DNA from: Thuidium tamariscinum
Lineage: Eukaryota > Streptophyta > Bryopsida > Hypnales > Thuidiaceae
Assembly: GCA_947034885.2 (NCBI GenBank)
Contig: OX344757.2
Location: 21,818,001 to 21,882,000, forward strand
DNA length: 64,000 bases
Direction of reading: 5' to 3'
A program made the position numbers and the translations under genes. Below the pieces are notes generated by a model that saw only the letters and a list, made by a program, of their open reading frames with translations, had not been told where the DNA came from and searched no databases. Below are positions 1 to 64,000 of the stretch, piece by piece (the first letter of the stretch is position 1; every line of letters starts with the position of its first letter).

Positions 1-75
1 TTAGGATTCCTTGTTGCACAATTTCATAAGTGGTTGGGACTAAATTTGATTTGGAAGTAGTTGAAATTTTCAATG

Positions 76-1009
76 TTAACCCCTAAAGGACCAACATGCC
101 TTTTTTGGCAACATAGCGATTTCGGGCAGGTACGTGTGGCTAGAGATTTTCATATTTTGAAACCAAACTTTAATAGAAGGTGTGGACGAGGATTATCTTC
201 AAAACCCAATAATTTTCGTGACTTTTGACTACATGGTTGAAAAGTTATCGCATAAAACGTTGTTTGTTTCTCAACTCGGGCAATTTGGGCAGATCAGAAA
301 AAATCACTTTTTTTGGAAATAAAATTTTTTAATTGGTTTTATAGACTTATATATACATAGAAAGCTTTGAATCATTCCATTTGGATTAATGAGTCAAAAG
401 TTATGAAGAATTTTAGTTTGCGGGTAGTTATGGATTCTCTTCTCTAAAATAAACTTTGAAGTCCTTTATTTTACTCAATTTTCAATATTTTTGAAAAAAA
501 TTAAAAACATTGGGTGTAGGTTGTTTATTTCAACATTTGAACCTTTGGGATTGGCATTTTTCAATTCAATAAATAAATTTTTACCATTTTAGTATTTTGA
601 ATCATTCTCTACTTCTTTCTACTTACTATTTTTTTTGTACATATTGTACAATTCCAAATGATATGAAAATTTTCAAGCATGTAGCCAACTTGAATTGGAG
701 AATGAATCCAAAGAGTTGCAACCATTTTGGACATTTTTTCATACAAATGTGGCCTTCTGAAGTGCAGCTGCCCGGATTTTCGCAGTGGAAAAAAAATGAC
801 TTTTGTAACTTCAAACACTAATATCTTGCAATCTACATGGTGAAAATTTCTGAATTTTTTTCTACATCTTTACAAACTATTGCACTAAAAGATCCTACGG
901 TTACATATGTCAAAAAATGTTTTTTTTTCTGAAATTTGGTAGCTGTCCTAAAAATGGCAGTTTTGGAGCAGTTTTTGTTAAAACATAGTGAAGGAACTTT
1001 AGGGGTTAA
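76..1009 (+). repeat. TTAACCCC-ended AT-rich element, copy 1
   Basis: This 934 bp AT-rich block begins TTAACCCCTAAAGGACC and ends with the inverse, CTTTAGGGGTTAA. Its interior phrases recur in two further copies in the window (1401-2351 inverted, 53337-54290 same orientation), for example TTTTTTGGCAACATAG near one end and AAAGATCCTACGGTTA near the other. It has no coding capacity beyond short chance frames. This is how a non-autonomous DNA transposon looks. No clean target-site duplication was found. Confidence 0.75.
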
Positions 1010-1400
1010 TAGTGTGGAGCTATGAGAAGTGGGACACTTTGTGCCATCTTAGGTAATTACATGTACCATATTGTTTCAATTTGAGGTTTGCATACCTTCA
1101 TTTTGGGATGCCATTTGCACCATTGATGGACAATTGTTTGACATTTAATGTAGTGGCAATAGCACCCTATTTCTCCAAGATTTAGAAAATCATATTAAAT
1201 TCAATTTAAGATTGAAAATTAAGAATCAAGTTGTAACAAATGAATCTCCTTCTTTTTCTTCCTATGAAAATTTATTAGAATACTCTATTTAGTATAAAAG
1301 AGATCTATACCAATATGTCTTTAAGGTAAAAACTCCCATTCATATATATGTTCTCATTCTTGTACCATAAATTGCACCTAAATGTGTCCATAGACTTTGG

Positions 1401-2351
1401 TTGACCCCTAAATGTATTTGACTATGTTTTGCCAAAAACGCTCCAAAACTACCACTTCTAATACAAGACCCAAATCTTTAAGAATTTTTTTTTTAAGACC
1501 AATGTAATCATAGGATCTTATACTACGCCAATTTGAGAATATGTAGAAAGAATTTCAGAAATTCCCATCTTGTATATTGCAAGATAATAGTGTTTGAATT
1601 GTCAAAAACCCATTTTTTGTCCTTGCAAAAATTAGGGCAGCCGCTCTTCAATAGCTCATTCTTGTATGAAAAAAAACTCAAAATGGTTGTTACTCTTTGG
1701 ATTCATTCTTCTAGTCAAGTTGTGTATATGCCGAAAAAATTTCAGATCATTTGGAATTCTACAACATGTACAAAAAAATTAGTAAGTAGAATGAGGTAGA
1801 AAATGATTCAAAATACTAAAATACTAATTATTAATTTGTGAAATTGAAAATACCCAATCCCAATGGTTGCAATGTTGTAATAGACAATCTTCATCTAATA
1901 TTTGTATTATTTTTCAAAAATATTAAAAATTGAGTAAAATAATGGACTTCAAAGTTTATTTTGGAATAGAGATTCCATAACTTCCCACAAACTACCCTCA
2001 AACTAAAACTCCCATAACTTTCATCTCATAAATCAAAATGGAATGATTCAAAGCTTTACAAGTAGATAAAAATCTAAAGAAGAAATTTTGAATTTCAAAT
2101 TTTAAAAAAAGTGATTTTTGAATAAGTTTTTTCAGCTGCCCGGGCTGCCCACCGACTAAGAAAAATCACATATCATCAATAACTTTTTATCCATGATATC
2201 AAAAGTTATGAAAATTATAGGGCCTTAAAAATACTCCTTGGACTCACATTGTGTGAAAATTTCAAAGAAAAGAAATGAAAACTCCATTCATAATGAGCTG
2301 CCCAAAATTGCTATATTGCCAAAAAATGCAGTTTGAGCATTTAGGGGTTAA
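1401..2351 (-). repeat. TTAACCCC-ended AT-rich element, copy 2 (inverted)
   Basis: This 951 bp block starts TTGACCCCTAAAT and ends CATTTAGGGGTTAA. Its interior matches copy 1 in reverse orientation: the GGCAACATAG-like phrase now lies near its right end (about 2310-2330, as CTATATTGCC). It is non-coding. The two neighbouring copies in opposite orientation could form a large fold-back. Confidence 0.72.
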
Positions 2352-3097
2352 TGTATCTTCCAAATGCTTTAATTTTCATTTGCTAATGCATTCAGTGAAG
2401 GACATTTACTTGACACACACTTGACTTTGATTCATTGATTGTTGATTTTATCAAAGTTAAAATTTGGGTGCACTTAAGTGACAATATCAACGGTCTACAC
2501 ATGTGACACTTTGAAAAACCATAAAATTGCATAAAATCTAATATTTCTTTTCGAATATTCATAGTTTTTACTCACTAATATGACAAAAATATTATTTTTT
2601 GGAAAAGGTACCTTCACCTATGCTAAATTGCTTATATTGACGGTTTTGGGTGCTTCCACCATAAGTGGGCGGTTTTTGCACCTCCTGCTTTCATGTGCAG
2701 CGCCAAAATGGTGGTTTTGCGTCTCTGGCTTTTGTCATCACCGTGTGGACACAGATGAAACCTAAGACTACCACACTATCTATGCATCGCTTTAAACTAT
2801 CTTTACATATTTTAATGCCATCGAAATGAGGATGGACACACAAAAAAAACAAGTTGCTCACATCACAGCCACAGATAAGTTGACAAAAATCTGGATGCAA
2901 GCCATTTCACAGAACAAGTACTTTCAATTAGCTCAAGAATAATCGTCACTGATCTTTCAACCTTTCATCCAGTAGAAAGAAAATAGGTCTCAAGTGATCT
3001 GCCACCACAGCTGCAAGATACTGATGCACAAGATAAATTATTCCATATAAATGAGAAAATTGTGTAAGACAGCTATCATTTACCACTAATACTATCA
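2352..3097. other. Intergenic, probably holds the 3' UTR of the dihydroorotate dehydrogenase gene
   Basis: No reading frame with codon-like character was seen. The part next to 3097 lies downstream of the minus-strand gene's stop codon and should hold its 3' UTR. No other structure was recognised. Confidence 0.4.
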
Positions 3098-6000
3098 TCA
3101 GCATGAGCGATGATCAGCTCCAACTGCCTCCTGTATCGACTTGAATCCATCACGCTCCATGCAAGCAGCTAACTCTGACTGCAACCAACGAAACACAACA
3201 AACTGAGTGAAAACAACAATGGAATGAAAACTCAAGATGATACAAACCCTTTAAAAGAGACAGGAATAGCAATCATATGAGCTTCAAGACTGATGACGTA
3301 CCTTAATTCGAGGTATGATTGCTGGCCCTTCATATGCGAAAGCGGTGTATAGTTGCACCAAAGAGGCACCAGCCCGAATTTTCTTGTAAGCTTCTTCACC
3401 ACTACACAAATAGAGCACCAACAGACTTATTACAAAACAGAAATACTGTAGAACATTCAGGGGCCAGCTAAAATCAATGAAAGCAAAATATACTGCATAG
3501 AGACATTGGGAATTTCGTGTGCTCTCAACACGGATTGTAAATAACATGACTAGGTCTACTCCAAACAAAACGTCACAACAATGTTTCAGCATATCCAACC
3601 TGCTTATGCCGCCACAACCGACTAGAGGAATTTTCCCCTGCTCACAGAACCCAAGTGTGTCAATTGACGACAAAATGATACGCAAATTCAAAGTTACCAG
3701 CTAGAAGCCTCAGAATGCAGTGAAGTGGAGACAACCAAGGTGAAAAAAAGTAAAGTCGCACACATAAAGCATATTAATTGCAGTGGAATGTAGACACCAT
3801 ACAGTACTAGTATTCCTGATGAACAGAATAGATTGACCATGAAGAAAAATATAGGAATTGCAACATGAGGGTGACGAATCGGGAAAAAGAGAGGAACTTC
3901 AAATTTATAGATGTCATAATTCTGTATCGAAAACCCCAATTATTGATTATGAAACGAAACTGATCAAGAAAATTACCTTAGTTAGGACATACATGTCGCG
4001 AAGCACCTCGGTGGCCATGTGGTATAGGGGTTTCCCACTGAGACCTCCAGTTTCCTCTGCGTGAACTAAGCCAAGAATAGAGTCCGGTCGTGATGTTGTT
4101 GTGTTCGACACAACCTGTAAAACAAATTTCCCAGGTCAATAAAAAGTGAAACAAGCAGTAACACTGAATGGTACTGCAAAAACTCTAGTCAAATACCCTT
4201 CATCCAGATACCGATAATCCTTGATCAATGCGATTCCTTGACTAAAATTCAGAGAACTTACTATACATGAATGAATTTACGAAGTGATATTAAACCTCTG
4301 ACTTACCAGACCATCCAACCTCAAAGCAAGCGCTACCTGAGTACCCCACAAAAAACAGACAAATATCAGATGAATTCACAACCCAGGCTTTCAAACGTGT
4401 AAGACGATAAAATATGAGGAAACATGTTGCGGAAAATGAGCGGAAAAGTTACCGAAGGACGGAGCACTCTACGATATGAAGTGAAAGTTGTTTTACCGCT
4501 GCTATGTCAGCCAAGTCTTGCTTTGATAAATCAGGTGCGATTTTCACCAGCAGTGGGGGTGGCCCTGCCTCTCCCCATTGCATTTCATCTCGAGCAGCTA
4601 GAACCTTCAAATTCGACACTGTCCATTGTCAGTTAAGCTGTTCCCAAAAATTCATCTGGATGCGTTTAAATAGATAAGATTAAATATTAGTACCTTTTTT
4701 ATAAGGTCCTGAAGCTGTTTCCTCCCTTGGAGTTTGCGCAATCCTGGGGTATTAGGAGAGGAAATATTTATAACCTGCAAGGGTTTCCCACCAAATATTA
4801 CCCTCGATGTTTTGGTCTAAAATCTATCATGAAAGGAACCCATCTCAAAACACAATAAACGCCTGTTCCAGCAAAACATGGCACAGAGTCACGATTAGGC
4901 CAAACCTCACCAAGTAATCAGCATATTGTGACAAGGTATGCACGCCTTGTACATAATCAGCCGCGGCATCCTCACTAGTCTTATTCTTTCCAAGGTTAAC
5001 TCCTAAAACCCCAGTACCAGCATTTCCTGCTGGTCGACTATCTGAACCAAAAGGGTCCCCTCTGGTTGTCTCTGCGAGCCTTCTCTTCCCGTGTTGGGCT
5101 CCAAGCCGCTTCGCCACAGCAACAATCCCTTCGCTATTGAATCCATATCGATTGATGATTGCCCTGCACAACTCAGGAAAAAAAATTCAGTTTCAACAAT
5201 TGCCATCCATCCCTGGGAAAACAGGAATGCTCTAAGTCAGAACAATATCACAGCCCACTACTTGAGTGCCTAAACACTTGCGATTCTTTGCTACTACATT
5301 CGGAAGTTGAAGTTGAACGAGATCCTTATCATAATTATCAATCTTAGCACAAAGGTAGTAACAGTAGCCACATTTCTTGATAACAAGGCACATTAGACTA
5401 TTAGAGATCTGATTTCGTCGCCTAGATTGACCACTGTTACCATCAGTAACTCATCTATTCGTACACTTGGATGCACTTATTAGCAAGTAGTGCGAGCATG
5501 ACTCGGCTAAATGTCTACGGGCACTGATCTTTGACCGGAACTCTAATTGTCTACCATTTCTTCAAGAGAGGTGTATAACCTCAGGCCTACTTTGACTGAT
5601 TGCATAAAAATTCATACTCCTACACATGTCAGAACGCTAATACTCACGCAAATAGTATCTCTCTGTTAGACCTAAGAAGCGACAGTTTACATCAATTGGC
5701 AAGAGAAAGAAAGCAGAGACATACTTGCTTACCCCTGTTCCCGAATTCGAAATACTCGAGGTCTTGGATTTCCCTCCTGAGGGATTGGTGTCACTGATCC
5801 CACCTCAACAAACCCAAATCCCATTCCCAACAACCCCTCCACGGCCTCGGCATTTTTATCAAAGCCTGCTGCGAGACCGACAGGGTTTGAAAAAGCACGC
5901 CCCCACACTGTTACTTCCAAGACATGGGGATCTGGGCGATTCTCCTTGGGGACTAATCCATGAGATGCGGCCCAGATGGCTAACCGATGAGCATCCTCTG

Positions 6001-7582
6001 GGTCAAAAAACTTGAAAAGGGGGTTCAGCAAACTGGCTCCCTGAAAGGCCCAGTTGCTACACACAACAGACAGTTCGAATATAATCAATAACGATTTTCA
6101 TCAATAATAACAATCCTTCACTCCAAAAAAATACGGGAGACTGCCACTCTAAATCGGTAATCGTCCACCCCAGAAATATGTCATAAGCCAGAAAAAAATC
6201 CAGGGAAAAAACAGTTCCCTGAAATTTTGGATCAATCTATAACGGAAACATTATCACACTACTAAAATCACAAAGGGTTGAACCTGATGAATCAAGAAAA
6301 AAACCTGATTGTGGCTTCATCAGAGGTGCCCACATACGCTCCTCCCCCAATTATAGAACCGAGGACTGTCCCTGTTAACAATCGCCTCTGCAAAAGAGAT
6401 CCAGGTGTACATTAAAAAAAACGTGTTCACACTTGGCATTCCACTGGTTGTACGTTCTCGTTAAACCCTAAGTGTCCAAACGGGCAAAAGTCACCGCTTT
6501 CATATCTATGGGAGTTGAAGTAAAGGTTTGGAGGGAGCGTCAAGGAAGATAACAATATGCAATTTTACAATATTGTAATCATAGCCCACAGTTTTGAAAG
6601 ATAGAAATATGTTTTGCAAAGCTGCTATAATCCCCCATTTGATTCCAAAGAAAACTTGTAATTTTGGCTTGGGAAATACGGGGTTGACATACATTTAATG
6701 TAGGTTCAATGGATGAGATCACAACGAAGTGATCGTAACCTCGATTAACAATATTTCAAAGTTGATCTATTCTCCTGTAAGGCTGACTTATATTTCAGTA
6801 AGATCACAGCTATTTCCAGCGTTACAAACACTTCAGTGTTTACAGCCTAAGTCCTGGTGCCTCTCCAAGAATCAAAACTCATTTGCGCACTCTATACAAA
6901 AGGGAGCTAACATACACCAGAAACCAATGCCGGGAAAAACCTCGATAGCAGACAAACAACTGCCACAACATAATGAAAATAAAAGTGCACAACTTGATAA
7001 CGCCACTACCATTCAATTAGGGTTTACAGTAAACCCTAAACCCTAAGTGAACCCTCACGCTCTCTCGGGTCAAAAACCAGCAAACACCGGTCTACTATGG
7101 CTGATCCTGAAAGGACACAGTGAATGATGCCAAATGCCTAGTCAAAAAAAACCGGGCCAATGAAGAGGACCAAAAAATAGAAGTGCAAGGCGCGCCAACT
7201 CTACCAAAAACATCACATATAATCGAGCAAAGAGCAATCCAATCAATGCTTCTGTAACAAGTAAACACAAACCTCAAAAATCGCTCCCCCCCTCCCCTCC
7301 CAAAACAACTCACTAGACAAAGATCGCTACCAAAATTCCCCTGCATCACTTGAATCCCGTATAATCAGCTTAAGAGAGAGATGGCCATAATATATGTACC
7401 CAAGTTAGCCGTGACTTCGGCGGTAAAACGCGTCCCGAAGATGATGATGAGTCCGAAGCAGTCGAAGCCGAAGAAGGGGTGTGAAGCGCAGATGTGGTGC
7501 TGTAGCTCCTGCCTCGAGCTGCTGCCACTTGCTGCCACAAGTGACGACTCTTGCGCCACGGCTGCAACGATCCACCTCCCAT
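3098..7582 (-). CDS. PYRD: Dihydroorotate dehydrogenase (quinone), mitochondrial, class 2; 11 exons
   Basis: The enzyme oxidises dihydroorotate to orotate in pyrimidine synthesis and passes electrons to ubiquinone at the inner mitochondrial membrane. Exons on the minus strand: 7400-7582, 6305-6387, 5733-6056, 4911-5163, 4694-4774, 4497-4604, 4307-4336, 3977-4114, 3600-3637, 3302-3401, 3098-3178. All have GT-AG borders and the phases close exactly, giving 472 residues (plant enzymes are about 460). The first 61 residues are Ser/Arg-rich ([11 protein letters not shown]), as in a mitochondrial presequence. Exon 2 encodes a Gly-rich hydrophobic segment typical of the membrane anchor. [38 protein letters not shown] (with the class 2 catalytic serine), VGCGGIS and [11 protein letters not shown] follow in the family order. 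Exon 7 is only 30 bp. The exon 1 start is the least certain part. Confidence 0.95.
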
Positions 7583-8403
7583 TCCTTCCCTCCCAAATCA
7601 CTCACACCGAAGACTATTTGCGTGGAAATCGCTACACAGAGCTTGGCATTACAAAGTGAAGCTGGTGGTGCAAATTGCAGGGGGCCGCCAATGTTTAGGG
7701 AATTTGTGTTGCATTGTGGCGATGGTGAAGGCGATGGCGAAGGTTGCAATGGGGAGAACGACGAGCAATCGCGGCCGGATGGCCCGCGAGAGAGAATGAG
7801 CGGGTACAGAGGAACTGACGTGAATGTCTCTGGGGAGGTGGTGACAACCAGGAACCTCAGGTTTTCAGGAATTAGGGTATTTCCTTTTTTTTAATTCTTT
7901 ACCCCTTTTAGGTCTATTTAATTTAAATTTTGACAAAATCTACTTGTAAAAATGCTAAAATTAGATTACAATTTTTTTCTTATTACCAAAATTTTCCTCC
8001 ATTTTGAGTGATACATCAACCAATTTGACTAGCTTTCAAAGGTTGTTTTAACTACCAAAAACAAAACATTGATTGTTACCTTTGGTGACATTCAAAGTGT
8101 TGTAGGAAAAATTATTCATTTAGGACTTGAATGAGCTTCCTAGAGCATTTTTTACACCACACATAGTGATCAATGTTGGCTTAAAAAAATTCAAATAGAG
8201 TATGTAAATTTGGAAATGAAAAAAAATGAATTGTTTGAAAAAAAAATCTCATTTATAATTCAAGTTTCAATATCAATTCTTTAAGGGCATGCTAATTAGA
8301 TTTTGGAAGGAAGATAAGTTGCATTGTTAAGACTTGAAGGTCATAGGATTTTCCAAGATTTAAAATTTTTCAAAGACTTACCGCAAACTAGCCCTTAGTA
8401 AAT
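7583..8403. other. Upstream region of the dihydroorotate dehydrogenase gene, then AT-rich spacer
   Basis: 7583-7840 is clearly GC-richer than its surroundings and lies directly 5' of the minus-strand gene, so it probably holds its 5' UTR and promoter. No TATA box was confidently placed. From about 7870 the DNA becomes AT-rich with nothing recognisable up to the repeat at 8404. Confidence 0.4.
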
Positions 8404-9281
8404 TTAACCCCTGAAGGACCATTGTCCCTTCAAGAGACAAATGGGATTTTGGACATATAGTCTCAATTTTTGTCATGATTTTTTGAAACTTTTCTTGAAT
8501 ATCTTTATGGAAATAAAAAATTTCAATTGATTCCCAAGAACAAAAGCTATGCCCAAATAAAGGAAGAAGGGGGAGTCCAAAAAACTTTCAAATTTGAGTT
8601 TTAAGAAAATAAAGATTTCTTCTCATAGATCATATTTTGTCTACATAGAAAGCTTTGATTCATTCCATTTAGATTTGTTATGAAAAAGTTATGAACAACT
8701 TTGTTTTTCACACAATTTGATCATCTTCTTTAAAAAATAACATAGTAGATTCATTCTTGAATGCAATTTTTATAATTTAAAAAAAATGTTCCACAAGGTT
8801 TGGTTTGCTTGCTAGAATAACTTACTATTGGGATTAATGCATTTTAATTCCATCTTAGAGATATTAATAATTTAAATTTTCTTTCTATCTTGTAACTACT
8901 TCTATTAATCTATTTAACAATTTTTTGTAGTTTCTTTTTTTCCTAAACCCTCAATTCAATTCCCCTCCATAGATATTCATATCTCAAAACTCTATAGTGC
9001 AAAAAATTTAAGTCAAGAAGGTTCAATGTCAAATAATTTAGTCCTACAATGTACTAAAAAACTTGTTCTTTCCATTTTAAATGCAAGTTACATCATGTAG
9101 TTTGTGTTGTCAAAGTTTCTAAAAAAAAATCTGGTATGTTCTCATACTAGTTAGATAAAAGATCCAATGTTTAGATGTTAAAAAATAATAATTTTCATAT
9201 TTATTTTTACTCTTTGCTATAAAAATGGCAATTTCAAGTGTGTTTTTTGCAAAAAAAAGGCCTTAGTCCTTCAAGGGTTAA
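8404..9281. repeat. TTAACCC-ended element, diverged copy 4
   Basis: This 878 bp AT-rich block starts TTAACCCCTGAAGGACC and ends GGTCCTTC-like, as AGTCCTTCAAGGGTTAA. Short interior phrases, such as the CATTCCATTTRGATT...AAAAGTTATGAA stretch, match copies 1 and 3, but the body is much more diverged. It is non-coding. Confidence 0.6.
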
Positions 9282-9762
9282 TATCAAAGTTTGAATTAAA
9301 TTTATCTATTAGTAGAAACAAATTAAATCTAAATTCCATTAGATATGGCCAAAAAAATGACATCCAATCATTTTAAATGATACAAATAAAATTAAAACAA
9401 TAAACTCTATTTCAAATTATTATTACATACATTTTTTTGACATGGTTTTAATGATTTTTTGTACCAAGCTTCAAGTGGTAAAACTCTAATCATGATAAAC
9501 TTTTCAATTTTAATTTTAAAATGTGATATAAAAAACTTCTTTCATAGTATTTTTAAATCAAAAAGTCATAGGAATATTTCAATTCTAAAATTCATAGAAT
9601 ATTTATATGGATGAATTTTCAAAATTAATATGATAAAAATATCAGACAATCAACATAATCTATATTAAAAAAATGAATGGATGAAATAACAATTAACTTC
9701 AAGTCATTGGAATTATTTTTCTAGTTCATCATCTTCTTTAGGGATATTTTGACCTTCAAGAG

Positions 9763-10966
9763 TTAATCCCTTAGCATTCAAGGGGACCAAAAGTGTTCTC
9801 ACATAGTTTAGAAGTTCAATTTCAAGGGCTACAACTTTTGCACTACATGTCCAAATTCAATCAAATTTGTTGGTAAATCTAGGTTCTCTTCTAGTTTAAG
9901 TGGTAAAATTTTTGAATCAATCCAACGTGTACTCAATTTTTGAAAGCCATTCAAAGTTAAAGGGTTTAACTTGAGTTCACCAAACTACATTTTGATGACT
10001 ACAACTTTGGGGCTTGTATCTCCTTCATCCAATGTTTGTTTTTGATAAAAATTTATTTCATTATACTCTCCTCAAAGTTTAGTTATTGTAATACAAAAAT
10101 TATTGCCAACCCAAGGTGTTTTGAGTATTTGGAAGCAATTCAAAGTTCAAAATTTAGACATTTATGAATTATAGTGATCCTAGGTGGTTTGCTTTTTCCT
10201 CATACACTATCCATTTCCAATAGAATTTTGTTGGAAAAGTTGTACATACTAGTCAAATTTTTGTCATTGAAATTTCATATCACTTCAAGAAATTATAAGT
10301 CATTAAGAAGTATTTTAGTAGGAGGTTCAATTATAGATGTGTTTTTTACAACTTTTTTTGCTATTTTTTATATTCCAAAGTCATTTTGTAAATACAATTA
10401 TCAATCATCAATTGAATGATATTTTCTTTCACCAATAAGTTTTTATGCTATTTTTGAAGCACTATATACTTTAAATTTTTTTCATTTGAGTAGGTTTAGA
10501 AATCAAATTTCACCTCAAAATGTACTACTTGAAAATTTTCACACTATAAGAGAAAAGGATGCTTTAAGTGAATTTTTAAGTATAGTCCTAAACACAAGAT
10601 TGTAAATAATGAACCTTAAGGATGTTTTTAGTAAAAATTTATTATAAATATGTGTGTTTTTAGTAAAATTTTACTACAAATCTTCTTAAAGGTCATTACT
10701 TACATTCTTGTGCCTAGGACCATACTTAAAAACTCACTTAAAACACCTCTTATCTTGTAGTGTTAGCATCCTTTTTGTACACTAAAACATTATAATCTTA
10801 TAGTCTATATAGCTAAATGACTCCAAATTTGATTCACGTCATCTACAATACATACAATACAAGATTGTACAGTTGAAAGTTCTATACCTTAGTGACATTT
10901 TGAACTACAATGCTTCAAAAGCAACATTGTTTTAATTCAAAAAAGTCTTGGGTCTTAAGGGATTAA
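9763..10966. repeat. TTAATCCC-ended element, diverged, with a nested foldback
   Basis: The block is bounded by TTAATCCCTTAG on the left and CTTAAGGGATTAA on the right, a variant of the TTAACCCCTAAA ends seen elsewhere. A foldback MITE (10542-10762) lies inside it, which explains the extra length relative to other copies. No coding content. Confidence 0.5.
10542..10762. mobile_element. Foldback MITE with CACTA-like ends
   Basis: The element starts CACTATAAGAGAAAAGGATG and its right arm is the inverse of CACTACAAGATAAGAGGTG. The arms remain complementary for about 80 bp each, including AAGTATAGTCCTA on one side and its inverse on the other. The same family occurs at 39331-39558. Ends of the type CACTACAAGA are typical of plant CACTA (En/Spm) elements. 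No 3 bp target duplication was visible here. Confidence 0.7.
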
Positions 10967-11922
10967 CCTCTAAGATATTGTGATAGAAAAAGAATGTAGA
11001 TTTGGCATTTTTTTGACAAAAAGTGATTATAGCATGAAAAGAATCTAAATCTTTACTTTTGCAAATTTTCCTTTTCTTTCCATACATGCATTAATCTATT
11101 TATAATCTCTCACACAAGCTTTTATAAAATTTATAATGCATTGAGTGACTATATTAGTTACATTGCTAAAGAATCAATGAAAAGAATTCAACATTCTTCA
11201 ATGTACTTCACGTGTTTCCAATTGATCCCATGGCAAGTTCTTAAAGATGTTTATAATCTACTAAATGCATGCCTAAAAACAAAGTACTCAAAAATATGCC
11301 TTTGTACGACTAATTTGAGAAAAAATATAAATTGATGTCCTCTAGTAATGTAGGTAGCTAACTTGAAATGCAAGTGCATTTCCAACTCTCAATGTTTTCT
11401 CAAAATCCTACCTGACTAATCTCTCCTTTCAAAAATATATCTTCTAATATACATAAGCGCACACTATTCAATACAAATTTGATATTGATGTAATTTCAAA
11501 AACTATTTAATACATAGGTGCATTTTTGTTTAGCTTGAAAGCTTTGAAATTACACTAATTCAATGTACATTTAATGTAGGTACATTATGGTTATTCTAAT
11601 AGCCATGAAATATCTCCCTCCATTTAGTCCCTTGCATTAGAGGAGATTTGAGGGCTTTAAAAGACTGCAAGTGCTCTTGAGTTCTCAGACTATGGGAACA
11701 TGCCACATTAGCTATCTAACGTGGTTGAAAAATTGCTACATTAGAAAATGTTTTTTTAATTTTTAAATCATTTTAAAATCATTTTTTAAATATTATTTTT
11801 TGAAAAACTAAATTTAATCAATTGTAGGTTTTTTAATCTTCTTTAGAATTTTTGAAAAAAAAATTCTCAAATATATGAAAATTCAACCATTGTAGGCTAA
11901 TTCATTGTTTCAAAACAATATA
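10967..11922. other. AT-rich spacer with no recognised feature
   Basis: AT-rich DNA with only chance reading frames and no strong repeat, lying between the repeat cluster and the left end of the large composite transposon. Confidence 0.4.
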
Positions 11923-11930
11923 GGGAACAT

Positions 11931-11985
11931 GCAGGGTTGCTAGCAGGCGAGCCTGGGAGTGTGAGCCTGTGAGCCTATGAGCGGG
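11931..11985 (+). repeat. Left terminal inverted repeat of the large transposon
   Basis: It contains GTTGCTAGC, CGAGC, then GTGAGC twice and ATGAGCG. The inverse of 38536-38598 has ATGCTAGC, CGAGC, then GTGAGC units in the same order. The match is imperfect but colinear over about 50 bp. Confidence 0.8.
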
Positions 11986-12016
11986 AAAAAAAAATTCATA
12001 AAAAATGATGAAGGGT

Positions 12017-12046
12017 CTATGACCGTGGATGGTCCTATGACCGTGG
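12017..12046 (+). repeat. Subterminal repeats CTATGACCGTGG, left side
   Basis: Two copies of (C)CTATGACCGTGG lie at 12017-12028 and 12034-12046, about 90 bp inside the left end. Their inverse counterparts lie at 38396-38425 near the right end. Paired subterminal repeats of this kind are often transposase binding sites. Confidence 0.65.
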
Positions 12047-12126
12047 TTGCCAAAATATACATTGTCTGTCACTTATTTGTTCATTGTTTAAGAATTTGTT
12101 TTAGAACAATTTAAATTCATTGTAAG

Positions 12127-12147
12127 AGTTTAGGGTTTAGGGTTTCA
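12127..12147 (+). repeat. Interstitial telomere-type TTTAGGG units, left
   Basis: Two to three plant telomere-type units (TTTAGGGTTTAGGGTTT) lie about 200 bp inside the left transposon end. The right subterminal region has ACCCTAAACCCTAAACCCTAA in inverted orientation at 38117-38137. There is no long array, so this is not a chromosome end. Confidence 0.6.
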
Positions 12148-12371
12148 TAGGAATAGCTTTGTCCAATAAGACAACTAATTGATTACGCTTTATATGATTT
12201 TCTACAAGACAAAGATTAAATATTATTTAAATAAATATAAATGAAACAATAAACATTTTTATGCAAGAAAATGAAATACATCAAAGAAGTAGCCATAAAA
12301 CATACAAATCCAATCATAATAAAAATCAATACACAATAGTTTGATCCAAGAGATTTATCAATCTTCTGAAT

Positions 12372-15300
12372 CTAAATCGCTGTAGACTCTGTTGCAGAAT
12401 CTAAACCTGTAGATGACTCTGAGGACTCTCTACCCTCAGATGCAGACACATCTACAAACTGCAAGACATTTAGAGCATAAGTATCTTTACGGCGTTTTGG
12501 TTTGAAACAACCAAACTCCGCAAAGGCACTTGCCAATTGCTCAGCATAGATAGGGAGCTCAAAAGTCTTCTCCGGGCTGATGAGAAGACTTTGTTTTGGA
12601 ATGATAACAGAAGTTGGCATCAATCCATGACCTCTGCCAAAAAATAAGATATGGTATTAGGCTTCTTGAACACAAAAGAGAATCAAACATGCCAAAAAAG
12701 AATTTAAATATTGCCAACTTACCTACTAGATTTTCCCTTGCGAACAAATTTGCGAGGCACCACAGGCATGTCCTCCAAATCCTGTGAAAGCTCCACCACC
12801 GGCGTTGACTGCACTGTTTCTACTACACGCTCGAGTGACTTCTTCATCGGCTTGAGGATAGCATCATAAATGTCTTTGTTGCCCTCTAAAGCCACAATGT
12901 GGCGTCCAGTGGCACAACAAGCTGTAATGCATGCACCTATTGCCAATGAAATAAAATGTATTAGTGCTTTGATTGAATTTGTGAAATACAATTATAGTGT
13001 AAAAGATTTGAATTAAACACTGACCTATAGATGCCGTGCAATCCAATATCAAATCTCCTTCAATGCTTGTAGCTTCGAGGAGGATGGTAAAGAACCTTGG
13101 ATCTTTTTCGCGCCCACCCCGCCAAGGCCATTCCCCATTCATGGCCATGTCATATGGATGGGTGTAGTTCATGAGCATATCATCCTCTGCAACATCAACA
13201 CCTGCCTTTGCCATAATATTGGTTTTCTTGAAGGAAAATTTGGATGGTCCCTTGGAGCCAAGCTTCTTCACAAGCAGGGTGACTCCAAACTTCTGTGTCT
13301 GCACATTTAGGCCAAATGTACATTAGAACGCTTAAAATGTAGGGAAATATAAAATTTTGATGAAAGACACTAAAAGTCAATTGAAATTACCGTCTTGGTC
13401 TTCTCTGTAGCCGAGGTAAGGTGCATGCGGTTCATCCCCATCCACTCCTTCTTCTGCACCAAGTCATACGCCTCACAAACTCCAGCAATGTCTTGCCTGG
13501 ACTTCATACTGTATGAGTGAAACACTATGATGCATCCATTGTCTTGTAGATGCTCCATGGCAAAGCTACAAGCTGATTGTAGTGCTTCCGCCTCTACATC
13601 TGCGTTCCACTCTGGCACATCGTTTGGTGAAGAAGAAAGACCTGGCACGGGTAAGTTCTCAGGGCAATCAATGAAAATGACGTCCACCCCTACTCGCACG
13701 TTTGGCACACCTTTAAACATGCGAGTCTTCCCATTTGACATCTGCAAATATGTAATACAACTCAGAATTAGTTAAAAAATAAAACAAGAATCAAATGACT
13801 TGAAATAAAACAAGGAAGTTCAAAAATGACAATAAACATTGGTACCTTCTCTAGAAATTGTACCACGTCCTTGTATAAAGTCGGTTTGTCTTCCTCCATG
13901 TCGTCTGCAAGGTCTTGAATGGAGAAGTTGAGGATTAAATCCTCACTCTTTATCGCATCATCTTCAGTGAGGACCATACCTTGTGTAACATGTGTGATGA
14001 CTTCTTCGGTGAGTTGGGAGAGAGTGACCTTTCTCATCACTTTGGATTCCATCTGTGAACCTTGATCCACTGTAGAAGATGGCACCCCTTGTGCCACTGC
14101 TTCGTCCTTCTTCTTACCTTTGCCCTTGCCCTTTTCTTCCTTGTCCTTGTCTTCCTTGTCCTTCTGTGCTTTCTTTGCTGCTCGCTCAGCCTCCTTTTTC
14201 TCCTTGTTTTCAAGGTGAAGTTGGGCTCAAGCTTCTTTTTTTCTGTCAACTGCATCCCTCCTTGCAATGGCCCTCCTTCTTGCATTCTGATCAAGGCCAA
14301 CAAACTCATCGATGTCACAGTCCATGACCCCTTTTCCATCCAAAGACCTCCTCAGCTCAATCTCTGAAGGCGGAGTGAACTCGAGTGTACAATCCAGGTA
14401 CCACCCTCCTGAAGTAAGATGAGCCGTAGTATAAGTGCGAAGTTGGTGCGCACTAAACATGCAAGCTAAAGAACCACGATCAACAAATGATGCCAGAAAC
14501 GGAAGGAGGTCTAAGCATGTGATTGCCCCTTTCCCTTCAAGCTCAAATTTAAAATACCTGCAATACAAGGATAAACATTTTTAAGGGACAATTTCGATCA
14601 TGCCAATATAACTAGGAGAATAATATTAAATTTGAAAAGTCCATTAATGGATAGGTCAATAATTTTGAGAATAATAGAAGCAAATAAAAGTTAAAAAAGT
14701 AAAATACACTTTCTTGAAGAAAGTACATTATAATTCATAACTGAAGTCCTCATCTTCTAGAATTCAATGATATCCGACTTAAAATGTAGACATGTTTGCA
14801 TGTCAATTTAGCCTTAACAAATTAACCTCATATAACAAAATAATAATATAAACACATGAAATGAATCACTTCAATTTCTAAGTCATGAAAGACACATAAC
14901 TGAATACTATCCATAATTTGTATGAAAAAATAGAATAGTACATACCGGAAAAGAACTCTACGAAGTGCAGCAGCTGAACCTTCGTGCGCCATGAAGGAAT
15001 CACCCTTCTTAAAGTAATTTTGGCCCTTGAAATAATTCATAAAACCATGATCCCATATAATGACCCTCCACCCCTCAATGTACTCTACCAAGGACTGTGG
15101 TTGTGTTGGGAGCTTGTAATTGATCATGATGTTATCTTGCTTGACAACCGAATCAAAATATTCCAAAGCCGCATCTTCAATCTAAAAAACAAATTGCACA
15201 CCAAAATGCACACTTCAATATTTCATTAAGTGAATATAAAGGCTAAAATGCCATATTCAATACAAATAATGAAAAGCTACAAATCAATCTACACAATCAA

Positions 15301-16881
15301 TTCATCACTTACCCCTGCATACCAAACGCATTTGGCAAGAAATTGAGGAAGGAGAAGCTCGGAAACAGGTTTCGGTGGGAACTTCCGTGCTTCACGAGAT
15401 GGAATAGAAGAATTCCACCAGCTCAAGATTTTGATCTTGTGCGCTGAAGTCATACTACACGTGGCCACAAGCTGTAGTTTCTCCAATGTCATCTTTGGCA
15501 CTTCATTATTGCTCCAATGCCTCTCCACCTATATCATGAATCTTCATATTTTTAGTTCCAAATCCATTTATTGAAAGACCAACACATAATAATGCACCAC
15601 ATGTATACATTACTCACCTCCTCAAGAAAGCCAGGTCCATTGTAAGGGTTAGCCACTACTAGCAGTTTGCCCATCTTCCCCATTAAAACCTTGATTTTCT
15701 CCTTAGCTCCTTCCCGCATGGCCTGGGCAGCCAATGCTGCCTTCCTATCGCATTCTGCTGTAACATCATTATACTTTCTCACTGCAGAATCTGTAGCTTG
15801 AGAAATCTCTTGCTGCATAATAAACCGATTTTGGAAATTAGTAAAGCCCAGAGTACAAAAGTTTGTCAAATTGAACAATATATAATTTCTATAGGAAAAA
15901 AATTCTTACCCTGAAAATGAATGATGTGAAAACCTCCACAGGTATGCTATACCATTTCCGAGAAACCTTGTTTTCAAGACACTTCTTCTTCTCTGAGGGC
16001 CTTAGAAGATCTGCAAACCTTTCAATCGGTAGAAGTCCATACTTCTGCACTTGGTACAAAGTGTGTACCAGGTTAGTCTTCACATGAGAGTCCTCCACCG
16101 ATCTGTAGGTCATCAATGACAATGAAATCAGTGTAAGTCCTTCAATTTTCTACTAAAGAAACATAAAAGAGAACTAAAAACAACTAAAATCTTGAAAACA
16201 TTTGAATTGGAGAACTTACTTGTTGATATCATGCATCACTTGCATAACAAGCTCTGTTCACCCTTTAGTATCCAATAGAATGCTATCCACAAGATAGTGC
16301 CACTTCGGAATCAAAGTATAACACCTGTCTATGAGATTCATCCAAGCAATTCTTCTGTGATTTCCATCGCAAATGAAGAACTTCAAGTTCTTCAGGGACT
16401 TGAGTTCAGGCCTGGATTCTAGGTGCCGCTCAAATACCTCATTCTTTTCTCTCCAAATGGGGTCCCATTCACTCATTTCAGCCTCTGTGAACTCGGAGCT
16501 ATATCCTTCCTCATTCATGATAGACACGTAGAAAGCAGCCGCTCCATCTCGATATCCACCAGCGAATTCTTGCTCCAACTTGACAATATCAAAAGCTAGG
16601 GTAGGCCTTACCATGGGCATGGCTACTAGCCTGCAAAGAGGAATGCGAAGCCGATAAAGCTCTTCGGGCTTCATGCAAAGTTGGGAGAGAATGTCCACTA
16701 AATCGCCCTTTTGAATACGCCTCAAGTCGTCCTCCAACATTTTCTTCTCCTCCTCATCGTAAATCATATCAATTTGCATGTCCTCCTCTCCTCCTTCAAT
16801 ATGGGGTTGTCTTGTCTCATCTGTTTTTGGTGTCTCAAAGATGGTTTCCACTTGAGTTTCCTTGACAGGTGAGACATCCAT
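12372..16881 (-). CDS. ParB-like domain plus permuted DNA amino-methyltransferase, 10 exons, with an in-frame stop
   Basis: Exons on the minus strand: 16220-16881 (or 16262-16881), 15910-16102, 15618-15812, 15313-15528, 14946-15181, 13846-14557, 13391-13741, 13025-13298, 12723-12936, 12372-12633. All have GT-AG borders and matching phases, for about 1100 codons. The first exon has an acidic N-terminus, then a ParB/sulfiredoxin-like stretch ending FICDGNHRRIAWMNLI. A coiled, Lys/Glu-rich linker follows. The C-terminal third keeps the order of the N6_N4_Mtase family: a DPPY-like position (VDVIFIDCPEN), then EKDPRFFTILLEAT, then the cofactor loop GDLILDCTASIGACIT and GRHIVALEGNKDIY. A TGA at 14227-14229 interrupts exon 13846-14557, and a second (16258-16260) lies in the longer first-exon model but is spliced out in the shorter one. 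It may therefore be a decayed copy. Bacterial and phage proteins join ParB and methylase domains in the same way. Confidence 0.75.
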
Positions 16882-17116
16882 CTGGAAGTACAAGTTCAAA
16901 AATATTATTGATTGAGAGCAATGTCATAGAGAAGAAATATTAATCGTGTAAGCATGAAACAAAATTTGCAATTGAAATTGCTTTACTAATATATAGAATT
17001 CTGTCATTTGTAAAAATGCTGAAGTGAGGTTGAGACAAAATGAGACTTTACAAGGTCTTTTTTATGACTGGCACAAAGAAATATCGCTAGGAAAATTGAA
17101 CCTATAGAAACCAAAA

Positions 17117-18535
17117 CTACCCTATGATGTCAACATCATCATCCTCTGAGTCAGAACTGAGAATGATAACCTTGTAAGTATAAAATTTACCAATCCGGTT
17201 TGATTCATAGAATTCCTCAAATGGAGGACTAGAATTAGCGTTGGAGAGCTCTATAGCGGAGGAATATTTCGTCTCAGAGCTCTCTAAAGAGAACCAAGGA
17301 CCAGGGCCACGGTTCCAACTCAATCTATCACCCTCAAAATCATTGGCTGCTTGCTCGGCAGCATCCATTATATCTGCGAAACTCACCAAAGTTTGTTCTT
17401 CATCACTAGAATCACTTGAGAGTGGTACGCCAGGTTGTGGCCACTTCTTTGGCTCGGACGGTCCGCCAATGTCAAGAGATGGAAAAGATTTCTCTAGGGG
17501 AGGTTGCTTCTCTGTAGATGAAGTCTTCAAACGTTTACCTCTTCGTCGACCTCTCTGAAAAAAATGAAGAAATAAAGAGAAATCAATATTTAAAACAATT
17601 TAGTAACAAATGAAATAAGGTATTGGTGAAGAATGAAAAATGTAATAACCATTTTAATAAGGTTATCTACCTATATATGATCAATAATATCATACCAATT
17701 CATCCAATCCATATCTTTAAGAACCTTTATGAAATCTTTCATTGATGTCTAGGACTTAATGACTTCAAGAATTTTAACTCAATGACATATTTTGTCCCAC
17801 TTTTATTGTATTTCCAACAATCGTGCATAATACTTTAAAAATCACTTATAAAGAAGAAAATAGTTTGACCCTTTGAATGAATGAAAATGTAGGGTACCAT
17901 GAGGTATCATGGAAATGACCGTCGGATCCGACGGTCCTTTCCGTGGTACATCATGGTACCCTTGATTTTAACACCTTGAGAAGATTGATTATTTTTATTG
18001 ATAAAAGTTTTCTTGTGAAAATTTTAGTCACCATCTTCACACACCAGAATAATTTTGTGGTCTTCTAATAATATTTTCAAATATAAGAAACTATCTCACA
18101 CTCATGGAAAATGTACAAGATTGAAGGAGATGAGTAATAAGAAATCAAGACAATAAATCAATTCCTCAGTCAAATTTCATGAATTGTGACACGGAGAATA
18201 CTTCAAGGAATATAAGTTCAAAATAATCACAAGATTATTCAAGGAGGACAAACCTGGTCAGAGTTACTCAGTAGAACATCGGATGAGGTTGGACCAGCTG
18301 GAGGTACCTGATGCAAAAACAGAAGATAACAAAACTTCAGAAATAAAATTAACGGTCACCTGAAGGTAACCAAATTAGGGGTACCCTGACATGCTTAGGA
18401 TTATAGCGTCGGATCCGACGGTATTTTGGACGGTATGTCCTGGTACTCCAATTTTCATCAATGAAATCAAAATTTCAAATCAAAGACCTATTTCCTACGG
18501 TACAGTCCGAATACAAAACTGGAATTCCTTTACCT
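17117..18535 (-). CDS. Exons of an acidic nuclear-type protein with NLS and SUMO-interaction-like motif (partial)
   Basis: Minus-strand exons fit at about 18565-18536 (ending LALDSGEQ), 18254-18307 (VPPAGPTSSDVLLSNSDQ) and 17117-17554, with phase 0 at each join and GT-AG borders. The last exon starts with a basic run, RGRRRGKRLK, which looks like a nuclear localisation signal, and ends with VIILSSDSEDDDVDIIG and a stop. The hydrophobic-acidic tail fits the SUMO-interacting motif pattern. Either this is a separate small gene, or it is the 5' part of the methyltransferase gene joined through a donor that could not be placed. The hAT insertion at 18566 truncates the upstream side. The function is unknown. 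Confidence 0.5.
17891..17962. repeat. Foldback 1 with core GACCGTCGGATCCGACGGTC
   Basis: This is a nearly perfect 72 bp inverted repeat centred on the GGATCC at 17924-17929. Each 36 bp arm starts AGGGTACCATGA, with about five mismatches between arms. It lies in the intron between exons 17117-17554 and 18254-18307. Confidence 0.85.
18375..18452. repeat. Foldback 2 with core GTCGGATCCGAC
   Basis: The imperfect inverted repeat is centred on GGATCC 18411-18416. The outer parts (GGGGTACC on the left, GGTACTCC on the right, plus GACAT and ATGTC) pair. It lies in the intron upstream of exon 18254-18307. Confidence 0.72.
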
Positions 18536-18557
18536 GCTCACCACTATCAAGTGCTAA

Positions 18558-18565
18558 AGCTAAAC
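18558..18565. repeat. Target-site duplication of the hAT-like element (left)
   Basis: AGCTAAAC here matches TGCTAAAC at 29150-29157 in seven of eight positions. An 8 bp duplication is the hAT standard. Confidence 0.65.
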
Positions 18566-18581
18566 CAGGGTTGTTCTGCCG

Positions 18582-18673
18582 GACATTGCGACATCGCGAC
18601 ATTGCGACATCGCGACATTGCGACATCGCGACATTGCGACATCGCGACATTGCGACATCGCGACATCGCGACG
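18582..18673. repeat. Tandem array of GCGACATT/GCGACATC
   Basis: Two 8 bp forms alternate, giving a 16 bp unit GCGACATTGCGACATC repeated about five times just inside the left end of the hAT-like element. The right end has a related GCGACATCGGACGTCC at about 29090. It may be a subterminal binding array. Confidence 0.85.
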
Positions 18674-21600
18674 TCACGAAACGTCCAGTAGACCTTCCGC
18701 GACGTCCATAAAAGTCAAATTTACCTTTGACTTTTTTTAAATTACCACATGGAAAATAATGCCACCTGGATGCCATGTGGCATCTACGTGTTACATTTTA
18801 GGGCGACTACGGGTAGGGCGACCTCGGGTAAGGGTGACCTCTTTCTTCTTTTTTTTTTTTTTTTTTTTTTTTAGTTAACATATGGAGAAATTCCATTGCA
18901 AAAAAAAGGGGGCAACCTCTTCTATTGCAAATTACATTTGTTACACTTCTCTAAAAATACAAAAAAGTGGATGTAACAATAAAATCTTCTACTTCACTTG
19001 TCTAAAATCATGTGGTAAAATTTTCATGAGGTATGACCATATAAAGGCAATTGTATGAAAGACTTGTACTATTTTTCATCACATGTCTCATGTTGATCTA
19101 TTTTTTGACCATAACTTTTGTATTTTTGCTCCAAATGACTCAAGACTTCTAGAAAAGGTACTCATAACTATCATATAGCTTACATGAATTTTTGATAATT
19201 TTCAAAAATATTTAATATAAAAATAATACTAGTGATTGAATGTCACATATGACAATTTGGAAGTTCTTAGTACTATGGAATACCGTTTTTTTAATGATTT
19301 TGAGATGAAATTTGGATGAGATGGTCTTCTAATAGACTTCTAGTTTTACACACAAGGATTCTTAAAAATAGTTAATTTTATGTCATGTGGAGATCTACAA
19401 AGAGAGCTTCATTTTGCTTGTATTTTGAAACATATAAAATATTATTTTGGTAGATTTTTAACTGAATGACCATCTCCATAAAATTGTTGCAAATGGACAC
19501 TTTTTATTTTTTGTATTTACTTATTCTTACTATTTTTCCCTAATTAAAACATGAAGGTATGTATTTTCTTAAGGTTTGGCACTTTTCTAGTTCTCCTACT
19601 TAGAAAATTTTCCTATACAATTCCTTTTGTAGGTACCTTTGTCTTAAAGGTGTATGTATAAGACATATTTTTTTAATTTAAAAATTATTTTTCTAATTAA
19701 ATAGTACTCCAAAAAAAGTCAGAAGTACTATTGCAAAACGCAACAAATAGTACAAGTCTTTCATGCAATCACCCACAAATTAGAAGATATTTGCATTCAA
19801 AGTTGGAAAAATAAAATTTTGAATGTTGGCCTACAATTTCAATGACTTTGACCACTATTTGTGGAAAATTTATGCACTATAGACTTTGTTTTTTATGTTG
19901 AATTACTCCTAAGAGCCCAAGGGGTTAGGACAAAATACAAATGTGATAAAATACAATTTCTATAATTTTTTTGAAGTTAGCATCAAAGAAGATTATGTGA
20001 AGCACAAAAAATAGAAATTATCTATATAGATACAGTTATAAAGTTGTTTTTAGATTATCTTCAAATGAATTTTGAAGATATAACTTCAAAAAAATCACCA
20101 AAAATACAATTTTCATCTTAAATAGTACTTGAAGTTTTATTTGAATTAGTCAAAACTATGATTTCTATTGATTTGTGAAAAAATGAAAAAGATCTAGTAA
20201 TGAGAGCATCAACACTTTCTCCAAATATTAAGTTTTTCAACACTATGCAATTATAAACACTTTATGATATTTTTCTAATAATTTCTTTTTGGCCATATTG
20301 ATCTTAATTAGTTTTGAATGTAAATGTTGAAAGACAATCTATTTTTTTAAAGTAAAGCAAAAAGAAATTATGCCCAAAAATTATACCCAAAGTAAGGCAA
20401 CAACCAAAAATGGTTGCTTGAGTACTTAGGGGTTAACAAATTGTTAAGTAGAAATAGGTTGAACAAGAAAATAAATTATTAATAGTTCTAAGATGTAATT
20501 GAAACATGTAAATTCTAATTGTGTGATTCTTCTAGGAAGAAAATTTAACCTTGACAAACAATTTTTTAGAAAATTTGTGAAAATTGCATTCAAAATGAAA
20601 TCTAATATGTTACTTTTTCAAGAAGTTTCTATAATTGCTCAATAAACAAGATTGTCTATAATTTTTTATGTTTAGTCCAAATACAATTAATCATAGCTTT
20701 AGACAAGTGGATTTTTGATCCCTTACAAGTTATATTTTAATTTCATTTTTGCAAATTTTTTCACATAATAATTTAGAAATGAACAAATGAGAGTAAATTT
20801 TATGTCAAAAATTACAAAAATTTGCACAAGAAAATTCAAATTTGAGATTCTATACATAGACCTCAACACCTTATCACCTTGCATATAGGATATTCAATAT
20901 TCTTTTTTAAATGGCACATCATAAAAGAACGAGTTAATTTATTTACATTACTTTTTGAAATTTAGAGGCATGCAATGTGGCTTAAGAATTTATGCTAGTA
21001 TAATAATATCATGTCTTATTACAAAACAATGGATGGAGGAAACTACTTTCAAGGGCTTCATCAACCATGGTTTATCCATAACCAAGTCCACCAACTATCT
21101 ACTTGCCAATTGCTTCTTTAGATCAATACACTCAACTTCTTCATTAATTGATGCATTTTCAGAAACTTCACTATTGTATTTTTTCCATATTATTAATTCA
21201 TTTTCATTAATTCGGCAAATTTTCTAATAAAATACAACATAGATTCCATTGTATATTTATACTTTTCTTGCATTCTTACTATACTCTTCTTTAAATGTTG
21301 TCACCTATTCACAGAGAATAATTCTAGAGTCATCTACCAATAGTTCTTCAACTTTCTTTCCATAATAAGATATTTGGAATGAATCTTGGGGGATAAAAAA
21401 ATAATATCAAGGTACATAAAGTCAACCCACATAGTTCCCTAATGCATCTTTATTTTAGGGCTTCTTTTAGTCATTCTTAAATGACATTAAAAGTTTTAAC
21501 TAGACAACCAGATTGTTTATTTTTAATGCATAATTACAAGAAAGAGCTTGCAAACCATAATAAAGATTTTAGCACTATATAGAGGGACAATTTGAAGAAC

Positions 21601-22540
21601 AAGGGCAATTTTAGAACACTTGAGTTCTTAATCCCTAAAGGACCAAGGCCATTTTTCTACAAAAAAAAATACTTAAACTCTCATTTTTATAGCAAGGAGA
21701 AGAAAAATTTGAAATTTTTTTTTTCGGCATCTAACCTTAGATTCTTATACCTAACTAGTACAAAAATTCGTGGATATCCTTTTTAATAATTGTAAATATT
21801 GCATTTAGATATGAATTCAATAAATTATTTTTCAAGACAATGATTCAATTGTCCAAGAAACAAGATTGTTCATAACTTTCTCAAAATAAATCCAAATGTA
21901 TCAAAACTTTTCATGTAGGCAAAAATATAATCTATGAGAAAAAAATAAAAAATAAAACTTTGATTTTAAAAATTGTTGTGGGCTACTCCTCTCTTTTGTT
22001 TTGAGTTTATTTAGGCATAAATTTTTATCTTGGATACTAATTGAAAAAATATAAATTCATATGAAGCTAATCAATTTTTCTATCTTCAAAAAAAAATCCA
22101 ATAATCAAGACAAAAATTAAGACAATAGGTACCTATATAAAATCTCATTTGTTCCCTAAAGGGACAATGGTTCTTCAAGCATTACAAACCCTAGAAATCA
22201 AGAACTCCTAAAATACATTCCTAGAGAAAAATATAAAGGCATTAAGCTCTCCAAACTCAATCGAAGAAACAAAGAGGAGGTAAGCAATAAATATTTTTCA
22301 ATAATTTAGAAAATAACTATTTCTAGGGTCTCCAGAGTCTGTGATGATATGAGAACCCTCGGACAAAAAATAATAATAAATAATTCTTCAAGTAGAATTG
22401 AAAAAAAGTTAAGAAATTCAAAACCTCGTTTTAATGGCCAAAAAATTTCGAAATAAAAGAAACTCATCCAAAAGCAAGGTAATAGCTCACACACCAACTA
22501 CAATCGCCTTAGACAAGCATTCTCCTATAAAATTATGTTT
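18674..22540. other. AT-rich interior of the hAT-like element, left part
   Basis: After GTCGCCC-type motifs in inverse orientation (18800-18842) and a long T run (about 18847-18872), the DNA is AT-rich and non-coding. Fragments of TTAACCCC-type ends occur, with a right end near 20437 and a left-type end TTAATCCCTAAAGGACC at 21628. No gene was seen. Confidence 0.5.
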
Positions 22541-22559
22541 TAAACCCGCGTTCCCATAC

Positions 22560-23870
22560 AAGTGATCGCCCTAGACCCGAGTACTCCTTCAAAGAGGTCC
22601 TCAAGCCCCAAAATGGCCCCAAAATTGCAAAAAATTGAAATTTGGGGGGCAAACAACTCCCACCTCCTTAAGAGGTCGCCCTAACAGCGCGTTCTCCTTA
22701 AGAGGTCGCCCTACACCTGCGTTCTCCTACAAGAGGTCGCCCTAGACCCACATTCTCCTTCAAAGAGGTCCCCAAGCCCCAAAATGGCCCCAAAATTGCA
22801 AAAAATTGAAAATTTGGGGGCAAACAACTTCCACCTCCTTAAGAGGGCGCCCTAAGAGCGTGTTCTCCTACCTTCGGTCGCCCCACACCCGCGGACGCCC
22901 ACAAGAGGTCGCCCCAAGACCCGAAGTCGCCCCAAAATGGCCCAAAATGGCCCCAAAATGCCTTTTTTTGAACTTGGACAAGGGAATGGCTCCCACCTCC
23001 ACCCGCGGTCGCCCTAACAGCGCGTTCTCCTACCTTCGGTCGCCCCACACCCGCGGACGCCCACAAGAGGTCGCCCCAAGACCCGAAGTCGCCCCAAAAT
23101 GGCCCAAAATGGCCCCAAAATGCCTTTTTTTGAACTTGGACAAGGGAATGGCTCCCACCTCCACCCGCGGCCGCCCTAACAGCGCGTTCTCCTACCTTCG
23201 GTCGCCCCACACCCGCGGTCGCCCACAAGAGGTCGCCCCAAGACCCGAAGTCGCCCCAAAATGGCCCAAAATGGCCCAAAAATGCCTTTTTTTGAACTTG
23301 GACAAGGGAATGGCTCCCACCTCCACCCGCGGTCGCCCTAACATCGCGTTCTCCTACCTTCGGTCGCCCCACACCCGCGGTCGCCCACAAGAGGTCACCC
23401 CTAGACCCGAAGTAGCCCCACACGAGGTTACCCTAGAACGGCATTCTCCTTCAAAGAGGTCCGCAAGACCCAAAATGGCCCCAAATTGCAAAAAATTGAA
23501 ATTTGGGCGGCAAACAACTCCTACCTCCTTATGAGGTCGCCTTAACAGCGCGTTTCCCATGCAAGTGATCGCCCTAGACCCGCATTCTCCTTCAAAGAGG
23601 TCGCTAAGACTGAAAATGGCCCCAAAATTGCAAAAAATTGAAATTTTGGGGGTAAACAACTCCCACCTCCTTAAGAAGTCGCCCTAACAGTGCATTCTCC
23701 TTAAGAGGTCGCACGACACCTGCGTTTTCCTACAAGAGGTCGCCCTAGATCCACATTCTCCTTCAAAGAGGTCCCCAAGACCCAAAATACCCAAAAAATT
23801 GCAAAAAATTGAAAATTTGGGGACAACGGCTCTATCTTTCCTATGCGGTGACTCTAAACCAGTATTCTTC
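22560..23870. repeat. GTCGCCC-rich tandem array with a 162 bp core period
   Basis: Nearly identical 162 bp units run from about 22850 to 23410; the phrase CCTTCGGTCGCCCCACACC starts at 22871, 23033, 23195 and 23357. They are flanked on both sides by a second repeat type containing GCAAAAAATTGAAA and TTCAAAGAGGTC. Because 162 is a multiple of three, long frames stay open on both strands (plus 22806-23534, minus 22839-23423). These look like by-products of the period rather than genes. Confidence 0.85.
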
Positions 23871-24249
23871 TATAAGAGGTTGTAGAGAAGTAATTGTCTA
23901 TGAGACATAGAGTATGGCATTTTTTTTAAATTGGAGGGAAGAGTAGTAAAGTTGATTATGATGAGTTACACTTGCATCAATTTTTGAACATATTAATGTA
24001 CATTTTATATTTGAAGAGCTAAGACAATGTTTATGTTTGAGATTAGACTTCAATGGATAGATGTCTTATATCATTTGCTAAATATTAAAGCTCTTTTCAA
24101 AATTTGTTTATCTTGAATTATCTATAGTAAAGCTTTAATTTTTGTATCTCTATTTTAATCTATGAATTTTTTCTACTTTATAATTGAAGTGATAAGGTCA
24201 AAAATTTCAATGAGCATTCAACTTTTGTATAGAGGGGAATTTATTATTG

Positions 24250-25880
24250 TATGGATGTTTTTGTAAATAAAATTGTAATTTTTTGTATATTGATTTATTA
24301 AATGGGGAACAATTTACAATTTTACATAGATCTTTATTTATTATTTTGTATTTTGAAGTTCAATTCATAAATAAGTCATTATTAAAATGACTCATTGACA
24401 TTTACATAAATTAAAAGGAGAAGTTATCATTTAAATTTCATCCTTCTAATTCTAAAATCGTAGATTGAGGTAATAAAAAATACTTGATTAGAATGATGCT
24501 TAAAGAATGGAGAATTCTAATGGATATATTCTTATATACTTGAGTCTCCATCTATTATATTGTATATTAGAATTTATTTGATATATGTTTTTGGTAGGAT
24601 AATTCTTTGACATTTTTGTAAATCAAAAAGAAAATGTTTTCATTTAAATATCTTTCCACTAATTTTTAGAATTGACATGAAGGTGGTGACCTAATAAAAT
24701 ATGAGTACGGTGATACTTTGGAAATAGAAAAACTCAAATGGGCAAGTTGTTATTGAAATCTCTATCCACTATTTTGAGTTCTAAAGTTTGCTTGATAAAT
24801 AATTTACCAAAAATATGAGCCTTCAAATAAAAGTTGCATAAATCTAAAAGAGAAGTTTTATTTTTTAATTTGTTCCTTCTAATTTTAAAGATGAGAGTAA
24901 GGTCATATTTAAATAAGACATAGGTATTATGATGCTTGAAAATTGAAAAAAGTTGAATAGGCAAATTGTTAATAAAGTCTCTATCCACTATTTTGAGTTC
25001 TAAAATCTATTTGATAAAATAATTCACCATGAGGATGAGCCTTCAAAATAAAGTTGTATATCAAAAAGAAAACTTATTTCACTTATACCTCTTCCTTCTA
25101 ATTTTAAAGATGAAATCAAAGTGGTGCCTAAATAAGACATGACTATGATGATGGTTCAAAAATAGGAAAAATTGAAATAGGCAAATTGTTATTAAAGTCT
25201 CCATCTACTATTTTGAATTCTAAAATTTGCTTGATAAATAATTTGCCATTAGGATGAGCCTTCAAATAACATTTGTATAAATCAAAAGAAGAAGTTTTTA
25301 TTTAAACCTCTTCTTTTTTTCTTTTTTCTTTATTGTTGAAGGTGAAAATTGATAAATAGTACATAAATATAATGATGCTTGGAAAATAGAGAATTTCAAA
25401 TGGAGAAGATCGTTTACAAATATCCATACATTATTTTTTATTCTAAAATTCACTTAATGAATATTACACCATAATGATGGCTTTAAGATTTGATTCGATC
25501 AAAAGGGAAAGTTTTCATTTAAATCTCTTCCCTTTAATTTTTAAATTTTGGTAAAGGTAATGAAGAATACATGAATATATTGATGCTTGGAAAATTAAAA
25601 AATTCAAACAAAGAAATTCTTAATTATACAAAATTCAAATCATTATTTTGTATCCTAAAATCCACTTTATAAATGATACACCATTAAAATGACTATGAAT
25701 TTTATATAAAATTAGAAGATAAGTTCTAAGTTAAAATAATCTCTTCCCTCTAGTCTTAAAATTTTTGGTGAAGGTGGTAAATTATACATGAATATAATGA
25801 TGCTTGAAAAATAGAGAAATTAAAATGATGAAGTTCTTACACAAATATCCATTCATTTTTTTGTATATTGAAATCTAATT
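24250..25880. repeat. Degenerate satellite array, about 210-222 bp period, roughly seven units
   Basis: A marker phrase like GATGCTTGAAAAATAGA recurs near 24493, 24706, 24927, 25148, 25370, 25580 and 25797. Each is followed at a constant distance by phrases like ATTTTGTATTCTAAAAT, TCAAAAGAGAAG and CTCTTCC. A further unit lies near 26900-27120. It is AT-rich and has no coding potential. Confidence 0.75.
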
Positions 25881-26203
25881 ATTCAATAATACAACATCTT
25901 GAAGGGCACTCCCAATTCTTTAACTATAATGTGCAATCAAATGAAGTGTGGTTTTAATTCTCTTGGCCTAAATTTTAGACAATTTTTAGATGTAAACTAG
26001 CATTACTAAAATGGGATATTACTCATTATAAATAATGAAGGATATGAAATAATACACAACTTTACCTTCTTCTTCTTTTTCTAAAGTTGGGTTGCTTAAA
26101 AGAATCTCCAAAAATCTAAACTATTATGTAGTAAACAAAGTTTGAAATTAAGAATCCTATGAACTAAATTTTATGAGAGCATGAGCTCTACATATAAATG
26201 AGA

Positions 26204-26274
26204 GTGACAACTAATGCATGACAACTAATGGTGACAACTAATGCATGACAACTAATGGGTGACAACTAATGGTT
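26204..26274. repeat. Minisatellite GACAACTAATG
   Basis: Five copies of TGACAACTAATG, separated by short spacers such as CA, G or GG, lie in a row. Confidence 0.8.
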
Positions 26275-27129
26275 GTGCTCTTATAAGTATTCACACTTTG
26301 AATGTGTTTGAATGCAATTGTTGAATGGAAGTATTGCTTATCTAGTCTTTTTTAAATGTATCACATGTTTAGTCAAAGTTTTAATAAGAAATAAGGCCTT
26401 ATTTCTTATATTGAGACAAAGTATAGTCTCAATTTTATCTTAGAGTCGAAGATAAATGGTCATAACTTTATAATTGTGAGTCTATTTGATAATTTGAGAC
26501 TTTAATACAATAATACATGTAAAAACCTTTAATTGTCCAAAGGTTGCAATCTCATCTTATCGTCAATTCAATGATAAATGAATAAAAAAAATTTAGGGTA
26601 AAGTCTCAAAATATATAAATTGTCTCATTTTAATGAATAAGGCCTTAAATCCTCTTCTCTTTGTGTTTGCAAGAAAAATGCAACTCTTTTCTATGTATAA
26701 TGAACATAGGGTATAATTAATTAGCACCCCAAAAAATTCCAAAATAAAGATAGGGTGATTGAAATGACTTGACTTTAGAAATTTACGTAAAGATGTCCCT
26801 ATTTTAATTCATCAAATGTACCTACATAGCCCTCATCTTTTAGGGGCTTGAATGCACATGATGTCCTAACATATTACATAGTACAGCCCTTCAGTACAAC
26901 ATTAGGATGATTCTTTGACTTTTACGTAACTCACAAAGAGAAGTTTTAATTCAAATCTATTTCTTCTAATTTTTAAACTTTAGGTGAAGATGCTAACTTG
27001 CTAAGAAATATAAGAATATGATGATCCTTGAAGATTAGAAAAAATCAAATGGGGATGATTTAAAAAAAAATCACAATCCATAATTTTATATTTCAAAATC
27101 TTCTTGATAAGTAATACATGAGTAGATTG

Positions 27130-28238
27130 TAATCTCCTAAAGTTTCATTGTCTCTACAAGGGGTCAACATGGATTTTGGACAAGTTCCTATAAGGTCAAT
27201 TTTTTATGGAACTTTTTGAAACACTTTTGTAAGATAGAAAATCTTATTAGCTTTTTAGAAATGTAGTTTTATTTGAATTAGTGCCTAAAGGCAAGAATCA
27301 TATCAAAATAAGTTTAGATCTAAATTATGTAGGTAAAAACAAATTCACAAAAGTTTTAAAATGTTTTTTTCTTATAGATTGTAATTTTGTCTACTTAGAA
27401 CTTTGATTCATTTTATTTAGATTGATGATGTGAAGATTATGAAGCATTTTATTTTGCGGTCAATAATTAAAAGATTTTGAAATTGTTTGACATAGGATTC
27501 ATTTCTTACTTCAATTTTAATTCTTTTCTAAACAAATAGTTTTGTAGTATTAACTTTGATTATTAGAACAATCTCACTATTAGAACTAGTATTTCTAATT
27601 CCACCTTAGAGCTATTCATGATTTATTTTTTCCTCTATGATGTACCTTCTACTAACAATTTAAAATAAAATGAAATTTACATTATTTTTTTTATAGTTAT
27701 TTTTCCTATATTTTCAATTTAGTTTTGAAGAATAATTTTTTTAAAGTCAAGATCTAAATTGAATTTTTTTTTAAGTTAAGAAATCAAATCTCTTAAGCTA
27801 AAGTAGACTAGTCTATTTTCATTTGAAACTCCATTCTACCAAGTAGACCAGTTTGTTTTTGTCACTCTAGTTTTGGCCCCATTTCTACCTAAAAAAACCC
27901 CAATTCCCTTCACTCTATGACAAAATCAAGGATTTTATGACAAATTGGAGTAATGTGTTTCTATTTAAATAGAGAACATCTAGTTGTTGATTAGGTGGTT
28001 ATAGGATGTTTATAAGTTGTTTATGACCTTAGCCTAGAGGTGGTTTTGTAATTTAAAATTGTCTACTTCAAAAATTTACAGAAATTACAGTTTTGATTGA
28101 AAAATTATGATTCCATTTGGATTTGATTGAAAAAACATGTGCACACTTTAAAGAAATCTGTGCCCCTATTAGAATTGGCTCCAATATAGCTAGATTTTAA
28201 ATGGGCATGTCTACCTTAATTTGCCATTGTCCCCTCCC
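27130..28238. other. AT-rich interior with diverged repeat fragment
   Basis: Phrases such as CATTTTATTTAGATTGATGATG and AAGATTATGAAGCATTTT resemble the body of the TTAACCCC repeats, so a diverged copy probably lies here. Its ends are not clear. No gene was seen. Confidence 0.4.
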
Positions 28239-28880
28239 AAATGATTTCTTTACTTTGAAGTTTGAATGCAATTATCTTGCAATTTATGTGGTGAAAATTT
28301 TTGAAATTTTTTTCACATATTCTCATACTATAATGTTAGAAGATCCTACCATTACATATGCAAAAAATTACCATTTCTATTTTTTTTTGTTTTTTGTACT
28401 AAAAATGGCAGTTTTGAGTGTTTTTTTGAAAATTCCAACAAAGAGGTCGCCCACCCGCGGTCGCCCCTTGACAAGAGGTCGCCCCTACACCCAAGGTCGC
28501 CCTCCCGCAGTCGCCCCATGACAAGAGGTCTCCCACTTGAGGTTGCCAAAGTCCCCCCAAAAATGATTTCCTTACTTTGAAGTTTGAATGCAATTATCTT
28601 GCAATTTATGTGGTGAAAATTTTTGAATTTTTTTTCACATATTCTCATACTATAATGTTAGAAGATCCTACCATTACATATGCAAAAAATTACCATTTCT
28701 ATTTTTTTTGTTTTTTCCACTAAAAATGGCAGTTTTGGGTGTTTTTTTGAAAATTCCAACAAAGAGGTCGCCCACCCGCGGTCGCCCCTATACTTGAGGT
28801 CGCCCTCCCGCAGTCACCCCTACACCCGAGGTCGCCCTCCCGCAGTCACCCCTTGATAAGAGGTCGCCCACCCGAGGTCG
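28239..28880. repeat. 322 bp direct duplication next to the right end of the hAT-like element
   Basis: The stretch from AAATGATTTCTTTACTTTGAAG (28239) is repeated with few changes from 28561. Each copy ends in a run of GTCGCCC/CCGCGG motifs. These motifs continue to about 28970, close to the right end of the hAT-like element. Confidence 0.85.
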
Positions 28881-29326
28881 CCCCTTGATAAGAGGTCGCC
28901 CTCAAAACCACATACGCGGTCGCCCTATCTTGATGCGTAGTCGCCCCACCCGTAGTCGCCCTGCCTCGCTTTCCACGTCAGCGTGGACAGCCTGCCACGT
29001 AGGCAAAAACTTCTTACTTCGCGGTAAAAAAATTTACCCTTGCGCGACGGGACGGGACGGGGTAGCGACAGGTTGTCTTATACGACACGCGACATCGGAC
29101 GTCCAACACGACGCCGAAACCCAAAAATATGTCTAACAGAACAACCCTGTGCTAAACTAGCTCTTCACACAGATTGAAGGTACTGCCAAATTGAGTGTGA
29201 TCATTTCAGTGGAGATAAGAATCAAGGTAAACCACCATCAAGAAGGTTTGCAATTGAATATGAGAATGGAATCATGAATCGGAAAAAAAAACAAGACGAA
29301 GGTGGAGTCTCGATGAAACAATTTCT

Positions 29327-29398
29327 GCGGTAGCATGAGGGACCAACAGAACCACCGTCGGATCCAACGGTGTTCGTTGGGGAACCTCCTGCTACCCC
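29327..29398. repeat. Foldback 3 with core GTCGGATCCAAC
   Basis: The inverted repeat is centred on GGATCC 29360-29365. Its arms pair through GGTAGCATGAGG on the left and CCTCCTGCTACC on the right, and one core base is changed. Confidence 0.75.
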
Positions 29399-29671
29399 GA
29401 ATTCCGTAGTATTAACGAATCCAGCGACGTATTCTGAAGCAATATTCGGAGTTTGTTGAAGTATTAGACTCATTGAGCGTCTGAGCGATATTCGGAGTTA
29501 TTTGAAGCATCTTCAAGGATTCAGCAGATAATTCAGAAAAATTCTACCTAAGCACGGCAATAGTAAAGCTAACGTCCTAGAAAGCATGTGAATGAGCCAT
29601 CAAATCTGAAGTCGAATTTCTCTTATCCCGTAAGCAAAAATGTAGTAACAGAATCTGGAAAATGGAAATCC

Positions 29672-29745
29672 ATGAGTACTACAAGAGGAGCTCGAAAATG
29701 GTGTCGGATCCGACGGAGGTTTTCGAACAGGGCCGCGGTACGCAT
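29672..29745. repeat. Foldback 4 with core GTCGGATCCGAC
   Basis: The inverted repeat is centred on GGATCC 29706-29711. Its arms share GAGTAC/GCGTAC outer parts and CTCGAAAA with TTTTCGAA. Its right arm resembles that of foldback 5. Confidence 0.72.
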
Positions 29746-30043
29746 AGAACTGACCTATCGGGAGAACCGACTGGAAAAAAAATGTGGAAGCTCCTGATCT
29801 TGGGTGCCGTCTCTTTGCATCCGAGTGCATTCACTGAGATTGCACGCGCCTCCACGGGCCTGAACATACAGATATCCTGCTGAAGCACTCAGCTCCATTG
29901 ATCGAGCGCGCGAGACATTCCAGAATTTAATCCTGTGTGCCGTGAGAAGACCTCAGGAGTTCCAATCCTGCACGCCGCAGCAACTCCCTTGGCATCCCAT
30001 CGTTTCTAAAAATTTTCAGGCCAAATCCTGGAAGCTTCAAATC

Positions 30044-30119
30044 CATGGGTACCGCGACACGAACTAGAAGTTCCTATCGGATCCGACGGAGACTCTTGAC
30101 CAGGGTCGCGGTACCCACA
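30044..30119. repeat. Foldback 5 with core TCGGATCCGA
   Basis: The inverted repeat is centred on GGATCC 30079-30084. Its outer arms pair as ATGGGTACCGCGAC and GTCGCGGTACCCA. Confidence 0.78.
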
Positions 30120-30129
30120 AAACTAACAC

Positions 30130-30640
30130 ATCGGGAAATTAAAAAAAAGAAGTGCCGACATGGTGTCAAAGCACGCATGCGCGGCACGTGACCGTTGAGG
30201 CATGGCAGTTTGACCGTTGAGGCGCGGCGTGACTGGATGAGTCGTGCACTTGCTCGCGCCCCAGTGCCGCACCCCCAGTGAAGCGCCCCAGTGCCGCGCG
30301 TTCTCGCGCCCCAGGGAGCCAAGACTCAGGTAGAGCCGCGACCCCACACTTAGCGCCGCGCGCCAAAAGTCTGCCAGAGCGTGCTGTGACGAAGCACGCT
30401 CACGCCATGTGGTCACGTCACGGACTTACCCCGTGTGACACTACGCGATGTGACCAAGAGGGATTGGTCTAGCGTGTTGTGAGGGGAGCGGAAGTGCGCT
30501 GTCACAGAGCCTGCACCGGCGTGAGCGATGATACGCGCGCAGCATCCTCGCACCTCTCGCGACGTGAGAAACTCCCTACGCCAGCCAAGTGGCGTTCGCG
30601 TTCCGGGAGTTTGCTAGGAGGGGCAAAGATTCTAGCATTG
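30130..30640. promoter_or_regulatory. CpG-rich region between the divergent cargo and transposase genes
   Basis: This is the most GC- and CpG-rich stretch of the large element, with GCGCG runs. It holds internal direct repeats: TGACCGTTGAGGC twice near 30190-30225, and CGCCCCAGTGCCGC-like units three times near 30255-30315. It lies between the minus-strand methyltransferase exons and the plus-strand transposase, so it may hold a shared promoter. No TATA box or start site was placed. Confidence 0.35.
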
Positions 30641-32339
30641 CATTGAGACATTGAGAGGCTGTGTGATGACAGTACTTACCTCAGGAGCAGTGACGGATTG
30701 CGGCCTTCTTGAATCCCTTGCATCGCCTCGACTAGCCTCCCCTTGTTTTGTGCGACTTCGTGTGGCGCGTGTCATCTTGGAGGGAGTCTGCAGCGTCAAG
30801 CCACAATTTTCAGCTACAGCAGCACCACTTCAAGAGTGAGCACTCGCGACGGCAAGCAAGCACAACCGTATCCAAAAGTGCAGAAAGTCTCTCTTGTGCA
30901 AGTGATTTGAAACTGAGCTGGGTTGTGGAGGTCAGTCTTCCTCTTTGGCGTTCTGCCGTTCTCAAAATCCGAGGTAAAGATTCCGGACTCCATTTTCAGA
31001 ATAGTGACAAGAGGAATTAGTGTAAAGGCAATTGGAAGATGCGAAATGAACTTCCGATCCTTGCTATTCGGGACAACTTGGCGCTTGGTGACTCGTCAGT
31101 GATTCAGCACCTCGGAATTCGAGACACTTTGTGTCAGTTGAGCACATGGGATTCTAGAACGTTGCAGGTGGTCAAGGATTTCGGGAAGTGAACCCGCGAA
31201 TCTTTCAATCAGATCCAGGACATGCGGCTCAGTGTAGCGCCTGAAACCTTGATTTGCATTGATCTGATAAAGTCTTTTACAAGCCTACGAGTAAATTAGA
31301 TCGACTCCTCCTGCTTACTGACTTGGATATCAAGATACAGAATGAGTAGATTTTGCTTCATCGACCTCACGTTGTCCCTCTTATGTCAAGTTAAAAGAGT
31401 TCACTGATTTCCAGCGTTCCTTGTGGCGCTAACAGAAGGGTGAATGTAGCCTGAAGTACGAGAAGGACCTGCAATGTTTTCATTTTTTCGTTTGTTTTTG
31501 AACATTGCGGATACTAGATTTGGAATCCAAAGTCATGACACTTTCATCTTTGTATCTATCCCTTAAGGTTGTAGAGTTTTGTTTTCCATAGAACCCTTCT
31601 ACTGGCCAAAAAATGATGAAGCATGTGGTACCATGTTAAAACTTTGTCATACAATCTATCATTATTGTCCTATCTAAACTTCAAGTATTTGAAATGAGCA
31701 TTGTTTAAGATTCATCATGAATGACAAGAATAATATTGAAAAAGAAAATACAGAACATGGGCTTTCACTAAACCATACAAATGACGTATTTAAAATAGTT
31801 CATTTCATTGTACTCCATGAAAGATCAAGTGACCATGTGCATTTGGAAATTACAAGGGAGACAATAATTGTAAATGAATGTGACTTCCAGAGAATTCTTT
31901 GTAGTACCATCTATAGTCGTTTATTTTCTATTGAAATTGAATAACCTAGTTGTTTCGCTATATGAGTACTTGGTCTAACCTTCTTACATCAAATTGATAT
32001 AGAAGATTAGTCTATGATGGCTCCTCTTAAATGAATTGAGTATAATCTAAATCTTCTACTTTTGTATTTCACTTCAAATTAGAGAAACTTTGAAGTGCTT
32101 CTAACTTTCCTATAGAGCTTGATCACTGTAATCTTGGATCTGTATATCCCAGTTTTTAACAACGTTTCAGTGTAAATGCTACTCTTTCAATTGAAAGCAT
32201 TTCATCGTTATTGATTCTAATGACAATGATGAATTCTGCAGAGATGAGTCTTAGTCTATCATGGCTCCTATTTTCATCCTTATTCAAAGTAAATGCCCAG
32301 ATGATGAAAGGCAGTAAATGGTAAAGGAGGTGGAATAGA
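30641..32339. other. Non-coding or unresolved part of the large transposon
   Basis: Base composition is mixed, and short frames on both strands show no recognisable protein. It could hold 5' exons of the minus-strand gene, but none could be supported from splice sites and frame continuity. Confidence 0.35.
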
Positions 32340-32666
32340 CTACAAGTTTCTTACATTCTCAACTTCATCTGTAGGTGCAGGTTCGTCAGCCTCCAAATTG
32401 GGGTTGAAATCTCCATGCCCCACCTCCAAATCCTTGTGCACAGCAATCACAGAGTCGCCGCTCGCTCCACCTTCAAAACAAAGAGTCTTCCGAGTATCAG
32501 CAGCTCCTGAGTCGCTCGACTTAGAAAGAGCCCTCTTAGCCCGTGTCATCCTTGCCTTACGGAGAGATCTACTGGAAGAAAAAAGAAACAACCTTCGCTT
32601 CCTCTTCTTTCTAATAGGCTGTGAGTTCTCAACAATATAAGAATGGCCCTCCAAGAGCATAAGCAT
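32340..32666 (-). CDS. Small basic/Ser-rich frame with nuclear localisation-like signal
   Basis: A 108-residue frame from ATG starts MLMLLEGHSY and contains RKKRKRRLF, RSLRKARMTRAKRAL and an acidic C-terminal half. The bipartite basic stretch suggests a nuclear protein or an exon of one. It lies upstream of the transposase on the opposite strand. No family was recognised, and it could be a chance frame. Confidence 0.3.
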   Translation of the reverse strand: MLMLLEGHSYIVENSQPIRKKRKRRLFLFSSSRSLRKARMTRAKRALSKSSDSGAADTRKTLCFEGGASGDSVIAVHKDLEVGHGDFNPNLEADEPAPTDEVENVRNL

Positions 32667-33420
32667 AGAGCATTAAGGTCTTGAACTACGGAAGAAAACA
32701 ACCTCTGAGACAACAAACAGGACAATCTGAAATGAACATTGTTGTTGAAGGGGAGGATAAATAGGCTTCCACTATGGAAGTTGCCATTAACTACACATTC
32801 GGCAGTACTACGTTGGTCTGTCCAGCACTGTGCCCAATACTCATAAACGTGCCGTCTTTGCCAGCGTCCGTCATTTGCCGTCATATCGCATGCCGGCATA
32901 GATTTCCGCACATCAATGAAATCCAACAATGATATTTCCGTGTGCCGCCAAATCTTGAATGAATAAACTATGCATGTATTCGCCGTTATAGAATCCAAAG
33001 AATTTAATTAGTTAATCTAAGTACTATTTTAGAACTGAATGTGACACACTTAAAGGTACAAGAAGCATACAAGTACTATATAATATTTTAAATTTCAATG
33101 TAATTACTATATACAGATTTCACCACTTCAAGATTGAAAGCATTAATACAATGTCCCATAAATTAGTAATTAAGAACAATACCATTTCAAATTTGCACTA
33201 AGCGGCCGCTTCAATAAAGGATGTTAACAATGAGAAAGAAGCTCCTACCAGCATTGAACTTCATAGTGAAAGTAATGAGCTCCATTGTTCTTGCCACATA
33301 AATCATTTGTGGTGACTGCCGTGACCCCTTCATACCAGAAACTCTTCCTTATGAATTCTAAATACTCTTAGCGGAGTCTCCCTTTGTAGTATTGGATTGG
33401 ATTGGTCTATTGCTAAAAAT

Positions 33421-36400
33421 ATGGCTTCCATACGTGTTGATGGTCACGAGGTTCCCTTAGTCTTCCCACTTGATGAAAAAGGGTATGCTACTGTTTTTAG
33501 CCATTTCCTTCATGTGAGGTTCAAGTTCGTTGAGTCATCTGTCTATATTGAGGAAGAGAGAAAGTCTGAGGCAGGTGAACTGCTACAATCTATTCCTCTT
33601 GTAAAGTCACTATATGAAGGAAGACATCGCTGGTCTTTGGGTTCTGGAAATTATAGAGTGTATGGTCTCCCTCTACCGATGCATCCTTTGTCAACTGAAA
33701 TAGGAAGTCGCCAGTCGGCCAACTCAACAGTGGACATGCCCTTTGTGGCTAAGGCAACTATACCAAGTCCTAGTACTCGCAGTCATCTCCCAATGTTTGC
33801 TACGAATGAAAATGATGTTCTTGTGAAGGTAGAGAAGTTGGATACTATTGTAGATTTATCTAGCGATTCGGAAGGAGAGTTTCTACCCTCGTCTCTTAAC
33901 CCTAAACCCTCCATGATTATAACTGATTCAGGTGAAAAGGCCACCCCTCACTTTGACAGGAAAATGGAAGGTAGTTTAGGGTCTCAGTCTTTGCTTTCTA
34001 GTCCTTTGCCACAATCAAATAGTGTGAGGTCTGTCAGTATAATGGATTGTCTACATAGACTTTCTACTCTTCATCATTCTAGGAGTGAATTGTCTACAGT
34101 AGACCTGAATATCATGAAACATCATCGAGTAGTGTTTCTACCACCTGCATACAATGGGGACTCCATTTTTGAGTTACCACCTTATCGATCTTCATCTTCT
34201 TCATCAGCTGCCAAGAACTTGGAGGGAATGGATAAGCGCTATGACGGACATCCTTGGTGCAAGCTGGTAACCACAAACATCCACAACGCAGACAATCTTA
34301 AGTTTCGTAAGTCATACTACGCTGGTCATCTTGTTTGTGAGAATACTGAGTGTGAGTACGTGAGAAGGGCTTCTAGAAAGAATGAAATAGAGTGGATAGG
34401 GTCTACTATTTTTCCTTTTGTAGTAGGAGAAGGTCCTCCTAAAGATTGTAGGCTTATTTGCAAAGTCTGCAAAAATATACCTACTTGCATTGGCATGTGT
34501 GACGCTAGGATATACTATTACTACAGTGATAATCCCGAAATGACTAGAGCCGCTATTCACTTTGGAAGTCATACTCACCCGGTAGCTAAAGGCATGTATA
34601 GAGACTCCGCCAAGGAGATTAGCAAACTCATTGAAGAACAAGTGGCCAAAACTCCAACGGCTACAAACTTTGCTATTGCGTTGTCTGCTAGCAAAGACTT
34701 CTTGACAAATCATTTATTTCACTACGGAACCGGAGAGAAGGAGTTGCTTAAAGGCGAAGAGATGGAAGAGGTCATGGACCGCTTCCAAGTTTTAAGCAGT
34801 CCTAGTATACGGAATGTCATCTCCTCTTTCCGCACAAACAATCGAGGAGGTATTATCGACAACATCATGACTATGAAGAAAGAATCCAAATTTGAATTTA
34901 TCCACGACAGCATTTTCCTAGGCCAAGGCAAGGAGAAGGTGTACATATTCAAAATGCTTACCGAAGGACCTGGAAGTGGAGTCGACCTCGTCAAGCGCAT
35001 GCAACCCCAAGGTGATCTTCACAATGCATGGATGATGTTTGACCACGTGAAGCGCATGAAGGACTGGACCACGATGGCTTGCCACGTGTATGATGCACAG
35101 TACAAGAAAGTGATGACCATTGCAGTATGTGACATGCAGTCAGAAGATACAAAAGTTCAAGTACAATTCTGGAGGAGTTTGAATGCTGTCATGACTAATC
35201 ATGGTGTGCCTGACACAAACTTTAAGGGCTTCATGGCAGACAGTGCAATGGCTAATTGGAATGCAGTACGTATTGTCTTTGGCAGTGGTTCTCCGAATGA
35301 GGTCATGCAAAATCGAGAGAGGACATGCTTGTTGCATTGGACTTCTTCTCTTATCAAGCACACTCAGAAACACATCAAGCAAGCATTCCAACACCAACAC
35401 AATATGCTGTACAAGCAATACAAAGAATCGAAGACCATGGATGAAGCAGAGACACGGTATCTTGCAATCCGGTCATGGTGGTTGTCATCTAGAGCTGCAA
35501 GCGAAGAGTCTTTTCATCACTTAGAGCATTGGTTGGCATTCTGGCATTTTCGGTATTTACAATGGGGAGGCTTTATGACAATGGTACGCAAAATAATGAT
35601 TTCTTTGTAGTTTCTTCTTATATTTGCTATAAAATGTGGAAGGTATGTAATTCAACTTACAAATAGAAGGACTAAGTCTTTGTATTCCAATATTTGTTGT
35701 GTGAGTATAGAGCACTAGAAATTTCCTATGAAATTCTTCTTGGTCTCTGAAGTATGTGAAATGGGATTGCTTTGAGGCCACACATGTGGTTCCGTTGGAT
35801 TCGACGGAATCATATTGGTTGCCTCAAAATAATAACATTTTGGATATTTATCACTTTTAAATAATTTTGTACATCTTCTTGTTAGAATTTTCAATCTTCA
35901 TTTATCTTGCAAATTGTCCTACAGTAATATTTAGATTATTTGGAGGAGAAGGATGCAACCTTCAATTTTTATTTTGATGAATATTGTGTCTCTAACTCAT
36001 ATCACTAAATTTTCAGGGATTGAGTTTGGAAGAGATGACAGATCTACCTTTCTGTAATTTATCTGAAACGATTCATAACAAGTGGCTGCAAATGTCCGGA
36101 AAACGCGCAAACAATTTGTTTGACGCTACTTGTGATGATAGTATTCACGCTTGGATGCAAATGACGAACTACCGTGCATATCTCAAAGGACACACATCTG
36201 GTTCAGGCCCATCAAAGGGGGAATTGAAGTTGAGAGCTGCAAGACGTAGCAGATGCCCTAAGAAAATAGCGGAAGCGTTGAACACATTGCCAGAAGCTCA
36301 TGGTGTGGGAACTCGAGTACCACATTTAGAAGGAGAAGAAATTTTTGGAAGCACTAAGCGAAAGTTGGATGTGCCTATTGGTGATGATGGAGATTCGCAT

Positions 36401-37405
36401 AGACCAGACAAAATGAACTTCTCTCAACCCCGTGTCCGGACAAGGTCAACTAAGATAGTAGAAGAGCCATTGGAGGTCAATGCATCACAAAGTGAGGTAA
36501 ATCCCTTTCAATTTGTGACTGTAGCATTTGAAAGTGACTGTGACACATCAAAGTGGCACATTGCTAGGATCAATCACAAATCAAATGCTAGATGTTCGGC
36601 TCAGCAACGAACATCCAACATCAAATGTACTTGTAGGATTTCAAAGGGGAAAAAGGGAACCCCTGCTCCCACGTATCATGGTAGAAAAGAAGAGTATGGC
36701 ACTAAACGGGAGGTGGTGGTAGACTTCTGGTTTTGTTGGGATGATATTGAACGATGCGTCAAAGGTACCAAGCGGAAATGGGTCATTGATTGGCCAGAGG
36801 TTCCAGAGGTTTGGCCTATTTTGAGTGGAACAAACCTCAATTGAGAAGAGACTTTGTTGTTGTAGCATGCAGGCTTCCATCTCCAAGAGAAGACGATATT
36901 GTCACCACGTAAGCTCTTTACCATGTCTAAGATTTTCACGCCTTTCCTTCTTGACCAACCATCTCCACCTAATGCGGATGTACATCCAACAGTGAGAAAC
37001 AACCGAACTATTAGGAGACTTGCAAATGCCCCAACTGTAGAGCAACGAAACAAATGGGAGAGTGCTGGGAATATTAGAGGACAAATAGTAGAAGTGATCC
37101 TTCTCCCTTTTCCAGGACTTGGTGCAATAGTAGTTTTGGAAACTGGGATGGAATCTACAAAAAATGTTTATCGAGTGACAATGGATATGTTCCCTACATG
37201 TACATGCCCAGACTTTGTGAACATGGTTGTATCTGCTATTGGAGGGCGAGCACAATACATGAACTGCAAGCACTTGTATTATTTGTACAGGTATTTCTGC
37301 AAGATGGATATTCATGATGATAAATTCATTCATGCACCTAGTTATAGCTTCAATGAGTTGAAGGTACTCCTAGTCCGTGCAGGAATCATTATAGTCTCGA
37401 AATAG
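33421..37405 (+). CDS. Mutator-like transposase with GCM-like zinc-binding and SWIM domains
   Basis: Exons fit at 33421-35583, 36017-36808 and 36866-37405 (all phase 0), for 1164 residues. The last intron, 57 bp, is the weakest join. The chosen start is the first ATG of the frame, MASIRVDGHEVPL. In order: a SUMO-interaction-like IVDLSSDSEGEF near residue 142; a Cys/His cluster at about 275-395 (LVCENTECEY, CRLICKVCKNIPTCIGMC, HFGSHTHPV) in the WRKY-GCM zinc-binding style; a DDE-type core with HVYDAQYKKVMTIAVCD and GFMADSAMANWNAVRIVFG, then CLLHW as in MULE transposases; and a SWIM zinc finger (TCTCPDF ... NCKHLYYLY) at about 1095-1122. It would cut and move the element that surrounds it. The frame is unbroken, so it may be functional. 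Confidence 0.82.
35771..35828. repeat. Foldback 6 with core CCGTTGGATTCGACGG, in a transposase intron
   Basis: This 58 bp inverted repeat is bounded by TTTGAGGC and GCCTCAAA, with TTCCGT/ACGGAA next to the centre. The core differs by two bases from GTCGGATCCGAC. It lies in the transposase intron 35584-36016. Confidence 0.78.
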
Positions 37406-38116
37406 GCATAGCTTCTTATTTTCAATGTATCTCATCCATATTGTATCATTGGACATATTCTGTGCATGAAATCATCTGAAGATGATGGAATAGAAGGAAA
37501 TATATTTATTCCAAAATACAGGACCTTTAACCCTCAAAAGTAAGGGAAATGTGGGATAATTTTTTCAAATGCATATGTACAAGTTCAAATTGTATATCTC
37601 ATCATGATAATGCACATGTGAATATGAAACACATTTTTTTTCTTGAATCATTTCCTAAACCCTTGTATTCCTAAACCGAAAAGACAAAATTCCTTTTCTC
37701 TTGTCTTTTCTCCCCCTCGTCCATCATTATTTGGTTTTAATTTTAGAGATGCATTTGTTAAGTATTTTCTTTTCAATTTTCTTCAATTGTTTCCATTTAT
37801 CCTCCAATTTCAAAAAAGATCTCCCCATTTTTTCCATTTTGAACCCATTTCTATACCTTTAACTTTTTTTCCCCTTTACTTCCGTAAGGTTTCCTTTGAA
37901 TTCCCAATTGTTTTTTATTTCTTCATTTTTCTTTCAGTTCCTATTTTTTTTCCATTCCTCTCATTCTTTGACGTTCTCACTTTCATCACTTCTCTTGTTA
38001 TTTCTTTATAGGATATATTTTGTATCTTTTATAATAAAGTTCTTTGTGTCTTTTTCAACTAATTCGAGCAACTACTTACATGTGCTATGTAATGACAACC
38101 TCAAGCCACATTCATA
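37406..38116. other. 3' region of the transposase gene, T/C-rich
   Basis: A likely 3' UTR is followed by a T- and C-rich stretch (37640-38050) with no credible protein. A CCTAAACCC unit near 37655 hints at telomere-type motifs. Confidence 0.4.
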
Positions 38117-38137
38117 CCCTAAACCCTAAACCCTAAG
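38117..38137 (-). repeat. Interstitial telomere-type units, right
   Basis: ACCCTAAACCCTAAACCCTAA is the inverse of the TTTAGGG units at 12127-12147. Another CCTAAACCCTAAAC lies at about 38346. Confidence 0.6.
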
Positions 38138-38395
38138 TAAATTTCTTTACAAAGAATTGTTAAATGTCTACTTCAATGGTTCACGTAGCACAACATCCTA
38201 ATCTTGAAAATTGTTTACTAAACCCTTACAAGTACTCTTGTACCAGCACATGTCCCAAATCCCTATTTGTATAGGATAGTTATAATTATACTTCTGTAAA
38301 TCAAGTTTTTTATTTGATACTTCTGCAAAACTTTGGAAGTCTACACCTAAACCCTAAACAATCTATAGCTACTCAATATAATTTTTCATGACAAT

Positions 38396-38425
38396 CCACG
38401 GTTATAGGGGGGCACGGTAATAGGT
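38396..38425 (-). repeat. Subterminal repeats CCTATNACCGTG, right side
   Basis: On the minus strand this stretch reads CCTATTACCGTG and CCTATAACCGTGG, matching the two copies at 12017-12046. Confidence 0.62.
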
Positions 38426-38535
38426 CACAAAACTTCATAGAAATAGTAAATTCAGAAATATTTTAGAATAATTTTGGCCGAATTTTTTTTTCCAACAACT
38501 TCTTCAACATTAAAGTCTTGTTCAGGCTCACCGCT

Positions 38536-38598
38536 CATAAGATTCACGCTCACAGCTCACAAGCTCACCGCTCCACGCTCGAACGCTAGCATCGTTGA
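38536..38598 (-). repeat. Right terminal inverted repeat of the large transposon
   Basis: Read on the minus strand from 38598: ATGCTAGC, CGAGC, then several GTGAGC units and ATGAGCGG, in the same order as the left end. Confidence 0.8.
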
Positions 38599-39236
38599 GG
38601 GAACATGCAGAGGAACAACTGTGAAATGGCCCTCCTTTGCCTTCAAATCTCTCCTAAGGGCTTATTATAAATTCTAAATTAAGCATTAGACCTTTTATTA
38701 AACAAGTATGTTTTTAAAAATGACAACAAGGTATGATTGCAAACAATCTAATTACATCTAATTTGAAATTAGGTCCTACCCTTGCAAATATAAGAAGTGG
38801 ATCCAAAAAATATCCTCACTTTGAAGTGAAATTTGGCACATGAATATCTTTAGTTCAATTGGTGACCTTTTGGTTCGAATTGGTTTAATCAATATTAATG
38901 TAATCTTTTGGATCTTTGTATCAACATATATACTTATATAGGGTCCACTTTGAAAACATTGGATGCCTTTTAAGTCATGACTAAAATTGAAGCCATGTCC
39001 ACAATTATGGAATAAAGCCAAGACAAAAACAATGAGATTTTGAAGTCAACTTTTGAAATTTGGCATGTATGAAAGTAACAAATATGAAACATGGCATACA
39101 ATTGTCTAACAAAATAAATCCTAGTTCTCAGATCACATTCTAAGAAGAGCCAAAGTTTATTAGCTATGTTGAGGCACTTTTTAAAAAAAACATTTTCTTT
39201 CAACTTCATGCCTTTAAATGAGATGAAGTGGTCTAA

Positions 39237-39688
39237 ACAATGGTGCTAGTATGTGAGCATGAAAGTGTGAGCATGTGAGCCATGAGCATATATATAAATA
39301 AGTATCATGCAACACACAAACACCTATAATCACTACAAGAAAAAAGATGTTTTAAGTATAGTCCTAGAGATAAGATTTTAAATAATGACCTTTCTAGGAG
39401 ATTTTGAGTAAGAATATATTAGAAATACATGTCTTTTTAATAAAAATTTATGAGAAAGACATATATCTCTAGTAAATTCTTACTCAAATTCTCCTAAAAA
39501 GGTCATTGCTTAAAATCTTATCTCTAGGACTATACTTCAAACATCCCTTTTTGTAGTGAATATAGGTATTTATAGCATATATGCACTATTAATATAGAAG
39601 GTTACTATGATAGACACTTATATCATAGGTGTATAGTCTTCTAGGTTCATGGATTCACACTTCTATGCTCACATAATAGCAACCCTCA
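39237..39688. mobile_element. 452 bp non-autonomous relative of the large transposon
   Basis: The ends read GGTGCTAGTATGTGAGCATG on the left and, inverted, GGTTGCTATTATGTGAGCAT on the right, followed by AAGTGTGA on both. TGGTCTAA flanks it exactly at 39229-39236 and 39689-39696. The GCTAG and GTGAGC units match the ends of the 11931-38598 element. Its interior is non-coding and largely a nested foldback. Confidence 0.82.
39331..39558. mobile_element. CACTA-type foldback MITE nested in the 452 bp element
   Basis: The 228 bp element starts CACTACAAGAAAAAAGATG and ends with the inverse of CACTACAAAAAGGGATG. Its two arms are almost fully complementary, including AGTATAGTCCTAGAGATAAG. It is flanked by AAT on both sides, the 3 bp duplication expected for CACTA elements. 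The same family occurs at 10542-10762. Confidence 0.83.
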
Positions 39689-39696
39689 TGGTCTAA

Positions 39697-41930
39697 GACC
39701 TATGCCTCGTCACGCAACAAATAATTATTTTACACTAACTTTTGTTCTTGGAATTTCTATAGTATTGTGGGGATTATAAGGACCTATCCATATTTTAAGT
39801 TAGGTTGTTTGTTGGTTTGGTTGTGTCCTGTAGTTATGCTTTTAATACTGTTGGAAAGTTCTTCACTATGAGAGACCTATATTTTGGTGTTGTTTTCAAA
39901 ACAATGTATCATTTTTTTGTGATGTCAATGCATTAGATGGTGAACAAGCACAAGAGTATGAATTTCATGTGACGTTGCAAAAAACATATAGGGCTAAGTT
40001 GAAGAATGAGTAAATGTTATTGTAGACAGACATGTTCTTAATGATGTTTATAAAAACAAGTTCATTTTTTTTTGTGGCATCTTAAAAAGCATAGATTGTT
40101 ATATTAACAAAAAGTCAATTTTGATTATAAATAAATTGGTAGTAGTAAAAATTATTACAATCTATTGTAAATTATTGACCATAATTCCATATGTAAATTT
40201 TTTTGGAAAAGGGTAATCACATGGTATACTTTGCAAAAAGAAGGAAATGGATGGATGTATTTTATGGATGAAAAGATATGGTATTCATACAAGTGGGGTA
40301 GTATGAAGAAAAACAATCCATACATGGGATATATAAAGCAAGACCTATATTCAATGTAAAATGTTTCAAGCAACATGATCAAGATGTCTAAAACAACACT
40401 TGGATGTCTAAAACATTGACATGTACAATGATCGATTTGTCATATTCTAGTTATCCTTCATCTTTTGTCTTACTATAGATAGAGAATTGATATAATATGA
40501 CCTCTTTACTTTTCTTTCTCATTAATTTTCAATGAACTAATTCCTTCCTTTTGCCATCAAAAATTCTCTTGATGGTAGATGGTAAGTTTTCTTTAATTTT
40601 TGTAGAATTAAAAAAAAAATATTATTTTATTTCTTAAATTTATTTTGAATGATAATTTTTTTGTTGGTCTTGCCTTATGGATAGGATATGTTCCAATTGA
40701 TGTTAGAAAATACGTCAATTTGACTTCTCAAAATATAGCATCAAAATTTTTAGAATGCATAAAAGTATACCAACAAGGCATGCTACTTCATCATTGTTGA
40801 TTTCCATATCACTTTTCCTACCACTATGTCAAGTACCACATCAACTAAATGAAAAAAATTATAAGGTACTTCTATGGCATCCACGTGTCACATTTTGGGG
40901 ATTTAGGGAGACCATATTTTTTGTGATGTTTGGATTAAAAATTAAAAATTGGACATGTTTTTTTCCTAATTTTTTAACATGTTTTTGGCCTATCCATTAG
41001 AATGAATTTTAGGAGACATCTATGTTGATACCTTCACCATTGAAATAAATGCCTTGATGTGTTTTTCTAGGCATATAAAAAAAATAGTTTTCTTACAGTG
41101 CTTGGTGAAGAGGGGTGCGCAAGTTTTATTTTGTTGCATTTTAACCTATAATGTGAAAGTTATTGCATTTCAAAATTCTTATTGAATTAAGAAAAATTAA
41201 AAAATTACTCTTACTTTTATTTTGGTTGTGGCAATGGCATAGGGAACACTAATGATCACTAATATAGAATGTTATGTATTGCAAATATTTCTTTCCAAAA
41301 AAATTTGTCTCTAATGAGTGAAATATAGCTTAAAGAAAATCAGTAAAAACAATTAAATATAAAAGGCATTCAAGTACCTACACCAAAACCCAAATAAATT
41401 AAAGACCAAACAATGATCACTATTAATGAGACTTTGGCTAATATTCTCAACTACTAGTTTGTTACTAATAAATAGTTTTAGATTTTTGACAAAGAATTTA
41501 TCTCCAAAAAGAAGCAACATAGGTAATTCTTACTATCTATGTTTTTCTAAGACATAAATATTAGTTCAATTACTCTACCAAACTCTCTATCCATGACAAT
41601 CTTTACACCAATGTTATTATATATTGTTACATTATATTTCAAATTAGTTGTGAAGTTTGTCTTCTCTTTAAAATACATAGGATCTACCTTCTAGTAGGGG
41701 CATGTAATATTAGCATCAATGACATCATCTAAAATGATATGTTGTAAGACCTAATGTGAACAAACTCTTAAATTCTTTTGCTTCTTAGAATAGAATCAAT
41801 TTAATTGCACCCTTTTGTTTCTTTCTTTCATTAGTAGTTGAAACAAAACACATATTTGGGGACTAAAGCAAGCACTTGGTGGGCACTAAGAGTAGCTCCT
41901 CAAGTTGCTCTAGTCCAATCAAAATCTACC
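39697..41930. other. AT-rich spacer with no gene seen
   Basis: AT-rich DNA with scattered short frames and no recognisable protein or strong repeat. Confidence 0.4.
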
Positions 41931-41941
41931 ACGCCAATGAC

Positions 41942-43070
41942 ATAATGATGAAGCAACCTAGACCCACCTTTTCCTTCTCAAGCTTAGCAAACTTGCAAAA
42001 CATGTAAAGCCCACAAGTTGTCTCACAATAGCAAAAGCCCTAATTATCAAACCTTTTCAAGCTTTGTTATTTATGCAAATAAATTGGAAGTCCACTCTTT
42101 TTGCATTAAAGTTTTTTTTAATATAGATTATTTTCCTTTCCTTCTTTTTATAATAGGGGTAGTCACACCTTCTTCAACAAGCAGATTTCATAGAAGAAGG
42201 GAGAGGAAACAGGAGCCAATCCAATGCCGTTCTGGGTGAAGAAGGTGTGATGCCCCATTTTGGTGCGTTGACGAGGGAGATTCAAAAATTGTAGAATCGA
42301 TTTACCTACACACAATACAGAGCCAATTAGAGATTACTTGAAACGCAGGCTATGCACAGCTCGTGACACTACAACAGAGATGAAACCTTGGAGCGCCGCA
42401 GGGGTGAAACCAAAGAGCGGCAAGTAACAAGGAATAGCTCGCGAAAACTTCCACGCATCCAAAATCCATCTCTGGAGTAGAATAATCAATGTCGCGAAGG
42501 CTTTGTAGGAGATTTAAAATCTGCATTCGGGAGGCTTTGGCGAGCCAACAAAACCCTGACACGTCCCCGTTCTTCAGATTTGGGGCGGTGTGGAAAGGTG
42601 TGACGACCCTAATGTGAAGATTTCCATTTGAGGTTTGGATTATTGGCTTAGCATTGGATCATTTTTAGAAAAAGTCATCAAAACAAAATGAGGTCTACCT
42701 CCCTTCACTTCAAAATCCCAATATTATCCCTATTTCCATTCTAACATTCAGAGAGTAGTTGAAATTCCACAAGGACTTAAGATGCCAAAGGCCAAACATC
42801 AGAAGGCTATTCAAAAAGACATGCTCCCAATGCAATTGATATTAGTCTCTCCTTATTCCTAGATCCACTATTTTCCATCCCTAGCTTGACAATTTGGCAA
42901 AATTTGAAGAATCCACAAGTTGGCTCATAATAGGATAAGCCACAATTATCATACCTTTTCAAGCTTTACAATGTAAATTGGAACTCCTTTCCTTTGCATG
43001 AAAGGTCTTTTTTAACCCCAAAAGAATTGAAGCACATTTTGGGCATAAGATTGTGAAAAAATGACTTTTT
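41942..43070. repeat. Diverged direct repeat pair
   Basis: The stretch 41942-42130 resembles 42847-43020: both hold CACAAGTTG-CTCATAATAG-like text, CCTTTTCAAGCTTT and a TTGGAA-CTTTGCAT stretch. A GC-richer part (42330-42600) lies between them. No gene was seen. Confidence 0.5.
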
Positions 43071-44498
43071 TCAAGGCAGTGAGAAAAAAATTAAATTTTT
43101 TTTTCAAACTATAGTTGTACAAATTTGTACTAGACTACTATGGGAATGTGTAGAAAAAATTTCAAAAACCTTTGACTACACATATTGAAAGATTACAACA
43201 TTTGAGGTTAGAATTTTTTTTTGATCTTGTGAGATAGGGCCAATAGACTTGAAGTCTTCCTAACTTGAGATATTTACACTACAGATGGTTGTTGTTTTTG
43301 TCTTTTTTTTACATTGCATCTTTTACTATATAAGTCACATGATACTTACTAATTCCAAACTTACAAGAGAATTTTGCTTGTTTGAAGTTACTTGGGTTGC
43401 CCCAAACATTTAGGGCATCTAATCTCTTGATCTAGGCACTTGATGAAAAAAAATTATATTTCCAACTTAGGGGGTACATGTTAACATTTTGCATCAAAAT
43501 TTGAAGAACATCCATTGAAAAATGATTTCATACACATCTACTGAAGATCACATGCATACATTTAACGCTCATTTGGTTCTTTAGGGAGTGTTGTAAAAAA
43601 AATTTCCTCTCCTTCTTTTCATAATGTATAAAAGTCTATTTGAAGTTTGGATTGCTAGCTTTGAATTGGGTCAAATTTTTTTTCCTTCTTAAAGTTGGTG
43701 CAATGGAATGAGGTGAGCCACCAATCACTTCAAAATCTCCATAAGGTACTGTCCCTGTTCCCGTCCTCACGTTGGAGATGATTTTGGGGCCAAGGCAAAT
43801 ACAGTACTTGGGGCAGGTTGAGTGGCCGCTAAGGAGTCCGAAATCCGACGAGATTAACCATGCGTGTAAACGAGGCAACGTTTTTCATCCCCACTCATTC
43901 ATCCACTTCCCTTTCACCTTCGTGGCCTTCGTGGCCTTCAAAGTCTTTCCCCCCGCCCTTCTCTGGTTCAGTTCCTCTCTCCGTCTGTCTTCCTTTCCGG
44001 TCTCGCAGCAAGTACCCCAACCAAAGATGCTGAAGAATATCTTGCTGAGAACAAGCTCATAACAGCTTCCAAAGATTTCCACCACCAACTTAATTTTCTT
44101 TCCCAACCATTCACGCTCATGCAGCATTGATTTCTCAGGCGGAGTAGATTTGGTGGAGCTTTGAGCTTCCATTGCTGGCACTAAATTCCGTCACCATGAA
44201 TTCCACTGGTACGCCTTGGTTCTATGCATTGGTTGAATTTTAGGGTTTTTCTGTCTGTATCCTGATTATCTCTGATTCAGTTTTGATTGTCTCTGATGGC
44301 GGGTGAATTTTATTCGAGTTTTACTGGAGCTGAATTTTTAGCTGAGTTTGATTCGTGATTTTGTGTTTTTGGAAGGATCCTGTAGGATTTTTTCTGTTTT
44401 TGGTGAACTTGCGGTTGTAAGGCAATATTTTGCTGTAAGAGTGAACTTCCATAAATTTAAATTAAAATTTTTTTTTTCCAGAAAGTTCAGTGAAGATA

Positions 44499-46672
44499 AT
44501 GTTATTTGGTGGAGCTATCTCGTGCAGCCTCCCCCCCAGATTTAAAGTAAGTCTTCGATGACTCCTTTTTTCTTTCCAACTCTTGTTGAAAATGTTCTGT
44601 ATTGAATCAAATTTGGTTTTGGAGTTTGTCATTTAGAGTTTTCTTTTTGCGGGTATACCTCCGAGTTTCGCATCTGTACATTTCGTGGACTTTGGAGGCT
44701 TGAATGTCTTCTGGGAATGTCTGTAAGTAAATTGTTTCTTGTTTATGTGTTTACATTTGAGTGGTAACTGACAATCTTTGCAGGATGTGAGCGACATTCG
44801 GGAAGTCCCTAACAATCAGGTATTCATCCTCTTCCTTCTTACTTTTTCATTTGTAAGTGCAATTTGTGATCACTGTACTGTACATATAATGAAATTACTG
44901 TGGATTCTGCTAATTACGAAGAATTTGCTTTCCAAGAGACTAATATCTCCAATTCTGGAGAAGTCTCAGCGAAATTGAAGATTTTGCAACCCACTCTATG
45001 TGTGTCCGCCCAAAATTTCCATCCCACAGTTCTTGCGGTTTTTTCTGCAGAGGATGTGTCATGGTGATGTATTCTCAATTCTATTCTGCCTTTCAGGCCC
45101 TGATTGTATTTGATTTTTCAGGAAGTCTTCCAGGATCCCAATCGGGATGAGAGCTTCATAATTGAGCTTTTAGAGCTCAAGGACAATGTCGCCGATGCGG
45201 GTAGCGCCCGCTGGTTCTTGGAAGATCTAGCCGTTGAACAAGCAGCTGAGAACAGCCTGGTATGCCTCCCCTGTTCTACACAGGGCCCTTGAACTAGAAT
45301 TTTTTTTTTCTTAAAATTCTCAGGTCTCACAAATGTAATACTGACTGAAGGAGCATCGGCAGGCTTTGTAGTTCGTTTGGGCGATCCAGAAAGTATGCAT
45401 GTGAAACTTAATATGACTAAATTAGTCGGTGAACTCGTCAATGGTAATGATACATTTTAGATCACAAGGTCAGTGGGGACATATGGAGTTTTCAATCCTC
45501 TAAAATTGGTTGTACTACAGAGATGAATATTTGTAAATGGACCAGTTGAATTCAGCTGGGAGGTATTGCTTCCTCATTTCAACCGGTTGTGTTGAAACAG
45601 GTTGTTCAAGACGAAAGTAGCGTCCCTGCAGCCCACATTCCCCATCTGGATGAAGCCACCTCCGTGAATGCTGTGATCGGTACCATGGTATGCCGCTCTG
45701 GCCAAGATTACTTTTTGTTTGGAACGCATTTTCCTTTGACATATATTCTTCTGTCCGTTTATACTACTCTTCTGATCTTCCTCTTGCATGAAGTGCAGGC
45801 GATTGCCAAGGGTCGCCAAGGTCCTGAAGCGTCCAACTTAGTGCGGGTACATTTCAGTCGTGAATTCCTCGTTCGGTCGTGGTTACTGTCTGTGCATGGG
45901 TGAAATTTCTAGTACAACGCTGTTTGCCGAATGATTTGTACCTGGAGCGGTATATCTCCATTCTCCATATTAGACTGTTCTGTCACTGTTTTCTACGGCC
46001 TCTATCATACTTTAAGAAGCTCATAGTCGATTATACAAACTTTTAAAACCCCATTAACTATTCAAAAAATGTAGGATTACGATTTCCTCTTTGTATGGAT
46101 TCATTTTTTTTTTAACTTCGTAAAAGCTCGTAGCCCCTGTTGATATGGAAGCGGCTAAGTTTGGCCACTTTGGGCACTTAGGGTTAAACACTTGTCTCCA
46201 CATGATGTTGATACGCTTTCTTAGTATGTGTGAATCTTGAAGACTAACGCTGTTTAAAAAAAATCATTTGGGCAGGTGTACTTGGCAAACATTCGGTTGC
46301 GTAGAGTGGAAACAGACATTCTTGTCACTATTTACGAGCCTCTTGCTATCAGGTAAAGATTTTGTGAAGCATTCCTTTCCTTGAATGATGTTAATGATCT
46401 TCTTAATTTGTGTTCTATGCCATCTTATCTTATTTATGACTGTTTTTGATTGTTGTATTCTGATGAGTGCATGATTTGACCCGATGTTGGCTTCGTTCAG
46501 TGAGCAGAGTGAAAGTGCGGCAGCGGTGGGTTCAGGTACCACGGTACCGGCCACTGTGGCAGGATGCATACCGGCTGCCGATGTCTTCAATCAAGTCCTT
46601 TCGACCTTCCGGATCCTCGACTGGTCTCTTTTTGGCTACATCGATGACGTTGATGAAGTAATGGAGCAGTAA
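44499..46672 (+). CDS. MOG1: Ran guanine nucleotide release factor (Mog1/RANGRF family), 7 coding exons
   Basis: Mog1 proteins bind the GTPase Ran and affect nucleotide release in nuclear transport. Coding exons: 44499-44546, 44784-44819, 45122-45259, 45601-45687, 45799-45846, 46276-46352, 46501-46672. All have GT-AG borders and the phases close, giving 201 residues, close to the family length. The N-terminus MLFGGAISCSLPPRFK followed by DVSDIREVPNNQEVF is the family signature, then FIIELLELKDNV and ARWFLEDLA. The C-terminal half has VYLANIRLRRVETDILVTIYEP and ends in an acidic DDVDEVMEQ. Spliced 5' UTR sequence probably lies upstream, from about 44100. The start is fixed by the match of the first exon to the family. 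Confidence 0.93.
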
Positions 46673-48319
46673 CTGTCCACCCTTGTTCCCTTCTCTAACT
46701 AGGGTGTGCACTGAGACTTCGACAACGATTTATTGGCGCTCTAAGATTTCTTGTGTTGCACCTAATATATCCTTGTTCTCTTCTCCAACTGCGGTGTACA
46801 CTGAAGGTTCGAGAATCAGTACAGAAACATTGTGCACCTGGTAGCTCGTAGATATGATCATTTAGCAAGATAGAGATACTGCTTCTCTTAGACATCAGAT
46901 GTAAATTCTACGTGACACAGTTATGCTCATTAGTGTAGACTTCTTTTCTTGCATTGTGTTTTAAAAACCTGTTGGAAAAACAGTTTTATTTCCATGCACC
47001 GGCTGCTGTAGTCAATGGAGCATGCTGGAATTGAGAGCTTTGTTCTCTTGTGTTAGCATAATAGCATAGTTCTCATTTGTGAAACAATGCAATTGCGCTT
47101 TGAGACGGGGATTTGAAGAGGGATCTCATGCAGGGGCACTCACATGAAGTTCGGGTGGAGACTTGGACAATGCTTGTGGAAAAAACTCTAACTTCGTAAC
47201 ATCCATTTTGTTAAATTGGTGGTATTACAATACCTTGGCACCTTTCCAATACTTCGCATTCTATAACCTAAATCCATACATGTCCTAGATTTTAAACCTT
47301 TGTGTAGATGTATGTGACAATTTTTGTCACTGGAATCATGCCAATTCATCGAAATTGACTACATCATGCTAAATCTTAATTACTGAGTGAGTTGAATCAC
47401 TTCAAAAACCCTTGCTGTGAGTAGAATCACTTGGAAGTGATGTTGGAATTAATTCCAGCATGATCTAGTGTTCAAAATGCGCCAAGCAACTCATGCCCCC
47501 CCAATGGTGAGTTAGATCATATGTTCCACACAACATAATGTTTTTGGCTTGCTGCAAATGATTGGATTCTCTGCTTTTCTGCCATAATCAGGTGTTTTGC
47601 CTCACCCTGCCAACTTACACTAATTATCTTACTGCTTCACTTTCTACTAGAGAGAGCATGAAGGATCCATACATGGAACCAAAATTCGCATCAGGGACTT
47701 AGCACCAATCATGCAAAATTTCCCTCCACATAGTAAACATCTGTCATCTCCAATCGAAGGGACCCCCATTAAACCCTCATGAGAGGCAAAACACAAAGAC
47801 AAGTACTGCAAGGGTGACCTACAAGCCTAATTTCGCCGGGAAACCGAGGTCCCTCACCTACAAGCAGGAATTTAGGACATGAAATGAGATGTCCAAATTC
47901 CGAGTAACATTCTACATCCCATCTGACATGTGTGCCCTCAAAAGTTGAGCCGATTCTGATACTGTTCAGATTCCTGTTTAGTATGGTATCACAAAACATA
48001 AGTTTCACCTCCAAAAGCCTAATTGAGCTCTGTTCAAGCTTGACGACTTTCTCTAAAGAATGTTGCGGGCTTTTATCTAATCATTAATCATAACTGAATG
48101 AACAATCGTTTTGATTTAGATGAGTTGATTGACCCTCACAATTACCAACTGACTATGCATGGAATCAAGTTAGTGTTTTGCATCACCGAATACTATACAC
48201 CTCTCTCCTACCGTGATTGCGCACCGTAGACATAGCCCACGTGATTATAACAATAGCCCAAATTGTTCCATCATCTGCTTTGACAAAAAAAGAATGGAAC
48301 TCTTTCTCGAGAACTATCC
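46673..48319. other. Intergenic between convergent genes
   Basis: It should contain the 3' UTRs of the Mog1-type gene (plus) and the PLP lyase gene (minus). No credible protein frame or strong repeat was seen. Confidence 0.45.
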
Positions 48320-51300
48320 TTAAAGTTCTTTAAGAGATTCCAGAACTGCTTCTAGAGCTAAAGCCCAATGTGCCCAGTGCGTGCCACCCTGCACAGCAAT
48401 TCGAAGTACTTCAGTTGAAGGATTTTCTACTTCTGCCTTAATCCAGTGACTAAGACTTTAGGAGTCAATATATTCTACAAAAGACGTTCCAGAGTGAGAT
48501 AGATGACTCAAAAACTCAAGACATTGCAGCACATTAAATTAGCAGGTTGACGACCAGAGCAACATACAATTAAGTGGTGACAGTCTCTATGAGTCGCACC
48601 TGACAAAAGACGACAAATGGTTCCCGCAAAGGTCCGTCACATGAAAGCTCACTGGTACTTCCATCTACGAAGGTTCCATCGGCAAAGACTACCTGCATAG
48701 TGCACAGCAGAAAACGAGTATGAGAATTCAAAAGGCAAAAGGACACGCGACCATTATTTGAAGGGTAGAACGGACCGCCTAACTAAAGCTGCCTCAGAAA
48801 GGGATCTTGCTAGGATCTATTGCACATTCTTGCACACTATAGGCAGCATTGGTCAGGGATCGATCATATGGTGCACTTCGCATAATCACCTCATCACCAT
48901 AGCCAGAAGTTGCACCCGCTACTGGGCGAATATAGGCACCTACAGGACAACGCTTCTGAACAGCAGCACAGAACGCCAACAGACGCTCACGATTTCCAAG
49001 TTGCACAGCCTGTGGTCAGATACCTCACAATCAAAGAGAGATAGTTAGATCGCATTCGACTGTTTCGGGAGACGAAGGTGATCAGAGTCGTGTCAATCAG
49101 ATTCACATGCCAATAATAAAATTCTCAGGTGGCCACTACTTTTGGAGATAAGTCGACTATTGAAAGAACAGAAGCCGTGTAAAAAATCCAAAAAGCGAGT
49201 AATTAAGCTCTAATTTCAAAGAATAAAGATTACGAGAATATCAATTTCGAGATCGATCATTCACCTGAATTATATCATGACGACGAACACGAGGAGGAGG
49301 TGACACTCTGTAACCTTCTGCTGCCATGACCTCTGCAACTAAAAGTCCGCCCTGTTTCAACCATGACTGCAGTTGTCAGTCATGAGATGACCCAGACTAC
49401 GAAGGTCAAGTCATGATTCCCAGTCATTGGATGATTATAAGATTATCTGAGGGAACAATTGCAATCAGATAGGAAGTAACTACATTTGAGTGAATCTCTG
49501 GATGTTAGGTCGTTCCATGTGTTGAGTAGGTATGACAAAGAAAGAATGACCCACATCATAAAAGACAAAAAAGGAATCTTCAGATAAAGATACGATCATG
49601 TTGGAGAAACTTTGGAGCTGAATGCAACTCGGAATCAACTTCAAGTGTACCTTAATTGACTCTCCAACCATTTGCGGCGCTAGAAACAAGCCTTGAAACA
49701 GAAGCCGCATAACGTCACCAGAGGTTGAGCCTGCTTCCATGCCAATGCCAGGCGCACTTAATCTCGCTGCAGCAGCTTCTACCCACTCACGCTTGCCAGC
49801 AACATAACCTCCACAAGGAGCTATTGTGCCTCCTGGATTCTTGATCAAACTTCCAGCCATCAAGTCTGCACCCTAGAATGTAACGGACAAATGCGGAGGT
49901 TACTGGGTCCAATAAACTACGTCAAAACGACATTACCAACACGTCAAATCATCACGTTTCAATTCTGCGAATTCAATTCACATAGAAACCTAAGCAATAA
50001 AGCACACCAACGTTTCCAAGCTAAGCTGTAATTTCGAATTCATGAACATAACGCAAGAGTAACGCAAAGCCCTTAACCTGATCAGAACGGAGAAGATAAC
50101 ATGACATGCATTAGAAAAGAATTGCTCTCTACAATGAAAGCAGAAACAACACGATATTCTAAATCACTAGTGAGGGTGGAGAAATTCAACACAAACCACA
50201 GCTGTAGGCTCAACAGTCTCAACAAACTCGCCATAGCAGTTGTCCACTACCACGACACAGTCGGGGTTTTGAGCCTGTGAAGTCAAATGTATCTTATTGG
50301 TCAGATTAAGTAGACCCTGGAAATGTGATTAGATATTTATGATGAAATGGTAAACAAAAAACATCTACAAATCTCCTGATGAGCGCACACTCTTAAATTA
50401 CTGCAGCCATCTGATAAATAAACTTAAAATAAACATCCAAACGCATATGCTAGAAGCTGCATTGGTTCTATAATAAATTTGCTGATGCAGAAGTGTCCAC
50501 TTGCCTTAATTATGATGATAGCACGTTCAATTTCAGCAACTGTTAATGTCTTCCGCCATGAATAACCACAGGAGCGTTGGATAAGTGCACATTGCGTTTC
50601 TGGTCTAATTGCCGCCTCCAGTGCATGCCAATCAAGCCCGCCATCTTCATGCAGCTGTAGAGGAAACATCAGAAATAGTAGACACGATTCGATAAAAATA
50701 AAACATAGTAGAGATCATAAACAGCGATAGGACGTGATTCGGTTACAAAGCAAACATCACGTCATTAGAATAAATTAGATGTGTCAACGCATGCTTTCAT
50801 TAGTAGGCAATGCATGCGTTCATATGGCAGCCATTTGTTTGTAACGTTGTCATACAGAGTCTAAACGAAGTTAAGACAGCTAAAAGAGATTGCAAATGCT
50901 TACTGGAAGCTCTCTATAAGATACTCCAAATTCCTTCAGAGACCCATGCCTTGGCGAGCCACGAAGACCAATCACTTCTTCTAATGTGTCGTAGGGTGCA
51001 CCTGCCACGGCTAACAACTACAGGCCCAGTCATTAGAGTAGATGACCTTCAAGCGAAATCCCACAATCAAAAAACTCCACAATTCCTAACCTCTGTTAAG
51101 TCAGAAAGTGCAATAGGGGAACACTCATGTAACAAAACTCAATTTCATAAGTTAGCTGCGTAGCTTTGAACGAACGTAGGTGAACGCAATTAATGCCCAA
51201 AATCAACATAAAAGTTTTCATCCTTACCTCACTACCGGGTCGAAGAGCTGCATAAAGAGCACATGCAATGGCGTGCGTCCCTGAGAAAAGCTGAAAACCA

Positions 51301-52807
51301 ACAACAGATCAGCAGGAAGATGAAATGAGGGACGTATCATAATAAAATCGAGATGCTACGGAGATCTGCCAAGAAAGGATCTCAAAGACTCACCAATTCC
51401 ACTTCACAAAGAATGTCAAAAACACATGCAGATGATTTATCACGACTTGACTACTTACATGAGTTCCTTGTATTTTCTAGGGATGCGGAATCTTACAATG
51501 ACCTCATCCTGCTTAAGAAAACTAAACAAAACAATTTCAATCCAGTCCAGAGTGTATTAGCGTACCTGTGAGCGTACGATGGCGGCCTCCGAGCCAACAA
51601 TATCTGCAAATGCTAGGTCAAGAGCCTCTCGCCCTCCTGCATCATTGTGACCATAGCCTGTTGTGCCTGCAAAATGCTGCAAGAGAAGGCTGTATATATC
51701 AAGATGACAAACATAGCGGACAATGAGAATCATGAAGGAAACTATCTGTGGTCACGCTGATGCAAGTATCCCTTGCTCTGGAGATTTTTGGTATCACCAG
51801 CCACTCTAATAGCTACAAGTTATTCGCAGTTCCCCCCTAGTTGCATGTAAACCATCCTTTAAACACTTTGAAGTGTAGTATGTCAACACCAGGCAAACAG
51901 CGTCAAGGGAAAAGGCTCGTACATGTGAACCAACTCGAGCATTTGCGTAAGCATCCAAAACACGGTTGATATTAGTTGCCACCAGGCCATCTATCTCCAT
52001 AAACTCAGGCAGCAGAACTTTGACAGCTTCTGCAACCTGACAACCTCTGTGTAAGTAATGTGAACCTCACGGAGGAGTACGCCCGCAACTTCACATTGCC
52101 AATCCTATGTATCCAATTCAAGGACAAAAAAATAAGTAGAATTCTATCCTCTCACTGACTGAAACAAAATACGGGTGTGATTAAAAAAATGCAGCATCAG
52201 CAAATGCAGAACATCAAGAAGAATATAAAACCACGCGTCATCTAATTCCGCGACGCACACGCGCACAGTAATGAAAACTCATCTCAAAATCTAGCACTCC
52301 ATTGCTCCACATCACAATTTCAACATTTGCTCACATTGCGCGATTACAGCTCGATCGCAGTAAGTAAAATCCGCTTCCCTCTCACAGAATTGTACAAAAT
52401 ACGATAAAAATTTACTGATGGAAAACACGCAGTATCAGCCTACTCCCTACAAAAATTAAGCGGCAATCAAGAATTGGCAGCGCCACTGAGACTACAAAAT
52501 CCCGCGCCATTTCAATCCTCCGACGTGGCTAAGAATTTCTGCCCACGCCTACATTAATGAAAAATTCGATCAAATCAAGCAATTCGTCGCAATTTCAGTA
52601 TTTGCGGCTCACAAAGCGCTATTACAGTGGTACCTGAGGGCAGAACGGGGAAGCATATGGCTTGTCAGTACGGAGATCCACAGCGGAGGCCTGGGCTCTT
52701 ACGAATCCCAGATGTCTCTGCGGCGGCTTTCGAACATCAAAGAAGATGCGTAAACGCCGTGGACGGTGTAGAAAGACAGCGCCTGGCATCGCCACCGCCA
52801 TAGCCAT
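48320..52807 (-). CDS. Methionine gamma-lyase/aluminium-resistance family PLP enzyme, plastid-targeted, 12 exons
   Basis: Members of this family (Pfam Met_gamma_lyase, YnbB type) are fold-type I PLP enzymes of the Cys/Met metabolism group; the plant role is not settled. Exons: 52634-52807, 51923-52036, 51566-51676, 51228-51290, 50904-51017, 50505-50654, 50197-50274, 49651-49872, 49265-49351, 48890-49009, 48600-48692, 48320-48388. Every join is phase 0, giving 464 residues. Intron 6 has a GC donor (AAG|GCAAGT). Exon 1 encodes a 58-residue leader rich in Arg and Ala (FLHRPRRLRIFF), which looks like a transit peptide. RVGSHHFAGTTGYGHNDAGG, FSGTHAIACALYAALRPG, VVVVDNCYGEF (PLP-binding Asp) and AGSLIKNPGGTIAP (Schiff-base Lys, about residue 279) follow. 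This resembles cyanobacterial and bacterial proteins, so an organelle-derived origin is plausible. Confidence 0.92.
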
Positions 52808-53336
52808 GCTTTCGTTGCAACAAAAGAGCTTTTCTTAAACCTCAGACATTCAAGTCCGTCCCAACATCCGGAATGAGAATTACAACTGTAGAGGCCCAAG
52901 CTCGGGCAGTTTGGGTTCAATTTTTCGACCTGCCCTAAATCCCACGGTCAGCACCCAGCACAGCCAAACCTTCCCCCAAAGGCTTTACGGTAGGAGGCTC
53001 ATAAAGCGTCCATCTAAGGACAGATACACCCTTGCAGAAGATAGTATGCAAGTTAAAATGGGGTTTGCTTGATTTCAGTGGACAGAGAAGTAAAGAGCAA
53101 TTCTAATGCAAGTAGAATCAGAATTTTCTGAGCCATAATGAATAAACTACAATTTAATGAAGTAAAATGCATAGGTGTCTATTATTGCTCATAGGTTGCA
53201 GAAATTCTCAGTTGCAACATGGCTTTTAACAGAGCAAGTAAGTCCAAGAAGTAACTGAGGTAGAAGTGCACAGTGCACATAAGGTAGAAGGCTCAGAAAT
53301 GGAGCATCTAAGGGCTGATCTGCCTTTTTCATGTAA
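52808..53336. other. Upstream region of the PLP lyase gene
   Basis: The part next to 52808 should hold the 5' UTR and promoter. No TATA box was placed with confidence and no other gene was seen. Confidence 0.4.
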
Positions 53337-54290
53337 TTAACCCCTAAAGCCCTGAGCTGCGTTTTTTGGCAACATAGAAATTTTGGGCAGCTCACTACGA
53401 ATAGAGTTTATACTTTTTTTCTTTGAAAATTTGATACAACATGTGTCTGAGGAGTAGCTTCAAGGCCCAACAATTTTTGTAACTTTTGACTACACGGTTA
53501 AAAAGTTATGGCATGATATGTTGTTTTGTTTGAAGTGAGGGCAGCCTGGGCATCTGAAAAAACTTCCTTAAAAAAACTTTTTTTTCAAAAGTGAAATTTC
53601 AAATAGATTCTTTAGTTTTATACAGGAATGGGAATCTTTGAATCATTCCATTTGGATTAATGAGTCAAAAGTTATGAGGTTTTTTAGTTTGAGGTAGTTT
53701 CGGCTAGTTATAAAATCTCTACACTACAAAAAAAGTTTGAAATTCTTTATTAAATTCAATTTTCAATATTTTTGAAAAAAAATAAAAACATTGGGTGTAT
53801 ATTGTTTAACACAACATTACAACCATTGAGATTGTCTTCTTTTAACTTTATAAAAAAATTGTTAATAATTTAGTATTTTGGCTCATTTTCTACTTCTTTC
53901 TACTTACTATTTTTTTCCTATATGTTTCACAATTCCAAATGATCTGAAAATTTTCAAGCATGTAGCCAACTTCATTTGAAAAATGAATCCAAGGAGTTAC
54001 AATCATTTTGGACATTTTTCCACACAAATATGGTCTTCTGAAGTGCAGCTGCCTGGATTTCCGCAGTGGTAAAAAACTGATTTTTGTCACTTCAAACACT
54101 AATATCTTGCAATCTACACGGCGAAAATTTCTGAAATTTTTTTCACATATTCTTAAATTTGTTCTCTAAAAGATCCTACGGTTAATTTTGTCAAAAAATG
54201 TTTTTTTTTATAAATTTGATAATTGTCTAAGAAATGACAGTTTTGAAGCGGTTTTGGTGAAAACATATAGGTTAGGGGTTTAGGGGTTAA
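53337..54290 (+). repeat. TTAACCCC-ended AT-rich element, copy 3
   Basis: This 954 bp block starts TTAACCCCTAAAGCCC and ends TTTAGGGGTTAA. It is colinear with copy 1 (76-1009), sharing long phrases such as GAATCATTCCATTTGGATTA and GAAGTGCAGCTGCC. It lies about 530 bp upstream of the PLP lyase start. Confidence 0.78.
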
Positions 54291-56148
54291 ACAAATGGAA
54301 ATATTTCTAGCCCATTTTTGAGAGGAAGAAAAATAGATGAGGAATCTAACACAAGTGATTTCATATTTTTTGGAGCATTTTTGAATTAGTTATGAATTTT
54401 CAAACAAAATGTATTGTAGGTCCCTATTTATGTTCCTAGATCCTCCATGAATGGTTCACTTCCAACTTCAAAGAAAAGATGGAAAAGCAAGGAGAATGAT
54501 TGGCTCTCACTATTCCCAATGCTTCTATCTTCATTTCATTCAATGAGTATAGAGGTCCATTTAAGAACCACATATTGTCCATTTCAATGCCTTTTATAGG
54601 TTCCATTCTTAATGCCTGCTCTATTTTAGAGCCTCCTACCTTAAAAGTCTAAATGGTATCCTCATGAAATCAAAATTGGAGTGGTCTTCCATTTCATTTG
54701 TTTAAAAAAACAATCTAGAGTAGTCCCCATATCATATGGAAATTGTGCATGTAGAAGCACATCCTCTCAACATGGAGCCGCCACTATTACAAAAATTATT
54801 ATTTTTTAGAAGGTTATTTTCACCAACAATGGAAGCAAGAACTAGTCATTGGATCACTAGTAGTCACCTTGTCAAGAGCCAAAAATCAAGCACAAGGAAC
54901 CCACATCCTCTGACCACACAGACATTGCTTCATTTAAGAACTTTTAGAAATTGTTTTTTTGCCTTCCCTAGGGACGACTGCAAATGACCAATCACTTTTT
55001 GAGCCTCCTACCATATCCTTAAGGATTAATTAGGAAAGCCCAATTTGGAGTTTTGGATTGCAACATGATGTTTTTAGTGTATTTGATATATGAAGTATAA
55101 GAATTTTAAATACTTTTCAAACCAATTTTGCACAACTTTGTACTATGAGAATTTACCAAAAATACAATTCTTATTTTTAGAAATGTGATTTATTTTTAAT
55201 AATTTTCTAAATATTCTTTTTTATTCATTGTCACATAATGGCCAAAGATGTGATTATGTAAACATCATAATGTTCCCAAAATAGAATTTTTTTAACACTT
55301 TGATAATATTGTATACTTTGTGTCCATTTCTTTATAAGAAAATGTAGGTAACATCAATTACTATATGTAGATGTTCATGTATTCAAAAATATTCCATTTT
55401 CTTTAGAACTTACAAAAAAAATAGAAACAAATTTTTTTGTAAATGGCAATTGTTGTTTGAAGTCAAGATCATTGTGGATTAATATGTACTATTTAAATTA
55501 CATTTGACATTGAGAAAATTTCAAACTATGAAATTTTTAATATAGTTATGGAAATAGCATCCCTGATAGCTTGAAACAATATTCTTCAAAATAAGGCTCC
55601 ACTTTGCATTTACTCCATATGATTGAATTTTAAGAAATTCACCCATGGTAGGCATGCTATATTGCAATTTTGCATTACCTTGTCCATAGCACTAAAGAAT
55701 AAAGAAAATTATCAAATTAAGTCATATTATTTACATCCCTAGTAGTGCATTTACCTCTACATTGATACAATACATACAAGTTATAATTGAGAGAAAGATT
55801 AAGTCCACCTTAGCAAAGCCAACTCATCTAAAGACCATAACACATTCTTGACATAATGTCCTTAGGAACAAACAATTATATAGTCTAAGAGTAATAATCA
55901 AATGTATTGTATAGTAGCTTGCAATAAAGATTGTTGTGTCCCTTTGTATCCATACAAACATACTCGTTTTCAAATACAATCTTTCACAATTTAAAGCAAT
56001 TCTTACATCATTGCATTCCTATATGGTTCCAATTATGCATTTTAATTTTCAACATAAAAAATTTAATTTAATTTAAAATTAAAGTCTATTTTTGGAGAAT
56101 TTTTATATTAAATTTCATGATGTTATATGAAAATTTATTGAGAACTAT
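54291..56148. other. AT-rich spacer with no gene seen
   Basis: Only short chance frames were seen. No recognisable protein or RNA gene. Confidence 0.4.
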
Positions 56149-56522
56149 CACTACACTAAAATTGGTAAATAGTGTTGGCAACACTAATTTGCTGAGATAA
56201 CACTAATTGTGATTAGCAAGGTTAATATTAGAAGATTATTTACCCGTTCTAACACTATTTTAACTCTATAGTAAATTACAGTTTTCTAGGAAAGGGACAG
56301 ATTTTCATGGCAGGAGGCAAAAATTACAATTTTGCAAGAAAGGGACAGATTTTTACGACAGGGGGCAAAAATTACAGTTTCGCAGAAAAGGGACAAATTT
56401 TTATGACAGCAATTAAAAGCCCCAAAACTATTTACACATAAGTTGAAAAATAGTGTTGGGGGTAAAAAACAAGGAACAACACTAATTATCACCCAACACT
56501 ATTTACCAATTTTAGTGTAGTG
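56149..56522. mobile_element. CACTA-ended MITE with 30 bp inverted ends and internal 48 bp repeats
   Basis: The left end CACTACACTAAAATTGGT followed by AAATAGTGTTGG (56149-56178) is repeated exactly inverted at 56493-56522. Between them a 48 bp unit containing AAAGGGACAGATTTT is repeated nearly three times (about 56277-56410). It has no coding content. The 3 bp flanks (TAT and AAT) do not match perfectly. Confidence 0.8.
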
Positions 56523-58277
56523 AATTTTCAAAATTCAATTGCATATACATGTTGAAATTGTCCATAAGTATAAGTGCATCTTTTCTTTTGATAAAAATTG
56601 CAAGAAAATTTCAAGATTCAGGGAATAAGGGAGGAAGTCCATAAACCAACCATCTAAGGGTTAGAACAGAATTTTGGGCAGGTCAAACATCTTGAAGTAT
56701 TTCCCAGTGAATTTTTCTTGAAAGACAGCTTGAATAGGCATCTAACTCAAGTCGTTTCATATTTTTTGGAGCTCTGTAGAGTTAGTTATAAATTTTTGAA
56801 GTCAATATGGCATAGGGCTCCAAAACCGCCCACCCTCTCAAATGTTCACTGTTTGTACATTACTGTAAAGATCAAAAAGCATCGTGTACCAAAAATATAC
56901 ATTTCAGAAGGTGAGCGGTTTTGGAGCCTGAGCGGTTTTGGAGCCTCCTCCCTTAGGAAGTCTTGTGCCCAAATTATTTGGAACAGATTTCTCTGTGTTG
57001 TAACTAGATTTTAGTACTTCACCAATTACAGTAATACAGTACAAACCTTTCGTTGAAATGCAATAAAGTATTTCAACAACAGCAGACAGATTAGAGTGAC
57101 TTTTTTTGCAATGCAACTCACTCCAAGTTCAGCGTATTATCAAGAATTCAGGTAGTACAGATCAAAAAATCACAATTCAACACAATGATCGCAGGCCTTC
57201 AGATATACACCGTGTACCATATAATTTCTTCTAGTCCGAATAGAAAAAATTCGAAGTTTTAAGCAGATTACATTTTTTGTGATACCCTAAAATACTTACA
57301 TCTAACATAAAGCAAAAGCCAAAAAAAGAGATCACCTTCAGTGGCAGATTCTGCCATCTGAGTTGCATTCACCATCTCTCCTCTACAAAATTTTCATGCA
57401 ATGACATGCAGATCTAGATTGTAGCAAATCTTACAACCTTTCATCATTCCTAGTAACTCATAGCTCTTTACAGCACTGCTTGCACTTGATGCCGGTATTT
57501 TCTTTCCGAAGTCTTGGAAATCGTCCCTTTGTAATGGCTGTGCAAATCTCAAGATTAGGTGATTTATCGGTACTCCGACTTCGTTTCAGCGCTGTACAGC
57601 CTGCACCAGGAAATTTCGAGCAGCAAATATATCACCCAAATTTTTAATAAATCTCTCGACTGTTTAATTATGAAAAAGGTAAGAAATTAGTGATATGAAG
57701 CACTCCCACACTCGTGAACAAGACCTTCCAATCACTTCCACTACCTATACTGTACAGTCTCAGTCCTTACCGTGCCGGTTTGGCTCTACATCCTTGAACT
57801 GAGAAAAAGAAAATGAAAATCGATACTGTCGGAAGAATTTGGAAACGGAATCCACACTAGTCGTTCGGCAGCTGAACAAATGATTTACGCCGAAAAACAT
57901 GGAAATCAAAGGCTTTGGGCTATTCAGAAGTCTTGAGCTCCTCTATGCTTTCTACAATGAATTGTGGTGACAGGATCTGACATTTCTTTTAGAGACTACC
58001 CGACAGGCCGACACGGGTGTTTGACGGCTGCATCTGAGAAATCAAGCTCAATGAAACCTTCGATGGCTCGCTTTCTTCTCATCCCTCCAGGGCAGTGATC
58101 ACTACCCTGCAAGGCAAAGCAAAGCACAGATACCCGTCTGAACCTTTTCAGCGCTTAAGGCTGTTTGAACAATACTCGGAACAAACAAAGCAAAAGCTGA
58201 GGAACAGTAGGACATGGAGTATACTAAGTCCTTTGCTCTCTAGTAAAACAGCGAAACACAGAAAAGTCTAAGCTGAC
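56523..58277. other. Intergenic, probably with the 3' UTR of the DRM1-type gene
   Basis: No credible frame was seen. The right part lies downstream of the minus-strand stop. A splice donor overlaps that stop (GACTG|GTAAGT), so the transcript may continue into an exon near 58100. Confidence 0.4.
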
Positions 58278-59288
58278 TTACCAGTCATAAACAGATGGCG
58301 AATTCGGCTGTGCCTTGTCAAACTTGTCCGATCCGACACGACGCATCACCTTATTCTGACCAGGGTGAAAAACACTACGCCAAACGTTGTCCTTCTCTTG
58401 AGATACTGATTAGGAGAAAGAACGATGGTTAGCGCAGTAACATGAAAGTCGGAAGACTTACGAGAAGAGACCAGCGTTCCATATTAAGCTACAATAAGTT
58501 ACTAAAGAGTATTGACTCAAATGGCGCACTTCGTAGAATCAAGGGCACTTACAAGTCGAAGGAGACGCCATGGATGGCGATGCAGGCGGAGTGGATCCGA
58601 GACTGCTAGGATTCCCTTCATAATTATCAACATTCAATAGTCCCATTCTCTGAGGTTTCTTGATGGCTACGTTCGGCGACCTGCTCTGTCGTTCCGCACC
58701 ATTGGTTTGCACTGTAGTAAAACAATTAATACAGACACGTGACATTCTTACTTCTGGCGATCCGAAGATACGTAAAACCAAGAAATGAGTCTACACACTT
58801 GAGACGGACTTTGAGTTCGCGAGCTATGGAGAATGGTACAGATGTAAGGTTCTTGATTCCATAGCTGCCTATATCTCGAAAATAACCTCACACAATCCAA
58901 GAAAAGGCAAGCTTGTCGGCCACGCGTTCGGAAAGCGAATCATCATCAACGTGTACACCGAACATTTTGTCAGGCGATCCGAAAGATACACAAAGACGTA
59001 AAGCAACTGCACTCCCTTGACAAACATTTGAGTATGTTATATGATACAGATACGTTTCTTCCATTCAATCCATAGCTGAGTAAGCTTCACAAAGAGACTC
59101 GAAAACAAGTATCCGCCACAAGTTTGCAAAATTGTAAACAGAACAGAAAATACAACAGAGAACGACCGCACCGTACCATCTAGAAAACGCGCATTCGCCG
59201 AACTTGATTTCCGCAGTTGCTTCATGCCTTTATCAGGAGGTGAGCCGCCAGCGACGTCGTCCCAGAGCTTACCCAACATCCCCGCCAT
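58278..59288 (-). CDS. DRM1: Dormancy/auxin-associated protein (DRM1/ARP family), 3 coding exons
   Basis: DRM1/ARP proteins are short, intrinsically disordered plant proteins that accumulate in dormant buds and are repressed by auxin; their biochemical role is unclear. Exons: 59177-59288, 58553-58711 and 58278-58405, with GT-AG borders and closing phases, give 132 residues. The N-terminus LGKLWDDVAGGSPPDKGMKQLRK and the C-terminus DNVWRSVFHPGQN ... SPSVYDW are the two conserved family blocks. The middle is Ser/Pro-rich (STPPASPSMASPST). The start is the first ATG, MAGMLGKLW. The stop TAA overlaps a good splice donor, so an alternative longer C-terminus is possible. Confidence 0.92.
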
Positions 59289-61787
59289 ATCCACTCACTC
59301 TATCTTACTTATGATTCCAAAATGCAACGAGAGAGCTATCGGTACTAGAAGGATCGCTAATTAAAAACTTCTGCTTGCCCGCATTCGCAGTGTTCAATGC
59401 ATCGTTTCATAAAACCAGGAAATGCCACAAACCACAAAGAAATGCGCACTGCAAAATTTTAAAACTCAACCTCTGCACTTAGATCAAACCCCAATGCCAC
59501 AAAGGCCTGACGGTCTTTGAATTCTGCAGAGTCACGTAAGTTCCATCAAAATGCTTAAGTGCTCCTCTTGCAACGTATAGACTATTGCAAACTTTCCGAC
59601 AATTTCCAACTCCCAGCTCTAAATCCTTCGCAGCAAAGACTAGAACCGTTAAGTAGATATCAAATACCACGAAAAAAAATCAAACCACTACGACTCAAGG
59701 GAGTGACGATCTGCTTCTTAAGACCAAATTACGAGCAGGCGACGAGGAGACGTGAGAGACTGGAGTTCTGTTGCTGGGGTCAGCCTAGTTATGCTTGAGG
59801 CATGCTTGAGGCATTCAACTCAGCATCTACCGCTTCCGTAGATTTCCAGTCAGCGAATATCTTCAAAACATAACCTAGGAAAACATTTACTGAACGTCGG
59901 AGGCTTCCAAATAAGCATGTACAAAAGTAGTAGATTTCATCATGAGGAATATCTTCTAAAATCACGGCAGACAAACATATCACAGAGTCGTAGGGGAGGG
60001 GAAGGGTTTTGTAAATTGGCAAGTTTCCAGTTATGGTGGATATTTCCTGTTCTTGCTAAGGTAACGACGGTAGTAGCCCCCATAACCGTCAAATTAAGCA
60101 ATTCAGCATATTTGGAGGCTCCCTTTTCTAAAAAAAATATTCTAACACTATTAGGAATTCAAAACCATGAGTTTCAATGTTTTTTTTAATTCCATAGAAT
60201 TTTTGGATAAGGCATCTATTTTTTATGAATTTTCAAAGTAGAACTCCTTAGGGCACCTTAACCCACACTCTAGTAAAGCTACATTGATTCTCACACCAAA
60301 ATCTAATGAAATCAAAGCCCACCAACCACAATTATGCATGGTGATGGTTTCAAGGTACTTTTAGGGACACTTTTAGGGAACTTTTGTGTCAAAGATTGGG
60401 TACATTGATGGTTATGAATGTTGCTACTTTACACCTTAAATGGTGCAATCTAGAGCATAACCAATATGTTGTACAAGCTAAACAACAATTTTTGGACATT
60501 GGTGAAGGACTATGAATCACAATGCAAGCCATTCTATACTTTTTGAATGTATTGTGAATTATTTAAACATTTTCAAAGATACAAGGTGTAAGGTACTAAA
60601 AGATTCATGTAGGTGTTGCCAAAATATACCACATTTAACTACTTCTCAACTTTCAAAAACCCCTAATTAACAATGGTCATCAATAAAAAAAAAAGGATCA
60701 TCAAAAAATAATGCAAAATATTGAGAGATTTATTCAAAACATCACAATTTTAATACAAAACATCCAAAGATCTACAAAAATATTTGAAAATCTTGAGATA
60801 TTATTATTTAACGATTCCCAAATATTTTATTTAGAATTCAATGAATAGTCCAAAAGTAATCAAATGTGTTGGCATAAATGCATTTGATGCACAAGAAGAA
60901 ATGACTCTAGTAATATTAAAATATGTGATAGAGAAGAAGTTAAAACAACAAAATGTGTATTTAAAACTAACCACTTGTAAGGTTACCACCTCCACAATAC
61001 TATGAAATAGAGTTGTACACTACTCTAAATGGCCCCCCATTCCACCTTATGGTTGTAGAAATGCACGCCATTTTAGATATCCTCCCCATTCATTTTCCTT
61101 TCAAAATAATGATTCATTTTGAGTAGTGGTCCATTTTAGATGTAGTTACTGTAAGTGAAGATATTTCTTGCAAATTCTTCACGTTGCCTTATATAACAAT
61201 GAACCCAAAAGCACTCCAATGTTCAATTTTTGGGCAATTATAAAGCCAAATGTTGTCCTATCAAATGGTTCAATTTGGTATTAATAGATTACATAGTTTT
61301 TTTAAATTACAAATGTACGTAGAAGTAGGTCAAGTGGTTGGCCAAGCTAAAATTCCATTAGCTCTAAAGTGATAGATTTAAAGAACACAAAAATTTCAAA
61401 CAATTGTCATATCAAGATGTCTTCATTTCAAATCTATTCCAACAAATTTTATTCAAAATGGAAATATTTTGCTTGTAATTGAATTTTCAAGGAATTTTGA
61501 AATTTTCTTTTGAAAATTATAGAAAATATTGTAGATTGCATTTGTGAATCTAACCATATGGAGGAGTCTAAAACTCAAACTTAGAACTTTCATTTGTATT
61601 TCAATTCCAAAATTTTCTTTCAAGTAATACTTAACAATGATTTATTCCATATTAACAATTTTCAAAATGACCTTAGATGTTTAGGAGTTAAGTACATGAT
61701 ATGATTTGAATTTCATCATTTATAATATAGGTAGGTCACACCAAAGTACCCATGGTGCCATAATTTGGTGTCAACCAAACTATAAGG
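59289..61787. other. Upstream region of the DRM1-type gene and AT-rich spacer
   Basis: 59289-59800 should hold promoter and 5' UTR sequence. A small direct repeat, GCTTGAGGCAT, occurs twice near 59794-59815. From about 60100 the DNA is AT-rich and no gene was seen. Confidence 0.4.

Positions 61788-61834
<47 letters not shown>
61788..61834. repeat. TA microsatellite
   Basis: About 22 TA dinucleotides, followed by TTTA units and a short GCGCGC run. It marks the change from AT-rich DNA to the GC-richer retroelement region. Confidence 0.95.
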
Positions 61835-61841
<7 letters not shown>

Positions 61842-62239
61842 TATTTATTTATTTGTGTACGCGCGCGCATTGATATGTTGATATATTGAAGATTTTGTGC
61901 ACAAGTGTGGCAAGGCATATTTTTTATTTTTTCCGTTAAGCAAATTTTGGGAGCGGAAGTCAGAAACTTAGCAACCGGACTTGTTCATGGAACGGGTAAG
62001 AACTAGCAATGATACCGGATAATGCTGTAGTGCTGGTGGTGGAACAAACCCGGTCCATAGTACTGGAGAACCGGAACGGAAATGTTTCCGGACCCTGCAA
62101 AATTGGAGCGGATTCTATCCGGATTCAGTTCCAGAGTGGAACGGATCCTTTCCGAACTTGATACTGACCGGATGGAATCAGGACCGGACGAATGGGAGCG
62201 GAAGATCAGGAACGGAAGACTGGATCCATTTTTGGAGAC

Positions 62240-62248
62240 TATATAAGG
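62240..62248 (+). promoter_or_regulatory. Possible TATA box of the retroelement
   Basis: TATATAAGG lies about 330 bp upstream of the first retroelement frame (ATG at 62574), in a GC-richer context. It may be the promoter of an LTR. LTR borders were not identified. Confidence 0.4.
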
Positions 62249-62573
62249 CCTAACATTTTCAGTCGGCCCATTTGCTCTCAGGCGCTCCGTTGTGTGTTTT
62301 TTAACTCTTAGCGTTTTGAGTTCACCTGCTTTCTGCGAGTTGGTCTTTTCCGCGCACTGGAGTGATTTTTGGTGGCGCAACCATTTCTGACGCGGCTGTC
62401 AATGTACGCGGGTGGTTAGCGGCTGTCAATGCGAGCGGGAGGTGTGTGTGTGTTTGTGCAGGTGGTTATTATAGGTGGTTTGCTCTGTGTGTGTGTGTCC
62501 TGGGAGTGATTGTGAGGAACGGGACATGCGGCTAGGAGAGAAGTGAGGTAGTGTTGGTTTCTGGATAGTTGTG

Positions 62574-64000
62574 ATGCCGCAGCTATGCCGGAAGAGGACA
62601 GAATCGACTCCTTCCCCGCCCGTAGGAGTGAAACTCAAGAAAGTGGTTCCGCTCATCCCTTCCACTGAGCCGGAGAAGTCCAACCTGGTAGAGGACTTGA
62701 CCTTCATGGGTGCCTAGGGTTTGCAGAGAAACCCTGGGGGTTCAAGGAGGAGCGGATGGTGAAGGAGTTGTTGGGGAAGGTGTCGAACCAATTCGACAAC
62801 ACGGAGCGGGGAGTGGCGCACAAGTGGACGGAAGCCCACTGGAGGGCAGTATACAGGTTCAAGCACTAGGGACATGGACCGGCCGGGAGGAAGGTAGACT
62901 TCCTCCAAAACAAGTTCCACGGCACCCCAGATGCTACGACGTTAGCAGCCCTTCATGATTACCACTTGCATCTCAGCATTGGAGTAGGCACTTCAACAGG
63001 CTTTGACTTGGGCTTGGGACCACCCACCTGCATACAGATGACACAAATTTTTACGAGTGTTGTATTTGGCAAACAACTTTCCACCATTACTTGAAGTTCA
63101 GTTTGTTTCTACATGGTCTTGCCTCGAATTGAAATCTCGAAACATCACCCGAAGGACGGATTCCGGGTGATGGACTGCGTCAATGACAGGCACAAGCGCC
63201 TGTTGAAGTTTCTACTTCTAGTCCTGCATCCGGAAAAGCCGACCAGGGTGACGGTCAGCTTGACAAACATGATCTTCGACGCCTTGAACGGAGAACGGAA
63301 GGTGGACTGGGGCCGGATCGTGGAAGACCTGATCACCCGGTTGCTGAACAACATTGGGAAGAGTAGGGCGACTCCGATCTGCTCCTACATCTTCCACCTC
63401 TACCGCACTTTGCAGCTCCTCATGGATACGGAGGAGAAGACGTGGAATGCTCAGGAGATAGTCCTGAAGTATGGGGAGTCGGAGACGGATGACGAGGAGG
63501 TCTACTTCGAATCCGAGACCGAACCGGAAGACAATGACAAGGAAGAGGAACCGGTAGTTCCGCTCGTGAAGCGGTAGAAGACCACACTGCCAAACACGAG
63601 AGGATCGCCTCCGGTCTGACAGAATCCGGCTGCGAAAGAGAGACCGGGACCATCAGAACCGGTGATGGAAGAAACGCATCCGAATGATCCGTTTGAGAAG
63701 CTGACGGTTATTCTGTGTAATATCCGGGCGAATTGGGAGATCAAACGCGTAACCCTGGAGTCGATCGCAGATATGGTGAACGGTTAACCGGATAGTACTC
63801 TTCCGGGTATAGTGGGGAACTGCATTGTCAGTCCCACGGATATCGCCAAACAAGAGGCGGAAAACCGGAAACTTCAGGAGGAAGTTGACAGTTTGAAAGC
63901 AGAACTCCTTGTCCTCAGGGACAACGAGGCCGCTACCAAGGAGATGGCAGCGGAAACCGTCAAGCTGGCGGGTCAGGTGAAGGCCATATTCGGGGTACCC
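62574..64000 (+). pseudogene. Decayed LTR-retrotransposon gag-like reading frame, running off the window
   Basis: A series of frames reads as one protein only if several stops and at least one frame change are ignored. A first frame starts MPQLCRKRTESTPSPPVG at 62574; the next reads KPWGFKEERMVKELLGKVS and later FLQNKFHGTPDATT. The best uninterrupted part is 63113-63577, with VDWGRIVEDLITRLLNNIG, SRATPICSYIFHLYRTLQLL and an acidic tail. A coiled-coil stretch (ENRKLQEEVDSLKAEL) lies near 63850-63950. Stops occur at the end of KH, after PLVKR, before QNPAAKERP and after DMVNG. This resembles gag-like proteins of plant retroelements. No protease or reverse transcriptase is visible before the window ends. 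Confidence 0.55.

Follow-up and report, generated by a model that had tools for sequence, protein, structure and literature searches.

A large DNA transposon of Thuidium tamariscinum with a conserved methyltransferase-like gene beside its transposase

Introduction

The locus described here raises the question of whether a long stretch of the Thuidium tamariscinum genome containing both a transposase and a methyltransferase-like gene is a single mobile unit and, if so, what a gene of this kind does within a plant transposon. To our knowledge, escape from silencing is understood in detail for few plant transposon systems, VANDAL/VANC being one of them. Coordinates throughout are positions in the 64-kb window, which is the whole stretch of DNA analyzed; the transposon copy inside it is referred to as the window copy.

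Borders, Ends and Copy Number

The element occupies positions 11932–38597 (+ strand) and measures 26,666 bp in the window copy. It is flanked by a 10-bp target-site duplication, AGGGAACATG, whose left copy (11922–11931) is supported by the sequence and by empty sites and whose right copy (38598–38607) is read from the sequence. A flanking duplication had been noted in the preliminary description of the locus and is indeed present, but it comprises 10 bp, not 8 bp, which shifts the borders to the positions given above; the 8-bp duplication at the borders originally drawn was discarded. The left terminus opens with CAGGGTTGCTAGC and the right one closes with GCTAGCATCGTTG. The left terminal inverted repeat, together with short GTGAGC-type subterminal repeats, starts with CAGGGTTGCTAGCAGGCGAGC (11932–11990, + strand), and its right counterpart (38520–38597, - strand) carries the same type of repeat. 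The short repeats lie close to both ends in inverted orientation, in agreement with the subterminal repeats first reported on both sides.

The end sequences are multi-copy: 40 left-end matches were scored among 305 candidates and 40 right-end matches among 358. A scored right end lies within 60 kb of 29 of the 40 scored left ends, and the end-to-end spacing is 15–20 kb in 24 of these 29 paired intervals. Family length is mostly 15–17 kb (7 of 10 fetched copies measure 15.3–16.2 kb, the rest 10.9, 16.9, and 19.7 kb). Duplications of 9–10 bp, all different in sequence, flank 11/11 copies with both flanks readable, namely the window copy, nine of the ten fetched family copies (copy c10 is incomplete at its right end and hence outside this count) and subfamily copy B. 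Subfamily copies B, C, and D are identical over the first 13 bases of the left end. No right end was detected in C or D, and neither end in copy F. Direct reading of the ends covered the fetched copies, and a minority of the 150 methyltransferase matches discussed below were checked for ends. Among 126 candidates for empty sites, 38 of the 40 scored joined-flank matches span the junction, the other two being the window's own halves. The unit is a genuine DNA transposon, as had been proposed from its ends and duplication; it is mobile and multi-copy, and the window copy is decayed. Confidence in the anatomy described here is very high.

The window copy exceeds the family norm because a 10.6-kb hAT-like element is nested inside it (18566–29149, + strand). 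Elements of the hAT superfamily are recognized by an 8-bp duplication, CAGGG-type ends and a hAT transposase. The nested insertion has a perfect 13-bp terminal inverted repeat, CAGGGTTGTTCTG, and is flanked by a duplication of about 8 bp (AGCTAAAC/TGCTAAAC) with one mismatch and a short scar; no hAT transposase frame was seen for it in the list of open reading frames. Family copy c2 holds the empty site of this insertion. The whole span had been taken as one unit: the transposon is real, but the span includes a second one, and the nested element and the empty site in c2 rule out 26.7 kb as a single original unit. The nested insertion, two in-frame stops in each of the two genes of the window copy and a third coding exon had been overlooked earlier.

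Linkage and Conservation of the Genes

Two genes face away from each other on opposite strands, as first described. The methyltransferase-like gene (12372–16881, - strand) has ten exons, located at 16220–16881, 15910–16102, 15618–15812, 15313–15528, and 14946–15181 (exons 1–5) and at 13846–14557, 13391–13741, 13025–13298, 12723–12936, and 12372–12633 (exons 6–10). It is interrupted by two in-frame stops in the window copy, and an intact frame of 1104 aa occurs in 3 of 10 other copies. The transposase is encoded on the + strand by two exons (33421–35583 and 36017–37405); its frame also contains two in-frame stops in the window copy and is intact in copy c1 (1183 aa).

The methyltransferase-like gene was present in all 29 paired-end intervals and was joined by the transposase in 26 of them, so that further copies with the same ends and both genes do exist. 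A divergent methyltransferase match lies within 60 kb of 88 of the 92 best transposase matches and within 30 kb of 85 of them; chance expectation at 30 kb is a mean of 1.0 and a maximum of 5 (200 random placements), and same-strand methyltransferase neighbors number one. In the reverse direction, at least 27 of the top 30 and at least 87 of the 150 methyltransferase matches pair with a transposase match, these counts being lower bounds since only the best 92 transposase matches were used. Because both genes stay together in paired-end intervals and near transposase matches, the methyltransferase-like gene is a core gene of the transposon and not the cargo it had been called.

A third conserved gene is represented by its last exon (17117–17554, - strand), which is acidic and ends in VIILSSDSEDDDVDIIG followed by the stop; we take this C-terminus to be SUMO-interacting-motif-like. 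The exon was found in the window copy, in nine of the ten further family copies (all except c6) and in three subfamily copies (B, C, and D) but not in F; its stop keeps the same position to within one residue. Both genes and the third exon are under purifying selection, dN/dS being 0.20 for each transposase exon, 0.13 for the third exon and 0.24 for the methyltransferase-like gene; this last value comes from 28 non-independent pairs among 8 of 11 copies, with single pairs ranging from 0.16 to 0.64. Divergence in the central spacer that separates the two genes is 0.17–0.39 vs. 0.02–0.10 for the ends and the genes themselves, in an uncertain alignment in which pairs share 60–100% of the spacer; no shared long tandem repeat was seen among the spacer copies. 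This divergence resembles the rapid divergence of VANC target regions described in two reports (PMC10398659; PMC5735166), although it may have causes unrelated to silencing.

The Transposase

Exon 1 of the transposase shows zinc-binding-type cysteines, candidates for the first two D residues of a DDE core and a C-x-x-H motif, and exon 2 a candidate catalytic E in NLSETIHNKW and a SWIM-like C-x-C...C-x-H. The Pfam MULE profile PF10551 did not match the intact 1183-aa protein, for which the only hit was SWIM (E 0.6), and across the genome its 33 matches (70/70 candidates scored) include none at these loci; Transposase_mut and SWIM scores are weak. A comparison of the transposase profile with seven classic MULE frames gave a probability near 0, although the alignment fell on the anticipated region. 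Target-site duplications of MULEs are about 8–11 bp long, and the 9–10 bp duplications found in 11/11 readable copies, together with terminal inverted repeats, agree with this superfamily. The MULE-type assignment made at first thus survives as a putative MULE-like label based on duplication length and motif layout, while the Pfam MULE profile lends it no support. Among genome contigs the transposase profile matched a single 4.1-kb contig, recorded as part of a cyanobacterial MAG but probably plant contamination, and no viral contig had a methyltransferase or transposase profile match.

The Methyltransferase-Like Protein

The N-terminal part of the protein, encoded by exon 1 (16220–16881, - strand), carries a DGNHRR motif that is ParB/sulfiredoxin-like by motif alone and in which DGN-RR is invariant in 4/4 subfamily rows. 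No ParB match was obtained in Pfam, PHROGs, NCBIfam or PDB sequences, nor with a ParB profile when the whole genome was scanned exon by exon; a match to TIGR00373 (NCBIfam, E 0.0012) in one of four sequences was dismissed as chance. The ParB domain announced in the preliminary description is reduced to a one-motif call that profiles do not support. The domain might nevertheless be a ParB/sulfiredoxin-type nuclease or NTPase, in which case the protein would be an excision or integration cofactor whose methyltransferase domain only binds DNA. The invariance of DGN-RR speaks for such a cofactor, as does a prokaryotic protein described as joining ParB to an adenine methylase and as having nicking activity (PMC5512222), but in view of the missing profile matches it is considered unlikely.

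The C-terminal domain (exons 7–9, 12723–13741, - strand) appears to resemble a beta-class N6/N4 amino-methyltransferase, on the basis of motifs and of profile matches that are weak but consistent. PF01555 matches 5/5 members with a best E of 2.4e-4, which falls short of its curated threshold; phage methyltransferase families also match 5/5 (best E 3.8e-6), and DpnA (E 0.0094) and CcrM (E 0.43) align with their motifs in register, each stretch being weak alone. Motif IV precedes motif I, as in beta-class enzymes, and subfamilies keep the exon structure at 65–83% identity over the methyltransferase segment. A domain profile search retrieved 21 outside homologs; the full spliced protein as query yielded none among 8000 candidates scored, and PF01555 searched against the genome exon by exon gave no match among 44 scored.

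The active site is the exception to this likeness. Motif IV reads DCPENL, with near variants in some rows, where DPPYNL is expected: DPPY occurs in 0/16 distinct copies (22 exon-7 rows; DCPE in 13, DCLE in 3) and in none of the 13 outside homologs that cover motif IV (8 DCPENL and 5 near variants), the aromatic residue being gone as well. The catalytic [DNS]PP[YFW] is therefore absent from the domain in all copies and homologs read. Motif I reads DCTAS[TI]GA and has lost its first glycine, while the acidic residue after it (ALEGNKD) is retained in most rows. The multi-exon gene first reported as a DNA amino-methyltransferase stands and such a fold is probable for its product, but ordinary N6/N4 base methylation by the predicted protein is doubtful because DPPYNL is replaced in every row read. 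The conserved, unusual DCPENL could still be catalytic. An active DNA amino-methyltransferase with such a site, methylating its own element for self-marking, protection or relief of silencing, would fit the fold, the beta-class motif order, the mostly kept acidic residue and purifying selection; the replaced tetrapeptide, the lost glycine and the methylase of DIRS1 elements, likewise termed catalytically inactive (PMC3537659), make it quite improbable and weaken self-marking by base methylation as the default reading.

That the gene is a captured host or bacterial passenger carried without function, in the manner of the gene fragments captured by Pack-MULEs (PMC6446971), is ruled out by its linkage (29/29 paired-end intervals, 88/92 co-occurrence) and its dN/dS of 0.24, along with an exon structure kept at 65–83% identity, and is given almost no weight.

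Proposed Function

The methyltransferase-like protein is probably best seen as an accessory factor encoded by the element. Through the DGNHRR domain at its N-terminus together with the methyltransferase fold, it would recognize the element's own DNA, either at the ends or in the divergent promoter region, and the outcome would be that host silencing is countered (as by VANC for Arabidopsis VANDAL elements) or that transposition is assisted. This role on the element's own DNA, as an anti-silencing factor or an aid to transposition, is favored with moderate confidence, base methylation being less likely. A more far-reaching version is offered tentatively and with low confidence: a widespread plant DNA-transposon lineage may have made a bacterial-type DNA methyltransferase into a self-addressed regulator, in which the conserved DCPENL serves another chemistry or a reader role and controls silencing or transposition.

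Comparison with Known Systems

The MULE family VANDAL/Hiun carries vanB and vanC beside the transposase, and VANC counters host silencing of Arabidopsis VANDAL elements. The present element shares with this family 9–10 bp duplications, terminal inverted repeats, an accessory gene beside the transposase and a divergent noncoding region, but here the Pfam MULE profile misses the transposase and the accessory gene has a methyltransferase fold; VANC targets also have long tandem repeats, whereas none common to the copies was seen here. A methyltransferase-fold core gene whose active site is similarly changed in all copies and relatives read would point to a second, independent accessory system.

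The known prokaryotic ParB-adenine methylase fusion, Bce_0392, offers a possible parallel in domain pairing (PMC5512222), yet here the ParB part is recognized by motif only, the gene is intron-rich and eukaryotic and the active site is rewritten. Giant-virus Mariner elements (PMC3627910) carry an endonuclease and a methyltransferase and are likewise DNA transposons with a methyltransferase beside the transposase, but they differ in their Mariner transposase, their cytosine-C5 or Methyltransf_26 domains and their residence in viral genomes. DIRS1 retroposons (PMC3537659) keep an N6-adenine methylase described as catalytically inactive and thus also represent transposable elements that retain such a domain; unlike the present element they are retroelements with a tyrosine recombinase and no DDE transposase, and the domains are likened by description. 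If the parallel with DIRS1 holds, repurposed methylases would be a recurring tool of transposons.

Borders of the Element and Empty Sites

In the window (contig C9, 21818001–21882000), the element's left end, CAGGGTTGCTAGC, and its right end, GCTAGCATCGTTG, are oriented toward each other and AGGGAACATG, a duplication of 10 bp, flanks them on either side, which together place the element at 11932–38597. The alignment of these two ends scores 52, whereas 200 shuffles gave at most 45 and 26 on average, modest as sole evidence; the decisive evidence comes from the family. In the genome (363 Mb, 19 contigs), scoring covered 40 of 305 candidates for the left end and 40 of 358 for the right. A scored right end lies no more than 60 kb from 29 of these left ends, at a distance of 15–20 kb in 24 cases. 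Duplications of 9–10 bp, different in each copy, occur in 11 of the 11 copies with both flanks readable, namely the window copy, nine of the ten fetched family copies (c10, cut at its right end, was left out) and copy B of a more distant subfamily. Right ends were not found in subfamily copies C and D, nor a left end in F. The single unit that the preliminary description had proposed from the ends, the flanking duplication and the subterminal repeats is borne out.

In the window, the element inserted into a dispersed repeat some 88 bp long. Empty sites, suggested earlier as a check, were sought with a 123-base query joining both flanks with a single duplication, and 40 of 126 candidates were scored. 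The junction is crossed by 38 of them (75–88% identity), which are relatives of the dispersed repeat and not the allelic site; the remaining two are halves of the window's own site. To the left of the element, at a distance of about 6 kb, two frames at 3284–6097 (minus strand) resemble, by eye, plant dihydroorotate dehydrogenase.

Linkage of the Two Genes

A methyltransferase match lies inside all 29 intervals bounded by both ends and is accompanied by a transposase match in 26 of them, the other three being 7.0, 19.3, and 57.8 kb long. The earlier view that both genes occur together between the same ends is therefore largely upheld, but the term "cargo" is not: the methyltransferase-like gene is a core gene of the element. 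For methyltransferase exon 7, the genome search covered the best 150 of 620 candidates; for the transposase, it covered the best 92 of 963. Among these 92 best transposase matches, 88 have a divergent methyltransferase match within 60 kb (77 of these at 8.7–14.2 kb) and 85 within 30 kb, vs. a mean of 1.0 and a maximum of 5 in 200 random placements; a same-strand neighbor occurs for one. In the reverse direction, at least 27 of the top 30 methyltransferase matches and at least 87 of the 150 are paired with a transposase, and 13 of the 27 ranked 31–57 lack a partner among the best 92 of 963 transposase matches. Ends in the more distant subfamilies were checked in few fetched copies.

Contig C11 (17.5 Mb, about 5% of the genome) carries 46 of the best 150 methyltransferase matches, a density among these matches of 2.63 per Mb vs. 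0.11–0.52 on ten other contigs, and is perhaps a non-recombining or sex chromosome.

Copy Anatomy, Coding State and Selection

Seven of the ten fetched family copies are 15.3–16.2 kb long and the rest 10.9, 16.9, and 19.7 kb; the window copy is longer because of a nested element at 18566–29149, whose 13-bp ends are perfect and whose 8-bp duplication is imperfect; for this insertion, copy c2 represents the empty state. This hAT-like insertion of 10.6 kb abounds in GTCGCCC and GACATCGC repeats, and the ORF list contains no frames of at least 120 aa within it except repeat-derived ones.

The methyltransferase-like gene (minus strand) has ten exons, all identical in length in seven of the ten other copies (c5, c6, and c9 deviate). 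An intact frame of 1104 aa is found in c1, c3, and c7; among these three, only c3 has every splice site preserved as well. The two-exon transposase gene encodes an intact protein of 1183 aa in c1. In the window copy, both genes are interrupted by two stops apiece, and the copy is consequently dead. The third coding exon (17117–17554, minus strand), whose stop position is constant within a residue, is present in the window, nine of the ten other family copies and subfamily copies B, C, and D; it was not found in c6 or in F, which carries stops and is without exon 1 in the fetched stretch.

The methyltransferase-like gene has a dN/dS of 0.24 (8 of 11 copies; c5, c6, and c9 dropped for length changes). 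The two transposase exons, compared in 11 and 10 copies, give 0.20 each, and the third coding exon, compared in 10 copies, gives 0.13; all of these values come from non-independent pairs. In 250-base windows along copy c8 (7 of 11 copies), divergence is 0.02–0.07 over the left end and the methyltransferase-like gene, 0.08–0.14 in the third exon, 0.02–0.10 from the transposase through the right end, and 0.17–0.39 in a central spacer about 5.75–9.25 kb from the left end. Spacers sort into a few sequence types: the pairs c1–c2, c4–c8, and c9–c10 are 90–99% alike, and most other pairs agree at 75–80% across 60–94% of the length. Small tandem repeats specific to single copies also occur in the spacer.

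The Methyltransferase-Like Protein

Profile support for an amino-methyltransferase domain is weak in each test but consistent across tests. PF01555 matches five of five members at a best E of 2.4e-4, short of the cut-off (E 4.9 for the 1104-aa protein alone), phage methyltransferase families match the same number (best E 3.8e-6), and a PF01555 domain is precomputed on one of 21 outside homologues (P0082). Among PDB sequences, up to E 10, five distinct matches were obtained: two DpnA entries (0.0094, 0.011), CcrM (0.43) and two unrelated proteins (0.36, 0.51). In the alignment, DCPENL pairs with DPPYN[IL], and DCTASTGA pairs with the DPF...G motif; taken alone, each stretch is weak. Motif IV followed by motif I is the beta-class order. 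Exon 7, in 22 rows representing 16 distinct copies, reads DCPE in 13, DCLE in three and DPPY in none. The 13 outside homologues that span the motif have DCPENL (eight) or DCPKNL, DCLENL, DFPKNL, DFLENL, and DFPENL (one each). The N-terminal DGNHRR motif is conserved (DGN-RR is invariant in four of four subfamily rows), but the ParB part of the gene as first described found no support in any profile or sequence library searched.

The Transposase

Outside homologues of the transposase number 61. Pfam detected no transposase domain in the 20 scanned, the matches being SWIM (E 0.17) and zf-Tnp_2 (E 0.76) in one member each, and none of the 33 PF10551 matches in the genome is at these loci. Candidate DDE residues are HVYD (55 of 61 homologues), FM[AC]D (57) and NL[SA]E (three; most homologues stop short of it). 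The assignment to MULE-type made in the preliminary description is accordingly softened, "MULE-like" being the fairest name.

Acidic VIILSSDSEDDD and TIVDLSSDSE stretches, which resemble SUMO-interacting motifs, occur in 17117–17554 (minus strand) and in transposase exon 1 near 33840–33880; a loose similar pattern was counted, without a control, in 35 of the 61 homologues. One transposase relative, with two frames resembling exons 1 and 2, comes from a 4.1-kb contig deposited as part of a cyanobacterial MAG and is probably plant contamination.

Possible Role and Comparison with Known Systems

Beyond the established linkage, selection, likely fold and altered site, we infer an accessory factor encoded by the element and acting on its own DNA: the methyltransferase-like protein would target that DNA and might counter silencing or help transposition. 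The literature searched, mostly without subscription papers, disclosed no case of such a gene in a plant DNA transposon, and neither "methyltransferase" nor "ParB" occurs in the main text of a MULE diversity survey (PMC6446971); this absence of a described plant precedent is not proof of novelty. In composition, the nearest precedent is DIRS1, whose methylase is termed catalytically inactive (PMC3537659), and viral Mariner elements are also reported to have methyltransferases (PMC3627910). The nearest working model for the proposed factor is VANDAL/VANC, in which an element-encoded protein is reported to bind the element's own noncoding regions, which diverge rapidly, and to induce the loss of silent marks (PMC10398659, PMC5735166).
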